Shown: piece by piece, positions 1-64,000 of the stretch | Position numbering within the stretch: position 1 is the first letter of the stretch | How the letters are laid out: every line of letters starts with the position of its first letter | Assembly (NCBI GenBank): GCA_017480225.1 | Contig: JAFVBB010000015.1 | Location: 1-64,000, forward strand | DNA length: 64,000 bases | Direction: 5' to 3' | Source of the DNA: Bacteroidales bacterium | Lineage (GTDB): Bacteria > Bacteroidota > Bacteroidia > Bacteroidales > P3 | Notes under the pieces: generated by a model | Seen by the model: only the letters and a program-made list of their open reading frames with translations | Database searches by the model: none | Told to the model about the DNA's origin: nothing | Program-made: the position numbers and the translations under genes

Positions 1-266
1 GAAAAAAATTCACGCCCGCCCATCGCCGGCCACCCGGACAATGCCCCCCCGGGCACCACGCGCCACGCAAAAATCCAACAAATCCACACACCCGCACACC
101 GCACCACAACACCATCCACAGCCGCAAAACCCTGTAAACCAGCCGAATAAACGCAGACAAACAGCACCCACACACAGCGCATCGTCCTGTTCCACAGGCA
201 TTTGCGCCACAACACCCCAACCTACGCGACGCCACTCTCCCACCCCGCCAAGGCAACACCCCACAA

Positions 267-369
267 CCGACTGTTCCCCGATTGATGTCCGATTGTTCTT
301 CGATTGTTCTCCGATTATAAATCGAAGAACAATCGAAGAACAATCGGAGAACAATCGAAGAACAGACGG
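267..369. repeat. 11-bp-module hairpin element, copy 1
   Basis: Two opposed arrays of four 11-bp modules meet at a 5-bp centre (tataa). Right-arm modules follow ATCGRAGAACA, left-arm modules its complement, and the right outer end is GACGG. The left arm is the degenerate one here: its outermost module is TGTTCCCCGAT and the next is TGATGTCCGAT. Length is 103 bp, the same as five other copies. The long open frames that cross it on both strands come from the repeat and are not genes. Confidence 0.95.
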
Positions 370-536
370 CCCTGACACGGCGGCAGCACAGTGACGGCAC
401 GGTGCCGGCTGCCACTGCGGGCAGCCTAAGCGCGCGGACATCAGCAGATATGGGCGGGTCATATTCCTACTACCTGTGAACCACGGACTTTCAGGGGTTG
501 GAGATAATAATGTTGCGTCGGTTCAAAAAAAATGCT

Positions 537-544
537 TACTTTTG
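537..544 (+). promoter_or_regulatory. Bacteroidota -7 box of an orphan promoter
   Basis: TACTTTTG followed by C matches the Bacteroidota -7 consensus TAnnTTTG. Predicted start of transcription is near 550. No protein gene begins for another 400 bases, so the promoter serves either a long leader of the HTH gene at 952 or a separate RNA. A clear -33 TTTG at 19-20 bp upstream was not found. Confidence 0.5.
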
Positions 545-951
545 CACCCAGTTAGCCGACGCGAGACACTGTCGGCTGGCAGGAAAGCATTTGTGAGGTC
601 CGAAAACTGAAATTTCGCCAAAATTGAACTGAAGGACACTGACAATGTAGTCTTTTGCTTTGCCATCATGTCAAGGCCGAGGAGGCCGCAGGCATATTGG
701 GGGCATAGGATGTACGGTTCAATCAGTTACTATTTCAGTAGGGCGTTTGGCGATGCCTCAGTTTCGTAGCGACTGCACAACACGTGTTCTATGCTTTTTT
801 GTTGCACAACAGAAACGGCCGGCCATGGGGGCACGACGGCCACGAAAAGACCAATCATCATGATGGCGATACAGGAATATACATATATAAAAACGTTGGG
901 GGCCAACCAAATCACGCAGGCGGACAAACAGTAGGCTGAAGACCAAGCTGC
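545..951 (+). other. long non-coding stretch, possible leader or RNA
   Basis: This stretch follows the promoter at 537. It begins with a 7-bp stem (AGCCGAC 554-560 with GTCGGCT 571-577). It holds a 10-bp palindrome AACACGTGTT at 779-788 and a dyad TGTTG-CA-CAACA at 800-811. Short open frames exist but none looks coding. No convincing terminator was seen inside it. It does not match any RNA family recognisable by eye. Confidence 0.3.
800..811. promoter_or_regulatory. TGTTG-CA-CAACA dyad upstream of HTH gene
   Basis: Perfect 5-bp arms with a 2-bp centre. The same arms recur with no spacer at 1197-1206, just before the promoter of the AAA+ operon. A binding site for the HTH protein encoded between them is an inference. 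Confidence 0.3.
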
Positions 952-1230
952 ATGGCCCAGAGGGTTGATTTCGGCGCGATGATCGGCGAGGAGCTGAGGC
1001 GCAGGGGGCTGCCGGTGGCATGGTTTGCCGAGCAGATGGCCTGTGACAGGAGCAACATGTACCGCCTGCTGCGCCGCGCCGACCTGGACAGCGGCTTCAT
1101 TACGCGCGCCTCGTTGCTGCTTGGCAAAGACTTCTACGCCGAGGCGTCAAAACAGCTTGCCGCCGAGCGTCCGACAGTGGCTGACACTGTGGTAAATGTT
1201 GCAACAAACGGTGCGGGGCAATGTGTGTAA
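952..1230 (+). CDS. small XRE-like helix-turn-helix protein
   Basis: A 92-residue protein with a helix-turn-helix in its first half, roughly residues 8-50: the WFAEQMACDRSNMYRLLRR stretch is the recognition core. The later LLLGKDFYAEASK segment is the usual end of these short Bacteroidota XRE-type regulators. The rest is a low-complexity tail. It probably binds DNA and controls the downstream cassette. Its TAA stop (1228-1230) forms the first bases of a TAAATTTG promoter box, so the gene abuts the operon promoter physically. The ATG start is the first in frame after the leader; no ribosome-binding site is visible, as is usual for this phylum. Confidence 0.8.
   Translation: MAQRVDFGAMIGEELRRRGLPVAWFAEQMACDRSNMYRLLRRADLDSGFITRASLLLGKDFYAEASKQLAAERPTVADTVVNVATNGAGQCV
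1197..1206. promoter_or_regulatory. TGTTGCAACA palindrome at AAA+ operon promoter
   Basis: A perfect 10-bp palindrome inside the 3' end of the HTH gene, 22 bp ahead of the TAAATTTG box at 1228. It lies close to where a -33 element would be. It shares TGTTG/CAACA arms with the dyad at 800-811. Likely operator by position; the protein that binds is inferred. Confidence 0.35.
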
Positions 1231-1235
1231 ATTTG
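1228..1235 (+). promoter_or_regulatory. -7 box for the AAA+ cassette
   Basis: TAAATTTG followed by C fits TAnnTTTG and sits 27 bp before the ATG at 1262. Its first three bases are the stop codon of the HTH gene. A TTTG at the proper -33 spacing is missing, which fits a promoter that needs an activator or is weak. Confidence 0.45.
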
Positions 1236-1261
1236 CAAGCCGATAACCAACACCCATACAA

Positions 1262-2170
1262 ATGCCAACATTCAATAAATCAACAAAAAAGGCAGGAGCC
1301 TCACCAACGCCTGGAAGTTCCCCGCGCCGAAACCAGAGAGCTGGCCGGGGCGGATTTGAGGAGCGCGAGCCCCGCTGGGGGCTTGACGGCATTGTGCTGC
1401 AGGAGACGGTAAAAGCCGAGGTGCAGGCCGCCATCGACTTCTGCAAACACCAACAGGAACTTATTGAGCGGTTTGAGCTTGACGAGCGCTTTCTGAAAGG
1501 ACGCGCGTCGGTGGGCATAAACCTTTACGGCCCTCCGGGCACAGGCAAAAGCATCACAGCGGAAGCCATAGCGAAAGCACTGGACAAGAAACTGATAGTG
1601 GCGAACTACGCCGACTTGCTTGACAGCCAGTGGGGCGGAACCGAGAAGCAACTGAGCGCGGTGTTCGAGCAGGCCCAGGCCAGCGGGAGCATAATATTCA
1701 TGGATGAGGCCGACGGCATCATGGGACGCCGGACCTCGCAGGGCGCGAACTCTGAGACAAACAATCAGATAAAGTCGCACCTGCTCACGCTGACAGACAG
1801 CAGCAACGTGATCGTGATTTACGCGACCAACCTATTCGAGAACATCGACAGGGCGTTTTTCAGACGTATCCTCTTCCACATCAAGGTGCCGATGCCGACC
1901 AAAGAGGAGCTGGCGGAACTGTGGAGACTGCACATCGGCAGCGAGAACCTGCCCAAAAAACGAGGAGAGTTCTCGTATGAGGAACTGGCAGCGATGTCGG
2001 AAGGCCAGCTGGCAGGCGGCGACATAAAGAACATTGCGCTGAAACTGTGCGTGAAGATAGGCTGCGGCCACGTCGATGCGATAAGCACGCAACTGGTGAG
2101 GCAGGAAATAGACAAGTACAAGCAAAGCCTCGCCGACAGCCGGGGTGAGAAAGGATTACAAACAACCTAA
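1262..2170 (+). CDS. AAA+ ATPase of the FtsH/Cdc48-like clade
   Basis: A 302-residue single-domain AAA+ ATPase. Visible motifs: Walker A GPPGTGKS (90-97), Walker B IIFMDEAD (144-151), sensor-1 ATN (188-190), two arginines at 201-202 in the arginine-finger position, and GGDI (252-255) at sensor 2. All catalytic parts look intact, so it should form an ATP-driven oligomer. The first 35 residues are basic and disordered. No protease, membrane or nuclease domain is fused, so its target must come from a partner. It is first in a tight run of five genes (to 4211) and those partners are the obvious candidates. Codon use and base composition are less GC-rich than the metabolic genes that follow, which suggests transfer. 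The exact role is unknown. Confidence 0.85.
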   Translation: MPTFNKSTKKAGASPTPGSSPRRNQRAGRGGFEEREPRWGLDGIVLQETVKAEVQAAIDFCKHQQELIERFELDERFLKGRASVGINLYGPPGTGKSITAEAIAKALDKKLIVANYADLLDSQWGGTEKQLSAVFEQAQASGSIIFMDEADGIMGRRTSQGANSETNNQIKSHLLTLTDSSNVIVIYATNLFENIDRAFFRRILFHIKVPMPTKEELAELWRLHIGSENLPKKRGEFSYEELAAMSEGQLAGGDIKNIALKLCVKIGCGHVDAISTQLVRQEIDKYKQSLADSRGEKGLQTT

Positions 2171-2183
2171 AACACACAAATTT

Positions 2184-2528
2184 ATGTTAACACTATCTGT
2201 TATTCTCGGCATCATTGCCGCCGGAGCAATCTCCGCACTGCTGATTATCTTCTGGAAACAGATTGCCCAAGCAGTTCTGCAATTCGTCAAGAAGGGCTGC
2301 GAGGGGCTGCTGGAGTACGAATGGGATCCGGACACTGGCAGACTTATCTGCCTGGTCTACAACTCTGTGAACGGATTGCTCAGAAAAGTCCACGACATGA
2401 TAATGATCGAAACGAAGGAGGACCTGGAGGCACAGATGAGAGAGGGGCTGTTCTCTGAAGAAGAACTGGAAGACCTGGTTGCGCACCGCAAGGTGCAACG
2501 CACCGTCTACAACGACGTCGACGCATAA
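2184..2528 (+). CDS. small membrane protein, paralogue A of cassette
   Basis: A 114-residue protein with one N-terminal transmembrane helix (about residues 3-24) and a charged cytosolic part. An upstream in-frame ATG at 2145 would overlap the AAA+ gene by 26 bases; the ATG at 2184 was chosen because it starts 13 bases after that gene's stop and because the protein then lines up with the next gene. The two share FWK just after the helix, a C-x-x-LLE motif and LIC-x-V-x-N about 20 residues later. No known family recognised. It may anchor the ATPase or the zinc protein to the membrane, which is inference from context only. Confidence 0.65.
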   Translation: MLTLSVILGIIAAGAISALLIIFWKQIAQAVLQFVKKGCEGLLEYEWDPDTGRLICLVYNSVNGLLRKVHDMIMIETKEDLEAQMREGLFSEEELEDLVAHRKVQRTVYNDVDA

Positions 2529-2555
2529 ACCACACCTCGAAAACGATCTGGACAC

Positions 2556-2924
2556 ATGATGACGATTGCATACCTGCTGTGGGCGCTGGTGTTCCTCTCA
2601 ATCGCTGTTGCCATGTTCTGGAAGAAGATAACAAGCCACGCAGAAGAAGTGCTGCTGCAAAAATGCAACGCCCTGCTTGAGCTGAAAAGGGTGAAACTGC
2701 CCAACGGAGCGTGGCAACTGATATGCATTGTGCGCAACGCACTTCAGATGAAAGCTCTGAACAGCGCGAAGAACCTGCGCTACTCGCTGAAGGAAACCGG
2801 CAGAGAGGAGGTAGAGATAAGCGAGAGTGACGTTGCCGAGATGGTGGAACAGGAACTGTTGAGCCAAAGTGAGGCAAACTCGCTGATGCAAGGCAAGATT
2901 GTGTACAGACTAATAACACGCTGA
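2556..2924 (+). CDS. small membrane protein, paralogue B of cassette
   Basis: A 122-residue protein with one N-terminal transmembrane helix (about 4-22) and a hydrophilic tail rich in glutamate near residues 85-110. It is a diverged tandem copy of the preceding gene: the same spacing of FWK, the C-x-x-LLE stretch and LIC-x-V-x-N is kept. The gap to the preceding stop is 27 bases and the next gene starts one base after its stop, so it sits within one transcription unit. No family could be named. Tandem duplication suggests the pair forms a heteromer or recognises two partners, but that is inference. Confidence 0.65.
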   Translation: MMTIAYLLWALVFLSIAVAMFWKKITSHAEEVLLQKCNALLELKRVKLPNGAWQLICIVRNALQMKALNSAKNLRYSLKETGREEVEISESDVAEMVEQELLSQSEANSLMQGKIVYRLITR

Positions 2925-2925
2925 G

Positions 2926-3525
2926 ATGTGCATAAACAAAATACTGAACAAAATGCCAAGTTTCATAAAAAAACCAATAGAAACCGTCAAGTCTAAACTT
3001 GGGGAGATACGGCTGATGGCCTCGTTTGCCAACGATGCAGACCTGATAATGAAGGAAATCGCAAACCACGGCGCGGATGAGGCCAGCAGCATAAAGATGA
3101 GGTTCGAGCAACAGTCGGAAACGATTGTGAAGTACATTGCCTCCGCCGATTTGATTGTGGGCGGAAGAACCGTCCACGTGGACGACTTCATGGACAGAGC
3201 CTACGTGATGGAGGACTTGCCGCAATACCTGGCCGAGAGAATCAAGTCGGGCGACGACACGATAGACTTCAATGCCGACGACCTGCGCCAGCTGAAAGAT
3301 GAAACCCAATACCCCATGAGCAAAAAGGCCGAGTGGGAGAATATTGTGAACAGCTACATCGGCAAACGTCTGCAACTAACCGACCGAGTGTTCTACACGA
3401 TGGTGAAAGTGTACAACCCCGACGGAATGGCAATAATCGAGAAAAGGATTGGCAAGATAGCCGGTATCCCACAAAAGATTGCCGACCAGGTGTATCCTTT
3501 CAAAGAATACACACTGCAGCTGTAA
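2926..3525 (+). CDS. unknown soluble protein of the AAA+ cassette
   Basis: A 199-residue protein with no signal peptide or transmembrane helix. The start at 2926 lies one base past the stop of the preceding gene, a spacing that supports translational coupling. The protein is mostly helical in appearance, with mixed charge and a hydrophobic C-terminal third. No catalytic motif or known family was recognised. It is followed after five bases by the zinc protein, so it belongs to the same operon. An adaptor or substrate for the AAA+ ATPase is a possibility but not shown. Confidence 0.6.
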   Translation: MCINKILNKMPSFIKKPIETVKSKLGEIRLMASFANDADLIMKEIANHGADEASSIKMRFEQQSETIVKYIASADLIVGGRTVHVDDFMDRAYVMEDLPQYLAERIKSGDDTIDFNADDLRQLKDETQYPMSKKAEWENIVNSYIGKRLQLTDRVFYTMVKVYNPDGMAIIEKRIGKIAGIPQKIADQVYPFKEYTLQL

Positions 3526-3530
3526 CCGAC

Positions 3531-4211
3531 ATGGCTCTGAAGGGTGAGTTCTCAAAGCGGACGTCGGTAAAGCTTACCACAGCTGGGCTGTACTCATTCA
3601 CGCTGACCAACACAGGGTGGCTGGGAAGCGAGACGCTTGACTGCATGTTGAGCGACGAGGGAATGACGGAGCCGCACGTGATACGCGGCCTTCGGCTCAA
3701 GGCTGGAGAAGCAGCAGTGTTCAATGAAGAAACGTGCCGATGGATGTGGTGCCAAGGCGACTTCTTCGCCATACTTGGCAGCAGGGACAAGATTGAGAAG
3801 AAGTGGCAACTGCGGCTCAAGGCGTACCGTCCTGGAGAATGCCCGGAATGCCGTGGAAGCAGACGCTGCCAAGGATGCCGGGGCGAGGGCGTCATGTTCA
3901 ACACCTACGCCGGTTTGAGCATCTGTAGCAGGTGCGGCGGTTCGGGTGTATGCACAACATGCGACATTCCCACCCGCACACCACACAGCGCGTCAGGCAC
4001 ACCTCACAGCCACAGACCACCTGCGGTGATTCAGAATGAGATCAACGACGTGCAGCGGCAAATTGACAACATCGAGTGGGGCTGGAAGATGCGCGACATC
4101 GGACACTCGCCCGACGTGGGATACGCCCTGCAAATGGAGGAAGCGCGGCTGAAATCGGCCCTGCAAAAACGGCTAATAACCTTGCAGGATGAACTGAGCC
4201 GCGCCTACTGA
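3531..4211 (+). CDS. four-CxxC zinc protein, DnaJ central-domain-like
   Basis: A 226-residue protein, started at the ATG five bases after the preceding stop; the open frame extends further upstream but only inside the neighbouring gene. Residues 1-100 form an unrecognised domain. Residues 104-144 hold four CxxC motifs (CPEC 104, CQGC 113, CSRC 132, CTTC 141) with interspersed glycines, the layout of the DnaJ cysteine-rich zinc domain. Residues 165-224 look like a coiled coil. There is no J domain, so it is not a DnaJ. Such zinc domains commonly bind unfolded or partner proteins. As the last gene of the AAA+ cassette it may deliver clients to the ATPase, which is inference. Confidence 0.7.
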   Translation: MALKGEFSKRTSVKLTTAGLYSFTLTNTGWLGSETLDCMLSDEGMTEPHVIRGLRLKAGEAAVFNEETCRWMWCQGDFFAILGSRDKIEKKWQLRLKAYRPGECPECRGSRRCQGCRGEGVMFNTYAGLSICSRCGGSGVCTTCDIPTRTPHSASGTPHSHRPPAVIQNEINDVQRQIDNIEWGWKMRDIGHSPDVGYALQMEEARLKSALQKRLITLQDELSRAY

Positions 4212-4236
4212 CACCACATCACACCAGCAAAAAACA

Positions 4237-4266
4237 CCGAGGGGCGTCCATACGGACACCCCTCGG
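4237..4266. terminator. bidirectional terminator
   Basis: CCGAGGGG and CCCCTCGG arms with GTCC/GGAC inside form a strong stem between convergent genes. On the minus strand a TGTTTTTTG tract follows, serving sucD; on the plus strand ATTGTTTTG follows, serving the cassette. Confidence 0.85.
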
Positions 4267-4295
4267 ATTGTTTTGTAGCCTTTAAGCGGAGTGGA

Positions 4296-5654
4296 CTATT
4301 TCCACATTTCCTCGTCGCTCGGCACCACAATCTTGTTAGAAAGCGGAGCGATGCGGGTGATGTTGAGGAGGTGCTTGTAGGTGAAGTTCTCGCTGATGGA
4401 GTTGTTGCCCCAGCTGCCGCAACCAAGGGTGTTGGTGGTGGCAAGGCCGTTCTGCACGTGACCACCGGCGGTGGTGGCGCTGACGGCGTTGACGACAACA
4501 CGGCTCACAGTGAGCTCCTCACCAGCCTGGATGATGTGGCTTTGGTTGTTGGAGTGGATAGCCACGGAGTGACCGTTGCCCTCGTACTGGAGGTTGGTCT
4601 CGGCGATGAGGATGGCCTCGTCGAAGCTCTTGTAGGGGAAAGCGCCCATGACGGGGCACATCTTCTCCTTGCTGATGTCGTCGGCACGACCATAGCTGCC
4701 GTTGCTCTCAACCACGATGACACGGGTGCCTTCGGGGATGGTGATGCCAGCCTTCTTGGCGATGAAAGCGGGGCTCTGTCCGACGACGTCGCGGGCGGTG
4801 TGGCCGTCCTGGAAGATGGCGGCGATGACTTTCTCGCGCTCTTCCTTGTTGCAGACGTAACCACCGTTGGCCTTGACAGCTGCCATGACCTCGTCGTGGC
4901 ACTCTTCGGGGTAGATGAAACTCTGCTCACCAGTGCAGATGATACCGTTGTCGAAGGAGCGACCAGTGATGAACTTGTCGGTAGCCTCCATGTAGTCGAT
5001 GTCGCGGTCGAGGATGACCTGCACATTGCCGGCGCCGACACCGTAGCTGGGCTTGCCGCTGCTGTAGGCGCTCTTGACCATGGCCATGCCGCCGGTGGCA
5101 ACCGTGACGTCGCACTTTGCCATCAGCTCCTGGGTCTTCTCGATGCTGGGGTCCTGCACCATCTGGATGAGGCCTTCGGGAACTCCGAGGGGCTTGAGAG
5201 CCTCAAGGATGTACTCGATAGCCTTGCCGGAGCACTTCTTACTCTTGGGGTGCGGGCTTATGATGATGGCGTTCTTGGTCTTCAGGGCGAAGGCAATCTT
5301 CGACATGGGGGTGACGATGGGGTTGGTCATCGGGGTCACACCGGCGACGACACCCATGGGCTTGGCCACCTCAATGAGGCCGGTGACATCGTCAATCGAC
5401 AGGATGCCCATCGACTTCTTGCCCTTAAGGTTGAAGTAGACGCCCTTTGCCTTGTTGCGGTTCTTGGCCACTTTGTGCTCGTAGACACCCATCTCGGTCT
5501 CCTCGACGGCCATCTTGGCCAGCTCCTCGGCGTGGTCGAAAATGGTGCGGGTGGTAGCCTTCACAGCCATGTCGGCGCGCTCCTGGTCAAAGGTCTTTGC
5601 ATAGATAGCCTGTGCCTCGCGGGCCTTGGCAATCATTTGTTCAATCTCGGTCAT
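4296..5654 (-). CDS. sucD: CoA-acylating succinate-semialdehyde dehydrogenase
   Basis: A 452-residue aldehyde dehydrogenase of the CoA-acylating type, close in length to characterised SucD proteins. It reduces succinyl-CoA to succinate semialdehyde with NAD(P)H, or runs in reverse. The catalytic cysteine is C240 in NGIICTGEQS, with a glycine-rich GVGAGN stretch about 30 residues before it. There is no alcohol dehydrogenase domain fused, unlike AdhE. It is the last gene of a four-gene operon whose other members handle 4-hydroxybutyrate, which settles the substrate over the acetaldehyde or propanal enzymes of the same family. The protein is cytosolic. The gap to 4hbD is 36 bases and a strong terminator follows. 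Confidence 0.92.
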   Translation of the reverse strand: MTEIEQMIAKAREAQAIYAKTFDQERADMAVKATTRTIFDHAEELAKMAVEETEMGVYEHKVAKNRNKAKGVYFNLKGKKSMGILSIDDVTGLIEVAKPMGVVAGVTPMTNPIVTPMSKIAFALKTKNAIIISPHPKSKKCSGKAIEYILEALKPLGVPEGLIQMVQDPSIEKTQELMAKCDVTVATGGMAMVKSAYSSGKPSYGVGAGNVQVILDRDIDYMEATDKFITGRSFDNGIICTGEQSFIYPEECHDEVMAAVKANGGYVCNKEEREKVIAAIFQDGHTARDVVGQSPAFIAKKAGITIPEGTRVIVVESNGSYGRADDISKEKMCPVMGAFPYKSFDEAILIAETNLQYEGNGHSVAIHSNNQSHIIQAGEELTVSRVVVNAVSATTAGGHVQNGLATTNTLGCGSWGNNSISENFTYKHLLNITRIAPLSNKIVVPSDEEMWK

Positions 5655-5690
5655 TTCTGTTGTGTATGATTTGTTAGTTTGTGTCTGTCA

Positions 5691-6806
5691 TTAATAGAGT
5701 GCACGGTAGACGGCGACAATCTCCTCGCGCGACATCGGCACGTAGTTGTTGTTGAGCAGGCGCTGCTGCGACACGAGAACGCTGTCGGCAAAAGCCTCGC
5801 ACTCCTCCTCCTTCATGCCGAACTCCTTGAGCGGACGGCGCGAAGCCATGGTGTCGAGCACCTCCTCGAGCTTCTTGTAGACCACCTCGGCCTTGGCCTC
5901 GCAGCCAAGCAACTCGGCATAGAGCTTGTTCAGCTCGACAATGGCGCCGTTGGAGTTCTTCTGCACATAAAAGTTGAGGATGTGGGTGAAGAACTGGTAG
6001 TTGCTCTCACCGTGGGCCACGTGGTAGGTGCCGCCGAGCGGATAGCTCAAAGCATGGACGGCCGCGCAGCCGGCGTTGCCGAAGGCAATGCCGGCGTAGT
6101 TGCTGGCGCGGAGCATCTCTTCCAGATACTGGAGGCGATAGTCGGGACCCTCCTTGGCGATGCCGCAGAAGATGGGCATGATGAGCTTGATGGCCTCGAC
6201 CGAGAACATGCGCGAATAGGGCGTGGCCTTGGGCGAGAGGTAGCTCTCGGTAGCATGGATGAGGGCGTCGATTGCGCTGAAAGCATAGGGCTTGAACGGC
6301 AGGGTCTTCAGCAGCTCGGGCACCAGCACAGCGTCGTCGGCCAGGATGTTGTTGTCGGCCAGACCGAGCTTGGTGTGCTTCTGCTTGAGCTCGGCAATCG
6401 AGATATTGGTAACCTCGCTGCCAGTGCCGCAAGTGGTGGGGATGATGACGAGCTTTTTCTTCTTGACGATGGGAATCTTGCGCTCGAAGGCGTCGGTGAC
6501 GTTCTCGAGGTGACCCAGCGAGAAGATCTTTGAGATGTCAATCACCGTGCCGCCGCCGACGGCCACCACGCGCTCGTACTCCGCACCGGCGAAGTCGTTC
6601 ATGATGTTCTGAATCATCTCGTCGCTCGGCTCACCAAGGCCGTACTTCTCCTGCATGACGAAAGTGCACGGCAGGCCAAGCGGCTTGATGTAGGGGTCGT
6701 AGATGAACGACTGGGTGATGACCAGGTCATTCTTGCCCAGCTCGAATGCCTTCGCAAACTCGGCAAAGGTGCCAAACTGGTGTATGTTTGTTTTTACAGT
6801 GAACAT
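5691..6806 (-). CDS. 4hbD: NAD-dependent 4-hydroxybutyrate dehydrogenase
   Basis: A 371-residue iron-type (group III) alcohol dehydrogenase. It interconverts succinate semialdehyde and 4-hydroxybutyrate. Visible family marks are the nucleotide-binding GGGTVIDISK, PTTCGTGSEVT, and the metal-binding histidine region HATESYLS followed by HALSYPLGG and YHVAHGE. Placement between the CoA-transferase gene and sucD identifies the substrate; by sequence alone other four-carbon alcohols could be argued. The gap to the upstream CoA-transferase stop is 20 bases, so it is cotranscribed. Start is the only sensible ATG. Confidence 0.92.
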   Translation of the reverse strand: MFTVKTNIHQFGTFAEFAKAFELGKNDLVITQSFIYDPYIKPLGLPCTFVMQEKYGLGEPSDEMIQNIMNDFAGAEYERVVAVGGGTVIDISKIFSLGHLENVTDAFERKIPIVKKKKLVIIPTTCGTGSEVTNISIAELKQKHTKLGLADNNILADDAVLVPELLKTLPFKPYAFSAIDALIHATESYLSPKATPYSRMFSVEAIKLIMPIFCGIAKEGPDYRLQYLEEMLRASNYAGIAFGNAGCAAVHALSYPLGGTYHVAHGESNYQFFTHILNFYVQKNSNGAIVELNKLYAELLGCEAKAEVVYKKLEEVLDTMASRRPLKEFGMKEEECEAFADSVLVSQQRLLNNNYVPMSREEIVAVYRALY

Positions 6807-6826
6807 TGATTGTTATTTTGGTTTGT

Positions 6827-8131
6827 TTACTTCTTCATCATCTCTTGCAGCTGCTGCTCATACTCATCCTGCAGCTGCTGACGGAAGTCGGGGTGGGCTA
6901 TGGCGATGAGAGCCTGCGCACGCTCGCGCATGGTCTTGCCACGCAGACGGGCCACACCGTACTCGGTGACGACATAGTCGACGTCATTGCGCGAGGTGGT
7001 CACAGCCGCGCCAGGAGCAAGCCTGCTGACGATGCGGCTCACCTTGCCGTGGGCTGCCGTCGAGGGCATGGCCATGATGCTCTTGCCGCCCTTCGAAAGA
7101 GCCGCGCCACGCACATAGTCGACCTGGCCACCCGTGCCGCTGAACTGCTTGAGGCCCATGCTCTCGCTGGCCACCTGGCCTTGCAGGTCGACCTCGATGC
7201 ACGAGTTGATGGAGACCATGTTGTCGTTCTGGGCGATGACATAGGGGTCGTTGACGTAGTCCACGCCGTAGAGCTCCACGTCGGGGTTCTTGTCGACAAA
7301 GTCGTACAGCTTGCGGGTGCCCATGAGGAACGTGGCCACAAGCTTGCCCGGATGCAGCGTCTTCTTCGCGCCGTTGATGACACCGGCGTTGACGAGGTCA
7401 ACCACGCCGTCGGAGAACATCTCGGTGTGAATGCCGAGGTCGTGCTTGTCCTTGAGCTCGGCCAGCACGGCATCGGGTATGGCGCCGATGCCCAGCTGCA
7501 GCGTAGCGCCATCCTCGATGAGCGAGGCGCAGTTGCGGCCTATGGCCTGCTCCACCTCGCCAATCTTGGCGGGCTGGAGCTCGGGCGGGTTGTAGTCGAC
7601 CGCCACGATGTGAGTCAGCTCACTGACGTGCAGGCGTGTGCCACCGGCGGTATAAGGTATCCTGGGGTTGCACTCGGCAATCACCACGCGGGCCTTCTTG
7701 GCGGCGGCCACGGCATAGTCGCACGAGAGGCCGACCGACACGTAGCCCTCCTCGTCGGGAGGAGCCACCGTGAGGACAGCCACATCGCACGGAATCTCGT
7801 TGCCGAGCATGGAGGGGATGTCCTTGAAAAAGGCGGGGAAGAAACTGCCCTCGCCGCTCCACACAGCCTGGCGCGAGTTGGCCCCGACAAAGTTGGTCAA
7901 GTGGCGGAAGTGGCCGTAGCATTCGGGCGTGAAGCACTCGCCCTCGCCGAGGGTGAGCATGTGGTATATCTGCACACCGTTGTAACGCTCGCGGTTGGCC
8001 GCCAGGGTCTTGATTATCTCGCGGGGAACACCGGCGCATTCGGACATCACGACGGTGTCGCCGTCGTGAATGTCGCGAATGGCCTCTTCGGCTGTGGCAA
8101 GACGCTTGTTGTATTCGGTCTTCCAGTCCAT
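6827..8131 (-). CDS. 4-hydroxybutyrate CoA-transferase
   Basis: A 434-residue member of the acetyl-CoA hydrolase/transferase family (Cat2/AbfT type). It moves CoA from acetyl-CoA or butyryl-CoA to 4-hydroxybutyrate. The catalytic glutamate is in HTEMFSDGVVDL, preceded by the GIGAIPDAV loop. An upstream in-frame ATG at 8167 would overlap abfD by 32 bases; the start at 8131 (MDWKTEY) leaves a 4-base gap and fits family members. The operon partners supply both its substrate and the dehydratase that uses its product. Donor specificity cannot be read from sequence. Confidence 0.9.
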   Translation of the reverse strand: MDWKTEYNKRLATAEEAIRDIHDGDTVVMSECAGVPREIIKTLAANRERYNGVQIYHMLTLGEGECFTPECYGHFRHLTNFVGANSRQAVWSGEGSFFPAFFKDIPSMLGNEIPCDVAVLTVAPPDEEGYVSVGLSCDYAVAAAKKARVVIAECNPRIPYTAGGTRLHVSELTHIVAVDYNPPELQPAKIGEVEQAIGRNCASLIEDGATLQLGIGAIPDAVLAELKDKHDLGIHTEMFSDGVVDLVNAGVINGAKKTLHPGKLVATFLMGTRKLYDFVDKNPDVELYGVDYVNDPYVIAQNDNMVSINSCIEVDLQGQVASESMGLKQFSGTGGQVDYVRGAALSKGGKSIMAMPSTAAHGKVSRIVSRLAPGAAVTTSRNDVDYVVTEYGVARLRGKTMRERAQALIAIAHPDFRQQLQDEYEQQLQEMMKK

Positions 8132-8135
8132 GTGA

Positions 8136-9584
8136 TTATTCCTCGATGTGGGCAATGGTCTTGGCAAGGGCCTTCTTGCTCTCCATGTCGCACTGGCGCG
8201 AGATCATGATGCGCTGAGCCTGGGGCGAGCCGGCGCCGTGCATACTCTCGGTGCGGTAGCCGACGGCGGCGGTGCCGAGGGTGAGGTTCTCGATGAGGCG
8301 CAGGATGCGCATACGGTTCTCGGTGCTCACACCGGCCACACCGCGCAGGTATTTCTCCACGTAGTGGCCAATCTCCTTGCTGCGCAGGTCGGCCTCGCTG
8401 GGCATGGTGACCATCAAGCCACCGGCGATGTCCTCGGCCAGGCGGGCGATCTCGTAGGGCAGGCGGGTGACGTTCTGCTTGCAGACGTTGGCCAGCAGCA
8501 GGTCAATCTGGTAGTTGCCGGCAGCGGTCTTGCAACCCTCGGCCGAGCAGGCAATGCCGCAAGCGTAGAGGGTCTCGTTGAGGTGGTTCATCTCGATGAG
8601 CTTGTCCTTGATGTGGCTGGCCTTGGCGGCGCCGTTGTAGTCGGCGGCCAGTGCGGCGGCACCAATCAGGACATCGCCCACGCCGACCTTGCAGCCGCCA
8701 TAGCTCTGACGGTGGTAGCCCGAGAAGCGCTCGACGAGCATACCGGCGAAGTCGTACTCCTGGCACATGAACACGCGGTCGTTGGGGATGAACACGTTGT
8801 CGAAGATAACCAGAGCCTCGTGGCCACCGAAGGTGCTGTTGCCGAGGTCCATGTCGTGGTACTTCTCAAGCTTGCGGGTGTCGCAGCTCTGACGGCCGTA
8901 GATCATCGTGATGCCCTCGGCGTCGGTCGGGACAGCGAAGCTGACGGCGTAGGCCTTGTCCTCCTCCTTCATGGCCTGGGTGGGCATGATGAGGTGCTCG
9001 TGGCTGTTGACAGCACCGGTCTGGTGAGCCTTGGCGCCGCGCACGACGATGCCGTCGGGGCGGATCTCGACGATGTGGAGATACATGTCGGGGTCAGCCT
9101 GCTTCGAGGGCGAGAGCGAGCGGTCACCCTTCGGGTCGGTCATTGCGCCGTCGATGGTGAGGTCGTTGTCCTGCACATATTTGAGGTACTCGACGAAGCG
9201 CTTGTGGTACTCCGTGCCGTACTTCTGGTCAATCTCGAAAGTGGTGCTGTAGATGGCGTTGAAAGCATCCATGCCGACGCAACGCTGGAAGCAGGCACTC
9301 GTCTTCTGGCCGCAGAGGCGCTGCATCTTCACCTTGTTCACGAGGTCCTCGGTGTTCTGGTGCAGGTGGCAGAAGCGGTTGATGCGCTTGCCGGTGAGGT
9401 TGCTGATAGCGGTCATCACCTCCTGATACTCAGGCTTCTCGGCCAGCTCATAGGTCATGGCCACAGAGTTGAGCGACGGACGGATCATGGGGTGATCGAC
9501 GGGGTTCTCAATCTTCTCGCCCATGTACCACACGTTCATCTTCAGTTTGCGAAGACTCTCGATGTATTGATCTTTTGTCATCAT
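8136..9584 (-). CDS. abfD: 4-hydroxybutyryl-CoA dehydratase / vinylacetyl-CoA isomerase
   Basis: A 482-residue flavin and [4Fe-4S] enzyme that removes water from 4-hydroxybutyryl-CoA by a radical mechanism to give crotonyl-CoA. The cluster ligands known from the Clostridium enzyme are all present: C98 and C102 in ACFQRCVG, and the H-x6-C pair in HRQSYGGC about 190 residues later. The start MMTKDQ leaves two adjacent ATG codons; either could be used. It is first in its operon, about 160 bases after a strong promoter at 9751. The iron-sulfur cluster is oxygen-sensitive, which fits an anaerobe. Enzymes turning crotonyl-CoA into butyrate are not in this window. Confidence 0.95.
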   Translation of the reverse strand: MMTKDQYIESLRKLKMNVWYMGEKIENPVDHPMIRPSLNSVAMTYELAEKPEYQEVMTAISNLTGKRINRFCHLHQNTEDLVNKVKMQRLCGQKTSACFQRCVGMDAFNAIYSTTFEIDQKYGTEYHKRFVEYLKYVQDNDLTIDGAMTDPKGDRSLSPSKQADPDMYLHIVEIRPDGIVVRGAKAHQTGAVNSHEHLIMPTQAMKEEDKAYAVSFAVPTDAEGITMIYGRQSCDTRKLEKYHDMDLGNSTFGGHEALVIFDNVFIPNDRVFMCQEYDFAGMLVERFSGYHRQSYGGCKVGVGDVLIGAAALAADYNGAAKASHIKDKLIEMNHLNETLYACGIACSAEGCKTAAGNYQIDLLLANVCKQNVTRLPYEIARLAEDIAGGLMVTMPSEADLRSKEIGHYVEKYLRGVAGVSTENRMRILRLIENLTLGTAAVGYRTESMHGAGSPQAQRIMISRQCDMESKKALAKTIAHIEE

Positions 9585-9750
9585 AAAGGTTGGATGTTTT
9601 AGGGGTTAATATTTTTTGTTTGTGTTACTCTCGTTCATGCCGTATGCGTTCCAACACACACATGCCCCCCGACACCGGCGCCCTTTTCGGCGACGCCTCC
9701 GGGTGGCCTTCCTGCACTGCTGCCAACTCGCCCACTCGCATTCGACGGTG

Positions 9751-9781
9751 CAAAAGTACAAAAAAAAACATACTCACCAAA
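9751..9781 (-). promoter_or_regulatory. promoter of the 4-hydroxybutyrate operon
   Basis: Read on the minus strand: TTTG (-33), 19 bases, TACTTTTG (-7), then CACC. Spacing and both boxes match the Bacteroidota consensus. A run of nine T lies between the boxes. It predicts a leader of about 160 nt before abfD. Confidence 0.85.
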
Positions 9782-9942
9782 CAAAACTTTGCCCACATAC
9801 CGCAAGCCGCTGATTGATTGTGTAATAATTTTTGCGCGCACCGTTTTTTTCGCGCGCACGCGCAAGGCACGCTGCCCTGCAGCGGGCAGCCTGCGGCGCG
9901 GGCCACACAGCCTCCGCGGAGCGCTTTGACACCGTGCCAACA

Positions 9943-10056
9943 CCGTCTGTTCTTCGATTGTTCTCCGATTGTTCTCCGATTGTTCTTCGATATTAAATCG
10001 AAGAACAATCGGAGAACAATCGAAGAACAATCGGAGAACAATCGAAGAACAGACGG
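9943..10056. repeat. 11-bp-module hairpin element, copy 2 (one extra module)
   Basis: Four left modules and five right modules around attaa, bounded by CCGTC and GACGG. It is 114 bp, exactly one 11-bp module longer than the other copies. Module variants (Y or R at the variable position) read T,C,C,T on the left and A,G,A,G,A on the right. It lies between the abfD promoter and a long terminator stem. Confidence 0.95.
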
Positions 10057-10068
10057 CCTTTATACGGC

Positions 10069-10105
10069 TTTGCCGCCGCCGGTGAGGGTCACCGGCGGCG
10101 GCAAA
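10069..10105. terminator. 17-bp perfect stem-loop after outer-membrane gene
   Basis: A perfect 17-bp GC-rich stem with loop GGG lies 23 bases past the stop of the outer-membrane gene and 12 bases from repeat copy 2. No T tract follows on the minus strand, so it may act with the adjacent element or as an mRNA 3' end stabiliser. Confidence 0.7.
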
Positions 10106-10127
10106 TGAAGGGCCTTGCGGCAGGCGG

Positions 10128-12755
10128 TCAGAGCGAGTCGCCGGCCTCCGACGAGCCGTCCTTGGCGTCTTTCTCGAGCTCCATCTTGCCGAAGCGGAAG
10201 GTGACGCCGGCCGAGATGTAGCGGCTGTTGGCCATCTTGTTGGTGGTGCTGCTCAGGAAGTAGGGGTTGGTGTTGCCGCTGCCCGAGCCAAAGCGGCCGC
10301 CCCAGTTGAAGATGTCCTGCACGTTGACGAACACCGAGAGCTTGCGTTTGAAGAAGTCGCTGCGCACACCCATGTTGAGGAAGTAGCGCGCCTTGCTCTC
10401 GCTCATGAGCCCGATGGTGGGCGAGGTGTAGTTGGCCGAGAGGTGCACCTGGTACTGGTTGAACACCTTGGCCCACGCGTTGAGGCGCACACTCCACGAG
10501 AGTTTGTCCTGCTCGGCCACCTGGTGCAGCCCGCCGCGGTCGTACTCCATGTGGTAGCCGTAGTCGTAGACATTGGCGTAGAGGCGCACGTTGAAGAAGC
10601 CGCTGGGGCGGTAGGTCATGTTGAAGGTGGCTCCGTAGCGCCACGACGAGCCCATGTTGTAGGGCATCGAGAAGGTGACAATGCGATCGAGCCACTGATC
10701 CTCCTCGGCATCGGTGAGCGAGCTTATCTCGTTGGTGCTCAATCGGCCGTAGCCCTCAACACCGACGTTGCCGAAGCGCTCGAAGTACTTCTGCCACCCT
10801 GCCTCGACGTTGTGGGTGTAGGAATCCTTGAGACCGTTGGGGTTGCCGGTGGAGTAGCTGTCCTCGCCGTAGCGACGGAACTTGCTGAGCTGGGTCGCGC
10901 TGGGGGTTGTCATGCGCATGGAGTAGTTGAGCTTGAAGTTGTGCATGTCGTCGGTGCGGTAGGTGAGGTGCACCGAGGGGCGCACCACCGGGTTGACCGT
11001 CGGGTCGGGGTCGGGGTCGGCGAAGTCCATCTCGCTGCCGTAGGCCACCCTCTCGTACTCCAGGCCCACGCCGAGGCCGCTGCTGAGGGTGAAGCCGCCC
11101 CAGCGGTGGGTGAGGTTGACGTCGGCGTTGACCGTCGCCTCGTCCTGGTCAAAGGTGTAGGAGCGCAGCCTGTCGACGACGGTGGCCTGCCAGTCGCTGT
11201 AGCGGTTGAACTCGCTGCTCGTGTTCGACCAGTCGGCACGCAGTCCGTAGCTAAGCTCGCCGTCCTTGGAATAGGGGCGGTTGTAGCGGGCGTCGAGGCT
11301 GGCGCCCAGCGAGCTGCTGTGCGAGAGCAGGTAGCGGTTCTCGTCGAGGTCGTTGTAGACGGTGTAGTCGCGGCTGTACCACTCGCTGCTGGCGTCGCGC
11401 GAGAAGCGGGCGTTGACGCCCAGGCGCAGGTTGTGGCCCTCGTTGTCGAACTTCTTGGTGTAGTCCGCGCCCACATGGCCGAAGCCCGAGGGCGAGCGTG
11501 TGCTGTCGAAGATGCTGTAGTCGAGCGTGCTGTCAATGCTCAGCGGCCAGTAGACCTGTTCTGTGTGGCGGTCGGAGACGTTGTGGCTGAAGCGGTACAT
11601 GCCGCCCATGTCGAAGGATAGCTCGCTCGTGGAGTCGATCTCATAGTTGAGGTTGGCGAAGAAGTTGCCGCTGTACGAGCGGTTGCCTGTGGTGGAGGTG
11701 TCGGTCTGACGCATGACGGTGTCATAGCCGTCGGCGGCAGCGTTGTCGCGGCGCTGCACCGACCAGCCGCTCGACTCGTTGTCGCGGAACGAGTAGCGGC
11801 CCGAGGCAAAGACATTGAAACTCCACTTCTCCTTGGCCCACATGTAGCTGATCCACGGGCTGAAGAAAGGCTGGTTGCTGCCGTTGAGGCCAAACGACAC
11901 GAACTGGTTGCTCTTGATGTGGGCCGATGTGATGATGTTGATCACGGCCTCGGCGTCGGTGGCATATTTGGCCGAGGGGTTGGTGATGGTCTCGATGCGC
12001 GCCAGGGCGTTGGCAGGAAGCGTCTGCAGGTAGGTCTTGAGGTTCTCCTCGGTGAGCTTGGAGGGCTTGTCGTTTATCCATATCTCCACCGAGCTCACAC
12101 CGCGCAGTGTGACGTTGCCCTCCACGTCGACCTCGACGCCGGGCGCGTTCTGCAGGGCGTCCTCGGTGGTGCCGGTCTGTATGGAGGGGTCTTCACTGAC
12201 GTTGTAGACCATCTTCTCGCCGTCCATGGCGTAGAGGGGCTTGTCGGCGCTGATGGTCACCTCGCCCAGCGTGGTGGCTCCGGGTTTGAGCCTGATGGTG
12301 CCCAGGGCTGTGTTGTTGGCCACGGTGAAGGGAATCATGACGCTTGAATAGCCTATGGCGCTGATGCGCAGCAGATAGGCACCCTGCGGCACATCGGTCA
12401 CCTCGAACAGGCCGTCGAAGTTGGTCGTCGCGCCCTTGACAAAGCTGGAGTCGACCGAATCGAGCACTGCCACATTGACGAATGGCAGGAACTCGCCGCT
12501 CACAGAGTCGCGCAACGAGCCCACGACCTTGAATTTGTCGCCTTCGCGCACTTTCTTCTTCTGCCTCACCTGGCTTGCCTGCTGGCTGTCACCCATGCGG
12601 CTCCAGTCGCGGTTGCCCATAGGAGGCCTTCCTCCCGGACCGCCGCCCATGGGTGGGCGCCCTCCTGGGCCGCCAGGCTGCGCCGCCGAATAGGATGCCG
12701 AAAACAACATGGCCGCCAACAGCACGGCCACTCGCGCCAATGTTCTGCTCTTCAT
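10128..12755 (-). CDS. TonB-type outer-membrane beta-barrel protein
   Basis: An 875-residue outer-membrane protein. A signal peptide covers about residues 1-25 (ending SYSAAQ), followed by a linker of repeated PGGRPPMG units. A carboxypeptidase-like regulatory domain (about 75-165, PFVNVAVLDS ... GLFEVTDVPQGAYLLRISAIGYSS) and a plug-like domain (about 170-280) precede a long barrel whose last strand ends near residue 857; a charged 18-residue tail follows. This is the layout of the OMP_b-brl_3 family rather than a classical SusC, and no SusD partner is adjacent. Ligand unknown. It stands alone, with a terminator stem after it; no clear promoter was found in the 88 bases upstream. Confidence 0.88.
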   Translation of the reverse strand: MKSRTLARVAVLLAAMLFSASYSAAQPGGPGGRPPMGGGPGGRPPMGNRDWSRMGDSQQASQVRQKKKVREGDKFKVVGSLRDSVSGEFLPFVNVAVLDSVDSSFVKGATTNFDGLFEVTDVPQGAYLLRISAIGYSSVMIPFTVANNTALGTIRLKPGATTLGEVTISADKPLYAMDGEKMVYNVSEDPSIQTGTTEDALQNAPGVEVDVEGNVTLRGVSSVEIWINDKPSKLTEENLKTYLQTLPANALARIETITNPSAKYATDAEAVINIITSAHIKSNQFVSFGLNGSNQPFFSPWISYMWAKEKWSFNVFASGRYSFRDNESSGWSVQRRDNAAADGYDTVMRQTDTSTTGNRSYSGNFFANLNYEIDSTSELSFDMGGMYRFSHNVSDRHTEQVYWPLSIDSTLDYSIFDSTRSPSGFGHVGADYTKKFDNEGHNLRLGVNARFSRDASSEWYSRDYTVYNDLDENRYLLSHSSSLGASLDARYNRPYSKDGELSYGLRADWSNTSSEFNRYSDWQATVVDRLRSYTFDQDEATVNADVNLTHRWGGFTLSSGLGVGLEYERVAYGSEMDFADPDPDPTVNPVVRPSVHLTYRTDDMHNFKLNYSMRMTTPSATQLSKFRRYGEDSYSTGNPNGLKDSYTHNVEAGWQKYFERFGNVGVEGYGRLSTNEISSLTDAEEDQWLDRIVTFSMPYNMGSSWRYGATFNMTYRPSGFFNVRLYANVYDYGYHMEYDRGGLHQVAEQDKLSWSVRLNAWAKVFNQYQVHLSANYTSPTIGLMSESKARYFLNMGVRSDFFKRKLSVFVNVQDIFNWGGRFGSGSGNTNPYFLSSTTNKMANSRYISAGVTFRFGKMELEKDAKDGSSEAGDSL

Positions 12756-12843
12756 GTCACTCTTCTGTTTACGTTGTTTGGCACTTTAGTACACCAAAAG
12801 CGCCATTTATTGCATTGTTATGTTAAAAAATTAAAATCATTCA

Positions 12844-13302
12844 CTACTTCTCCTTGTCGCCGCGTTTCCGTTTTTTCAGCATCAGTTCTATGCCCTTCAG
12901 CCCCCAGTTCACCAGCAGCACCGCGGCGACGGCGATGGCAGACTCCTTCCACATTCCATAGCCGCACAGGCAGCCCACAGCGGCCGAGCACCAGATGGTG
13001 GCCGCCGACGTGAGGCCGTGGATGGTGAGCCCATCCTTCATGATGACGCCCGCGCCCAGGAAACCTATGCCCGTGACCACTTGCGAGAGGACGCGCAGGT
13101 TGTCGTTGTTCACAGGGCCGCCCGAATTCATTGCGCCCATGATGATGCTCTCGCTGATGAGGATGAACACACATGCCCCGACCGACACCAGGGCGTTGGT
13201 CGTAAGCCCGGCCTGATGGTTGCGCATCTCGCGCTGGGCGCCGATGGCCACTCCTGCCAGCAGGCCGCATAGCAGGCGGAAAACAAATATCTTGATTGGC
13301 AT
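12844..13302 (-). CDS. MgtC/SapB-family inner-membrane protein
   Basis: A 152-residue protein with four or five transmembrane helices and the family signature: GAQREMRNHQAGLTTNALVSVGA near the N-terminus, GIGFLGAGVIMK, and GLTSAATIWCSAAVG. Only the membrane domain is present; the C-terminal ACT-like domain of Salmonella MgtC is absent, as in SapB-type members. An upstream in-frame start at 13338 would overlap rsmI by 32 bases, so MPIKIF at 13302, four bases past the rsmI stop, was chosen. Function in magnesium stress or membrane potential is known for relatives only. Confidence 0.88.
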   Translation of the reverse strand: MPIKIFVFRLLCGLLAGVAIGAQREMRNHQAGLTTNALVSVGACVFILISESIIMGAMNSGGPVNNDNLRVLSQVVTGIGFLGAGVIMKDGLTIHGLTSAATIWCSAAVGCLCGYGMWKESAIAVAAVLLVNWGLKGIELMLKKRKRGDKEK

Positions 13303-13306
13303 TGGT

Positions 13307-13975
13307 CTACTGTTCTTTGCCACCCACCACCACCACAATCTCGCCTTTCACCTCAGACTGCCCGAAGTGTGCCTCCAGTTCGGCCAGCGACCCTCGGGCT
13401 GTCTCGGCATGGAGCTTCGTCAGTTCGCGGCACACACAGGCCTGACGCTCACTGCCCAGCACTTCTGCAAGCTCGCCCAGCAGCTTCACGAGGCGGTAGG
13501 GGCTCTCGTATATTATCATTGTCCGCTCCTCGTCGCGCAGTGCGGCCACAGCCGACTGCCGCCCTTTCTTGTGGGGCAGGAAGCCGAGGAACACAAACCT
13601 GTCGCACGGCAGCCCGCTCTGCACCAACGCAGGCACGAAGGCCGTGGCTCCAGGCAGGCACTCCACCCCCACCCCGGCCTTTACAGCCTCACGCACCAGC
13701 AGGAAGCCCGGGTCGCTGATGCCCGGCGTGCCGGCGTCGGTCACCAGCGCCATGTCCTCGCCCGCAATCAGCCGCTCAACCAGCGTGGCCACGGTGCGGT
13801 GTTCGTTGAAGATGTGGTAGCTCTGCATCGGGGTGTCGATGGAGTAGCGTTGCATGAGCACACGCGAGGTACGCGTGTCCTCAGCCAACACGAGGCTGGC
13901 CGACCGCAGCACGTCCACCCCGCGATAGGTCATGTCGCCAAGATTGCCCACCGGTGTAGGTACTAAATAAAGCAT
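13307..13975 (-). CDS. rsmI: 16S rRNA 2'-O-methyltransferase (C1402)
   Basis: A 222-residue tetrapyrrole-methylase-fold enzyme that methylates the ribose of C1402 in 16S rRNA with SAM. The N-terminus LYLVPTPVGNLGDMT and the SAM loop VTDAGTPGISDPG are diagnostic, as is SGLPCDRFVFLGFLPHKKG. The start MLYLVP at 13975 fits the family; a longer open frame begins at 14011 inside the terminator stem of yebC and was rejected. It is short compared with the roughly 280 residues of E. coli RsmI: the C-terminal extension is missing, as in many Bacteroidota. The mgtC-like gene follows after four bases. Confidence 0.93.
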   Translation of the reverse strand: MLYLVPTPVGNLGDMTYRGVDVLRSASLVLAEDTRTSRVLMQRYSIDTPMQSYHIFNEHRTVATLVERLIAGEDMALVTDAGTPGISDPGFLLVREAVKAGVGVECLPGATAFVPALVQSGLPCDRFVFLGFLPHKKGRQSAVAALRDEERTMIIYESPYRLVKLLGELAEVLGSERQACVCRELTKLHAETARGSLAELEAHFGQSEVKGEIVVVVGGKEQ

Positions 13976-13986
13976 TGCGCGACAGT

Positions 13987-14027
13987 AAAAACGGCAAGGC
14001 AGGCGGCGCACCGCCGTCCGCCTTGCC
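13987..14027 (-). terminator. terminator after yebC
   Basis: GGCAAGGC and GCCTTGCC arms enclose an inner CGGCG/CGCCG stem; on the minus strand TTTTT follows. It ends only 12 bases before the rsmI ATG, so rsmI needs either readthrough or a promoter inside yebC. Confidence 0.8.
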
Positions 14028-14049
14028 CTGGTTGGTTAAAAAAAGCCGA

Positions 14050-14793
14050 CTATGCCTCCTCGTCGAAGTCGTCGGGTATCTCCATGTCGTGGTAGACGTT
14101 GGTGACGTCCTCGTCCTCTTCCAGTATGGATATGATGCGGAGCACCTTGCGCATGGAGTCGGGGTCAATCTGGCGGGTGGTGTTGGGTATGCGCTGAAGC
14201 TCGGCGCTCTCCACCTCTATACCTTTCTCCTCGAGCATCTTCACCATGTTGCCAAAGTCCTCGTAGGCAGTGTACAGGGTGAGGTACTCATCGTCGGCCT
14301 CCATCTCCTCAAGGCCACCGTCGATGAGCTCCATCTCAAGCTCCTCAATGTCCATCTCAGGCTTGCGGGGCACCACGAAGACACCCTTGCGGGTGAACAG
14401 GAAGCTCAGGCTGCCGTTGGTCTCGAGCGTGCCACCGTTCTTGTTCATGATGCTCTTCACATTGGCCACGGTGCGGTTGTTGTTGTCGCTCAATGCCTCG
14501 ATATACAGGGCTATGCCGTGGTTGACGTGGCACTCGAATGTAAGCTCCATCATCTGGGCTGCGTCCTTGTCGTTGGCCTTGTTGATGGTGCGCTGAAGGG
14601 TATCCTTGGGCATGTTGCATCCACGCGCGTTCTGCACCAGAAGGCGCAAGCGGGGGTTGCTGTCGGGATCGGGACCGCCCTCACGGACGGCTATGGCGAC
14701 CTGTTTTAGGATGTTGCTCCACTGCTTCGAGCGTTTGGCGTCGGCTGCTCCTTTGGCTCTCTTGATTTTAGACCATTTGTTGTGTCCTGACAT
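14050..14793 (-). CDS. yebC: YebC/PmpR family protein
   Basis: A 247-residue protein with the invariant N-terminus MSGHNKWSKIKRAKGAADAKR and the conserved core NPRLRLLVQNARGCNMPKDTLQRTI. YebC proteins act as transcription factors in some species and help translation of proline stretches in others. Residues 115-180 carry the family's second domain. An acidic C-terminus (EDEDVTNVYHD ... FDEEA) is typical for the phylum. It lies 22 bases after trmB and ends in a clear terminator. Confidence 0.95.
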   Translation of the reverse strand: MSGHNKWSKIKRAKGAADAKRSKQWSNILKQVAIAVREGGPDPDSNPRLRLLVQNARGCNMPKDTLQRTINKANDKDAAQMMELTFECHVNHGIALYIEALSDNNNRTVANVKSIMNKNGGTLETNGSLSFLFTRKGVFVVPRKPEMDIEELEMELIDGGLEEMEADDEYLTLYTAYEDFGNMVKMLEEKGIEVESAELQRIPNTTRQIDPDSMRKVLRIISILEEDEDVTNVYHDMEIPDDFDEEA

Positions 14794-14815
14794 AATACTT
14801 TGGTTATTTGGTTTG

Positions 14816-15484
14816 TTACTGATTGTTTTTCCACTGGATATATGTAATCGGCTTGCCTTCGGCGAGGAACATGCGCTCGTAGAAGGTCTGCGTCAGCCTT
14901 GCCTCCTCAAACCCGCCTGCCTCGCCGTAGAGGTTGTCGGTGTTGCAGAGCACGGTGCAGTCCTCACCGGGCAGCACCTCGTGCAGGGTGTAGTCGTAGA
15001 GTTCGCGCGAGTCGGTCTTCAGGTGCACTATGCTGCCTGCGGCCAGGAAGCGCCGGTAGGTGGCAAGGAAGCGCGGCGACGTGAGCCGCTTGCCCGGTTT
15101 CTTCGGCTGCGGGTCGCAGAATGTGATCCACACCTCGTCGACCTCGCCCGGAGCGAAGAAGCGGTCTATCAGTTCAATCCGAGTGCGGATGAAGGCCACG
15201 TTGGGCAGGGGCTCCTCTGTGGCCGTCTTGGCACCACGCCACAGGCGCGCGCCCTTGATGTCGACACCGATGTAGTTGCGTTCCGGGTGTATGCGAGCCA
15301 GGGCAAGGGTGTAGTCGCCCTTGCCGCAACCCAGTTCAAGGGTGACCGGATTGCCGTTGCCGAAATGCTCCGACCAGCGTCCGCGCAGCGCGAAGCCTTC
15401 GGCCTCAAGCTGCTCGAACCCTATCTGGAAAAGGTTGGCAAACGTCAGGTTCTCCGCGAACCGCTGCAACTTGTGATGTCCCAT
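14816..15484 (-). CDS. trmB: tRNA (guanine-N7)-methyltransferase
   Basis: A 222-residue SAM-dependent methyltransferase that modifies G46 in tRNA. Motif I is LELGCGKGDYTLALA, followed by NYIGVDIKGARLW and the family signature ITFCDPQPKKPGKRL, where the usual PDPWPKKRH is slightly altered. It lies four bases after the SPOR-domain gene and 22 bases before yebC, so all three are probably cotranscribed. The ATG at 15484 is the only plausible start. Confidence 0.95.
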   Translation of the reverse strand: MGHHKLQRFAENLTFANLFQIGFEQLEAEGFALRGRWSEHFGNGNPVTLELGCGKGDYTLALARIHPERNYIGVDIKGARLWRGAKTATEEPLPNVAFIRTRIELIDRFFAPGEVDEVWITFCDPQPKKPGKRLTSPRFLATYRRFLAAGSIVHLKTDSRELYDYTLHEVLPGEDCTVLCNTDNLYGEAGGFEEARLTQTFYERMFLAEGKPITYIQWKNNQ

Positions 15485-15488
15485 CGGC

Positions 15489-17246
15489 CTACCACTCTTT
15501 GATGGCTATGTCGCCGTCGTACCAGCCCTTGATGTGCTTGAACAGAGCCTCGGCGGCGGTGCGGCTCTTGGCGCTGCCCATACTGACGTAGAACATGTTG
15601 TTCTTCTCGATGATGTAAGCGTCGCTGCCGAGGTCGTGCAGGCGGGCTGTCATGCGGGCTGCCTTGGCGCGGTCAATGTAGAACCCCGCGATGATGTCGA
15701 AGCCCTGCTTGCTCGATTGCTCCACGTTCACCCTCGTGGCAGGCTCGGCCGGAGGGGTCGCCTGCGGCTTCGGCTGGCGCACCTGCTGCACAGGCGCGGT
15801 GGCCACCTGCCTGTCGGGCTCAATGCCAAGCTCGGACACGAGGGCGTTGAGGATGCTGTCGAGCAGGGCCATGTCGAGCAGCTCGCCCTGCACCTTGAAG
15901 CGCTGGCGCTGGGCGAAACGGTCGCGCATGTGGGGCTCACAATGGTCGTAGACGTAGTCGGCGCGCGGTATCAGGCGCTGCACGGCGAAGCGGTCGGCCA
16001 AAAGCTCGCCAAGTCGGCGGCCAGCATAGTCGCGCACGCGCTCCATCATGGGCGTCTGGGCACCGGTGTAATGGCGGTAGGCCAGGAAGCTGTAGATGTA
16101 GTCGCGCATATAGTTGCACACACGGTCGCGGTTCACAGCCACGGCGCGGCCGTCGTACTCAAGCAGGTCGGTGTTGTAGGTGAGGTCGTTGGTCACCGGG
16201 GCATCGACGTGCGAGCCGCTTGCCGACGACGAATGACCCCTCTGCGGCAGCAGGCCGAAGTGCCAGCACGCCGCGCCTCCCAGCAGGAGCAACAGCAGCA
16301 AAAGCAGCAGCCACAGCCACCAGCGGTTCTTTTTCTTCTTCCCGTCATCCTTCTTTTTGCCAGCGGCGGCCTTCGCCTTCTTGTCTTTCTTGCCCTTTTT
16401 CGCAGCGGCCGGTGCCACAGGCTTGTCAGCCTCACTGCCCGGCTCCACCTTGTCAAGCGCGGCAAGCCGCTCTTCTTCTGCCTTGCGGGCCTCGGCGGCC
16501 ATGCGCTCCTCCTCTGCCTTGCGGGCCTCGGCGGCAAGCCGCTCCTCCTCTGCCTTGCGGGCCTCGGCGGCCAAGCGCTCCTCTTCTGCCTTGCGGGCTT
16601 CGGCGGCCATGCGCTCCTCTTCCGCCTTGCGGGCCTCGGCAGCAAGCCGCTCCTCCTCTGCCTTGCGGGCTTCGGCGGCCATGCGCTCCTCCTCCGCCTT
16701 GCGGGCTTCGGCGGCGAGCCTCTCCTCCTCCGCCTTGCGGGCCTCGGCAGCGAGCCGCTCCTCTTCCGCCTTGCGGGCAGCTGCAGCGGCAGCCCCGGCA
16801 GCAAACCGCGCGAAGGGGTCGGGCTTCGACGAGTGGTCGTAGGTCTTGACGCCCTCTATTGGTTTCTCGCCATCGGTGCTGAGCACCGCGCCATCGTTGG
16901 CATCGAAGGAATACTCACCGTCCGCGCTGCGGCGCAGCGTGCCCAGCTCGCCGAAAGAATGGCCGCCGGTGCGCTGCAACTTGTCGGTGAGGGCGTCGAT
17001 ATAGTTCTTCCACATCTGGCGCGCCACCCCCTCGCCCACGCACTCGCGCTCGGCCAGCGCCTCGACAATCGAGTTGTCGCCACTGGTGGCTGTGTCGAAC
17101 TTGAGCGTGCGGCTGGCGGGGAAGTAGACGCCCCGCTCCGCGTCGTGGTGCGGCGGGCGCGTCTCTGAGCCGAAGGTGCCTATGCCCTCCAGCTCCACCT
17201 GCCTGCCCTGGCGCAGCAACTCAACAATAAGGTCGGTTATGCTCAT
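15489..17246 (-). CDS. HU-like/SPOR-domain membrane protein with repeat region
   Basis: A 585-residue protein. Residues 1-120 resemble the HU-CCDC81 type domain found at the N-terminus of Bacteroidota SPOR proteins (VELEGIGTFGS). Residues 158-264 are nine near-identical 12-residue repeats (RKAEEERLAAEA, L or M at the eighth place) that will form a long charged helix. A lysine-rich segment and one transmembrane helix (WWLWLLLLLLLLLLGG, about 315-335) follow. The C-terminal 70 residues are a SPOR domain, which binds denuded peptidoglycan at division sites. It should span the inner membrane with the N-terminus in the cytosol. Its ATG overlaps the kdsB stop by four bases. Confidence 0.85.
   Translation of the reverse strand: MSITDLIVELLRQGRQVELEGIGTFGSETRPPHHDAERGVYFPASRTLKFDTATSGDNSIVEALAERECVGEGVARQMWKNYIDALTDKLQRTGGHSFGELGTLRRSADGEYSFDANDGAVLSTDGEKPIEGVKTYDHSSKPDPFARFAAGAAAAAARKAEEERLAAEARKAEEERLAAEARKAEEERMAAEARKAEEERLAAEARKAEEERMAAEARKAEEERLAAEARKAEEERLAAEARKAEEERMAAEARKAEEERLAALDKVEPGSEADKPVAPAAAKKGKKDKKAKAAAGKKKDDGKKKKNRWWLWLLLLLLLLLLGGAACWHFGLLPQRGHSSSASGSHVDAPVTNDLTYNTDLLEYDGRAVAVNRDRVCNYMRDYIYSFLAYRHYTGAQTPMMERVRDYAGRRLGELLADRFAVQRLIPRADYVYDHCEPHMRDRFAQRQRFKVQGELLDMALLDSILNALVSELGIEPDRQVATAPVQQVRQPKPQATPPAEPATRVNVEQSSKQGFDIIAGFYIDRAKAARMTARLHDLGSDAYIIEKNNMFYVSMGSAKSRTAAEALFKHIKGWYDGDIAIKEW
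16452..16775 (-). repeat. nine tandem 36-bp coding repeats
   Basis: Nine in-frame 36-bp units encode RKAEEERLAAEA. The units differ mainly at synonymous sites and at one Leu/Met codon. The last unit runs into LDK. Such arrays tend to vary in copy number between strains. Confidence 0.9.
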
Positions 17247-18031
17247 ATCTCGTTTTTCTTTTTGTCTTGTTCGATGAAGGCCTCGGCAGCCGCCAGGTCC
17301 TCGGGGGTGTCGATGCCGATGTTGGCGCGTGGGGTGACGCGCACGGCGATGCTGTGGCCCGCGGCAAGCCAGCGCAGCTGCTCAAGCCGCTCGGCCTGCT
17401 CGAGCGCGCCCTGCGGCAGCCGGCACACGGCCTGCAGCACGGACGCACGGTAGGCATAGACGCCCACATGCTTGTAGTACACGCCCAGGTCGAGCCACCG
17501 CTCCGGCTCGGCGTCGCGGCGGTAGGGTATCGGCTGGCGGCTGAAGTAGAGCGCCTGCCCCCGGTCGCCCACCACCACCTTCACGTTGTTGGGCGACATC
17601 AGCTCGCCAACCGAGCGTATGGGAGTGGCCAGCGTGGCAATCTGCACCGACGGATCGTCGAAGCAGTCCACCAGCGCGCGCAGCTGGACAGGGTCGACAA
17701 ACGGTTCGTCGCCCTGCACGTTGACCACCACGTCGTAGCGCAGGTCCTCCTCGCGCTCCAGCGTGCGCAGGGCCTCGGCGCAGCGGTCGGTGCCGCTCTG
17801 GCAGTCGTCCGAGGTGAACACCACGTTGGAGCCCCACCCCTCGGCGGCGTCGGCTATGCGAATGTCGTCGGTGGCCACGAAAACGTCCCACTCGCGCGTC
17901 GACACGGCCTCGGTCACCCACCGCAGCACGGGCTTGCCGCCCAGCATGGCCAGCGGCTTGCCGGGGAAGCGCGACGAGGCGTAGCGCGCCGGAATCACAA
18001 CGGCCACCTGGAGTTCGTCAACGAGCGTCAC
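17243..18031 (-). CDS. kdsB: CMP-KDO synthetase
   Basis: A 262-residue cytidylyltransferase that activates 3-deoxy-manno-octulosonate as CMP-KDO for lipid A assembly. The N-terminal VVIPARYASSRFPGKPLAM and the downstream VVNVQGDEPFVDP are diagnostic. The ATG at 18031 overlaps the deoxynucleoside kinase gene by 14 bases and gives seven residues before the usual family start; a GTG at about 18007 would give the standard length. Its product confirms a Gram-negative envelope with KDO-containing lipopolysaccharide. It is coupled to the SPOR gene by an ATGA overlap. Confidence 0.95.
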   Translation of the reverse strand: MTLVDELQVAVVIPARYASSRFPGKPLAMLGGKPVLRWVTEAVSTREWDVFVATDDIRIADAAEGWGSNVVFTSDDCQSGTDRCAEALRTLEREEDLRYDVVVNVQGDEPFVDPVQLRALVDCFDDPSVQIATLATPIRSVGELMSPNNVKVVVGDRGQALYFSRQPIPYRRDAEPERWLDLGVYYKHVGVYAYRASVLQAVCRLPQGALEQAERLEQLRWLAAGHSIAVRVTPRANIGIDTPEDLAAAEAFIEQDKKKNEI

Positions 18032-18671
18032 CCTCAGCCTCCTTTCCCCCGAAAAGCCCGTTGAACTGGGCGTCTATTTTCTCGATGATGACACCCAGGT
18101 CCTCGCGCCGCTCCACAAAGTCGAGCACGTCGGTGTCGACCACCAGCATGTTGCCCTCATACTGCTCCGCCCACTGCTCGTAGCGCACATTGAGGTTGGT
18201 GAGGTAGTCGAGGCGTATGCCACGCTCAAGCTCGCGTCCGCGCTTCTGTATGTGGCGTATCAGTGTCGGCACGTCGCCGCGCACATAGATGAGCAGGTCG
18301 GGCTTGGGGATGAGGCCGTAGGTTAGTTCGAAGAGCTTGGTGTAGGTGGCAAGGTCGCGCGTGGTCATCACGCCGATGCCCTGCAGGTTGGGCGCGAAGA
18401 CAGCCGCGTCGTCGTAGAGCGAGCGGTCGCGCACGAAGCTGACGCCCTCGGCGGCCAGCCCGGCCAGCTGCTTCACATTGGCGTAGAGCATGTGCACCAT
18501 CATGTTGAACGACCACCGCCGCTGGTCCTCGTAGAAACTGGCCAGGTAGGGGTTCTCCTCCTCCGGCCCATAGACCGCCCTGTAGCCGTAGTGCCGCGCC
18601 AGAAGGCGCGTCAGCTCGGTCTTGCCGGCCCCTATATTTCCCGATATTGCGATCTGCATATACTTTTCCAT
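18018..18671 (-). CDS. deoxynucleoside kinase
   Basis: A 217-residue deoxynucleoside kinase of the dAK/dGK type. The P-loop GNIGAGKT begins about residue 11, followed by the substrate-binding E-x-N-PYLASFYED and the DRSLYDDAAVF motif. RGRELERGIRLDYL matches the lid region. It phosphorylates deoxyribonucleosides for salvage; the preferred base cannot be told from sequence. A second start four codons in (MQIAIS) is equally possible. First gene of the unit that continues into kdsB, the SPOR gene, trmB and yebC. Confidence 0.88.
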   Translation of the reverse strand: MEKYMQIAISGNIGAGKTELTRLLARHYGYRAVYGPEEENPYLASFYEDQRRWSFNMMVHMLYANVKQLAGLAAEGVSFVRDRSLYDDAAVFAPNLQGIGVMTTRDLATYTKLFELTYGLIPKPDLLIYVRGDVPTLIRHIQKRGRELERGIRLDYLTNLNVRYEQWAEQYEGNMLVVDTDVLDFVERREDLGVIIEKIDAQFNGLFGGKEAEGDAR

Positions 18672-18740
18672 ACGCCATGCCGACCCTTACCCATTGAGCA
18701 CAAGCGGCATAGCGGTTCAACATTGCTTGCTTTAAGACCG

Positions 18741-18748
18741 CAAATTTA
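18741..18748 (-). promoter_or_regulatory. -7 box for the deoxynucleoside kinase unit
   Basis: On the minus strand TAAATTTG then C, 70 bases before the gene start. At 19 bases upstream there is only TTTTA, so the -33 element is weak. Confidence 0.55.
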
Positions 18749-18856
18749 CACATTTTTCCGCAATCTATAAAAATTATTTTCACCCAGGCCGCACTTTCAA
18801 TACGCAGCGTGCCGACAGCAGGCATGGCTAATTACCAGACAGTTACGAGCAGTATT

Positions 18857-18881
18857 CCAACATACAGCACTGATAATCAGC
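18857..18881 (-). repeat. distal module beside repeat copy 3
   Basis: Read on the minus strand it begins GCTGATTATCAGTGCTGTAT. Related sequence lies beside copies 4 and 5, and again without a hairpin near 32.9-33.0 kb. It is 28 bases from the element core, on the same side as the conserved TGTTGACATTGCCTT flank. Confidence 0.55.
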
Positions 18882-18909
18882 CTCGCGCGGCATCAAGGCA
18901 ATGTCAACA

Positions 18910-19012
18910 CCGTCTGTTCTTCGATTGTTCTCCGATTGTTCTTCGATTGTTCTTCGATTTAGCATCGGAGAACAATCGAAGAACAATCGGAGAACAGTCG
19001 GAGAACAGAGCC
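18910..19012. repeat. 11-bp-module hairpin element, copy 3 (inverted)
   Basis: Four left and four right modules around ttagc, 103 bp. Here the right arm is the degenerate one (last module GTCGGAGAACA, end GAGCC), and the conserved outer flank GGCAATGTCAACA is on the left, so this copy is inverted relative to copies 1, 4 and 5. It sits between two divergent genes. An open frame running through it continues into nadC. Confidence 0.93.
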
Positions 19013-19074
19013 TCCTGGCATGGCGCCACAGCGCGGGCGGGCGCTTTTTTTGGCGGCGAATGCGGAAAAATGCG

Positions 19075-19082
19075 TATCTTTG
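19075..19082 (+). promoter_or_regulatory. -7 box of nadC
   Basis: TATCTTTG then CAC, 64 bases before the nadC ATG. TTTG lies 22 bases upstream, slightly too far for a perfect -33. It starts 63 bases after repeat copy 3, which places the repeat outside the transcript. Confidence 0.7.
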
Positions 19083-19146
19083 CACAACGCAACGACCCGA
19101 CGGAAGGGCGTTCAAATCATTCTACAAATCGAAAAAACAGGCTGTT

Positions 19147-19992
19147 ATGACGACACTACCTGACATTGACAAGCTGATAGAAATGGCCCTCGGCGAGGAT
19201 ATTGGCGACGGCGACCACTCGACACTGGCGTGCATTCCGCACGACGCCACAGGCACCGCCAAGATGGTGGCCAAGCAGGCCGGCGTGCTCTGCGGAGCCG
19301 AGGTCGGGAAAAGGGTGTTCGAGCTGGTGGACGGCGGCCTGGAGGTGACCCTTGCAAAACACGACGGCGACAGCCTGGCGCCCGGCGACACGGTGATGAC
19401 CGTGGCCGGACGCAGCGGCTCCATTCTCACCGCCGAGCGCACCGCGCTCAATTTCATGCAGCGCCTTTCGGGCATAGCCACCGAGACGCGCCGCATGGTG
19501 GCCATGCTCGACGGGTTGCACACCCGCCTGCTCGACACGCGCAAGACGACGCCCAACATGCGCCTGCTGGAGAAGTACGCCGTCAAGTGCGGCGGCGGCA
19601 CCAACCACCGCATCGGGCTCTACGACATGGTGATGCTCAAGGACAACCACATCGACTTCGCCGGAGGAGTGGAGCAGGCCATCGACCGCACGCACGAGTA
19701 CCTGCGCCGCACAGGGCGCGGGCTGAAGATAGAGATCGAGGTGCGCTCGCTCGACGAGCTGCGCCGTGTGCTGGCACACGGCGGCGTGGACCGCATCATG
19801 CTCGACAACTTCGACGTGGCGACCCTCGGCGAGGCCGTGCGCCTCATCGGCGGGCGCTTCGAGACCGAGGCCAGCGGGGGCATCACCGACGCCACGCTGC
19901 GCTCCTACGCAGAGACGGGGGTTGACTTCATCTCGGTGGGCGCGTTGACGCACCACATCAAGAGCCTCGACCTGTCGCTGGTGAAGAAGTAG
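19147..19992 (+). CDS. nadC: nicotinate-nucleotide pyrophosphorylase
   Basis: A 281-residue quinolinate phosphoribosyltransferase that makes nicotinate mononucleotide for NAD synthesis. Key stretches are [18 protein letters not shown], the substrate-binding [25 protein letters not shown] region, and MLKDNH. The open frame reaches back to 18901 through repeat copy 3, but the true start is the ATG at 19147: it gives the family N-terminus and follows the promoter. nadA and nadB are not nearby. It is first of a plus-strand run; the next gene begins at the base after its stop. Confidence 0.95.
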   Translation: [281 protein letters not shown]

Positions 19993-21042
19993 GTGGACGT
20001 CAGGGCATATACCAGGCTCCTGGCCGGCAAGCTGCGCAGGCTGGCGCGGCGCACGCTCTATTGGAGGCCGGTGCGCTCGTCGCTCTACTTCCTGCAGCAC
20101 GTGTCGCTGCCGGGCAACCGGGGGGTGCCTGTCTACGACGTGCTGCGCTTCTTCCTGCGCGGCATATTCAACGGCGACCTCAACCAACGCGCCAAGGGGC
20201 TGGCCTACAGCTTCCTCACCGCCATGCCGCCGCTCATGATATTCTTCTTCACGCTGGTGGCCTACTTCCCGGTCGACGGCCTGCAGGACGAGCTGCTGGC
20301 ACAGCTGGGCGAGGTAATCCCGGCCAAGATAATGAACCCCATGTCGAACACCGTCAACGACGTCATGGGCCACCGCCACTCGACGCTGCTCTCCGTGGGC
20401 TTCATCTCGTCGGTGCTGCTGGCTGCCAACGGCCTGATGGGCATGATCACCAGCCTCAACTTCGCCAACCGCAGCGTGGAGAAGCGCCCTTATGTGCAGC
20501 GCTACCTGCTGAGCGTGATGATGGTCTTCGCGCTCTACGTGGTGGTGGTGGTCACGCTGGCGCTGCTGCTCGGCCACAAACTGCTGCTGCAGCTGATCTT
20601 CAGCCAGGGCTGGCTCACCAACACCAAGGCCAACACACTGCTATTCAACGCCGGCAGGTGGACGCTGATGATAGCCGCCACGCTGCTCACCGTGTCGTCC
20701 ATCTACTACTGGGCACCCGCGAAGAAGATGCGGGTGGGCTTTTTCAGCGCGGGCAGCGTGCTGGCCACGGCGATGTTCTTCGTGCTGAGCTGGGCGCTGG
20801 GGCTCTACCTCAACAACTTCAGCCGCTACAACCTGGTGTACGGCTCCATAGGCACCCTGCTGATGCTCATGTTCTGGGTGCGCTTCAACTGCATAGTGAT
20901 GCTGGTGGGCTACGAGCTGAACATCAGCATATACAACGGCAGCATCATAAAGCAGAACCGCGACAGCAAGCGGCAGCTGCGACAGAGAATACAATACCAA
21001 CGCAATGATAATACAGAAAAGCCACGGACGGGTGGTGAATGA
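19993..21042 (+). CDS. YihY/BrkB-family membrane protein
   Basis: A 349-residue inner-membrane protein with about six transmembrane helices. Family marks are KGLAYSFLTAMPPLMIFFF, the ASLNF-like ITSLNFANR segment and the terminal GSIGTLLMLMFWVRFNCIVMLVGYELN. The start is GTG, immediately after the nadC stop with no gap; no ATG is available before the first helix. Often mislabelled ribonuclease BN, this family has no proven function. The basic tail overlaps the next gene by 38 bases. Confidence 0.88.
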   Translation: MDVRAYTRLLAGKLRRLARRTLYWRPVRSSLYFLQHVSLPGNRGVPVYDVLRFFLRGIFNGDLNQRAKGLAYSFLTAMPPLMIFFFTLVAYFPVDGLQDELLAQLGEVIPAKIMNPMSNTVNDVMGHRHSTLLSVGFISSVLLAANGLMGMITSLNFANRSVEKRPYVQRYLLSVMMVFALYVVVVVTLALLLGHKLLLQLIFSQGWLTNTKANTLLFNAGRWTLMIAATLLTVSSIYYWAPAKKMRVGFFSAGSVLATAMFFVLSWALGLYLNNFSRYNLVYGSIGTLLMLMFWVRFNCIVMLVGYELNISIYNGSIIKQNRDSKRQLRQRIQYQRNDNTEKPRTGGE

Positions 21043-22231
21043 GCCCGTCGACGAAAGCAAGAATTTCAAGATGGTGGCCAAGACGATGGTCAACCTGGAG
21101 GAGGCTCTGGCCGACGAGCTCACCGCCATGGGCGCCAAGAACGTGACGGTGGGCACGCGCGCCGTCGAGTTCGAGGGCGACATGCGCCTGCTCTACCGCG
21201 CCAACTACACCAGCCGCACCGCGCTGGCCATACTGCGGCCCTTCGCCGAGTTCGACGCCGACGACGACCAGCAGCTCTACGACCAGGTGTACCGCATCCG
21301 CTGGGAGAAGCTGATGGACTGCGACTGCACTTTCATGATCGACTCCACCACCAGCGGCGAGGTGTTCACACACAGCTACTATGCCGCTCTCAAGACGAAG
21401 GACGCCATCGTGGACCGCTTCCGCCGCAACTTCGGCAAGCGCCCCTCGATAGACACCGAGATGCCCGACTACAAGTTTAACCTCCACATACGCGACAACC
21501 ACGTCACCCTGCTCATGAACTCGAGCGGAAGCTCGCTCCACAAGCGAGGCTACCGACAGGGCGTGGGTGTGGCGCCCATCAACGAGGTGCTGGCCGCCGG
21601 GCTGCTGAAGCTGGCCGGGTGGGACTGCACCACCAACTTCTACGACCCCATGTGCGGCAGCGGCACCATGCTCATCGAGGCAGCCATGGCGGCCAACGCA
21701 ATACCCGCACAGTACTACCGCACAGAGCCCTTCGGCTTCATGCGCTGGAAAGAGTTCAACAACTCGGAATGGAAGAGTGTCAAGGCCGAGGAAGACCGCA
21801 AGATAGGCAGCATTGACTTCGAGGGCGAGATATGGGGCAACGACATCAACCCCACGGTAATCGACCAGTGCGAGAAAAACCTCGTCTACACCAAGCTGCA
21901 CCACGACGTGATGCTGCACGTGGGCGACTTCGCCGAGCAGGACCCGCCGGCAGGACGCACCCTCATAGTGACCAACCCGCCCTACGGCGAGCGCATCAAG
22001 GTTGACGACCTCAACGCCATGTACGAGAGGCTTGGCGACACCTTCAAGCAGCGCTACGGCAAGGACTGCCAGGTGTGGCTCATCACCAGCGACTTCGAGG
22101 CCATGAAGCACATCGGACTGCACCCTTCGCGCAAAATACAGGTGCAGAACGGCTCGCTCGACTGCCGCTTCCTGAAGTTCGAGCTCTACGAGGGCTCGCG
22201 CAAAGGCAAGCGCCGCGACGATGATCAGTAG
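21005..22231 (+). CDS. RlmL-type RNA methyltransferase
   Basis: A 408-residue class I RNA methyltransferase with a THUMP domain (about 60-160) and a Rossmann catalytic domain. DPMCGSGTMLIEAA is motif I and TNPPYGERI is motif IV, the NPPY signature of N-methylation of guanine. It corresponds to the N-terminal half of E. coli RlmL, which methylates G2445 of 23S rRNA; the C-terminal RlmK half is absent. The start at 21005 overlaps the preceding gene by 38 bases; an ATG at 21071 (MVAKTMVN) would avoid this and is a fair alternative. Confidence 0.88.
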   Translation: MIIQKSHGRVVNEPVDESKNFKMVAKTMVNLEEALADELTAMGAKNVTVGTRAVEFEGDMRLLYRANYTSRTALAILRPFAEFDADDDQQLYDQVYRIRWEKLMDCDCTFMIDSTTSGEVFTHSYYAALKTKDAIVDRFRRNFGKRPSIDTEMPDYKFNLHIRDNHVTLLMNSSGSSLHKRGYRQGVGVAPINEVLAAGLLKLAGWDCTTNFYDPMCGSGTMLIEAAMAANAIPAQYYRTEPFGFMRWKEFNNSEWKSVKAEEDRKIGSIDFEGEIWGNDINPTVIDQCEKNLVYTKLHHDVMLHVGDFAEQDPPAGRTLIVTNPPYGERIKVDDLNAMYERLGDTFKQRYGKDCQVWLITSDFEAMKHIGLHPSRKIQVQNGSLDCRFLKFELYEGSRKGKRRDDDQ

Positions 22232-23144
22232 CGCCGACGTGAAACGCGCGGCAGCCGAGGCAGGCTTCGACGCCTGCGGGGTGGCACGCGCGGCAGCGCT
22301 GGGCGGCGCGGGGGCAACACTGCGGCAATGGCTGGACGAAGGGCGCCACGCGGGGCTTGGCTACATGGAGCGCAACGTGGACATGCGCCTCGACCCGCGC
22401 CTGCTGGTGCCGGGGGCGAAAAGCGTGGTGAGCGTGGCCCTGGGCTACAACCCCTCGCGCCTCATGCAGGGGCCGGGCCGGGTGGCGCGCTACGCTTACG
22501 GCGACGACTACCACGACACCATACGATCCATGCTGCACCGCATGAAAGACGCCCTCGGCATCGAGGCCAAGGTGTGCTGCGACACAGCCCCCATCAGCGA
22601 CAAGCACTGGGCGGCGCAGGCCGGGCTAGGCTGGATAGGCAGGCACACACTGCTGGTGACCCCCGACTGGGGCTCGTGGGTGAACCTGGGTGAACTGGTG
22701 ACCACCGAGGAATGCGACCATTACGACACCCCGGCCGCCGCGCCATGCCAGGCCTGCCACCGATGCGTCGACGCCTGCCCCAACCACGCCCTCGCCGCCA
22801 GTGGCCCGCCAACCATCGACCTGCGCCGCTGCACAGCCTACCACACCATAGAAAGCCGCGCCGACGACCTGCCGCCCTCGCTCGTCACCGCAGGCTACGC
22901 CTTCGGGTGCGACCTCTGCCAGCAGGCCTGCCCGCACAACACGCGCCCCGGCCTGCGAACCCGCGAGGTAGACGCCAGCCGCATTGCGACCCTGGAAAGC
23001 ATGGGCTCGATGGACGAGCAGGCTTTCCGCAAGGCGGTGAAGCACACCTCGATGAGCCGCATCAAATACCCGCAATGGCAGCGCAACCTCAACCGCGCCG
23101 CACCCCACGGTGGCGGAGAAAACAGCGCGCCAGGCTCCGAATGA
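22221..23144 (+). CDS. queG: epoxyqueuosine reductase
   Basis: A 307-residue cobalamin and iron-sulfur enzyme that performs the last step of queuosine synthesis on tRNA. The catalytic aspartate lies in CCDTAPISDKHWAAQAGLGWIG. Two [4Fe-4S] binding motifs, CQACHRCVDACP and CDLCQQACP, are intact. The C-terminal HEAT-like region of E. coli QueG is absent, as in shorter members. It overlaps the methyltransferase gene by 11 bases. Its cofactor is B12, and the next gene encodes a BtuB-like TonB receptor, a suggestive link. Confidence 0.94.
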   Translation: MISSADVKRAAAEAGFDACGVARAAALGGAGATLRQWLDEGRHAGLGYMERNVDMRLDPRLLVPGAKSVVSVALGYNPSRLMQGPGRVARYAYGDDYHDTIRSMLHRMKDALGIEAKVCCDTAPISDKHWAAQAGLGWIGRHTLLVTPDWGSWVNLGELVTTEECDHYDTPAAAPCQACHRCVDACPNHALAASGPPTIDLRRCTAYHTIESRADDLPPSLVTAGYAFGCDLCQQACPHNTRPGLRTREVDASRIATLESMGSMDEQAFRKAVKHTSMSRIKYPQWQRNLNRAAPHGGGENSAPGSE

Positions 23145-23174
23145 GCAAAACACAACCAACAACACAATACAACA

Positions 23175-25208
23175 ATGTACAAACAAACAAGCAAAAGCAC
23201 AGCAGTGCGCTTCCGCCGGTTCTGCCGGGCGAAGTGGGCGGCCTACCGCTCGATGCACCGCGAGGTGACCATCGGCCGACTGGCAGCGCGCGTGGCCGAC
23301 CACAGCCTGGCCAAGGCTGGCACGGCAGCCACACTATGCCTGGCGCTGGCCGCGTCGCAGGCACAGGCGCAGACCCTCCGCGAGGGCGAGACACGCACAC
23401 TGGACGAGGTGCAGGTCACCATCCTGGCCGACACCCTGCTCGGCACCCCCGAGCCTGCGGCGGTTCTCACCGCAGACCAAATCAAGCAACACAACATTCA
23501 TTCCATCGCCTCACTGGCAGCCCTGCTGCCCGGCGTCGACGTGCGCACACGCGGCGTGGGCGACGCGCAGGCCGACCTCTCCATGCGCGGGGGCACCTTC
23601 GACCAGACGGCACTGCTGCTGGGCGGCATCGACCTGACCGACGCGCAGACCGGGCACCACACCCTCGACCTGCCGCTCGACCTCACCATGGTGCAGCGCG
23701 CCGAGCTCCTCTCGCCGGCCCAGATGATGGCACGCGGCATCGTGGCCTTCTGCGGGGCAGTGAACCTCGTGGCCGACGAGGAGCACACCAACCGCCTGCG
23801 GGCCGAGGCCAGCGGCGGCAGCCACGGCACCGCCAACGCCAGCCTGCTGGCCACTCGCACCGCAGGCCTGTGGAGCATCACCGCGGCGGCGGCCTACCAC
23901 CGCAGCGACGGCTACATGCAGAACACCGACTACCGCCACGGCAGCCTCTTCCTGCAGGCCTCGCGCCACAGCGACAACGACGACCTGCACCTGCAGCTGG
24001 GCGGCCAGGCGAAGCAGTTCGGCGGCCAAGCCTTCTACAGCACCACCTACCCCGACCAGTTCGAGGCCACCCGCACCCTCGTGGCCTCGGCCTCCGACCT
24101 GCACCGCTTCGGCGCCCTGCGGCTGGAGACCTCGGCCTACGGACGGCTGCACACCGACCGCTTCGAGCTCTTCCGTGAGGGGCGCGTCGCGGCTCCCGCA
24201 TGGTACACCGGCCACAACCACCATCTGGGCAGCCTGGCAGGCCTGCGCACCCGCGCCGTGGTGCCGCTGCCCTGCGGCGAGCTGGTGGCCGGAGCCGCGC
24301 TGCGGCGCGAGGGAATACGCAGCAACGTGCTTGGCCACAATGACTCCACGCTGCCCGAGCCCTTCACCAAGAGCGACTGGCGCACCTCGGCCACCCTCTT
24401 CGCCGGGTGGCACTACGCCGACCGCCGGTGGAACGTGCAGGCCGTGGGGCTGGGCCAATACAACTCGCGCTTCGGAGCCGACTACGGCCTGGCCGCCGAC
24501 GCCGAGCGTGTGCTGGCAGGCGCCGGCGCCACAGGCCGTCCGCTCACGCTGCGCCTCTCGGCGGCGCGCACCTTCCGCCTGCCCACATTCACCGACCTCT
24601 ACTACCAGTCGGCCAACCAGCGCGCCAACCCAGCGCTTGAGGCCGAGCACAGCGCCACCCTCGACCTGGCGCTGCGCGGCGGCACACGCCACACGCTCCT
24701 CAGCCTGGACCTCTTCTACCGCGCCGGACGCGACATAATAGACTGGTGCCGACGCGCCAGCGAGGACATCTGGTACTCGATGAACCACACCGAGGTCGAC
24801 GCCCTCGGCTTCGACGCCGGAGCCACCCTGCAGCTGCCGCACGCAAGCATAGGCCTGTCGTGGTCGTTCTGCCACGTGGCGCAGGACGCGGGCGAATGGA
24901 TCAGCGGTTCGGCCCTTGACTACCTGCGCCACCGCGCCGCGCTGCGCGCCGAGTGGAGGCCGCTGCCGAGGCTGGCGCTGCGCGCCGGGCTGGTCTACCG
25001 CCAGCGCGAGGGCGAGTGGGTCGACGCCGACGGCACGGTGCAGGCCTACGGCACCGCTCTGCTGGCCGACGCCGGAGTGGAGTACAGGCTGGGCAGCACC
25101 ACCCTCTTCGCCGAGGGCAACAACCTGCTGGGGGCTGAATACCGCGACCATGGGGGCGTGCCCATGCCAGGCCGCACCGTGCTCGCCGGTATCCGGGTCG
25201 GCTTCTGA
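23175..25208 (+). CDS. TonB-dependent outer-membrane receptor, BtuB-like
   Basis: A 677-residue receptor with plug (about 75-190, ILADTLLG ... LPGVDVRTRG ... MRGGTFDQTALLLGGI) and a 22-strand barrel ending in aromatic GIRVGF. The first 40 residues (FRRFCRAKWAAYRSMHREVTIG) precede a hydrophobic signal segment and resemble the extended signal peptide found on a subset of Bacteroidales receptors. Length fits vitamin B12 or small chelate receptors rather than SusC. No cobalamin riboswitch was seen in the 30-base gap behind queG. Repeat copy 4 follows 26 bases after its stop. Ligand is inferred only. Confidence 0.85.
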   Translation: MYKQTSKSTAVRFRRFCRAKWAAYRSMHREVTIGRLAARVADHSLAKAGTAATLCLALAASQAQAQTLREGETRTLDEVQVTILADTLLGTPEPAAVLTADQIKQHNIHSIASLAALLPGVDVRTRGVGDAQADLSMRGGTFDQTALLLGGIDLTDAQTGHHTLDLPLDLTMVQRAELLSPAQMMARGIVAFCGAVNLVADEEHTNRLRAEASGGSHGTANASLLATRTAGLWSITAAAAYHRSDGYMQNTDYRHGSLFLQASRHSDNDDLHLQLGGQAKQFGGQAFYSTTYPDQFEATRTLVASASDLHRFGALRLETSAYGRLHTDRFELFREGRVAAPAWYTGHNHHLGSLAGLRTRAVVPLPCGELVAGAALRREGIRSNVLGHNDSTLPEPFTKSDWRTSATLFAGWHYADRRWNVQAVGLGQYNSRFGADYGLAADAERVLAGAGATGRPLTLRLSAARTFRLPTFTDLYYQSANQRANPALEAEHSATLDLALRGGTRHTLLSLDLFYRAGRDIIDWCRRASEDIWYSMNHTEVDALGFDAGATLQLPHASIGLSWSFCHVAQDAGEWISGSALDYLRHRAALRAEWRPLPRLALRAGLVYRQREGEWVDADGTVQAYGTALLADAGVEYRLGSTTLFAEGNNLLGAEYRDHGGVPMPGRTVLAGIRVGF

Positions 25209-25234
25209 CCCCAAACAACGGCTTCCCGCGCCGC

Positions 25235-25347
25235 CAAGACCGTCTGTTTTCCGATTGATGTCCGATTGTTCTTCGATTGTTCTTCGATACAAAATCGAAG
25301 AACAATCGGAGAACAATCGAAGAACAATCGAAGAACAGACGGTCTTG
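25235..25347. repeat. 11-bp-module hairpin element, copy 4
   Basis: The 103-bp core (25240-25342) has four modules per arm around acaaa; perfect matches CAAGACCGTCTG and CAGACGGTCTTG extend it on both sides. The second left module is TGATGTCCGAT, as in copies 1 and 5. It is followed by the flank TGATATTGCCTTGACACC. It begins 26 bases past the receptor gene stop. Confidence 0.95.
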
Positions 25348-25369
25348 ATATTGCCTTGACACCATTTCA

Positions 25370-25393
25370 TGCTGATTGTCAACATTATACAAC
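25370..25393 (+). repeat. distal module beside repeat copy 4
   Basis: Begins GCTGATTGTCAACATTATAC, a relative of the module beside copies 3 and 5. It is 22 bases beyond the end of the extended hairpin. The rest of the gap to sppA (25394-25532) shows no clear promoter. Confidence 0.5.
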
Positions 25394-25532
25394 AAATATA
25401 ATTTACAACAACCTATATATCAAGGCATTAAAACAGCATCCGACCCCAATTCCTGAGCCAACGCGGGCAGGCACAATAAACCGGCACGAGCGGCGTTGTT
25501 AGGGCTGGAAATCAACAAAACAAACCAACTAT

Positions 25533-27347
25533 ATGAGCGAAAAGAAACCGTTATCGTTTGGAGCCACCCTGCTGGCATCGGCGCTGGGAGTGGTGGCGGT
25601 GTCGGTGGTGACCGGCATTGTGATGCTGATAGTAATGATTGGCACCGTGGCCTCGTTGAGCAAGCTCGACAAGAAGGAGGCCGCCGCCACGAAGCCGCAG
25701 TCGGTGCTCGACGTCGACCTGGGCCGCATTGCCGGCGACCGCACCCCCGGCGGCCTGGAGCAGTCGCTCGGCGACGGCAAAACGGTGGGCTTGGTCGATG
25801 CCTGCCGTGCCATACGCGAGGCGGCGGGCGACGCGCGCGTGGTGGCGCTCCGGGTGACCGACCCCGGCACGTCAACCCTCTCGTGGGGCTCGCTCACCGA
25901 GCTGCGCGACGCTATCGAGGAGTTCCGCCAAAGCGGCAAGCCGGTGGTGAGCTTCGCCACGATGCACTCGCAGGGGGGATACTACCTCTGCTCGGCAGCC
26001 GACATGGTGTGCCTGCACCCGAGCGGCATGGTCGACTTCAGGGGCATGGGGGCACAGGTGATGTACTACAAGGACATGCTCGACAAGCTGGGGGTGGAGA
26101 TGCAGCTCATACGTCCGGAAAGCTGCACCTACAAGAGCGCTGGCGAGGTGTACACGATGAACCACATGAGCCCCGACAACCGCGAGCAGATACGCGCCTA
26201 CATAGGCAGCATCTGGCGCACAGCCACGGCTCGCATTGCAGCCTCGCGCGGGCTGACCGTGGAGCGGCTCAACGCCACGGCCGACGCCCTGGAGGGCTGC
26301 ATGGCCGGCGACGCGCTGCGTGCCGGGCTGGTCGACACGCTGTGCTTCGAGACCGACGTGCACCAGCTGCTGCGCGAGCGGCACGGCGGGAGCCAGCTGC
26401 TGCCGCTGGGGCAGTATGCCTCCGCCACGAAGCACAACCCCGCAGGCACCCGCGACCGCATAGCGGTGATCTACGCCGAGGGCAACGTGGTCGACGGCTC
26501 GTCGCGCGGCTTCGCCGACGGCGTCTACGGCGACGACATCGTCAAGGCCCTGCGCCAGGCGTCGGACAACGACCGTGTGAAGGCAATAGTGCTGCGCGTC
26601 AACTCGCCCGGAGGGCAGGCCACAGCCAGCGAGGCCATGACCAACGCCGTGCGCCAGGCCCGCGAGAAGAAGCCCGTGGTGGTGAGCATGGGCGACCTGG
26701 CCGCCTCGGCCGGCTACGAGATCTCGTGCCTGGCCGACTGCATTGTGGCGCAGCCAACCACCGTCACCGGCTCCATCGGCGTGTTCGGCACCGTGCCCAG
26801 CGCCGAGAAGTTGCTCGGCAAGAAACTGGGGCTCAACATCGACACCGTGCTGACCAACCGCAACGCGGCCTCGATGACGATGACCAGCCGCCTGTCGCCC
26901 GCCGCCCGGGCCATGATGGAGCGCAACGTGGAGGACTTCTACCGCGTGTTCCTCAGTCGCGTGGCCGAGGGCCGGCACATGACCGTAGACGAGGTGCACA
27001 AGATAGCCCGCGGGCGTGTGTGGACCGGAGCCGACGCGGTGGGCATCGGGCTTGTCGACACGCTGGGCGGCATCGACCTGGCCCTGCGCATCGCGGCCGC
27101 GAAGGCAGGCTTGGAAAGCTACGGCGTGACCGAATACCCGCTTGAGAAAGACACTTGGACGCAGCTGTCGGAGCTGCTGGGCGGCGGCGCTGCCGACACC
27201 GACCTGCGGCTGGCCGACAAGGCGCGACTGGCGCTCGGGGTGCGCTCGCTGCCAGCCCCGCTCACGCAGACCGAGCTCGACCTGCGCTACGCGGCCACGT
27301 CGGAAGGGCTGCAAGCCAGGCTGCCTTTCGTGGTGCTGGGCATGTAG
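25533..27347 (+). CDS. sppA: signal peptide peptidase SppA, 67-kDa type
   Basis: A 604-residue membrane-anchored serine protease with tandem peptidase domains, as in E. coli SppA. One transmembrane helix spans about 16-42. The general-base lysine is in the N-terminal half (TYKSAGEVY) and the nucleophile serine in the C-terminal half (GDLAASAGYEIS), matching the Ser/Lys dyad of the long form. It degrades signal peptides left in the membrane. It ends seven bases from the convergent glycosyltransferase gene with no terminator stem between. Confidence 0.94.
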   Translation: MSEKKPLSFGATLLASALGVVAVSVVTGIVMLIVMIGTVASLSKLDKKEAAATKPQSVLDVDLGRIAGDRTPGGLEQSLGDGKTVGLVDACRAIREAAGDARVVALRVTDPGTSTLSWGSLTELRDAIEEFRQSGKPVVSFATMHSQGGYYLCSAADMVCLHPSGMVDFRGMGAQVMYYKDMLDKLGVEMQLIRPESCTYKSAGEVYTMNHMSPDNREQIRAYIGSIWRTATARIAASRGLTVERLNATADALEGCMAGDALRAGLVDTLCFETDVHQLLRERHGGSQLLPLGQYASATKHNPAGTRDRIAVIYAEGNVVDGSSRGFADGVYGDDIVKALRQASDNDRVKAIVLRVNSPGGQATASEAMTNAVRQAREKKPVVVSMGDLAASAGYEISCLADCIVAQPTTVTGSIGVFGTVPSAEKLLGKKLGLNIDTVLTNRNAASMTMTSRLSPAARAMMERNVEDFYRVFLSRVAEGRHMTVDEVHKIARGRVWTGADAVGIGLVDTLGGIDLALRIAAAKAGLESYGVTEYPLEKDTWTQLSELLGGGAADTDLRLADKARLALGVRSLPAPLTQTELDLRYAATSEGLQARLPFVVLGM

Positions 27348-27354
27348 CAAAAGC

Positions 27355-28926
27355 CTATTGGGCGAAGAAACTGTCGGCGGTGGCGTGCAATGCGCTGTCG
27401 CCGACTTCGCATAAGGAGAGCTCGCCGTCGCCGCCCAGCCTGCGAAGGCGGGGCAGGATGTACTGCGCCGAGTCGAACTCGCGCCGGTAAATCTCGTCCT
27501 CGACAATGATGTAGTCGAAGTCGAAGCCCAGCGCGTGGGCCACCACGCTGCTGTCGTTCCACATGACGGCATAGCCTTCGCGGTCCATCATGCAGAAGGG
27601 CAGGTTTTGCGGGTAGCTGAAGAGGGTCATCAACCGGGCGTCGCCATCCACGCCAAGCCCGGCGAGCATGGCGTTGGCCTGCTTGTAGCGTATGGCCGTC
27701 TGCAGTGCGTCGAGCCCCTCGGTGCGCCGCCACTGCTGGCTGCGCATCGCGCCGGAGGCCATGAACACCGCCATCACAGCCACCGCGACCCACTGTGCCA
27801 TGCGCGCCGACCTCCGCTCCGCCCGTGGCAAGGCGGCCAGCATGAGCACCAGCAGCAAGGCCAGCGGCACAAAAAGGCTGTCGAGGAAATAGTAGTCATG
27901 GTCGTGGTACTGGCGCATCATGGCCACGGCGAACATGGCCTCACCCACAGCCAGCACCGCAAGCAGCCACCAGGGCGAGGTGCCCTGCCCCACCCTGCGG
28001 ACACGCCGCATGGCGGCCGTGACGGCCAGCGCCACCGCGAGCAGGGCGAAGAGCCAGTGCTGCAGCCGCCCGAAGTACTGGAACCACCAGCGCTGGTGCA
28101 CGTAACGGAAGATGTCCATCGCCTCGCCGGCCGAGCGGGCGGGCAAAAGGCTGCCGAGGAACATCGAGCCGTGGGTTGCCCGCAGGTGCGCACTCCACAC
28201 CTGCCAGACGGCAAAAACCAGCGCACCGGCAGCGAAGGGCAGCCACGAGCTTTTTAGCGTTGCCTCGCGCCTAATCACCCTCAACAGCTGGAACGCGGCC
28301 ACAGCCACCCACAGCACAGCCAGCGAGGTGCGCTGCATGGTGGCCAGCGTGAGCAGCAGCACGCTGGCGGCAAGCGCCGACGACGACCGCCGCTGCACAT
28401 GCAGAGTGTAGGCCAGCCCGGCACACATGGCAAGGGCGAGCGAGGGCGCGGTGGGCAGGAATCCGCCGGCGTAGTAGGCAAAGGCGGGCGACGTGGCTAC
28501 AACGGCGGCGGCAAGCAGCGAGCGCGCCCGCGAGCGGGTAAGCAGCCACGCCATCAGGTAGAACGCCCACAGTCCCACTATGACCACGGCAAGCGTCATG
28601 CCTCTGAACACCCAGGCCTTGCGGCATCCGGTGACGGCCATGACCAAGGCCACCAGATAATGGTGCAGGGGCAGGTCGCAAGCCGTCACCAACGACGGCT
28701 CAGTGATGAAGTCGAACTGCTGCTTGTTGTAAATGAGGGTCTGTGGATGCAGCGGATCCAGGCCGTTGTGCAGGAAGCCCAGCGCAAGCGAGTAGTTGTC
28801 GGCCTGCGCCCACCCGTGTATGTAGGCCGGTGGCTCGCCCAGGTGCTTACCGTTGAGCACAAGGCAGATGGCCGCAATGGCCAGCATGGCCGGCAGGTGG
28901 CGTCGAAGATGCCGCGCTGCAGTCAT
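27355..28926 (-). CDS. multi-pass membrane glycosyltransferase-like protein
   Basis: A 523-residue protein with about ten to twelve transmembrane helices. The first extracytoplasmic loop holds GWAQADNYSLALGFLHNG, similar in position to the acidic catalytic loop of GT39/ArnT-type polyprenyl-phosphate-sugar transferases. A soluble C-terminal part of about 130 residues follows the helices. Acceptor and sugar are unknown. It starts with a four-base ATGA overlap with the xylB stop, so it is cotranscribed with the xylose genes although no functional link is evident. Confidence 0.65.
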   Translation of the reverse strand: MTAARHLRRHLPAMLAIAAICLVLNGKHLGEPPAYIHGWAQADNYSLALGFLHNGLDPLHPQTLIYNKQQFDFITEPSLVTACDLPLHHYLVALVMAVTGCRKAWVFRGMTLAVVIVGLWAFYLMAWLLTRSRARSLLAAAVVATSPAFAYYAGGFLPTAPSLALAMCAGLAYTLHVQRRSSSALAASVLLLTLATMQRTSLAVLWVAVAAFQLLRVIRREATLKSSWLPFAAGALVFAVWQVWSAHLRATHGSMFLGSLLPARSAGEAMDIFRYVHQRWWFQYFGRLQHWLFALLAVALAVTAAMRRVRRVGQGTSPWWLLAVLAVGEAMFAVAMMRQYHDHDYYFLDSLFVPLALLLVLMLAALPRAERRSARMAQWVAVAVMAVFMASGAMRSQQWRRTEGLDALQTAIRYKQANAMLAGLGVDGDARLMTLFSYPQNLPFCMMDREGYAVMWNDSSVVAHALGFDFDYIIVEDEIYRREFDSAQYILPRLRRLGGDGELSLCEVGDSALHATADSFFAQ

Positions 28927-30419
28927 AGGCAGGCTTCGGACTCCTGCTCCACACGCCGCTTCCAGCGCTCATAGGCCTCGCGGCAGGGCTCCACGGCCTC
29001 CGGCAGGGGTTCCTCCACAGACACCTGCCTCAACGACGCGAAAGCCTCGCCCGCCGAGCTGTAGATGCCGGCGCCAAGACCCGCGCCACGGGCAGCCCCC
29101 ACTGCGCCGTCGGTGTCGTAGAGCTCAACAGTCGCGCCGCTGGTGGCGGCCAGCACAGAGCGGAACACTGGCGACAGGAACAGGTTCGCGCGGCCTGCAT
29201 GGATGCTCTCAATGCGCATACCCAGTCCCTGCATGACCTCCATGCCAAGACAGAGCGAGAAAGCCACGCCCTCCTGCGAGGCCCGCAGCAGGTGGGCTTG
29301 CGAGTGACGGTTGAAGTCCAAGCCATGCACAGAGCAACCGACGGTGCGGTTCTCCAGCACACGCTCGGCGCCGTTGCCGAAAGGCACCACCACCAGCCCC
29401 TCGCTGCCAGCGGGCACACTGGCAGCCAACTGGTTCATATCATCGTATGTCGGGCCTTTGGCCACGTTGCGCCGCAGCCACGAGTTGAGTATACCGCAGC
29501 CGCCAACACAGTGCATCACCCCCAGCCTTGGGGCGGAGGGAGTGTGGTTGACGTGCAGGAAAGTGTTCACGCGCGACAGCGGGTCGCGCACCACGCCGCC
29601 AGCGATGCCGTAAACCACCCCCGAGGTGCCTGCCGTGGAAGCCACCTCACCAGGTTCGAGCACCGCAAGCGAGAGGGCGTTGTTAGGCTGGTCACCTGCG
29701 CGATAGGTGACCGGCGTGCCGGGCTTCAGACCCAGCTCGGCAGCAGCCCCGGCGGTGAGCACGCCCTGCTCGCCGAAGGTAGGCACCAGCGGTGGCAGCA
29801 GACCAGGGTCGAAACCATAGTGACTCATCAGGAAACCGGCGGGCGCCTCCTCGCGGTAGTCCCACAAGGTCATCTCGCTCAAGCCACATGCCGTGGTGGC
29901 AGCGACGCCGGTGAGGCGCAAGGCAAGATAGTCGCCGGGCAGCATGAAGTGGCGTATGCGCTCGTAGACACCGGGCTGGTTGGCCTTGACCCATGCCAGC
30001 TTGGCTGCGGTGAAGTTGCCGGGCGAGCCCAGCAGGCGGTCGAGGCACAGAGCGCTGCCCAGTTCCCGCCACGCAGCCTCACCGAAAGGCACCGCGCGCG
30101 AGTCGCACCATATTATGGCGTCGCGCACAGGCTGCATGGCTGCGTCGAGGCACACAAGGCCGTGCATCTGGTAGCTGATGCCGATGGCCGACACGTCGGC
30201 AGCCCCGGCCCCGCAGGCTGCCATGGCCTCGGCCACAGCCATGCGGGTGTAGAGCCACCAGTCGTCGGGGCTCTGCTCGGCCCAACCTGGCCTGGGCGAG
30301 GCAATGGGCGCCTCGGTCTTGGGATAGTGGGCCGAGGCGGCGCAGCGTCCGTCGTCGGCATCAACCAAGGCCACCTTCACGCTGCTGCTGCCGAGGTCTA
30401 TGCCAAGCAGGTAACCCAT
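28923..30419 (-). CDS. xylB: xylulokinase
   Basis: A 498-residue FGGY-family sugar kinase that phosphorylates D-xylulose. N-terminal LLGIDLGSSSVKVALVD is the ATP-binding motif; SYQMHGLVCLD and GDYLALRLTG match xylulokinases; GAARGAGLGAGIYSS is the C-terminal FGGY signature region. An upstream in-frame ATG at 30455 would overlap xylA by 34 bases; the start at 30419 leaves two bases and fits the family. Immediately preceding xylA confirms the substrate. Confidence 0.94.
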   Translation of the reverse strand: MGYLLGIDLGSSSVKVALVDADDGRCAASAHYPKTEAPIASPRPGWAEQSPDDWWLYTRMAVAEAMAACGAGAADVSAIGISYQMHGLVCLDAAMQPVRDAIIWCDSRAVPFGEAAWRELGSALCLDRLLGSPGNFTAAKLAWVKANQPGVYERIRHFMLPGDYLALRLTGVAATTACGLSEMTLWDYREEAPAGFLMSHYGFDPGLLPPLVPTFGEQGVLTAGAAAELGLKPGTPVTYRAGDQPNNALSLAVLEPGEVASTAGTSGVVYGIAGGVVRDPLSRVNTFLHVNHTPSAPRLGVMHCVGGCGILNSWLRRNVAKGPTYDDMNQLAASVPAGSEGLVVVPFGNGAERVLENRTVGCSVHGLDFNRHSQAHLLRASQEGVAFSLCLGMEVMQGLGMRIESIHAGRANLFLSPVFRSVLAATSGATVELYDTDGAVGAARGAGLGAGIYSSAGEAFASLRQVSVEEPLPEAVEPCREAYERWKRRVEQESEACL

Positions 30420-30421
30420 GG

Positions 30422-31741
30422 CTAACGGGCGTAAAGGGCCACGAGGGTCTCGCACTTCTCCTGCTTGCCGCTGCGCATGGCTGGCTCACCCACTTGGCGG
30501 CCATACTCATACACCTGCTCAAGCGTCAGCTCACCGCGCTCGAACCGGCGTCCCATGCCGTCGTCGAATGAGGCGTAGCGGTCGCGCTTCATCTCGGCCA
30601 GCCCGCTGTGCTCCAGCAGGTCGGCGGCGCAGAGCAGGCCACGCGCCATGGCGTCCATGCCACTGATGTGGGCAATGAAGATGTCCTCCGGGTCGGTGCT
30701 GTTGCGGCGCAGCTTGGCGTCGAAGTTCACGCCGCCGGTGGTGAAACCGCCGCCACGGATGATCTCGAGCCATGCCTGCGTGAGCTCGTAGTTGTCGATG
30801 GGGAACTGGTCGGTGTCCCATCCGTTCTGGGCGTCGCCACGGTTGGCGTCGATGCTGCCCAGCATACCGGCGTCGACCGCGCAGGCCAGCTCGTGCTCGA
30901 AGGTGTGCCCGGCCAGGGTTGCGTGGTTGACCTCGATGTTCACCTTGAAGTCCTTGTCAAGGCCGTGGGCACGCAGGAAGCCTATCACCGTCTCGGTGTC
31001 GACGTCGTACTGGTGCTTCATGGGTTCCATGGGCTTGGGCTCGATGAGGAAAGTGCCGCCGAAGCCGTGCGAGCGGCCGTAGTCGCGCGCCAGGCGCAGC
31101 ATGGTGGCCAGGTGCTCCTTCTCGCGGCGCTGGTCGGTGTTGAGCAGGCTCATGTAGCCCTCGCGGCCACCCCAGAAGACGTAGTTCTCGCCGCCCAGCT
31201 TGATGGTGGCGTCAATGGCGGTCTTGATTTGCACAGCGGCGCGTGCCACGACATCGAAGTCGGGGTTGGTGGCCGCGCCGTTCATGTAGCGGCTGTGGCC
31301 GAACACATTGGCCGTGCCCCACAGGCAGCGTATCGCCGGGTGCAGCCTCATCTGCTCCAGCGCATAGTCGGTGATCAGCCCCATGCGCTCCTCGTATTCC
31401 TGCACCGTCGGGGCCTCCTCGACGAGGTCGACATCGTGGAAGCAGAAATAGTTGATGCCGAGCTTCTCCATCAGCTCGAAGCCGGCGTCCATCTTGTCGC
31501 GTGCGCGCTGCATGGGGTCGTCGGCGGTGTCCCACTGATAGCGGCGCGTCTGCCCGCCAAAGGGGTCGGCGCTTGCCTGTCCCAGCGTGTGCCACCACGC
31601 CATGGCGAAGCGCAGCCAGTCTTTCATGGCGCGACCCATCACCACGCGCTCCGGCTCGTAGTAGTGGAACGCCATGACGTTCCTGCTCTCTGTGCCCTCA
31701 AAGGCTATCTTGCCTATGCCTGGGAAATACTCTCTTGCCAT
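30422..31741 (-). CDS. xylA: xylose isomerase
   Basis: A 439-residue class II xylose isomerase converting D-xylose to D-xylulose with divalent metal. NYFCFHDVDL carries the catalytic histidine, and FLIEPKPMEPMKHQYD and VNIEVNHATLAGHTFEHE hold metal ligands. Full length compared with Bacteroides XylA. It lies 26 bases after fba and two before xylB. No xylose transporter or XylR-type regulator is adjacent. Confidence 0.97.
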   Translation of the reverse strand: MAREYFPGIGKIAFEGTESRNVMAFHYYEPERVVMGRAMKDWLRFAMAWWHTLGQASADPFGGQTRRYQWDTADDPMQRARDKMDAGFELMEKLGINYFCFHDVDLVEEAPTVQEYEERMGLITDYALEQMRLHPAIRCLWGTANVFGHSRYMNGAATNPDFDVVARAAVQIKTAIDATIKLGGENYVFWGGREGYMSLLNTDQRREKEHLATMLRLARDYGRSHGFGGTFLIEPKPMEPMKHQYDVDTETVIGFLRAHGLDKDFKVNIEVNHATLAGHTFEHELACAVDAGMLGSIDANRGDAQNGWDTDQFPIDNYELTQAWLEIIRGGGFTTGGVNFDAKLRRNSTDPEDIFIAHISGMDAMARGLLCAADLLEHSGLAEMKRDRYASFDDGMGRRFERGELTLEQVYEYGRQVGEPAMRSGKQEKCETLVALYAR

Positions 31742-31767
31742 ATTCCGGTAGTGTTGCTTGCCTATGG

Positions 31768-32766
31768 TTAAAGCTTGTTGTTGGAGCCAAGCACGTTGAC
31801 AATCTTGTGGACATACATGCGCCTCATGTTCTCACGCGCGGGCTTGAGATACTGGCGCGGGTCGAAGTGGTCGGGGTGCTCGGCCAGGTGCTTGCGCACG
31901 GCCGCAGTCATGGCCAGGCGGCTGTCGCTGTCTATGTTTATCTTGCACACGGCGCTGCGCGCGGCCTTGCGGAGCTGCTCCTCGGGTATGCCCACCGCCG
32001 CCTTGAGGGCGCCGCCGTAGGCGTTGATGGTGTCAACCTCGTCCTGGGGCACCGAGCTCGAGCCGTGAAGCACTATTGGGAATCCCGGCAGCTGCTTCTC
32101 TACCGCCTCCAGCACATCGAAGGCCAGTGGCGGCGGCAGCAGGCGACCCGTGGCGGGGTCGACGGTGCACTGCTCGGGCGTGAACTTGTAGGCGCCATGC
32201 GAGGTGCCGATGGAGATTGCCAGGCTGTCGCAGCCGGTCTTGGTGACGAAATCGACCACCTCCTCGGGCTTGGTGTAGTGGCTCTCGGCGGCGCTCACCT
32301 CGTCCTCCACACCGGCCAGCACGCCGAGCTCGCCCTCGACCGTGACGTCGAAGCGGTGGGCATACTCCACCACGCGGCGCGTCACGGCCACGTTCTCGTC
32401 GTAGGGCAGTGCCGAGCCGTCAATCATCACGCTGCTGAAGCCGCTGTCGATGCAGCTCTTGCAGGTCTCGAAGCTGTCGCCGTGGTCGAGGTGGAGCACT
32501 ATCTGCGGATTCTCGCAGCCCAGCTCCTTGGCGTAGGCCACGGCACCCTCGGCCATGTAGCGCAGCAGCGTGGCGTTGGCGTAGTCGCGCGCGCCACGGC
32601 TCACCTGCATGATCACCGGGCTCTTGGTCTCGACGGCAGCCTGCACAATGGCCTGCATCTGCTCCATGTTGTTGAAATTGAAGGCGGGTATGGCATAGCC
32701 CCCGCTCACAGCCTTGGCGAACATCTCGCGCGTGTTCACCAACCCTAAAGTCTTGTAGTCGACCAT
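31768..32766 (-). CDS. fba: class II fructose-bisphosphate aldolase
   Basis: A 332-residue zinc aldolase cleaving fructose 1,6-bisphosphate. The N-terminus AIPAFNFNNMEQMQAIVQAA, zinc site HLDHGDSFE, GTSHGAYKF and HGSSSVP are diagnostic. The open frame runs back to 32928, but MVDYKTLG at 32766 is the right start: it fits the family and lies 43 bases after a near-perfect promoter. First gene of an operon that continues into xylA and xylB, which joins a core glycolytic enzyme with pentose use. Confidence 0.95.
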   Translation of the reverse strand: MVDYKTLGLVNTREMFAKAVSGGYAIPAFNFNNMEQMQAIVQAAVETKSPVIMQVSRGARDYANATLLRYMAEGAVAYAKELGCENPQIVLHLDHGDSFETCKSCIDSGFSSVMIDGSALPYDENVAVTRRVVEYAHRFDVTVEGELGVLAGVEDEVSAAESHYTKPEEVVDFVTKTGCDSLAISIGTSHGAYKFTPEQCTVDPATGRLLPPPLAFDVLEAVEKQLPGFPIVLHGSSSVPQDEVDTINAYGGALKAAVGIPEEQLRKAARSAVCKINIDSDSRLAMTAAVRKHLAEHPDHFDPRQYLKPARENMRRMYVHKIVNVLGSNNKL

Positions 32767-32813
32767 CTTTGTATTGCGTTTTTCGTTATTTCCGGTTTGG
32801 TGCATCAAAAATG

Positions 32814-32845
32814 CAAAGATACTAACATTATCCCACGTGGCCAAA
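32814..32845 (-). promoter_or_regulatory. promoter of fba-xylAB
   Basis: On the minus strand TTTG, 20 bases, TATCTTTG, then CAT. Both boxes and spacing match consensus. The -33 region reads AAATTTGGCCA, like the tRNA promoters at 41355 and 46037. Confidence 0.88.
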
Positions 32846-32935
32846 TTTATTTTGGGCGCCACAAAGAGCACCTCAACCCGCCCCCGGAGGCAACCGACAG
32901 GAAGGCTCCCGGAGGCATCAGACGCCATTCATGGG

Positions 32936-33014
32936 CAACATACTGTTAACCAGCATATTGGCACATATTTTACACCCCGCAGCAAGACTGCAACATAACT
33001 TACTAATAATCAGC
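32936..33014 (-). repeat. two solo copies of the distal module
   Basis: Plus-strand 32936-32956 (CAACATACTGTTAACCAGCA) and 32991-33014 (CAACATAACTTACTAATAAT followed by CAGC) are related to the module flanking repeat copies 3-5. No 11-bp hairpin core is present here. About 90 bases on, GGTGAAGGCAAGTGATTGAC (33110 region) resembles the core-proximal flank, so a copy may have lost its core. Confidence 0.45.
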
Positions 33015-33232
33015 ATTAAAGCCAGACCAACTCCTACTCAACTCCTACCCATCTACTATCCAACACTTAGTCATCGCCTACATTGGTAGGTGTTGTATAG
33101 GCGTTGAGCAGGTGAAGGCAAGTGATTGACAGGGCGTTGACGCTGTCCTGACACCGCCTGCAGCCATGGACAGTGGTGGCGACGGCCTGCGGGGTGGCGG
33201 AAAAATTATTCGGCGGGTTGCGGTTTTTTTCG
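33015..33232. other. non-coding gap before ruvB
   Basis: Nothing coding is visible. It contains pyrimidine-rich near-repeats (CCAACTCCTACT, TCAACTCCTACC), a small stem CCTAC/GTAGG at about 33089, and the possible repeat-flank relic near 33110-33130. Confidence 0.4.
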
Positions 33233-33240
33233 TAATTTTG
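33233..33240 (+). promoter_or_regulatory. -7 box immediately before ruvB
   Basis: TAATTTTG then CCGC and the ATG at 33245. Transcription from this box would start at or within a few bases of the initiation codon, giving an almost leaderless mRNA. The -33 element is weak. Confidence 0.55.
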
Positions 33241-33244
33241 CCGC

Positions 33245-34264
33245 ATGAACGACAACCTGAGCACCCGCACCGTATCGGCGCAAGAGAAAGACATAGAGCG
33301 GGCTTTGCGCCCGTCGGCCTTCGACAGTTTCGCCGGGCAAAGGCAGGTGGTGGAGAACCTCAAGGTCTTCGTGGCGGCCGCCAAAGAGCGCGGCGAGCCG
33401 CTGGACCACGTGCTCCTCTACGGCCCTCCGGGCCTGGGCAAGACCACGCTCTCCAACATCATTGCCAACGAGCTTGGAGTGGGCATAAAGACCACCAGCG
33501 GCCCGGTGCTCGACAAGCCGGGTGACCTGGCGGGCCTGCTCACCTCGCTGCAACCCAACGACGTGCTGTTCATCGACGAGATACACCGCCTCTCGCCGGT
33601 GGTGGAGGAGTACCTCTACAGCGCCATGGAGGATTTCCGCATAGACATCATGATCGAGAGCGGCCCGGCGGCGCGCAGCGTGCAGCTGAACCTCAAGCCG
33701 TTCACCCTCATCGGCGCCACCACCCGCAGCGGTATGCTCACCGCCCCGCTCCGCGCCCGCTTCGGCATCAACAGCCGCCTTGAATACTATGACGCCGAGA
33801 CGCTGACCAAGATTGTTAACCGCTCGGCCTCGCTGCTGCGCGTGAAGATAACCAGCGAGAGCGCCATCGAGATTGCGCGCCGCAGCCGCGGCACCCCGCG
33901 CATTGCCAACCGCCTGCTGCGCCGTGTGCGCGACTTTGCGCAGGTGAAGGGCGACGGCACAATCACGCTCGACATTGCCCGCTATGCCCTGCAGGCGCTC
34001 AACGTGGACCGCAACGGGCTGGACGACATGGACCTCCGCATTCTATCCACCATCATCGACAAGTTCAGGGGCGGACCCGTGGGGGTAGGCACCATAGCCA
34101 CCGCCGTGGGCGAGGACGCCGGCACGGTGGAGGAGGTCTACGAGCCCTACCTCATACAGGAGGGCTACCTCATGCGCACCCCCAGGGGCAGGGAGGCCAC
34201 CCCGCTGGCCTACCAGCACCTGGGCAAGATCAAGACAAGCGGCAGCCAGCAGGAGCTGTTCTGA
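33245..34264 (+). CDS. ruvB: Holliday junction branch-migration helicase RuvB
   Basis: A 339-residue AAA+ motor that drives branch migration with RuvA. Walker A GPPGLGKT, Walker B FIDEIHRL, sensor-1 IGATTRSG and the C-terminal winged-helix signature [10 protein letters not shown] ... ALGE-like [18 protein letters not shown] are all present. Full length. It stands alone, without ruvA or ruvC. The start matches the family and lies four bases past a -7 box. Confidence 0.97.
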
Positions 34265-34300
34265 CGCAAGGGCGCCGCGCCCTGCAGGAAGCAAAAGAAG

Positions 34301-34332
34301 CGAGGGGTGGCAGTCAGCACTGCCACCCCTCG
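34301..34332. terminator. bidirectional terminator after ruvB
   Basis: CGAGGGGTGGCAGT and ACTGCCACCCCTCG form a perfect 14-bp stem with loop CAGC between convergent genes. The T tracts are modest on both strands. Confidence 0.8.
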
Positions 34333-34357
34333 CCTTGTTGGCGGGCACTGCCCTGGG

Positions 34358-37336
34358 CTACATCTGCCCAAGCAGCTCGGCCGCGCCCTCGTGGCCTGCC
34401 TCGGCGGCGACCCTGAGCCAGCGCTTGGCTTCTTTCTTGCTCTTCTTCAGCACATCACCAGCGGCATAGAGTTGCCCCACAACGAAGGCAGCCTGCGCGT
34501 CGCCAGCCTCGGCGCTGCGCAGCATCCACTTGGCAGCCTCGGCCATGTTCTCCTCGACATATATGCCCTGCGCGTAGCATATTGCCACCAGCCTCATGGC
34601 CCAGGCCGACCCAGCCTCGGCCGCCTGCATGTAGAGGTTGTAGGCGCGGCGGCTGTTGAGCGTGACGCCCTCGCCTTCCGCATAGCACAGGCCCAGCCTG
34701 CACATGCCGTCAAGGCTGCCGCGGTCCGCCGCCATCTGGTAGAGCTCGGCCGCACGCTTGGGGTTGTGCGGAGCCACGCGGCCAGACATGTAGCTTCCTG
34801 CCAGCTGCAGCGTGGCAGCCTCGTTGCCAGCGGCCGCTGCCTGCTCGTAAAGCTCGACGCTGCGCACCGTGTCCTGCCCGACCATTATTCCAGAAGCATA
34901 CAGCAAGCCCAGTTGCGTCATGGCCCGGGTGTTGCCCATTGCCACAGCCCGCTCTATCAGGTTGAGCGCATCGGTGCTGTCGGCGTCGGGCACATATCCT
35001 TTCACGATGGCCATGGCAAGGTAGAGACAAGCGTTGCCGCTTGAGTCAATGTCGGTCTTGGAGCGAAGGATGTCAACCCCCCGATCCACCGACGCGTCGA
35101 TGCCCTGCCCCGCAATCAGAGCCCGCGCGAGCAGCACCTGGGCGTCGACCGAACCGTTGGAGGCGGCACTGACGAGGAAGCCTATGGCGTTGTCGTAGGC
35201 ACCATTATCATACAGGTAGGCGCCCATCATATAGTCACCACGCGGGTGGTCGCCCATCGAGGCAATGTGGTAGTAGTGGAGCGCGGTGTCGCGGTTCACC
35301 GGCATACCGGCCAGCCCGTCCCAATAGAAGTCGCCCAGGGTGGCCGCGGCGGCATACGACCCGGCCTCGAACGCATCGTACAGGTATGCCAAAGCCTTGG
35401 CGGTGTCGACGTGCGTGCCCACGCCTTTCATGTAGCATTCGGCCACGTCGTAGAGGCCGTAGGCATTGTCCTCGTCAATTCCGGCGGCCTGGTTGTAGAA
35501 CACGAAGCCAATGGCCGGGTTGGCCACAAGGCCGGCCTGCCCGTAGCGGTAGCGGTCGCCCAGTATGTCGCAGGCCAGGCTGACCCCGTTGTCGCAGGCC
35601 AGGCGGTAGTAGTCCAGCGCCTGCACGCTGTCGACCTCCATGCCGAGACCCTTCTCGCAGTAGCGGGCCATGTGGAGCATGGCCGGGACATAGTTGTTGT
35701 CAACCAAAAGGCGCAGGCGGGGCAGCACACTGTCGTAGGCCTCCTGGTCCTCAAAAATGCCGGCCATGTAGAAAACGGCCTCGCTGTAGCCCGCGTTTTC
35801 AGCCTTGCGCAGCAGCGACAAGCCCTTGTGGGTGTCGGCCTCGCCGCCGTTGCCCACTTCGCCCTCCCAATAGAGGCGGCCCAGGCCGTAGTAGCCCCGT
35901 GGGTCGCCGGCCTGCTCGTAGCAGCGCGCGGCCTGCTTGTAGTTTTCCTCACCGCCATAGCAGTCGCCCAGGGTGTTGAGGCAGGCGGAATTGCCCTTTT
36001 TTGCACCCTTCTTGAGCCAGTCTGCCCAGCGGGCGTTGCCTTGGTCATAGTCAAGATCGGCCAAGTTGACACAGGCGTCGTAGTAGCCCAGGTCCACGGC
36101 ACGCATGAACACATTTCTCCCAGCCAGCGTGTCGCCGAGATAGAGGTGCAGCTTGCCCGCGTGCACCAGTTGCTGCATGTCGCCCCTGCGCCCGGCCTCA
36201 AGGGCATAGGGCAAGGCCTTGGCATAGTCGTGCTCGAAGTCGCCCGCCCCGTAGGTGTAGGCGCGGCTGTACATGCTGTTGGCCTCATTGGAGCCGTTCG
36301 CGAGAGCCTTGTCGAGCCAGTAGCGGCAGCTGTCACTATTGCCCAGCGACAGCTGGTACGCGGCCAGCGCCTCCATGCTTTTCACATCGCCCTTTGCCGC
36401 GCCGCGCATGAGGTAGCGGTAGGCCTTGGCAGAGTCCTGCCCAGTGAATTGGCCCTCCAGGTAACTCTCGCCAAGCCGGGCATAGTTGTCGATTGACGGG
36501 GCGTCGCCAATGCGTTCCAGCAGGCGGCGCACCTCGGCGGTGTCGTGAATCAATGGGTCGCGGCTCTGCCAGCGCATGATGGACTCCATCAACAGGATTC
36601 CTGGGCTGTCGTAGAAGCGCGTCCTGCACTCGGCCAGCGCCTGCATGGCGGCGTGTTCATCCTCAGCGGTTCCGATGCCATAGAACTGGTATAACACGTG
36701 GTTGTACCACGCATTGGCATCGCCAACAGCCAATCCTTTCTTCAAATATCGGTAGGCTGCCGCCCTGTCGCCCATTACATTGCTGGCAAGCGCCAGTATA
36801 CTATACTTAGAAGTGCCGACATAATCCTTGGTCTTCGACGCCAGCTCCACCGCCTTCACGGGGTTGTAGTCGCAACTGTCGGAACCCTCAACATACAACC
36901 AGCCAAGCGAGAGGGCTGCCTGCTGACAACCATCCTGCGCGCACTTCTCGAGCATCATTTTGCCCATGGCACAGTTTTGCTGGCAACCCACACCGTCCAA
37001 GCGGTGTATGGCCTGCCTCCACCGTCCCAACTGCGACCCTGCGGCAGCGGCCTCGTCGGCCAGTCGCACGGCTGCGGCGGTGTCCGCGCGCGAATAGAGC
37101 ATCAGCCTCGAAAGCCAGGCCTTCGCGTCGTGGTTTCCAGCAGCCGAGGCCCGCTCCAGCAGGTCTATGGCCTGGTTGGTGTCAACCGCCGTCTGGAACC
37201 CGAGCAAATAGTAGTGGTGCAGTTCCACCATGGCGTCGGCATTGCCCGCGTCGGCACGCTTTTTCACCTTGTCAAACCCCTGCGCGGCTGCCACCAACGG
37301 CAACAGCAACGCGACAATCATCAGGAATCTTCTCAT
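34358..37336 (-). CDS. large secreted Sel1-repeat protein
   Basis: A 992-residue protein with a signal peptide (MRRFLMIVALLLPLVAAAQ) and no other membrane segment. The rest is an uninterrupted array of about 35-residue Sel1-type helical repeats, recognisable by A-x2-LG-x2-Y-x-G and A-x3-G-x2-A patterns such as AKWMLRSAEAGDAQAAFVVGQLYAAGD near the end. Sel1 arrays form superhelical scaffolds for protein contacts. The protein should be periplasmic. It is unusually long for its family. No promoter of standard form was found in the 70 bases upstream, and no partner gene is adjacent. Confidence 0.85.
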   Translation of the reverse strand: MRRFLMIVALLLPLVAAAQGFDKVKKRADAGNADAMVELHHYYLLGFQTAVDTNQAIDLLERASAAGNHDAKAWLSRLMLYSRADTAAAVRLADEAAAAGSQLGRWRQAIHRLDGVGCQQNCAMGKMMLEKCAQDGCQQAALSLGWLYVEGSDSCDYNPVKAVELASKTKDYVGTSKYSILALASNVMGDRAAAYRYLKKGLAVGDANAWYNHVLYQFYGIGTAEDEHAAMQALAECRTRFYDSPGILLMESIMRWQSRDPLIHDTAEVRRLLERIGDAPSIDNYARLGESYLEGQFTGQDSAKAYRYLMRGAAKGDVKSMEALAAYQLSLGNSDSCRYWLDKALANGSNEANSMYSRAYTYGAGDFEHDYAKALPYALEAGRRGDMQQLVHAGKLHLYLGDTLAGRNVFMRAVDLGYYDACVNLADLDYDQGNARWADWLKKGAKKGNSACLNTLGDCYGGEENYKQAARCYEQAGDPRGYYGLGRLYWEGEVGNGGEADTHKGLSLLRKAENAGYSEAVFYMAGIFEDQEAYDSVLPRLRLLVDNNYVPAMLHMARYCEKGLGMEVDSVQALDYYRLACDNGVSLACDILGDRYRYGQAGLVANPAIGFVFYNQAAGIDEDNAYGLYDVAECYMKGVGTHVDTAKALAYLYDAFEAGSYAAAATLGDFYWDGLAGMPVNRDTALHYYHIASMGDHPRGDYMMGAYLYDNGAYDNAIGFLVSAASNGSVDAQVLLARALIAGQGIDASVDRGVDILRSKTDIDSSGNACLYLAMAIVKGYVPDADSTDALNLIERAVAMGNTRAMTQLGLLYASGIMVGQDTVRSVELYEQAAAAGNEAATLQLAGSYMSGRVAPHNPKRAAELYQMAADRGSLDGMCRLGLCYAEGEGVTLNSRRAYNLYMQAAEAGSAWAMRLVAICYAQGIYVEENMAEAAKWMLRSAEAGDAQAAFVVGQLYAAGDVLKKSKKEAKRWLRVAAEAGHEGAAELLGQM

Positions 37337-37406
37337 AATATTGTTGTTTTACAGATTATTACTTCAATCACCAAAAATGGGTATTGGCCAGTTTGCTGAA
37401 TGGGCG

Positions 37407-37414
37407 TATCTTTG
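37407..37414 (+). promoter_or_regulatory. plus-strand promoter between two minus-strand genes
   Basis: TATCTTTG then CAC is a good -7 box, with TTGG 20 bases upstream. It points toward the 3' end of menG, so it serves only the short unit described next. Confidence 0.6.
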
Positions 37415-37418
37415 CACT

Positions 37419-37512
37419 GAAAAAATGGAGTTGGTGTACATCATAAAGCATTGCCCATTTTTGTTTTAGGATTAATGGCATAGAGGTCGCCCTGGGGCGG
37501 CCTCTTTGTTAT
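37419..37512 (+). ncRNA. candidate small RNA / micro-ORF unit
   Basis: Predicted transcript from the promoter at 37407 to the terminator at 37483-37504. It contains a 14-codon frame at 37425-37469 (MELVYIIKHCPFLF) and is antisense to the last ~70 bases of menG. A 10-bp inverted match (CAAAAATGGG 37372, CCCATTTTTG 37454) flanks the promoter. No database family was recognised. Confidence 0.4.
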
Positions 37513-38145
37513 TGTGTAGAGGCGGCACACGCCAAAGGTCAGCCTCCGCTCACGGCAGTCGGCGTCCAGTTTCCGCACAATGCGGCCAAACGCCTCGCCC
37601 TTCGGGAAGTCCCTTATGCTTCGCGGCAGGTACGTGTACGCCTGGCGGTTGCCGGCCACCAGCCCGCCAAGCAGCGGAATGAGGCGCTCGGCATAGAGGC
37701 TGTAGAATGGGCGCACCAGGGGGCTGTCGGGCGTGGATAGTTCCAGCACCACAAGCATCCCGCCCGGCTTCAGCACACGCAGCATCTCACTCAATCCACC
37801 CTCAAGGTTTGCGAAATTGCGCACCCCGAACGCGCAGGTGACGGCGTCGAACATGCCGCTGGCGAATGGCATCTGCATGGCATCGCCCTGCACCAACTGG
37901 AAGTCGCCCTTTTGCCTGGCTACAGAGAGCATCTCACGGCTCAAGTCAATGCCCACCGGCGAATGCCCCTGACGCGACAACTCCACCATCATGTCGCCCG
38001 AGCCGCAGGCCACGTCGAGCACACGCTTCGACCCACCACCCAGCTGCCTCACGGCCAGACGCCGCCAGCGGCGGTCGAGCCCGGCTGTCATCAGGTGGTT
38101 CATGCGGTCGTAACGGGCGGCTATGGTGTCGAAGTCGTAGGGCAT
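37441..38145 (-). CDS. menG: demethylmenaquinone methyltransferase
   Basis: A 234-residue UbiE/MenG-type SAM methyltransferase that makes menaquinone from demethylmenaquinone. Motif I is LDVACGSGDMMVEL, and FGVRNFANLEGGLSEMLRVLKPGG and ELSTPDSPLVRPFYSLY are family marks. The usual proteins end near FGVCRLYTITK; here about 20 further residues follow, rich in Pro and Lys, and their codons overlap a plus-strand terminator and micro-ORF. It follows menA by 18 bases. Confidence 0.93.
   Translation of the reverse strand: MPYDFDTIAARYDRMNHLMTAGLDRRWRRLAVRQLGGGSKRVLDVACGSGDMMVELSRQGHSPVGIDLSREMLSVARQKGDFQLVQGDAMQMPFASGMFDAVTCAFGVRNFANLEGGLSEMLRVLKPGGMLVVLELSTPDSPLVRPFYSLYAERLIPLLGGLVAGNRQAYTYLPRSIRDFPKGEAFGRIVRKLDADCRERRLTFGVCRLYTITKRPPQGDLYAINPKTKMGNAL
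37483..37504 (+). terminator. plus-strand terminator inside menG 3' end
   Basis: GAGGTCGCCC pairs with GGGCGGCCTC and TTTGTTATTG follows. The stem lies within codons for the C-terminal extension of menG but the T-rich side is on the plus strand. Confidence 0.55.
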
Positions 38146-38163
38146 ACGTAGGAGCCTGTCTTG

Positions 38164-39069
38164 TTATCTTATTGGAGAATACGCTATATTGACGGCATAT
38201 AGCACCGCCAGCACAAAGGAGGTGAGCACCAGCAGCGGCAGCGCGGGGTCGAGCCGACGGCCATGTCCACGCCACACGATGACGAGATGCCACGCGAAGA
38301 ACGGCAGGGTGACGAGCATAATGTAAGGGCGAATCGGGGCATAGAAGAAGCAGCCCACCCCCAGCACCACCAGTGCGGTCTGGTACCACTTGGCGGCCCG
38401 CTCACCGATGCGCAGGGGCGTGGTGGTGCGCGAGCCACGGTCAGTCTCCATGTCGCGGATGTTGTTCACGTTCAGCACCCCCACGCTCAGCAGCCCCATG
38501 CCCACCGCCGGCAGCAGCAGGTGTGGGGCAAGGGCTACGGTGTGTGTTACCACGAAGTAGCTGCCCAGCACACTCACCAATCCGAAGAAGATGAACACGA
38601 AGAGGTCGCCCAGCCCACGGTAGCCGTAGGGGTTCTTGCCGAGCGTGTAGTGCGTGGCTGCCCAAATGGCCGCAGCGCCGAGCAGAAGCAGCGCCACAGC
38701 GCGCCAATCGAGCAACGTGCCGAAGGAATGCCATGTCATCGCAAGGCCGAACACACAGCAGCACACGGCCGTGATGCGGATGGCGCGCACCATCTGCCGC
38801 TCCGTGAGGCCTCCTTCGAGCATACTGTAGACAGGCCCCTGCCGCACGGAGGTGTTGTCCACGCCGTTGCGGTAGTCGCCAAGCTCATTGCTCAGGTTGC
38901 TCAATATCTGAAGCGAGCAGGCTGTCAGAGCGATCTCGACCAAAAGCAACGTGCTGGCCGGGCTCGCCGACCCCTGAAACCATAGCCCCGTCAGCCCGCC
39001 ACACAGCACCCCTCCGAGCGAGAGGAGATTGGCGCGGAAGCGCATCGATTTTATGAGGCTACTTAACAT
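38164..39069 (-). CDS. menA: 1,4-dihydroxy-2-naphthoate polyprenyltransferase
   Basis: A 301-residue UbiA-family membrane prenyltransferase with about eight or nine helices. It attaches the polyprenyl tail to dihydroxynaphthoate in menaquinone synthesis. The two Asp-rich motifs are [12 protein letters not shown] and [21 protein letters not shown]. It overlaps aspS by 11 bases and leads directly to menG, so steps of one pathway are adjacent. Confidence 0.94.
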
Positions 39070-40813
39070 CGACCTTTATTTGCAGTTCGTCGAGCTGCTC
39101 CTGGCTTATCGGCGAGGGGCTGCCGCTCATCACGTCGCGGCCAGCATTGTTCTTCGGGAAAGCGATGAAGTCGCGAATGCTGTCGGCACCGGCGAAGATG
39201 CTGCACAGGCGGTCGAAGCCGAAGGCCAGGCCGGCGTGGGGCGGCGCGCCGTAGGTGAAGGCGTCCATCAGGAAGCCGAACTGCGCGGCAGCCTGCTCGT
39301 CGGTGAAGCCCAGCGTGTGGAACATCTTGTTCTGCAGCGTGCGGTCGTGTATGCGGATGCTGCCTCCGCCCACCTCGCAGCCATTGATCACAATGTCGTA
39401 GGCATTGGCGCGGATGTCGCCCCAGCGGGCGGGGTCGTCGAGCAGAGCCTCGTCCTCGGGCTTGGGGGCGGTGAAGGGGTGGTGCATGGCGTAGAAGCGC
39501 TGCGTCTCGTCGTCCCACTCAAGCAGGGGGAAGTCCACCACCCACAGCGGCGCGAACTGCTGCGGGTCGCGCAGACCAAGACGGCTGCCCATCTCAAGGC
39601 GCAGGGCGCAGAGCTGCACGCGCGTCTTCATGGCGGGGCCGCAGAGGATGAGCATAAGGTCGCCCGGCTTGGCTCCCATGGCGTCAGCCACAGCCTTCAG
39701 CGCGTCGGCGTCGAAGAACTTGTCGACCGAGCTCTTGAACGTGCCGTCGGCGTTGTATTTGACGTAGACCAGGCCACCGGCACCCACCTGCGGGCGCTTC
39801 ACAAAGTCGGTCAGCGCATCGAGCTGCTTGCGCGTGTAGTCGGCACAGCCCTCGGCCACGATGCCGACGACCAGCTCGCTGCTGTCGAACAGGCCAAAGC
39901 CACGGCCCTTAGCCACGTCGGTGATTTCCTTGAACTCCATGCCGAAGCGCATGTCGGGCTTGTCGCTGCCGAAGCGGCGCATGGCGTCGTGCCAGGTGAT
40001 GCGCTGGAACTGGCCGAAGTCTATGCCCTTCATCTCCTTGAACAGATGGCGCGCCAGCCCCTCGAACATGCAGAGCACGTCCTCCTGCTCCACGAAGCTC
40101 ATCTCGCAGTCAATCTGCGTGAACTCCGGCTGGCGGTCGGCGCGAAGGTCCTCGTCGCGGAAGCAGCGCACTATCTGGAAGTAGCGGTCCATACCGGCCA
40201 CCATCAGCAGCTGCTTGTACTGCTGCGGCGACTGCGGCAGGGCGTAGAACTCGCCGGGGTTCATGCGGCTGGGCACCACAAAGTCGCGAGCGCCCTCGGG
40301 CGTGCTCTTGATGAGCATCGGGGTCTCAATCTCCAGGAAGTCGCGGTCGGAGAGGTAGTTGCGCACCAGCATGGCCATGCGGTGGCGCATCTCAAGGTTG
40401 CGGCGCACCGGCGAGCGGCGTATGTCGAGGTAGCGGTAGCGCATACGCAGGTCGTCGCCGCCGTCGCTCTGCTCCTCGATGGTGAAAGGAGGAGTCTTGG
40501 CCTCGTTGAGCACACGCAGCTCCGCGACCTCAATCTCGATTTCGCCGGTGGGGATCTTGCTGTTCTTCGACGAGCGCTCTATCACCACACCGGTGGCCTG
40601 CACCACAAACTCCCTGCCCAGGCGGCGAGCCTGCTCGCATAGCGGGGCGTTGGTCTCCATGTTGAAAGCCAGCTGCGTGATGCCGTAGCGGTCACGCAGA
40701 TCCACAAACGTCATTCCGCCCAGGTCGCGCGAGCGCTGCACCCAGCCGGCAAGGGTCACTGTTTGACCCGCGTTGGCGAGCCTCAACTCGCCGCAAGTAT
40801 TAGTGCGATACAT
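39059..40813 (-). CDS. aspS: aspartyl-tRNA synthetase
   Basis: A 584-residue class II synthetase of the bacterial type with the GAD insertion domain. The N-terminal OB fold ([26 protein letters not shown]), motif 2 region with [18 protein letters not shown], and motif 3 GLAFGFDRL are present. It charges tRNA-Asp. First gene of a unit with menA and menG. The promoter box at 40848 leaves a leader of about 30 bases. Confidence 0.97.
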
Positions 40814-40847
40814 ATTTATAATGTTTTATATTCACTCTTTTGCTATG

Positions 40848-40855
40848 CAAATATA
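40848..40855 (-). promoter_or_regulatory. -7 box of aspS-menA-menG
   Basis: TATATTTG then CAT on the minus strand, 35 bases before the aspS ATG. The upstream sequence is A/T-rich but has no clear TTTG at -33. Confidence 0.65.
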
Positions 40856-40930
40856 CAAAAAAAGCACCACAGACAGAACGAAAAAGTCGCACTTCGCGCA
40901 AAAAAACGCCAGCCCCGCAACGCCACAAAA

Positions 40931-41033
40931 CCGCCTGTTCTCCGATTGATGTCCGATTGTTCTTCGATTGTTCTTCGATTTATAATCGGAGAACAATCGA
41001 AGAACAATCGGAGAACAATCGAAGAACAGACGG
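40931..41033. repeat. 11-bp-module hairpin element, copy 5
   Basis: Four modules per arm around ttata, 103 bp. The second left module is TGATGTCCGAT, shared with copies 1 and 4. The flank TGTTGACATTGCCTTTACACC follows on the right in its conserved form. It lies between the tRNA-Cys terminator and the aspS promoter. Confidence 0.95.
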
Positions 41034-41060
41034 TGTTGACATTGCCTTTACACCCCGACA

Positions 41061-41088
41061 GACTGGCTTACAGTACGTTACGCAATAA
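41061..41088 (+). repeat. distal module beside repeat copy 5
   Basis: GACTGGCTTACAGTACGTTA is a diverged relative of the GCTGATTATCAGT module beside copies 3 and 4, at a similar distance from the core. The following CATAACTACCTGTTATAC may be an opposed copy. Confidence 0.4.
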
Positions 41089-41183
41089 ATTATTCATAAC
41101 TACCTGTTATACAGGGAATATAGAGCAACCATTGATGCTCCCTCCGCATCAGCTGGCGGGCACTGCCCCCTGCCCTGCCGGGC

Positions 41184-41219
41184 AAAAGAAAAGAGCCTCC
41201 AACCACCGGTTGAAGGCTC
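41184..41219 (-). terminator. terminator after tRNA-Cys
   Basis: GAGCCTCCAACC pairs with GGTTGAAGGCTC with one wobble, and TTTTCTTTT follows on the minus strand. Confidence 0.75.
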
Positions 41220-41229
41220 CTGCTCATCG

Positions 41230-41300
41230 AGGTCGCTTCCGGATTTGAACCGGAGTAGCAGGTTTTGCAGACCTGTGCCTAGCCCCTCGGCCAAACGACC
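41230..41300 (-). tRNA. tRNA-Cys (GCA)
   Basis: A 71-nt cloverleaf: acceptor GGTCGTT with AGCGACC, T arm TCCGG-TTCAAAT-CCGGA, anticodon GCA in TCTGCAAAA. The discriminator is U73, the known identity base for cysteine tRNA. CCA is not encoded. Confidence 0.95.
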
Positions 41301-41326
41301 CTCTTTCGCTTTCACAAAAGCGAGTG

Positions 41327-41358
41327 CAAAATTACACCTTTTTACAGTTCTGACCAAA
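41327..41358 (-). promoter_or_regulatory. promoter of tRNA-Cys
   Basis: On the minus strand TTTG, 20 bases, TAATTTTG, then CAC. The -33 box lies inside a 20-bp palindrome TGACCAAA-TTTT-TTTGGTCA at 41351-41370, which may also end the ettA transcript. Confidence 0.85.
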
Positions 41359-41479
41359 TTTTTTTGGTCACTTTTTCGCAAAGGCCTGATTTTGCACTCG
41401 TTTAATTTGCCATTGGCAGTGCGCCACCTGCGCCACAACGCGCCACGGCGCCCGCAGCGGGGCTTGTTTCGGCGCAGGG

Positions 41480-43150
<1,671 letters not shown>

Positions 43151-43162
43151 AGTGTTGTGAAT

Positions 43163-43214
43163 AAAAAAAGACCCGCGCCATCCTCCGTCGTGAAGGCGGT
43201 GATGGGGGCGGGTC
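43163..43214 (-). terminator. terminator after flavin reductase gene
   Basis: GACCCGC and GCGGGTC (43170-43214) with inner GCCATC/GATGGG pairing, then TTTTTTTAT on the minus strand. Confidence 0.85.
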
Positions 43215-43245
43215 GATGAGTGGTGCTAATGAATGCTGCCCAAGG

Positions 43246-43935
43246 TCAGTTCTTGAGGGCGTTGCCGCTGTTCCAGGCCTTGCCCACGCTGTCGCCCAGG
43301 GTGAAGTAGTTGAAGCTGGAGGCGTCCCAAGCCACGGGGTTGAGTTTGCGGATGTCGATCTTGCCGTCGGTCATCACGCTCTCGTCGGCCGTGGCGTTGA
43401 CAACTTCGCCAATGACGAAGGCGCCACCGCCCTCGACGTCGTCCATGCTCACAACACGGCACTCCATGGTGACCGGGTACTCGTTGATAATCGGGGCCTT
43501 GACGTTGGGGCTGGGCGTCACGGTGAAGCCTGCGCGACCCACCTTGTCGGGCACGTCGTTGCCGCTGACCATGCCGAAGTAGTCGCTCTGCACGATGGTG
43601 CGCGCGTCGGCATAGCTCAAAGTGAACGCCTTGTCGCGGCGCAGGTTGTCGGTGGTGCGATGCTTCGACAGTTTGAAGCACACCTGGTTGCTTTCGCACT
43701 GGCCGCCCCAGGCTGCCATCATCACGTCGGGGGTGCCTTCCTCGTTGTAGGTGGCAATCATCAAGGCGGGCTGCGGGGTCACATAAAGGCGTGCGCCCAT
43801 GTTGACACGGCCTTGAACTTCTTTGGTCTCCATATTGTTGTTGCTGTTGGTTTGCTGTTGCTGGCTCACATCCTTGCCTCCGCAGGCGGACATGAGCATG
43901 GCGGCGGTGGCGAGCGTAAGAACGGTGCGTTTCAT
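43246..43935 (-). CDS. flavin reductase-like lipoprotein
   Basis: A 229-residue protein. The C-terminal ~165 residues are a flavin reductase (DIM6/NTAB) domain: RLYVTPQPALMIATYNEEGTPDVMMAAWGG and the FTLSYADARTIVQSDYFG region. Unusually it starts with a lipoprotein signal (MKRTVLTLATAAMLMSACGG, Cys18) and a Gln/Asn-rich spacer. The longer open frame from 44043 crosses the promoter and was rejected; a start at the internal METKEVQG would give a cytosolic enzyme instead. Most relatives are cytosolic FMN enzymes, so export is odd and worth testing. Confidence 0.8.
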   Translation of the reverse strand: MKRTVLTLATAAMLMSACGGKDVSQQQQTNSNNNMETKEVQGRVNMGARLYVTPQPALMIATYNEEGTPDVMMAAWGGQCESNQVCFKLSKHRTTDNLRRDKAFTLSYADARTIVQSDYFGMVSGNDVPDKVGRAGFTVTPSPNVKAPIINEYPVTMECRVVSMDDVEGGGAFVIGEVVNATADESVMTDGKIDIRKLNPVAWDASSFNYFTLGDSVGKAWNSGNALKN

Positions 43936-43974
43936 ACTGGTACTTTGTTGTTTGTTGTGTTGACTAATGGAGTG

Positions 43975-44006
43975 CAAAGTTACAAACACTTTTGCGACTG
44001 TGCAAA
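43975..44006 (-). promoter_or_regulatory. promoter of the flavin reductase gene
   Basis: On the minus strand TTTG, 20 bases, TAACTTTG, then CAC. Leader of about 35 nt to the lipoprotein start at 43935, which supports that start over the internal one. Confidence 0.85.
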
Positions 44007-44054
44007 TTATTTCCGCAAACCACAGGCAGACAGTGCAGTTCACAGTGCAAGGTA

Positions 44055-44086
44055 CAAAAAAAGCGCGAAGGTTATCCTTCGCGCTT
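44055..44086 (-). terminator. terminator after rplI
   Basis: AAGCGCGAAGG and CCTTCGCGCTT with loop TTAT, then TTTTTTT-GT on the minus strand. A strong intrinsic terminator closing the ribosomal protein unit. Confidence 0.92.
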
Positions 44087-44127
44087 CTTGGTTGTCGCCG
44101 CGCTGAAATGCGACGCAGGCAGGACTT

Positions 44128-44571
44128 TTACTCGGCCACGACCTCGATACCGAGCTCAGCCTTGATGTCCCTGTAGATGTTGACCTTGGCGGTGTAGGTG
44201 CCGATGGTCTTGATGGTCTCGACAACAATGTCCTTGCGGTCCACGTCGTAGTTGTGCTGCTCCTTGAGGGCCTCGGAGACCATGATGTTGTTGATGCCAC
44301 CGAAGAGCTGGCCGTTCTCGCCGACCTTGACGATGAGCTTCACCACCTTGCCGTTGAGGGCAGCCTGGCGGGTCTCGGCATTCTTGCGGAGGGCTTCCTC
44401 CTTGTGGGCGCGCTGGCGCATGTTCTCGGCGTGGATTTTCTTGTTCACCGGAGTGGCCATGATAGCGTAGCCCCTGGGCAGGAGGTAGTTGTTGGCATAA
44501 CCGTCCTTAACCTTGACGATGTCGTCCTTGTAGCCGAGGTTGGCCACGTCTTGCTTGAGTATGATTTCCAT
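44128..44571 (-). CDS. rplI: 50S ribosomal protein L9
   Basis: A 147-residue L9. The N-terminal rRNA-binding domain EIILKQDVANLGYKDDIVKVKDGYANNYLLPRG-YA is diagnostic, followed by the long connecting helix and the C-terminal domain. Last gene of rpsF-rpsR-rplI, 21 bases after rpsR. Confidence 0.98.
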   Translation of the reverse strand: MEIILKQDVANLGYKDDIVKVKDGYANNYLLPRGYAIMATPVNKKIHAENMRQRAHKEEALRKNAETRQAALNGKVVKLIVKVGENGQLFGGINNIMVSEALKEQHNYDVDRKDIVVETIKTIGTYTAKVNIYRDIKAELGIEVVAE

Positions 44572-44592
44572 CTGTCTTTCCTCCTTAATGCT

Positions 44593-44859
44593 TTATTTGA
44601 GACAATCGGCCACGTAGGGCATGAGGGCGATGTGGCGGGCGCGCTTGATGGCCTGCGCCACCTTCTTCTGGTACTTGTTCGAGGTGCCCGTGATGCGGCG
44701 GGGCAGGATTTTGCCCTGCTCGTTGACGAACTTCAGCAGGAAGTCGGCATCCTTATAGTCGATATACTTGATACCGAGCTTTTTGAAACGGCAGTATTTC
44801 TTGCGCTGGGTCTCCACTGCGATGGGAGTCAGATATTTGATTTCGCTTTCGTTAGCCAT
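44593..44859 (-). CDS. rpsR: 30S ribosomal protein S18
   Basis: An 88-residue S18 with the conserved core [51 protein letters not shown]. Partner of S6 in the ribosome platform. It lacks the CxxC zinc pair of some S18 proteins. Gap of 37 bases to rpsF. Confidence 0.98.
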
Positions 44860-44896
44860 TGTTTGCAGTCTTTTTTTTATTACTGTTTAACGACAT

Positions 44897-45271
44897 TTAC
44901 GCCTCGGCGGGGGCTTCGGCTGCTTCGGCCTTGGCGGCCTCGGCCTTCTTGGCACGCTTCTTCTCGTTGTAGGCCACGGCGTGCTTGTCGAGGCTCACAG
45001 TAAGGAAGCGGAGCAGGCGCTCGTCGCGCTTATAGGCGATTTCCAGGTCGTTGATGACGCTGCCTTCGGCGCGGAACTCAATGAGATAGTAGAACCCCGT
45101 GGTCTTCTTGCGGATGGGGTAGGCCAGCTTGCGCATACCCCAGTTGTTCTCGTACACGATTTCCGCACCCTTCGAGGTGAGGAGGTCGACGTACTTCTTG
45201 ACCGTTTCCTTCATCTGTTCTTCAGACAAAACGGGAGTTGCAATGAAAACGGTTTCGTACTGTTTTACCAT
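44897..45271 (-). CDS. rpsF: 30S ribosomal protein S6
   Basis: A 124-residue S6 (YETVFIATPVLSEEQ ... RKLAYPIRKKTTGFYYLIEF). The C-terminal tail is Ala/Lys/Glu-rich, typical of the phylum. A longer in-frame stretch runs back through tRNA genes; the ATG at 45271 is correct. No TAnnTTTG box lies between it and the tRNA-Thr terminator-like stem, so it may depend on readthrough from the tRNA cluster. Confidence 0.97.
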   Translation of the reverse strand: MVKQYETVFIATPVLSEEQMKETVKKYVDLLTSKGAEIVYENNWGMRKLAYPIRKKTTGFYYLIEFRAEGSVINDLEIAYKRDERLLRFLTVSLDKHAVAYNEKKRAKKAEAAKAEAAEAPAEA

Positions 45272-45301
45272 TACTTTGTGTTTTGTTGTTGGGTTAGTAA
45301 A

Positions 45302-45330
45302 CAAAAAAAGGCAGAACACCATGTTCTGCC
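45302..45330 (-). terminator. stem-loop between tRNA cluster and rpsF
   Basis: GGCAGAACA and TGTTCTGCC with loop CCA (45310-45330), then TTTTTTT on the minus strand. Typical intrinsic terminator for the tRNA operon, possibly incomplete. Confidence 0.85.
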
Positions 45331-45342
45331 TTGAAAGTTTTG

Positions 45343-45415
<73 letters not shown>

Positions 45416-45431
45416 GATTGCGGTTCTCTTG

Positions 45432-45505
45432 TCGGGGTGAGAAGACTCGAACTTCCGGCCTCCACGTCCCGAACGTGGCGCGCTAGCCAACTGCGCTACA
45501 CCCCG
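45432..45505 (-). tRNA. tRNA-Pro (CGG)
   Basis: 74 nt; acceptor CGGGGTG with CACCCCG, anticodon loop TTCGGGA gives CGG, discriminator A. CCA is not encoded. Confidence 0.95.
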
Positions 45506-45510
45506 CGGTT

Positions 45511-45586
45511 TGGTGTCCTGGCAGGGATTCGAACCCTGGACCCATTGATTAAGAGTCAATTGCTCTACCAGCTGAGCTACCAAGAC
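45511..45586 (-). tRNA. tRNA-Lys (CTT)
   Basis: 76 nt including an encoded CCA; acceptor GTCTTGG with CCAGGAC, discriminator A, anticodon loop CTCTTAA gives CTT. It is the only tRNA in the window with CCA in the DNA. Confidence 0.95.
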
Positions 45587-45703
45587 ATTTCTCTCATTTC
45601 GCTTGTGTCTTTTGGACAATCTCATCGGCCTTCCTGATGAAGGCGTTTGAACATGGACTTTGAGTTTGTCGCAACAACATGTCAAACTACTCTCTTATTC
45701 TTG

Positions 45704-45776
<73 letters not shown>

Positions 45777-45788
45777 GCTTGCCTTTAG

Positions 45789-45871
45789 TACTCCGGGTGG
45801 GACTTGAACCCACACGCCCTTGCGGGCAAGGGATTTTAAGTCCCTCGTGTCTACCATTCCACCACCAGAGC
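45789..45871 (-). tRNA. tRNA-Leu (TAA)
   Basis: 83 nt with the long variable arm of class II tRNAs (TTGCCCGCAAGGGC stem); anticodon loop CTTAAAA gives TAA. Acceptor starts with a G1-U72 wobble. Confidence 0.94.
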
Positions 45872-45898
45872 TCTTCACTCCGATTTTGGAGCCTTTTG

Positions 45899-45971
<73 letters not shown>

Positions 45972-46008
45972 ATTCCGTTTGGCACTCTTTCTCTCTCGAA
46001 AGCGGGTG

Positions 46009-46040
46009 CAAAAGTACAAACATTTTGGATACTGGCCAAA
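46009..46040 (-). promoter_or_regulatory. promoter of the six-tRNA cluster
   Basis: On the minus strand TTTG, 20 bases, TACTTTTG, then CAC. The -33 box is in AAAAAAAATTTGGCCA. It lies just past the mutS stop codon. Confidence 0.9.
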
Positions 46041-46047
46041 TTTTTTT

Positions 46048-48675
46048 TCACTTTTCCCCGATTATTTTCTTTATCTCATTAAGTTTAAGCAATGCCTCAA
46101 TCGGCGTAAGTGTATCAATATCAATATCCATAAGTCTGTTACGAATATCCAGCAGTGTCGGGTCGTCAAGTTGGATAAAACTCATTTGTATACCGTCCGC
46201 AACCTCTGTTTTTTTGCCTGACAAGACATCCTTTTTTTTCTTTTTTCCGCTTTCCCGTCCTTTGGACTCGAGCACTTGCAGCATCGCGTCGGCACGGTTC
46301 ACCACCTGCGGGGGCATACCCGCCAGTCTGGCCACATGTATGCCGAAGCTGTGTTCACTGCCGCCAGGCACCAGTTTGCGCAGGAAGATCACCCTGCCAT
46401 CCACCTCCTTCACGCTCACATGGTAGTTCTTGATGCGCTGGTAGCGCTCCTCCATTTCGATCAACTCGTGGTAGTGCGTGGCGAACATCACTTTCGGCCT
46501 GGACTTCTTGTTGTCGTGCAGATACTCGGTTATTGCCCAGGCTATGGAAATGCCATCGTAGGTCGATGTGCCGCGGCCTATCTCATCAAGCAGTACCAGT
46601 GAACGGTCGCTTACATTGTTCAGGATGGAAGCCGTTTCGTTCATCTCGACCATGAAAGTGCTCTCGCCACTACTGATGTTGTCGCTCGCCCCCACACGCG
46701 TAAACACCTTGTCAACCAAGCCTATGGACGCCTGCTTTGCCGGACAGTAGCAACCCATCTGCGCCATAAGCACAATCAGCGCAGTCTGACGCAGCAGTGC
46801 CGACTTGCCGCTCATGTTTGGACCCGTGATTATCATTATTTGCTGTCGCTCACGATCCAAATCGACGTCGTTGCTCACATACTGCTCGCCAGGTGCCATC
46901 TGTGTTTCTATTACGGGATGACGTCCCTCCAGTATGCGTATCTCGTCGCCCTCGGTGAGCTCCGGCTTGCAGTAGTTGCCAGCCAAAGCCACCTCGGCGA
47001 AGCTCTGCAGGCAGTCAAGATTGGCCAGCATACGTGCGTCGTGTTGCAGCGGCTGGACATATTCAGCAACAGCCGCCACCAGCTCGGCATAGAGTTGCAC
47101 CTCAAGCTCTATCATTCGCTCCTCGGCACCAAGTATTTTGTCCTCGTACTCCTTCAATTCGGCGGTGATATATCGCTCGGCATTGGTCAGCGTCTGCTTG
47201 CGCACCCATTCCTGCGGCACTTTGTCGCGATGGGTGTTGTACACCTCGAAATAGTAGCCGTAGACATTGTTGAAGCCAACCTTGAGTGAGGTGATGCCCG
47301 TTGCCTCAATCTCGCGCCGTTGCAACTGCATCAAATATTCCTTGCCACTGCCAGCCATGCCTCGCAGCTCGTCGAGCTCCGGGCTCACACCGGCTGCCAC
47401 CACACCGCCCTTCTCCACCCTCGCGGGCGGCTCGTCGAGCAGCGTGCGGCCTATGCGCTCTGCAAGCGACGGGCAGGGGTTGATTTGCTCCGCCACATGG
47501 CACAACGCCTCGCTGCCGCTCCCTTCGCACACCTTCTTCACCTCGGCCACAGCCACCAGTGCACGCCTCAACTGAAGCATCTCGCGGGGATTGATGCGAC
47601 CCACCGCAGCCTTCGTGACCAGTCGTTCAAGGTCGCCCACCTCCTTGATGTGGCGGGCCAGCGCCTCGCGGCGATCGCCCTCGCGCAGCAGCCATTCCAC
47701 TACCGCCAGCCGCTCCTCTATCGGCGCACGTTCCTTCAGCGGCATCAGCACCCACCGCCTCATCTGCCTGCTGCCCATTGGAGTGAGGGTGCGGTCCACC
47801 ACGTCGAGCAGCGTGCGGGCATTCTCGTTTGGCGAGGCCACCAGCTCCAGATTGCGCACCGTGAAGCGGTCGAGCCACACATAGCGGTCGCGCTCCACAC
47901 GGGCAATGTTGCAGATGTTTGCCGTGCGGTCGTGCTGCGTGTCTTGCAGGTAGTAGAGCACTGCCCCTGCGGCAATCACACCCATCTCCATGTCGTCAAC
48001 CCCGAAGCCCTTCAGCGACGCCGTGCCGAACTGCTTTAGCAGCAGCTCGTGTGCAAAATCGGGCTTGAACACCCAGTCGTCGAATGTGTTGCAGTAGTAC
48101 CGCTCGGCCTCGTGCTCCTGGAACCAGCGCAACTTCTTGCGCTGCAGCACCACCTCGGAAGGATGGAAACTGGCCAACAGCTTGTCTATGTATGCCATGT
48201 CGCCCTCAGCCACGAAGAACTCACCGGTCGACACATCGAGAAAACTCACTCCGTGCACATTCTCACCGAGGTGCAGTCCGCAGAGGAAGTTGTTCTCCCT
48301 CACCTCGAGCACCATGTCGTTATAGGCCACCCCAGGGGTCACCAGCTCGGTGATGCCGCGCTTCACCAGCCCCTTGGCCGTGCGCGGGTCTTCCAGCTGC
48401 TCGCAGATGGCCACGCGCAGCCCTGCCCTCACCAGGCGTGGCAGGTATTGCTCCACGGCGTGGTAGGGTATGCCAGCCAGGTCGCAATAGGTGCCGTGGC
48501 CGGCGGCCTTGCGAGTCAACGTAAGTCCCAGCAGGCGCGAGGTGGTGCGGGCATCCTCGCCGAAGGTCTCGTAGAAATCGCCCACGCGGAACAGCAGCAC
48601 AGCGTCGGGGAATTTCTTCTTCATCTCCGCGTGCTGCCTCATCAGGGGCGAGGTGTCGTCGTTGCGCTTTGCCAT
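46048..48675 (-). CDS. mutS: DNA mismatch repair protein MutS
   Basis: An 875-residue MutS1. The mismatch-reading Phe-x-Glu is in GDFYETFGEDA; the ATPase has Walker A GPNMSGKSALLRQ, STFMVEMNE and Walker B LLDEIGRGTSTYDG. The start MAKRNDD at 48675 fits the family; the open frame begins 22 codons earlier inside the promoter region. Divergent from the secreted protein gene at 48817. A Lys-rich insert (RESGKKKKKDVLSGKKTE) near residue 810 replaces the usual linker before the C-terminal dimer helix. Confidence 0.97.
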   Translation of the reverse strand: MAKRNDDTSPLMRQHAEMKKKFPDAVLLFRVGDFYETFGEDARTTSRLLGLTLTRKAAGHGTYCDLAGIPYHAVEQYLPRLVRAGLRVAICEQLEDPRTAKGLVKRGITELVTPGVAYNDMVLEVRENNFLCGLHLGENVHGVSFLDVSTGEFFVAEGDMAYIDKLLASFHPSEVVLQRKKLRWFQEHEAERYYCNTFDDWVFKPDFAHELLLKQFGTASLKGFGVDDMEMGVIAAGAVLYYLQDTQHDRTANICNIARVERDRYVWLDRFTVRNLELVASPNENARTLLDVVDRTLTPMGSRQMRRWVLMPLKERAPIEERLAVVEWLLREGDRREALARHIKEVGDLERLVTKAAVGRINPREMLQLRRALVAVAEVKKVCEGSGSEALCHVAEQINPCPSLAERIGRTLLDEPPARVEKGGVVAAGVSPELDELRGMAGSGKEYLMQLQRREIEATGITSLKVGFNNVYGYYFEVYNTHRDKVPQEWVRKQTLTNAERYITAELKEYEDKILGAEERMIELEVQLYAELVAAVAEYVQPLQHDARMLANLDCLQSFAEVALAGNYCKPELTEGDEIRILEGRHPVIETQMAPGEQYVSNDVDLDRERQQIMIITGPNMSGKSALLRQTALIVLMAQMGCYCPAKQASIGLVDKVFTRVGASDNISSGESTFMVEMNETASILNNVSDRSLVLLDEIGRGTSTYDGISIAWAITEYLHDNKKSRPKVMFATHYHELIEMEERYQRIKNYHVSVKEVDGRVIFLRKLVPGGSEHSFGIHVARLAGMPPQVVNRADAMLQVLESKGRESGKKKKKDVLSGKKTEVADGIQMSFIQLDDPTLLDIRNRLMDIDIDTLTPIEALLKLNEIKKIIGEK

Positions 48676-48738
48676 CGGGGTGTGTACTTTCTGATAAACA
48701 ACATGATGCCGCCGGGCTGTGCAGCCCGCTCGGCAATG

Positions 48739-48746
48739 CAAAATTA
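48739..48746 (-). promoter_or_regulatory. -7 box of mutS
   Basis: TAATTTTG then CAT on the minus strand, 64 bases before the mutS ATG. The divergent box at 48779 is only 32 bases away, so both promoters share their -33 region. Confidence 0.6.
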
Positions 48747-48778
48747 CTCATTTTTTCCGTACATCTGAAAAATATATG

Positions 48779-48786
48779 TACCTTTG
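48779..48786 (+). promoter_or_regulatory. -7 box of the secreted protein gene
   Basis: TACCTTTG then CACC, 31 bases before the ATG at 48817. No clear -33 TTTG; upstream bases overlap the divergent mutS promoter. Confidence 0.6.
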
Positions 48787-48816
48787 CACCGTAAAAACAG
48801 CAACAAGACGTCAACG

Positions 48817-50082
48817 ATGATACACAAAACCAACCTGTTGCACGCGGTGCTGTGCCTCGTGGCGTGCATTGCGGCGGTGTCGGCCACCGCCCAGACAGGG
48901 CTTTACGTGCCGTCGAAGAAACCCATACGCAACATGCAGAAAGCCTTGCAGAACCCGGAGGTGTTCCAGTTGCTTGTGGCCTTCCCCGACGGCGAGGCCG
49001 ACTACAGCGACCCCGACCTCGACATGCTCGACTCGGCCTACCGCATCGCTTTCGACCAGGCCAACCCTATGCTCTACACCATGGTGATTGAGAGCTATGG
49101 CACAGCCGACCGCGACGTGGCCACGCGCCGCGCCGACGCCATCTACCGCTACTTTGCCATGCGATGCCACGCATCCTTCCCCATCCGCATGGCCCGCAAC
49201 CCCATCCACTGCTCGTGCCACGGCGACACCGCCGAGGTGCTCCGCTTCGAGGTGCCTGTAAGCACCGCCGTCTACGACTGTGCCGAGCTCACCGGCGAGC
49301 GGCTGCGGCTCGACGGCGGCCAGCAACTGGAGAACACCGTGCTCGTCACCTTCCGCAACGACCCCGACCAGTGCGTCGGCGCCGCGCGCGGCTGCTACGT
49401 GCCGCAGGCCGACTCCACCGTCTACGGCTACTATTCCTCACTCGTGTTGCCCAAAGGGTCAATCCGCTCTGTGCTCAACACCAAGGACACCTGCCCCTCG
49501 GGCTTCACCGTCGACATCGAGGATCACCTCGACTACCGCGAGTTCATCGACCAGTACCGCCTCATCCCCCACCGCCGCCAGCTGCTGGCCATGGCCGGCT
49601 ACGTGGTGATAAAGGCACACTGGCAGGCCGACACCGACACCTGCACCGAGCCCTTGCGCGACAGCATCATACTGCGCGTGCCCATGACCCAGGAGCAGAT
49701 GGAGGCCAAGCTCAAGTTCTATGCCAAGGTGCGCACGCCGCGCGGCGTGGAATACCGCGCAGTGCCCACCCGCAAGACGCCCGGCAAAGGCTCCATGTCG
49801 ATGCAGGGACAACTCAACATCGGCCAACTTGACACCATCTACATCGGCAAACGCATCGAGGACAAAGAGATTGACAAATACTTCCACCGCGTGGCCACCG
49901 ACACCGAGGCGTCGGCCTTCGAGGCCGGCGGACGCTACTACGTGGCCTCACGCCCCGGCCGCGACGGCCAGCCGGAAATAAAGAAGCCCCTCAAGCAGCT
50001 TTTCCGCACCGTGTTCGACCAGGAGGAAGACTCCCTGCCTGAGAAGTCAAAAACGCCAGTCGGCGAGGAGATTGCCGACTAA
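48817..50082 (+). CDS. secreted protein of unknown function
   Basis: A 421-residue protein with a signal peptide (cleavage expected after SATA, residue 25) and no further membrane segment. Eight or more cysteines are present, including HCSCHGD, suggesting disulfides. No family was recognised; the order of beta-rich segments hints at a cell-surface or periplasmic fold. The start MIHKTN follows the promoter at 48779; an ATG at 48784 would be at the transcription start and was rejected. panB follows after 42 bases. Confidence 0.75.
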   Translation: MIHKTNLLHAVLCLVACIAAVSATAQTGLYVPSKKPIRNMQKALQNPEVFQLLVAFPDGEADYSDPDLDMLDSAYRIAFDQANPMLYTMVIESYGTADRDVATRRADAIYRYFAMRCHASFPIRMARNPIHCSCHGDTAEVLRFEVPVSTAVYDCAELTGERLRLDGGQQLENTVLVTFRNDPDQCVGAARGCYVPQADSTVYGYYSSLVLPKGSIRSVLNTKDTCPSGFTVDIEDHLDYREFIDQYRLIPHRRQLLAMAGYVVIKAHWQADTDTCTEPLRDSIILRVPMTQEQMEAKLKFYAKVRTPRGVEYRAVPTRKTPGKGSMSMQGQLNIGQLDTIYIGKRIEDKEIDKYFHRVATDTEASAFEAGGRYYVASRPGRDGQPEIKKPLKQLFRTVFDQEEDSLPEKSKTPVGEEIAD

Positions 50083-50124
50083 CCGCACACACAGCATCAT
50101 AGAAACAACAGCAAACCCTTCATT

Positions 50125-50943
50125 ATGCCATATCTGCAGACCGACGTGACAAAGGTGACAACACACGTCCTTCAAAACATGAAACTGCGCGGCGAGAAAA
50201 TATCCATGCTCACCGCCTACGACTACTCGATGGCCTCGCTCCTCGAAAGCACCAAGATCGACGTGGTGCTGGTGGGCGACTCGGCAGCCAACGTCATGCA
50301 GGGCCACAAGACCACCCTGCCCATCACCCTCGACGAAATGATAGTCTATGCCACCAGCGTGGTGCGCGCCATCAAACGCGCGCTGGTGGTGGTCGACATG
50401 CCCTTCGGCACCTACCAGGGCAACTCCAAGCAGGCCCTGGCCAGCGCCATCCGCATCATGAAGGAGACCGGAGCCGACGCCATCAAGCTCGAAGGAGGCG
50501 AGGAGGTGCTCGAAAGCGTGCAGCGCATACTCTCGGCCGGCATTCCCGTGATGGGGCACCTGGGGCTCACCCCGCAAAGCATCAACAAGTTCGGCACCTA
50601 CGCCGTCCGCGCCACCGAGCAGGATGAGGCCGCGAGGCTGAAGAAAGACGCCCTCATCCTGCAAGAGGCCGGCTGCTTCTCACTGGTGCTCGAGAAAATA
50701 CCCGCACGGCTGGCCGCCGAGGTGAGCGAAAGCCTGAAGATACCCACCATCGGCATCGGTGCCGGCAGCCACACCGACGGGCAGGTGCTCGTGCTTCAGG
50801 ACATGCTCGGCATCACCCAGCAGTTCAAGCCGCGCTACCTGCGCACCTACGGCACCTTCGGCGAGGACATCGCCAACGCTGTGCGCCGGTACATCGGCGA
50901 CGTGAAAAGCGGCGACTTCCCCAACGACGGCGAGCAGTACTGA
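50125..50943 (+). CDS. panB: ketopantoate hydroxymethyltransferase
   Basis: A 272-residue TIM-barrel enzyme making ketopantoate, the first step of pantothenate synthesis. Family motifs: [40 protein letters not shown] and [10 protein letters not shown]. The substrate lysine and magnesium-binding aspartates are in place. coaBC at 56.3 kb works later in the same route to coenzyme A. A strong terminator follows. Confidence 0.96.
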
Positions 50944-50969
50944 CCCTCGCCCACGTGCCGCACAGAAAG

Positions 50970-50996
50970 AGAGGGCGCCCCGCAAGGGCGCCCTCT
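50970..50996. terminator. terminator after panB
   Basis: AGAGGGCGCC and GGCGCCCTCT with a short loop; TCTGTTTC follows on the plus strand and TTTCTG on the minus. It lies between convergent genes and may serve both. Confidence 0.85.
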
Positions 50997-51006
50997 TCTG
51001 TTTCAC

Positions 51007-51315
51007 TCACTCCGCAACATGCCCCTTCCGCTTCCCGAATAGGCCTTTGAACCAATGGAAGAACAGATCGACCGACACGAATATCGAAACCAACGACACG
51101 TCCACAAACAGACCCCGCCACGTAATCGGATTGCCGAATAACATATCGACAAAGTCGACAAGCAGAAGGAACACAAACAAACCAATCCACTCCAGGCGCA
51201 TCCTCTTCTCGAAGCTGATGACCCTTCCTCCACGGTGTGGCTTCTCTAACAGGAAGCTAAAAACCGTGGATGCCCCTGCCGCCAATGAGAACGCGACAAT
51301 ATATTTGATAGACAT
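51007..51315 (-). CDS. small membrane protein of unknown function
   Basis: A 102-residue protein with an N-terminal hydrophobic segment (3-22) and two more helices (about 43-60 and 68-88), basic and without known motifs. It ends just past the panB terminator and diverges from the LuxR-type gene; the two share a 155-base region with a long dyad. Less GC-rich than neighbours. Coding status rests on the membrane pattern and context. Confidence 0.55.
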   Translation of the reverse strand: MSIKYIVAFSLAAGASTVFSFLLEKPHRGGRVISFEKRMRLEWIGLFVFLLLVDFVDMLFGNPITWRGLFVDVSLVSIFVSVDLFFHWFKGLFGKRKGHVAE

Positions 51316-51344
51316 TGCTGACAGTATTTAACATTAACCGGCCG

Positions 51345-51352
51345 CAAAATTA
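51345..51352 (-). promoter_or_regulatory. -7 box of the small membrane protein gene
   Basis: TAATTTTG then C on the minus strand, 30 bases before the ATG at 51315. Its upstream side is the dyad at 51373-51430; no standard -33 is visible. Confidence 0.5.
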
Positions 51353-51372
51353 CATATTTTTTCAGACATAGC

Positions 51373-51430
51373 CACTACACAAAAATGTAGTTTTATCAAA
51401 AGTAGCGATTTTCTACATTTTTGTGTAGTG
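51373..51430. promoter_or_regulatory. 18-bp perfect dyad with two nested operator boxes
   Basis: CACTACACAAAAATGTAG (51373-51390) and its exact complement (51413-51430) enclose 22 bases. Each arm contains its own dyad CTACA-6-TGTAG. It covers the upstream side of both divergent promoters, so it is a likely shared operator. Confidence 0.75.
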
Positions 51431-51439
51431 TTTTTTTCG

Positions 51440-51447
51440 TACTTTTG
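51440..51447 (+). promoter_or_regulatory. -7 box of the LuxR-type gene
   Basis: TACTTTTG then CAC, 24 bases before the ATG at 51471. The dyad arm ends nine bases upstream, where a -33 box would lie. Confidence 0.7.
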
Positions 51448-51470
51448 CACTGCATCAACAATGAACCATT

Positions 51471-52154
51471 ATGGAGTATGGGCAATATATTGAGATGGAA
51501 AAAGCCTTCGCCAACCTGTCCTATCAAGGGGTCTACCTTATCGACCTGCCTGACGACAGGATTATCTACCACTCCAATTCACCAGTACTGTGGCCTGGTT
51601 TTTCTGATGAGGACTGGGAAAGACCAGCATCATACATATTCCAGCACGCTGTACCTGATGAAGAAATCATCCTTTTCGACAGGATGGCAGATACGCTGCG
51701 TTCCTCCTACTCCATGGTGAAGAAAGAAATCCACAATCAATTTGTTGTCACCTTCAACTTCCACATCAATAATGGCAACCGCCTGACGGCGGTAAACCTC
51801 AAACTCACAATGATTGATTCCAATGAAGAGTCACGTCTGCTTCTTGGCCTGATCTCACCACCAGTTGAGAGCGACAACGCCAGCATCATTGCAGGTGACA
51901 GAGGGGCAGGCCACTACTACCGCTACAATCCCAGAACCGGAGTTTGGGAGGCACAGAATGTCGCCCCACTCTCCGAAAACGAGCTGACCATGCTTCGTCT
52001 CTCCATGCAGGGCTATTCCATGGAGTCTATCAGTAAATTAATGCGCAGGTCTCTTGACACTGTACGATTTTACCGCAAACAGGTCTTCAACAAACTCAAC
52101 GTGAAGAACATCTCGGAGGCCATCTCCTACGCATTCCACTATGGAATGATATGA
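51471..52154 (+). CDS. LuxR-type (GerE) transcription regulator
   Basis: A 227-residue protein. Residues about 165-225 are a LuxR/GerE helix-turn-helix (LSENELTMLRLSMQGYSMESISKLM ... FYRKQVFNKLNVKNISEAIS). Residues 1-150 form a possible PAS-like sensing domain but no ligand can be named. There is no receiver domain. Codon use is less GC-rich than surrounding genes. It probably binds the 51.4-kb dyad and controls itself and the small membrane protein. No terminator was found before repeat copy 6. Confidence 0.85.
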   Translation: MEYGQYIEMEKAFANLSYQGVYLIDLPDDRIIYHSNSPVLWPGFSDEDWERPASYIFQHAVPDEEIILFDRMADTLRSSYSMVKKEIHNQFVVTFNFHINNGNRLTAVNLKLTMIDSNEESRLLLGLISPPVESDNASIIAGDRGAGHYYRYNPRTGVWEAQNVAPLSENELTMLRLSMQGYSMESISKLMRRSLDTVRFYRKQVFNKLNVKNISEAISYAFHYGMI

Positions 52155-52350
52155 ACGCCACTTTCGGGCATTGTGCCATTCTGCCACAAGCACAGCACCC
52201 ACCGCGGCACCGGCCATCCAGGCACCTTATTGCCCAGTGTCAATGACGGCACAGGAACACACATTATATCTGATTGCCAACACATTGCAACCAACCATCA
52301 CCATAACACGCTGAAATACAAGCGAACAAAGCATACAGGCAATACCAAGG

Positions 52351-52453
52351 CCGTCTGTTCTTCGATTGTTCTCCGATTGTTCTTCGATTGTTCTCCGATA
52401 TTAAATCGAAGAACAATCGAAGAACAATCGGAGAACAATCGAAGAACAGACGG
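52351..52453. repeat. 11-bp-module hairpin element, copy 6
   Basis: Four regular modules per arm around attaa, bounded by CCGTC and GACGG, 103 bp. Variants read T,C,T,C on the left and A,A,G,A on the right. It lies between convergent genes; the 196 bases before it (52155-52350) hold nothing else recognisable. Confidence 0.96.
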
Positions 52454-52500
52454 TGTTGATACGGTGTCAGGGCTGTTTTTCCGGGACGATGCGGGGCAGG

Positions 52501-55340
<2,840 letters not shown>

Positions 55341-55344
<4 letters not shown>

Positions 55345-56315
55345 AATTTCTCAATGAGTGTGGTGTCGTGCTTGCCGCGCACCATGGTGTTGTACTCGGT
55401 GCCTTTCTTGACCGGCACGCTCACCATATAGGTCTTGCCCAGCTTGTTGCGCAGGGTGCTCGATGTGAGCCACGGGTTGAGCATACGCAGCACCTTGTAG
55501 GTCGTGCCGTGCTCAGTCGCGAAACTCACCAAGTCCACATTCTGTCCGCTCAGCTCAACCTCCTCGGTGAGCGGCGTGGCATAGGTGTCGCAGTGGCGCA
55601 CGAAGAACCCATAGTCCTGCGGGTGCTGCATGATCAGCTTGATGGCAAGTATGCGGTATACATAGCGCTGGGTCTCGCTGTTGAGCAACAGCTCATAGTA
55701 GCTGTCCTGCCGTTGTGACGACAGCTGGCGGTTGAGCCCGCCCTCGCCGCAGTTGTATGCCGCCGCAGCCTCTGGCCATCCCCCCAGTCTCGACTTCAAG
55801 TTTTTCAGGAAGCGGCAGGCCGCGCGCGTCGATGCCTCAAGGTGGTTGCGCATGTCGATGTCGTCGCCCACCTCCAGCCCGTACTGCAACGCCGTGGGTT
55901 TCATGAACTGCCACCACCCCTGCGCGCCCGCCGGCGAGCTGACGCACTGCAAGCCGCTTTCGGCCACACAAAGGTACTTCATGTCGTCGGGCACCCCTTC
56001 CTGGCGCAATATGGGCTCAATAACCGGGAACACTCGCGCCGCGCGCTTGATGTAGAACAGGGTGTTGCTCTGGTAGTACATGTTCGACACCAGCTCACGG
56101 TCAAGGCTCTCGCGCACATAATACAGGTTCAGCGGCACACGCTCGCCGCAGAAACTCAAGCTGTCGGGCAGCGGCGGGGCATAGACGCGGCAGTCGGAGC
56201 GTATGGCCTGAGTGTGCAGGGCGTCACTGTCGTCCTTGCGTGTGGCGAAAATGAAAGCTTCGCCGACCAACGCCAGCGAAGCCAGCACTATGGCTATTAT
56301 GCTTATCTTTTTCAA
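55341..56315 (-). CDS. MltD-like lytic transglycosylase
   Basis: A 324-residue envelope enzyme. An N-terminal hydrophobic segment (about 4-24) acts as signal or anchor. The SLT domain spans about 110-230: the catalytic glutamate is in [10 protein letters not shown], followed by [18 protein letters not shown] and AAYNCGEGG. It cleaves peptidoglycan to anhydromuropeptides. The C-terminal 70 residues may be a degenerate LysM-like region. ATGA overlaps join it to coaBC and uvrA. Confidence 0.9.
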
Positions 56316-57511
56316 CTGGCAACTGTTTTGACTATTAATCGCGCCACGTCGTGCTTGCTCATCAGGCCGCTTTCCTCACGCGCGCCGTCGGCGGCAAGTA
56401 TGGTCACCTTGTTGGTGTCAACACCGAAACCCGCCCCTGCGTCGCGCAGCGAGTTGAGCACGATGTAGTCGAGGTGCTTGCGACGCAGCTTCTCCTCGGC
56501 GTTGGCCACCTCGTTGTCGGTCTCCAAGGCGAAGCCTACCAAGCGCTGGGAACCCTGCTTCATGCGCCCCAGTTCGGCCAAGATGTCGGGGTTCTGCACC
56601 AGTTTTAGTTCAAGACCTTCCCCACCCTGCTTCTTCAGCTTGTGGTCGGCCACATGCTCAGGCCTGTAGTCGGCCACCGCAGCCGAGAGTATGGCACCGT
56701 CGCAGCGCGGGAAAAGGCTTGTTGCAGCGTCGTACATTTGGACTGCGCTCTCCACGTCGGTGCGCGTCACGCCGTGACGATTCATGGCCAGCGACGTGGG
56801 GCCGCATACGAGCTCCACCGCCGCTCCTGCGTTGGCCAGCGCCTCGGCCAGGGCGAAACCCATCTTGCCGCTGCTGTAATTACCGATGAAGCGCACGCTG
56901 TCTATGCGCTCATACGTGGGGCCCGCGGTCACCAGCCAACGCTGGCCGTCGAGCCTCGGCAGGCCGTCGCCGTCGCGCAATGCGGACAGCATTCTGTCGG
57001 CCTCGGCCACAATGGCCGACGGTTCGGCCATGCGACCGCGCCCCTCGGTGCCGCACGCCAGCTGCCCCTCGTCGGGTCCCACCATGCCCACGCCCCAGCC
57101 ACGGAGCATGGCCACATTGCGCTGCACGGCGGGGTGAGCCCACATCTGGCTGTTCATGGCCGGTGCCAGCAGCACACGGCGCGGGTCGACCGCCAGCAGT
57201 AGGGTGCTCAAGGCGTCGTCGGCAATGCCCGACGCCAGCTTGCCCAGGCAGTTGGCCGTGGCCGGAGCCACAACCACCAGGTCTGCCCAGTCCTTGATGC
57301 TGATGTGTTCGGTGGAGTGGCGGTTGCCTTCGAACAGGTCGCAATAGAGCGGGGCCGCGCTCACCGTCTCGAGCGAGCAGCGCGCCACGAACCGCAGCGC
57401 GTGCTCTGTGGCCGCGCAGCGCACCTCGTGACCCATCTTCACCAGCTGCCTCACCACCTCGGGCGCCTTGTAGGCCGCTATGCCGCCAGTTATGCCGACA
57501 ACGACGTGCAT
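56312..57511 (-). CDS. coaBC: bifunctional CoaBC (PPC synthetase/decarboxylase)
   Basis: A 399-residue two-domain enzyme of coenzyme A synthesis. CoaC half: IGITGGIAAYKAPEV-type N-terminus, active histidine in STEHISIKD, and PAMNSQMW. CoaB half: GPTYERIDSVRFIGNYSSGKMG and KLKKQG-type loop. Starts one base after the rpoZ stop, a gene order common in the phylum. Confidence 0.96.
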   Translation of the reverse strand: MHVVVGITGGIAAYKAPEVVRQLVKMGHEVRCAATEHALRFVARCSLETVSAAPLYCDLFEGNRHSTEHISIKDWADLVVVAPATANCLGKLASGIADDALSTLLLAVDPRRVLLAPAMNSQMWAHPAVQRNVAMLRGWGVGMVGPDEGQLACGTEGRGRMAEPSAIVAEADRMLSALRDGDGLPRLDGQRWLVTAGPTYERIDSVRFIGNYSSGKMGFALAEALANAGAAVELVCGPTSLAMNRHGVTRTDVESAVQMYDAATSLFPRCDGAILSAAVADYRPEHVADHKLKKQGGEGLELKLVQNPDILAELGRMKQGSQRLVGFALETDNEVANAEEKLRRKHLDYIVLNSLRDAGAGFGVDTNKVTILAADGAREESGLMSKHDVARLIVKTVAS

Positions 57512-57916
57512 TTACATCTCCTTGATGGCCTGTTCTTCCAGTTCTTCCAGACGGCGCTCCTGCTGGTTCTCACGAGCGGGGTTGCGGTAGTAGAGCTCGC
57601 CGTCAAGGTACTCCTCGGTGGCCTCGAGCACAGGCTTGGGCTGCTTCTCGTAGCGGCGCACCATGTCTACCTGCTCACGGTTCTCAAGGATCTCGTCGAG
57701 CGAGTCGCTCACCGAGCGGAACTCGTCGATGCGGCCGTGCAGCTCCCTCTTCTCCTCGGCGGCAATCTGGTTGGCGCGCTTGGTGAGCATGGCCACCGTC
57801 TCATAGATATTGCCCGTCATGTTGCTGAAGAGGGCGGTGTTGCGGGTGATGGTGGTGTTGCTGATCTTTTTCTTCTTCTCCGATGCCTCTGGGGCTTCCT
57901 TTGCGGTTGCTTTCAT
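57512..57916 (-). CDS. rpoZ: RNA polymerase omega subunit, Bacteroidota type
   Basis: A 134-residue protein matching the divergent Bacteroidota omega (Rpb6-like): TTITRNTALFSNMTGNIYETVAMLTKRANQIAAEEK, then ENREQVDMVRRYEKQPKPVLEATEEYLDGELYYRNP. The 17-residue Lys/Glu-rich N-terminus and the acidic tail are longer than usual. Position between bamD and coaBC supports the call. Confidence 0.9.
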   Translation of the reverse strand: MKATAKEAPEASEKKKKISNTTITRNTALFSNMTGNIYETVAMLTKRANQIAAEEKRELHGRIDEFRSVSDSLDEILENREQVDMVRRYEKQPKPVLEATEEYLDGELYYRNPARENQQERRLEELEEQAIKEM

Positions 57917-57979
57917 CGTCGTTAAATCGTCGTTATTTGGATTTAGAGTAATTGTTGTCTGTTGTCTACTGGCGGCGGC

Positions 57980-58777
57980 TTACAGCGCGGCCAGCGCGGC
58001 GCGGGTCTTGGTGTAAATCTCCTGCGCCGAGGCCAGCCTGGCCGGGTCCTTGATGGAGGCGCTGTATTTGTCGAAGTCGCCCACCACCTGCTGCAGCCGC
58101 TCGCGCTTCTTGTCCTCACGGCTGCCCTTGGCGTAGCGGTAGCCTGCCAGCAACTGGTAGTACATGGCCTCCTCGCGGAACGGCGAGTCGGGGTAGAGGT
58201 CGATGAAGCGGCGCATCTGCTCGTAGGCGGCGTGGTACTCCTCAATCACGTAGTAGCCACGGGCTATCTCGAAGTCCTTCTTCATCAGCTTCTCGTACAT
58301 CTCGTCGAGGCAGCGGTTCACGTCGGGCATGTGCACGCTGCGGGGCCACCTTTCGGCAAACGACTCGAACTCCTCCACCGCCTCGCGCGTGAGCGACTGG
58401 TCGAGCGTGTAGGCTGGCGCGGCCATGTATTTGCAATAGGCCGACATGTAGAGCCCCTCCTCGGCGTTCTCGCTGTAGGGGAACTGGCTGGCGAAGCGCT
58501 TGAACTGGTAGGCCGCCGCGTAGTACTCCTGCTGCTTGTAGAGGGTCTGCGCATAGCACCACGCCACCTGCTCGGCATTGTCGCGGCCGCGATAGTGCAG
58601 CGTCAGGTTCTCGAACAGGCGCGCGGCCTTAGTATAGCCGCCGCTGTTGTAGTAGCGCATGGCCGCCTCGTACTTCGCATCGTAATCATTGCTGTTGAGC
58701 AGCTTCTCGTAGCCGTTACAAGAGGTTGCAAGCAAGCCAATTGCGCTGAAGAGTGCAATTATTTTAACCCATTTCAT
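57980..58777 (-). CDS. bamD: outer-membrane assembly lipoprotein BamD
   Basis: A 265-residue lipoprotein with lipobox LLATSC (Cys20) and five TPR repeats (YNSGGYTKAARLFENLTLHY is the first). Part of the BAM complex that folds outer-membrane proteins. The open frame extends upstream to 59026, but the true ATG is 58777. A TATCTTTG box ends seven bases before it, so its mRNA may be almost leaderless. First gene of the unit reaching uvrA. Confidence 0.93.
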   Translation of the reverse strand: MKWVKIIALFSAIGLLATSCNGYEKLLNSNDYDAKYEAAMRYYNSGGYTKAARLFENLTLHYRGRDNAEQVAWCYAQTLYKQQEYYAAAYQFKRFASQFPYSENAEEGLYMSAYCKYMAAPAYTLDQSLTREAVEEFESFAERWPRSVHMPDVNRCLDEMYEKLMKKDFEIARGYYVIEEYHAAYEQMRRFIDLYPDSPFREEAMYYQLLAGYRYAKGSREDKKRERLQQVVGDFDKYSASIKDPARLASAQEIYTKTRAALAAL

Positions 58778-58783
58778 AGCCTG

Positions 58784-58791
58784 CAAAGATA
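58784..58791 (-). promoter_or_regulatory. -7 box immediately before bamD
   Basis: TATCTTTG then CAGGCTATG on the minus strand. The initiation codon begins only seven bases past the box. No good -33 TTTG at 19-20 bases. Confidence 0.6.
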
Positions 58792-58859
58792 CAACTTTTT
58801 TTTCAATGCAGGCCATTTTTCTTGCCGCAGGCGCCACTTTTCGGGCGCGGCCGCGGCCA

Positions 58860-59249
58860 CTATGCCTCCAGCAGGCGGCGGCGCACGTCGTCGGGCACCA
58901 CAGCCGCGGCGCCGGCGCTGCGGCTGTAGCCTGCCATGACGGTGCGGCAAGTGGCGTAGGCGAGGCCGTCGGCGCTGCCCACCACGCGCTGCAGCAGCGT
59001 GAGGCTTTTCGTGCCGAAGCGCTCAACCGAGGTCTCCACGCTCACCGCGTCGTGGAAATGTATCTGACGCTGGAAGTCGACCTCGTAGTGCACTATCATC
59101 ACGGTGAAGTCGCCCTCCTCGGGCGGCAGTCCGGCGCTGGTGAAGAAGCCCTCCTTGCCGAGGTCGAAGTATTCCATGATTACGGCGTTGTTCACATGGC
59201 CCATCTGGTCAATGTCGTTGAAGCGAATTTGTACAGGTAAAGTGTGCAT
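58860..59249 (-). CDS. acyl-CoA thioesterase, 4HBT hotdog family
   Basis: A 129-residue single hotdog-fold protein with the 4-hydroxybenzoyl-CoA thioesterase signature RFNDIDQMGHVNNAVIMEYFD, where the aspartate is catalytic. It hydrolyses an acyl-CoA; the acyl group is unknown. It lies after repeat copy 7 and is not in an obvious operon. Confidence 0.85.
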   Translation of the reverse strand: MHTLPVQIRFNDIDQMGHVNNAVIMEYFDLGKEGFFTSAGLPPEEGDFTVMIVHYEVDFQRQIHFHDAVSVETSVERFGTKSLTLLQRVVGSADGLAYATCRTVMAGYSRSAGAAAVVPDDVRRRLLEA

Positions 59250-59313
59250 ATAGAGTGTTGGTTTTCAGTGCGTGCAATAGCGGCCACAGGGGCAGGCCCG
59301 GTGGCTGCCAGGG

Positions 59314-59416
59314 GCGTCTGTTCTCCGACTGTTCTTCGATTGTTCTCCGATTGTTCTTCGATTATAAATCGAAGAACAATCGGAGAACAATCGAAGAACA
59401 ATCGAAGAACAGACGG
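59314..59416. repeat. 11-bp-module hairpin element, copy 7
   Basis: Four modules per arm around tataa, 103 bp; left boundary is GCGTC, right GACGG. The outer left module ends GAC instead of GAT. It lies 65 bases before the thioesterase ATG and 90 bases beyond the histidine kinase stop. Confidence 0.95.
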
Positions 59417-59506
59417 CCTTTATACGGTGTTTATGCCCCGCGGGTGCAGGCATGGCTGACGGCGGCGCGGGAGACGGCCCTGGGGTGGAGTATGAAGAGG
59501 CGGCCT

Positions 59507-60391
59507 TCACTGGCGGGCTGGTGTTTTTGCGGTCGACGCGGCTGCGGGCGCTGGCTCGCGGCGGAGCGAGAAATAGAACTCGAGGCCGCCGCCCTCGCGG
59601 TTGCGGGCGTAGATCTCGCCTCCGTGGAAGAGGACGGCGTGCTTCACAATGGAGAGGCCGAGGCCGGTGCCCCCGTCACGACGCGAGCGCCCCTGGTCGA
59701 TGCGCACGAAGCGGTCGAAGAGGCGCAGCAGGTACTCGTCGGGCACGCCGACGCCGGTGTCGTAGAAGCGCAGGTAGTAGTGGCCTGCGGCGGGCTTGTA
59801 TTCCTCCACGGCCACCCGCGCGCCGGTGCCGGCGTAGCGCACGGCGTTCTCCGCCAGGTTGCGGAAGATGCTGTAGAGCAGCTCCGGGCTGCCCTCGGCA
59901 GGCATGGGCGGCAGGTTGTTCTCCAGGGTGATTGAGGCCTGCGCGGCCACATCGGCCAGGTCGCCGAAGGCCTCGGCGGCCGTGGCGGCCACGTCGACCC
60001 GGCGCTTGGGGAAGAGGTCGGCGCTCTCCTCCAGCTTGTTGATGAGCGACACGTCCTCGATGAGGTGGCTCAGGCGCATCGTCTGCTTGAAGCAGCGCTC
60101 CAGATAGCGCTGGCGGCTCTCGTCGGTGAGCGGCACCACACCGCCGAGCATAATCTCGAGGTAGCCGCGTATGGAGCTCACCGGGGTTTTCAGCTCGTGG
60201 GCTATGTTGGAGGTCATCTCCTGCTTCAGCTGGCGGTTGCGCTGCTCGGTGGCCTCGGCCTGCAGGCGCAGCCGCTCGGCCTCCTCGGCCAGGCGGCGCA
60301 GGCGGCGGTTCTTCGTGGCCAGGCGAGCGTAGAGCAGCGCCATCACGGCCAGCGCGGCGAGGAGGAGGCAGCTATACCAGGCCATAGCCAA
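59507..60391 (-). CDS. PhoR-like sensor histidine kinase without sensor domain
   Basis: A 294-residue kinase. One N-terminal helix (about 4-22) is followed directly by a coiled coil (28-62), the H box NIAHELKTPVSSIRG, N box RNLAENAVRYAG, G1 DTGVGVP and G2 GGTGLGLSIV. There is no second helix, periplasmic loop, HAMP or PAS domain, so the signal must enter through the membrane helix or a partner. It overlaps the regulator gene by 20 bases. Tail is Ala/Pro-rich. Confidence 0.93.
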   Translation of the reverse strand: MAMAWYSCLLLAALAVMALLYARLATKNRRLRRLAEEAERLRLQAEATEQRNRQLKQEMTSNIAHELKTPVSSIRGYLEIMLGGVVPLTDESRQRYLERCFKQTMRLSHLIEDVSLINKLEESADLFPKRRVDVAATAAEAFGDLADVAAQASITLENNLPPMPAEGSPELLYSIFRNLAENAVRYAGTGARVAVEEYKPAAGHYYLRFYDTGVGVPDEYLLRLFDRFVRIDQGRSRRDGGTGLGLSIVKHAVLFHGGEIYARNREGGGLEFYFSLRREPAPAAASTAKTPARQ

Positions 60392-60998
60392 ACCCTGTCT
60401 TGCCCACTATGCGGCCGCCCTCGCCACCCAGCTTCTTGCGCAGGCGTGCAATGTGCACGTCGACCGCCCGCTCGCCCACCAGGGCGTCGCCAGGCCATAC
60501 GGCGGCCAGTATCTCGGCACGGCTCAAGTAGCTGCCCCTGTGGCTGCGCAGCAGTTGCAGGATGAGGTGCTCGCGGCGCGTGAGCGCGGCGGCCGGCGGC
60601 TCGTTGACGGCGCAGCGGCGCAGCACCGCCCTCACCCTGGCAAGCACGGCCTCGAAGGAGAAAGGCTTGCCCACATAGTCGTCGGCGCCCGCCTCGAAAC
60701 CAGCCAGCAGGGCAGCCTCGTCGCTGCGGGCGGTCAGGAAGATGACCGGCGTCTCCACCCCCCGGCCGCGCAGCAGGCGCAGCAGCTCGACGCCGCTCAT
60801 ACCGGGCATCATGACGTCGAGCAGCACGAGGTCGGGCGCGGCCTGCGAAAGGGAAGCCCCCTCCAGGCCGAAGTATGGCAGCGCCTCGTCGGCGCTCATG
60901 GCGGTGCTGACGATGAAGCCCGCGGCCTCAAGGTTGAGCCGCAGGATCTCGCAGAGATCCTCCTCGTCGTCGACCACCAGTATGTGTTGGTTGCTCAT
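60372..60998 (-). CDS. OmpR/PhoB-family response regulator
   Basis: A 208-residue regulator. Receiver domain 1-120: acidic pair DDEED, phospho-acceptor aspartate in LVLLDVMMPG, switch lysine in VGKPFSF. Winged helix 130-208: LTRREHLILQLL and RAVDVHIARLRKKLG. About 20 residues shorter than typical PhoB, mainly in the linker. Partner of the kinase encoded after it. Target genes are unknown. Confidence 0.94.
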   Translation of the reverse strand: MSNQHILVVDDEEDLCEILRLNLEAAGFIVSTAMSADEALPYFGLEGASLSQAAPDLVLLDVMMPGMSGVELLRLLRGRGVETPVIFLTARSDEAALLAGFEAGADDYVGKPFSFEAVLARVRAVLRRCAVNEPPAAALTRREHLILQLLRSHRGSYLSRAEILAAVWPGDALVGERAVDVHIARLRKKLGGEGGRIVGKTGFGYGLV

Positions 60999-61018
60999 TG
61001 CAGGTTGTCGTTTTGGTG

Positions 61019-64000
61019 TCAGTCGCGCAGCACCTCGACCACGCCGTTGCGCTTCACCACTCCGTACTCGCCCTTGCCGCTGAAGCGGTAGTAGTAGGTG
61101 CCGTCGGGGCTACGGGTGGCCTCGGGGTCCCAGAACTGGTCGTGGCGGCGAATGTTGCGCGCGTGGAACACCAGCGCGCCGGTGCGGTCGAAGATCCAAA
61201 GCTCGTTCTCGGAGTAGTTGCCGAACTCCACCAGGTTCACCACCTCCCACGTGTCGTCAACGCCGTCGCCATTGGGCGTCACCAGGTTGGGGAACTGCAG
61301 GAAGTCGTTGGTGATGGTCACCGTGTGGCGGGCAGTGTCGGTGCAGGTATGCACAAAGGGGTCAATCTTGAACTGCGCCTCCAGCTGCCGCGGCAGCCAC
61401 GTCACATCCTCGGACCTCACCGTGTCGAGCGAATGCACCCACAGGGCCACGAGCGAGGCCTCGTAGTCACCGTCGATGTCGGCGCCGTCGTCGCCCCAGC
61501 GGTGCAGCGGGCTGAAGGCGCTCGAAGTGTCGTCGGCAGCGGCGGGCATCTGGAAGCGCCACTTCCATTGCAGCGTGTCGGGGCGAGAAAGGTTGATGAA
61601 GCGAGCCACCGGGTGGTGCACCGCCGGGAAGTCGGGCTCCCACCAGAAGTCGGCGACCGGCGAGCCAAAGACGAATACCGGCCAGGCCACGGTGTCGAAG
61701 CAGCCCAGGAGGTCGGTGACCTCAAGGCGCACATAGGCCTGCACGCTGTCCTCTCCCCTGCTGAAAGGCAACTCGAACGACGACGCGCCGAAGAGCATGA
61801 CGGTGTCGCGCATGGCCACCGTCCACAGCCACGACGACGCGCCCACGGTGGTGTCGCGCATGTTGAGCACCGCCGGGGCGCAAGCCAGCAGCATGGCGGT
61901 GTCGGCAGGCAGCCAGTCGAGTGTGTCGAAGCGGTAGGAAGGCGCGAGGGCGTATGAGTGGCTGCGCTCGAAGAGGACCACGTGCACCAGGCTGTCGCAG
62001 CCCTGCCTGGTGATAAGGTGGGCGTCGAACTCGGCGGGGCCTCCATAGTCGACACCGCGATACTCAAAGCTGCGGCCGGGGCATATCACAATCGAGTCGG
62101 TGGTCTCGGCAGAATGGTTGACCGTGAGGTGCAGCACCGTCGAGCTGTCGCAGCCCACGCTGTTAGGTCCCTCGCCCACGGCCGTGTAGTCGCCGCTGGC
62201 GGCGTAGAGCGTCCCCTTCCAGTAGAGGCTGTCGCAGACTACACGGTCGACATGGCCCGTGGTGGTGGCGCGCACATCGAGCTGCAGCACGTAGAGGCTG
62301 TCGCACTCCTGCCCTTCGACCGGCACGTTGTGGTAGTAGGTGCCGGGCTGGTAGTAGACGTGGCCGAAGAAGCTTATGCCCGGCTGATTGTCGCAGATGC
62401 TCACGTTCCACGTTGAGGTAGGCGCAGGCTCGCCCGGCAGAGAAAGGTGGAGGGTGACGTAGGCGGTGTCACGACAGGCGTCGAGGCCGATGCCGCTCAC
62501 AAGGCGCACCGTGTAGTCGCCCGGCAGGTAGTAGACGGCATGGCCGTGGTAGGCGGTCGACGAGGTGCCGTTGCCGAAGTCCCAGTAGGCCGTCTCGCAA
62601 CGCTGGCCGGGTATGGGTGTGCGGCCATCGATGCTCACCGAACTGCGGTTGATGAAGTCGACGTAGAAGCGGCAGTTGCTGACCGACACCACGTAGTCGA
62701 AGTCGGCCATGGGGTAGCGGGTGCCGCCATAGGCGCTGATGGTGAAGTTGCAGGCAGGGTTGTCGAGCTTGCTCACCTCGCAGTAGTAGGTGATGTCCTC
62801 GCTCGGAACGGTGATGACGCGCCCGGTGCTGACCGTGGCAGGGCTTTGCGAGGTGTACCAGCGGTAGTGGAAGCCCTCGGGGGCGGAGAGGGTGTTGCTG
62901 TCGACGTCGCCGCACGAGGCGGTGTTCATGTTCTTGCGCATACACTCGAGGGTGAAGTAGGCATAGCCGTAGTGCGAGCCCTCGTTGCAGTCGTAGGTGG
63001 TGAGGCGCAGGTAGACCTGCTCGCCGGCATGACTGGAAAGGTCGATGCCCACCGCCGTCCAGTCCTTCCAGAGCACACCGTCGTCGGCGCTGTTCCAGCC
63101 CAGGCTCTGGTCGGCAATGAAGTCGGCGCTGGTGCAGGCCGAGTCGATGATGTTATAGTTGGTGTCGAGCAGTTCCATGCGGAAGCGGGGCTGGTCAGAG
63201 TAGGCGTGTATGGGATCCTGCAGCACAGCGGCGTAGCGCAGAAGCAGAAGCTCGAAGCTGCCGGTGTCTACATAGAGGCTGTAAATCACCCCCTCGGCCT
63301 CGGGCTCAAAGTAGTTGGTACTCCAGTTGCCCAGGCGCACACTCGAAGTGTAGCCCTCCGGTATGGTGCGCAGCAGGTTGTCGGTGCGTGGGTCGCGAGC
63401 CGCCGTGTCGTAGCACACGGTGTGGCGACTCTCGGAGTGGCGCGGACCATAGTCAACTGCCCCGGCAGCCATGTAGGGGTTGTCGTAGCGTCCGGTGAAG
63501 AAGACCGCCTGCGACGAGTTGAGGTCGGTAGCATTGACGCACCCCACGCCCGGAGCGGGGGTGATGATGCTCAAGGTGTCGCGGTAGGAGGTGTTGCAAT
63601 AGCCCGCACTGTCGTTGCCAGCCTCGAAGACGAAGGTGTAGTAGTGCAGGATGCTCAACGGCTCGATGGTGAGCGGGGGGGCAGCGGGGTTGTACTCGGC
63701 GATCACGCCATCTTCGTCGCTGACAGTGACCTTCACGTCGGGCGTTCCCCGTTGCCGCCAGTCGAGGGTGATAGAATTGCTGGTGATTTCTTTTACACGG
63801 AGGTCGAAGGCCACGCTGGTGTCAACGTATATGTCATCGACCAGAATGCTGCGGCCTTCGGAGCGATGGTTGCTGCGAGCACGCAACACAACGAAGAAGG
63901 GGTCGCCAGGCGTGCTGCTGAACTCGACCAGGCCATGCTGCCACACGTCGGCCTCGGCAGGCGCCAGGGTGCTGATAGGGTGATAGGTGGTGAGATCCTC
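61019..64000 (-). CDS. large T9SS-exported surface protein (5' end outside window)
   Basis: At least 994 residues, open to the window edge, so the N-terminus is missing. The C-terminal ~90 residues are a gliding-motility-associated (type B) sorting domain: FPNLVTPNGDGVDDTWEVVN, LWIFDRTGALVF, SPDGTYYYRF. It marks export by the type IX secretion system. Before it are PKD-like modules (YWDFGNGTSS ... YLPGDYTVRLVSG; WKWRFQMP) and an N-proximal beta-rich region with a TTYDCNEGS stretch. Repeated modules start with D-x-L-Y and look adhesive. No substrate can be named. Confidence 0.88.
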   Translation of the reverse strand, partial: EDLTTYHPISTLAPAEADVWQHGLVEFSSTPGDPFFVVLRARSNHRSEGRSILVDDIYVDTSVAFDLRVKEITSNSITLDWRQRGTPDVKVTVSDEDGVIAEYNPAAPPLTIEPLSILHYYTFVFEAGNDSAGYCNTSYRDTLSIITPAPGVGCVNATDLNSSQAVFFTGRYDNPYMAAGAVDYGPRHSESRHTVCYDTAARDPRTDNLLRTIPEGYTSSVRLGNWSTNYFEPEAEGVIYSLYVDTGSFELLLLRYAAVLQDPIHAYSDQPRFRMELLDTNYNIIDSACTSADFIADQSLGWNSADDGVLWKDWTAVGIDLSSHAGEQVYLRLTTYDCNEGSHYGYAYFTLECMRKNMNTASCGDVDSNTLSAPEGFHYRWYTSQSPATVSTGRVITVPSEDITYYCEVSKLDNPACNFTISAYGGTRYPMADFDYVVSVSNCRFYVDFINRSSVSIDGRTPIPGQRCETAYWDFGNGTSSTAYHGHAVYYLPGDYTVRLVSGIGLDACRDTAYVTLHLSLPGEPAPTSTWNVSICDNQPGISFFGHVYYQPGTYYHNVPVEGQECDSLYVLQLDVRATTTGHVDRVVCDSLYWKGTLYAASGDYTAVGEGPNSVGCDSSTVLHLTVNHSAETTDSIVICPGRSFEYRGVDYGGPAEFDAHLITRQGCDSLVHVVLFERSHSYALAPSYRFDTLDWLPADTAMLLACAPAVLNMRDTTVGASSWLWTVAMRDTVMLFGASSFELPFSRGEDSVQAYVRLEVTDLLGCFDTVAWPVFVFGSPVADFWWEPDFPAVHHPVARFINLSRPDTLQWKWRFQMPAAADDTSSAFSPLHRWGDDGADIDGDYEASLVALWVHSLDTVRSEDVTWLPRQLEAQFKIDPFVHTCTDTARHTVTITNDFLQFPNLVTPNGDGVDDTWEVVNLVEFGNYSENELWIFDRTGALVFHARNIRRHDQFWDPEATRSPDGTYYYRFSGKGEYGVVKRNGVVEVLRD

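What the first reader, a model, noticed from the sequence alone, without database searches (positions are those of the whole stretch)
267..59416. Seven dispersed hairpin elements built from opposed arrays of 11-bp modules
Seen: near-identical ~103-bp intergenic elements at 267, 9943, 18910, 25240, 40931, 52351 and 59314. Each has four ATCGRAGAACA modules on one arm, four complements on the other, a 5-bp centre and CCGTC/GACGG ends. The 11-bp period is about one helical turn, so all modules face the same side of DNA, as in iterons or a protein array site. They are between genes only, about one per 9 kb. Known: REP/MITE families have single stems; an array of phased modules in a stem is not a layout I recognise. 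Inference: a nonautonomous mobile element, a nucleoid-protein site or a transcript-end element.
Basis: partly seen in the sequence, partly recalled or inferred. Interest (0 to 1): 0.85.

Follow-up and report, generated by a model that had tools for sequence, protein, structure and literature searches.

The report
Evenly spaced hairpin arrays along chromosome
This bacterium carries a long hairpin built of phased 11-letter blocks about every ten thousand letters of the chromosome studied, spaced far more evenly than chance, which looks like an unknown DNA-organising system rather than scattered junk.

Summary
The seven elements are real, with small corrections. In 1.213 Mb read of the 2.05-Mb source genome there are 85 of them (class I), all with arms facing each other. 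Together the 117 sites form a quasi-regular ruler: mean gap 10.2 kb, CV 0.37, minimum 4.3 kb, maximum 20.3 kb, against CV 0.85, 0.6 kb and 46 kb for random intergenic placement; none of 10,000 shuffles came near. The two classes avoid each other and share an accessory motif (25 of 25 occurrences beside elements, though in only 24 of 117 elements). Same-genus species have 11-bp arrays with different modules; spacing is even in two of three tested. Neither of two tested transposase families was found in this genome. Class I sites lie mostly upstream of promoters, which disfavours an RNA or transcript-end role. Best reading: binding arrays for a head-to-tail DNA-binding protein that organises the chromosome in roughly 10-kb units. 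The spacing is shown; protein and function are inferred. Main rival: a mobile element near saturation with target immunity.

The parts
267..369 (.). Class I element e1: opposed arrays of 11-bp modules, 4+4, centre TATAA
   Evidence: no clear tail on either side
9943..10056 (.). Class I element e2: 4+5 modules, centre ATTAA
   Evidence: no clear tail
18910..19012 (-). Class I element e3: 4+4 modules, tail on the low-coordinate side
   Evidence: tail score 48
25240..25342 (+). Class I element e4: 4+4 modules (left arm has variant TGATGTCCGAT), tail on the high-coordinate side
   Evidence: tail score 62.5
33003..33135 (+).
40931..41033 (+). Class I element e5: 4+4 modules, upstream of the class II tRNA synthetase gene (aspS type) at 39059-40813 (-), tail on the high-coordinate side
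52351..52453 (-). Class I element e6: 4+4 modules, tail on the low-coordinate side, between a luxR-type gene and a uvrA-type gene
59314..59416 (.). Class I element e7: 4+4 modules, no clear tail
25343..25435 (+). Example of the one-sided tail of class I (degenerate region carrying a CTGRTTNTCAR-type motif)

Best explanation
The elements are chromosomal binding sites. Each 11-bp module (one helical turn) binds one protomer of a DNA-binding protein that assembles head-to-tail, and two such arrays run into each other at an AT-rich centre, with a directional region on one side. Sites of two sequence classes are laid out as a single quasi-regular ruler of about 10 kb. I infer that they organise the chromosome, for example as loop anchors or barriers to supercoil diffusion upstream of promoters. 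The specificity of the binding protein drifts between species, so the module letters change while the 11-bp phase and roughly the spacing persist. Shown: anatomy, spacing, exclusion between classes, a motif shared by both classes, class I position upstream of promoters, different modules in relatives. Inferred: the protein, its MerR-like (CarH/BldC-like) mode of binding, and the architectural function.
For: Spacing: 117 sites, 110 gaps, mean 10,199 bp, CV 0.368, minimum 4,272, maximum 20,323. The context-preserving null over eligible intergenic gaps gives mean CV 0.85 (lowest of 10,000: 0.60), mean minimum gap 622 (highest 1,576) and mean maximum 45,979 (lowest 26,904); simple mutual exclusion (shifted exponential) is also rejected (P 0.0006 for the maximum gap). 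0 of 32 class II sites lie within 4.5 kb of class I; random placement gives mean 12.4, minimum 3 in 10,000 trials. A module-blind lag-11 scan recovers 116 of 117 sites with 1 extra; it gives 117 noncoding hits at lag 11 and 118 at lag 22, against 0-5 at ten other lags tested from 7 to 20. CTGWWAAYCAGC: 25 occurrences, 16 near class I, 9 near class II, 0 elsewhere. 69 of 100 gene-start sides of class I have TAnnTTTG between element and gene, antisense control 9 of 100. The arm next to the tail differs by 0.6% among 28 copies, the tail by 25-63%. Relatives: G023 (21 gaps) mean 10.6 kb, CV 0.47, and G012 (8 gaps) 6.4 kb, CV 0.24, both below all 3,000 shuffles. Precedent: CarH tetramers bind tandem 11-bp direct repeats (PMC9304148, passages); BldC oligomerises head-to-tail on direct repeats (PMC6428758, passages).
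Against: No protein is identified; the two MerR_1 matches in the genome are not distinctive, since all 12 genomes searched have at least one. Positional conservation between species is not significant (5 shared gene sides, Fisher P 0.16). The accessory motif was read off the elements themselves, is present at that stringency in only 15 of 85 class I and 9 of 32 class II elements, and is not found beside arrays of relatives. Spacing in G008 is not significant (15 gaps, CV 0.63, P 0.07). Many arrays of relatives show no strong hairpin: hairpin at 14 of 24, 6 of 18 and 3 of 11 sites, and in G008 the control is 3 of 36. One end stretch of 37.6 kb in contig C11 has no element. Only 59% of the genome was read.
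Confidence: 0.48

Rival explanations
1. A nonautonomous mobile element (MITE-like) moved by an unknown or extinct transposase. Local target immunity keeps copies apart, and near-saturation of intergenic space limits the largest gaps, so the even spacing is a by-product.
For: Similar dispersed copies, intergenic only. Minimum gap 4.3 kb, as immunity would give. Absent from the first 37.6 kb of contig C11, whose first 30 kb are low in G+C and prophage-like. Class I module present at scale in 3 of 99 genus genomes that are not one clade on an aspS tree. Y1 matches do exist in two same-genus genomes, one over and one under the cut-off (G061, G062).
Against: No rve integrase/transposase domain in G000, G008, G012, G061, G062; one in G023. 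No Y1 transposase in G000. Exclusion also holds between two classes with different modules. Conservation fades gradually outward instead of stopping at an edge. Gaps are more even than simple exclusion predicts, although a saturated process with soft immunity was not modelled. Target duplications and empty sites could not be tested because no close strain was at hand.
Confidence: 0.27
2. Operators of a large regulon: promoter-upstream sites of a MerR-like or OmpR-like regulator that binds tandem 11-bp repeats, with spacing incidental.
For: Class I sites lie upstream of TAnnTTTG promoters (69 of 100 gene-start sides), and 51 of 95 eligible divergent gaps hold an element. CarH binds 11-bp direct repeats at a promoter (PMC9304148, passages).
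Against: 11 sites are between convergent genes. An ordinary regulon has no reason to be spaced at CV 0.37. The genes beside elements in the window that I scanned have unrelated functions.
Confidence: 0.12
3. RNA-level element: a transcript-end or RNase III-type hairpin.
For: Very long stem; 11 bp is also the A-form turn (recalled).
Against: Mostly upstream of promoters at gene starts. No sense G-U bias. No consensus structure in the tail. No Rfam match in the window apart from tRNAs at gathering threshold.
Confidence: 0.05
4. Neutral minisatellites: slippage-prone 11-bp repeats made palindromic by template switching.
For: 11-bp and 7-bp tandem repeats are common in intergenic DNA of relatives; quasi-palindrome repair can perfect arms (recalled).
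Against: Slippage does not explain even spacing, exclusion between classes, or a motif confined to the elements.
Confidence: 0.05

Closest known systems
REP / BIME elements with RAYT transposases
   Same: Intergenic palindromic repeats in high copy number; a BIME was reported to impede supercoil diffusion (PMC6907758, passages)
   Different: REPs are 20-40 bp palindromes tagged GTAG or CGTC at one end (PMC3733652, abstract start in listing and passages); here about 103 bp built of phased 11-bp modules, no Y1 transposase in the genome, even spacing
BrickBuilt MITE of Porphyromonas gingivalis
   Same: Bacteroidota element that contains internal tandem repeats and is predicted to form long stem-loops (PMC4596501, passages)
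   Different: 23-nt direct repeats, terminal inverted repeats, target duplications at some copies, 19 copies; no 11-bp opposed arrays or ruler spacing in the passages seen
TAACTGA heptamer arrays (Beggiatoaceae, Cyanobacteria, some Bacteroidetes)
   Same: Abundant short-period intergenic arrays with patchy distribution (PMC4679880, passages)
   Different: 7-bp direct arrays, in the main genome mostly just upstream of start codons; only one indirect repeat reported there
CarH / BldC operators (MerR-family head-to-tail binders)
   Same: Tandem 11-bp direct repeats bound along one face (CarH, PMC9304148, passages); variable-number direct repeats bound head-to-tail (BldC, PMC6428758, passages)
   Different: Promoter operators; no opposed arrays and no chromosome-wide spacing in the passages seen
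Chromosome-organising sites such as parS, matS, KOPS (recalled)
   Same: Dispersed DNA sites read by an architectural protein
   Different: Short single sites of conserved sequence; parS and matS are regional; none is a 10-kb ruler (recalled, not tested)

Membership tests
REP/BIME with RAYT | 20-40 bp palindrome with an unpaired GTAG or CGTC tag at one end | tested here: not met
   about 103 bp, CCGTC and GACGG at opposite ends that can pair with each other
REP/BIME with RAYT | Y1 (RAYT-type) transposase in the genome | tested here: not met
   0 PF01797 matches in G000, 97.6% complete; 1 match over the cut-off in same-genus G061 and 1 under it in G062
MITE | Terminal inverted repeats shared with a transposon and target duplications | tested here: inconclusive
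   The whole core is an inverted repeat; no sharp outer edge; no rve gene in G000; no empty orthologous site available
MITE | Copies diverge evenly along their length, as neutral copies would (my expectation) | tested here: not met
   Arm next to tail 0.6%, far arm 6.0%, tail 24.8%, 44.5%, 62.7% mean pairwise difference in 28 copies
Intrinsic terminator / transcript-end hairpin | Located at 3' ends, oriented with transcription | tested here: not met
   51 divergent, 52 tandem, 11 convergent of 114; tail direction of class I mixed relative to neighbouring genes
Known structured RNA | Match to an Rfam family | tested here: not met
   Only 7 tRNAs in the window at gathering threshold
Chromosome architectural sites | Non-random placement on the resident chromosome | tested here: met
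   Even spacing; absent from a low-GC stretch with weak phage-gene matches
Chromosome architectural sites | Bound by an architectural protein in vivo | not testable with these tools
   Needs ChIP or pull-down
MerR-family head-to-tail operators (CarH/BldC) | Tandem direct repeats of about 11 bp | tested here: met
   Period 11 in each arm; this is only a likeness of the site
MerR-family head-to-tail operators (CarH/BldC) | Bound by a MerR-family protein | not testable with these tools
   MerR_1 proteins present but also in every other genome searched

The most novel reading that the evidence does not exclude
A chromosome-wide ruler: a genus of Bacteroidales marks its resident chromosome every 6-11 kb (by species) with phased 11-bp arrays that nucleate a polymerising DNA-binding protein. 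Site letters and protein specificity evolve together from species to species while spacing is maintained, giving the bacterium genetically encoded, evenly sized chromosomal domains.
Probability: 0.35. Interest if true: 0.95.

Novelty: categorically new. Interest (0 to 1): 0.85.

Why it matters
In E. coli, supercoil domains vary widely in size with seemingly random placement of barriers, and the identity of the barriers is not established (PMC6907758, passages). A sequence-encoded, evenly spaced, species-specific set of sites would make domain organisation directly testable. It would also be an unusual case of site and reader turning over together genome-wide. If it is instead a mobile element held apart by immunity, it would be an unusually clean natural record of that process.

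Tried and rejected
Insertion-site analysis by relatives: 41 genomes of the genus, own included, were searched for the genes beside e5 (aspS) and e4 (sppA); the relatives are too distant for empty-site junctions. The aspS upstream region, printed for 16 genomes, showed 11-bp arrays with other letters in G008, G023, G012, G001, G024 and G009 by eye. Positional orthology with G023, G008 and G012: 5 shared gene sides, Fisher P 0.16, not significant; of 108 gaps with conserved gene adjacency 0 held an element in G000 and 1 in a relative.

RNA structure of the tail: essentially none. Sense G-U bias: none. Viral contigs: 0 exact matches to the triple module. Arm-swap complementarity was dropped as evidence for hairpin selection because those elements had been chosen for being palindromic; the lag-11-only choice is used instead. 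The cross-class test counted 50 hits before merging duplicates (null mean 19.2, minimum 10 of 5,000); it is replaced on the 32 merged sites. The accessory motif was sought in relatives and not found beside their arrays.

Papers: the held library was searched for 11-bp repeats, Bacteroidales or Bacteroidetes tandem/palindromic repeats, regularly spaced palindromic repeats, and Cryptobacteroides repeats. None of the titles and abstract starts listed there describes this element; the lists were capped (for example 25 of 126, 8 of 4,459). Many subscription papers are not held. The genus name used in one search was a guess and is not established.
Full report
Observation. The seven elements are at the coordinates given. 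Each is a palindrome made of 11-bp modules, A = ATCGAAGAACA and G = ATCGGAGAACA. The commonest exact order over the genome part read is A G A A, a 5-bp centre, A A G A (17 of 85 elements), with CCGTC/GACGG ends. The module with at most one mismatch occurs 58 times in the window, against 1.02 expected. One copy in the window has five modules on one arm. Three copies in the window carry TGATGTCCGAT as second module from the outside on one arm.

Genome. The window is the first 64 kb of contig C8 of a 2.05-Mb genome in 22 contigs, 97.6% complete. Two genomes of the same genus as the window (G104 and G105, recognised as G062 and G061 by identical match places) come from records titled as Bacteroidales bacteria, one of them from sheep rumen, so the order is taken as Bacteroidales. 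I read 1,212,795 bp of this genome (plus the window). Clusters of two or more modules with at most one mismatch gave 85 class I elements. All 85 have the arms facing each other; no one-directional or inside-out array was seen in the part read. Extrapolated to the genome this is about 144 copies.

Direction. Copies were first oriented by their arms and then re-oriented by the score of their flanks alone (6 of 58 flipped); 40 of the 58 elements in the first 829 kb carry a similar tail of about 90 nt on one side. Among 28 copies with a strong tail and full 4+4 arms, the arm next to the tail differs by 0.6% between copies, the far arm by 6.0%, and the tail by 24.8% (positions 1-25), 44.5% (26-56) and 62.7% (57-90). 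Conservation therefore peaks in the core and fades outward. That fits selection or continuing homogenisation of the core better than neutral ageing of a mobile unit.

A second class. Tandem repeats in noncoding DNA outside class I are dominated by period 11 (37) and 22 (13), with 30 for all other periods together. All but about three of those 50, by eye, are one family: a lead close to TTAAGNATAGACC, then CAACTCCTACT-type modules, then a degenerate opposed arm. There are 32 sites after merging duplicates, one of them in the window at about 33003-33135, midway in the widest class I gap of the window. A best-hairpin search in a 130-nt stretch found a hairpin at 20 of 32. Of the 38 arrays first listed, 27 lay between divergent genes and none inside a called gene.

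The ruler. Class I alone has no gap under 4,272 bp and 3 under 5 kb in 78 gaps; uniform placement expects 24.5 gaps under 5 kb and gives at least 14 in 2,000 trials. Class II sites fall in the wide gaps of class I: 0 of 32 lie within 4.5 kb of a class I element, where random placement in intergenic gaps free of class I gives mean 12.4 and minimum 3 in 10,000 trials. The 117 sites together give 110 gaps with mean 10,199, median 9,713, CV 0.368, minimum 4,272, maximum 20,323. Placing the same numbers at random in eligible intergenic gaps of the same contig and gene orientation gives CV 0.85 (lowest 0.60), minimum gap 622 (highest 1,576) and maximum gap 45,979 (lowest 26,904) in 10,000 trials. 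A pure exclusion model with the same minimum and mean is rejected too (maximum gap P 0.0006; observed CV below all 10,000). Stretches from contig ends to the first or last element are not counted. One of these is long: the first 37.6 kb of C11 has no element. Its first 30 kb have G+C 0.44-0.50 in 5-kb steps, against 0.61 in the window, and two of seven proteins scanned there match phage portal and terminase models, both below the curated cut-offs, so it is probably a prophage.

One system. A module-blind scan for identity at lag 11 finds 116 of the 117 sites plus one T-rich extra. The motif CTGWWAAYCAGC occurs 25 times in the 1.213 Mb, 16 times within 200 bp of class I, 9 times within 200 bp of class II and nowhere else; it points toward the array in 21 of 25. 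It was read off these elements, so the fair point is that both classes share it and that it is absent elsewhere. It covers only 15 of 85 class I and 9 of 32 class II elements at this stringency, and it is not seen beside the arrays of relatives.

Where they sit. Elements lie in 51 of 95 eligible divergent gaps, 52 of 230 tandem gaps and 11 of 40 convergent gaps. At gene-start sides of class I elements, 69 of 100 have the Bacteroidota promoter motif TAnnTTTG (recalled) between element and gene, against 9 of 100 in the antisense control. They are therefore mostly upstream of promoters there. Stem mismatches in the 44 tandem-context class I elements show no preference for G-U in the sense strand. 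These points disfavour an RNA role.

Relatives. An exact double module is absent from 36 same-genus and 24 other-family genomes first searched; with one mismatch and a free last letter it is found at scale in 3 of 99 genus genomes (own included), and in 3 more as 1-3 matches. On an aspS tree of 29 species those three are not one clade; at least two changes are forced by well supported branches, though one of the three rows is only 44% filled. Other species in the genus carry 11-bp arrays with other letters: GTTCTTCAGTA, CGGCCCCCCTA-type and TTCAACGATAC in G023, GTTCGACCATC in G008, GTATTACGGTA in G012. CAACTCC-type double modules occur in 37 of 99 genomes at up to two mismatches. Blind noncoding lag-11 sites: 24 in 272 kb (G023), 18 in 270 kb (G008), 11 in 80 kb (G012). 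Their gaps are even in G023 (21 gaps, mean 10.6 kb, CV 0.47) and G012 (8 gaps, 6.4 kb, CV 0.24), both below all 3,000 shuffles, and not significantly so in G008 (15 gaps, 11.0 kb, CV 0.63, P 0.07). Hairpins (score at least 14) are present at 91 of 117 sites in G000 and 14 of 24, 6 of 18 and 3 of 11 in G023, G008 and G012, against 7 of 155, 1 of 40, 3 of 36 and 0 of 8 control gaps. In 18 readable stretches (234 kb) from other families of the order the only lag-11 hit was one AT-rich stretch (two further stretches were all N).

Mechanism. A period of one helical turn, opposed arrays, exclusion across sequence classes and module turnover point to a protein that binds one module per turn and assembles head-to-tail. 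[quoted passage not shown] MerR_1 proteins exist in this genome, but also in all other 11 genomes searched, so none is named here. Even spacing on the resident chromosome suggests an architectural role. A BIME was reported to impede supercoil diffusion, and domain barriers in E. coli are of unestablished identity and seemingly random placement (PMC6907758, passages).

Main rival. A mobile element with target immunity close to saturation could also give a minimum gap and a fairly even map; I did not simulate a saturated process with soft immunity. Against it: no rve domain in five of six genomes including G000, no Y1 transposase in G000 (one over and one under the cut-off in two same-genus genomes), exclusion between two classes, and a graded rather than sharp conservation profile. 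It cannot be excluded without strain-level comparison.

Limits. 59% of the genome was read, mostly the larger contigs. The relatives were sampled in 80-272 kb pieces. Assembly breaks at repeats could remove some gaps, but only gaps within contigs were counted. Function has not been tested by any experiment.

Noticed in passing
L169-L176, L209-L228 (G023, G008): Noncoding 7-bp (and 14-bp) tandem arrays are about as common as 11-bp arrays in these two relatives (22 and 21 sites at lag 7) but absent from the part of the window's genome that was read (0).
   Followed up: no
G000 contig C11:1-30000 (L063, L064): Low-GC stretch with weak portal and terminase matches, probably a prophage, free of class I and II elements.
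   Followed up: partly
L015, L022, L024: Contigs titled Limisphaerales or Verrucomicrobia carry one-directional arrays of the same ATCGAAGAACA module (up to 11 exact copies), grading into ATCGAGGAACA in L015 and L024.
   Followed up: partly
L185, L186 (G005): A same-genus species has 10-bp arrays (TAATTGCTGT, ATTCACGGGC).
   Followed up: no
G000 C1:258536-258645 (L061): An unrelated 49-bp-arm palindrome rich in TCTAGA lies just beside the class I element at 258668.
   Followed up: no
window 16423-16823: Eight copies of a 36-bp repeat inside the ORF at 15489-17246 (-), probably protein repeats.
   Followed up: no
window 45343-45971: Cluster of six tRNA genes, two of them identical over 76 nt.
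   Followed up: no
upstream of class II elements in L049-L086 and L189-L203: A further conserved block GCAGGGGGTAAT lies about 50 nt before many class II arrays.
   Followed up: no
class I tails: Many tail copies look either A/C-rich or G/T-rich, by eye, perhaps a replication-strand mutation bias; transitions only modestly exceed transversions (4120 to 3361).
   Followed up: partly
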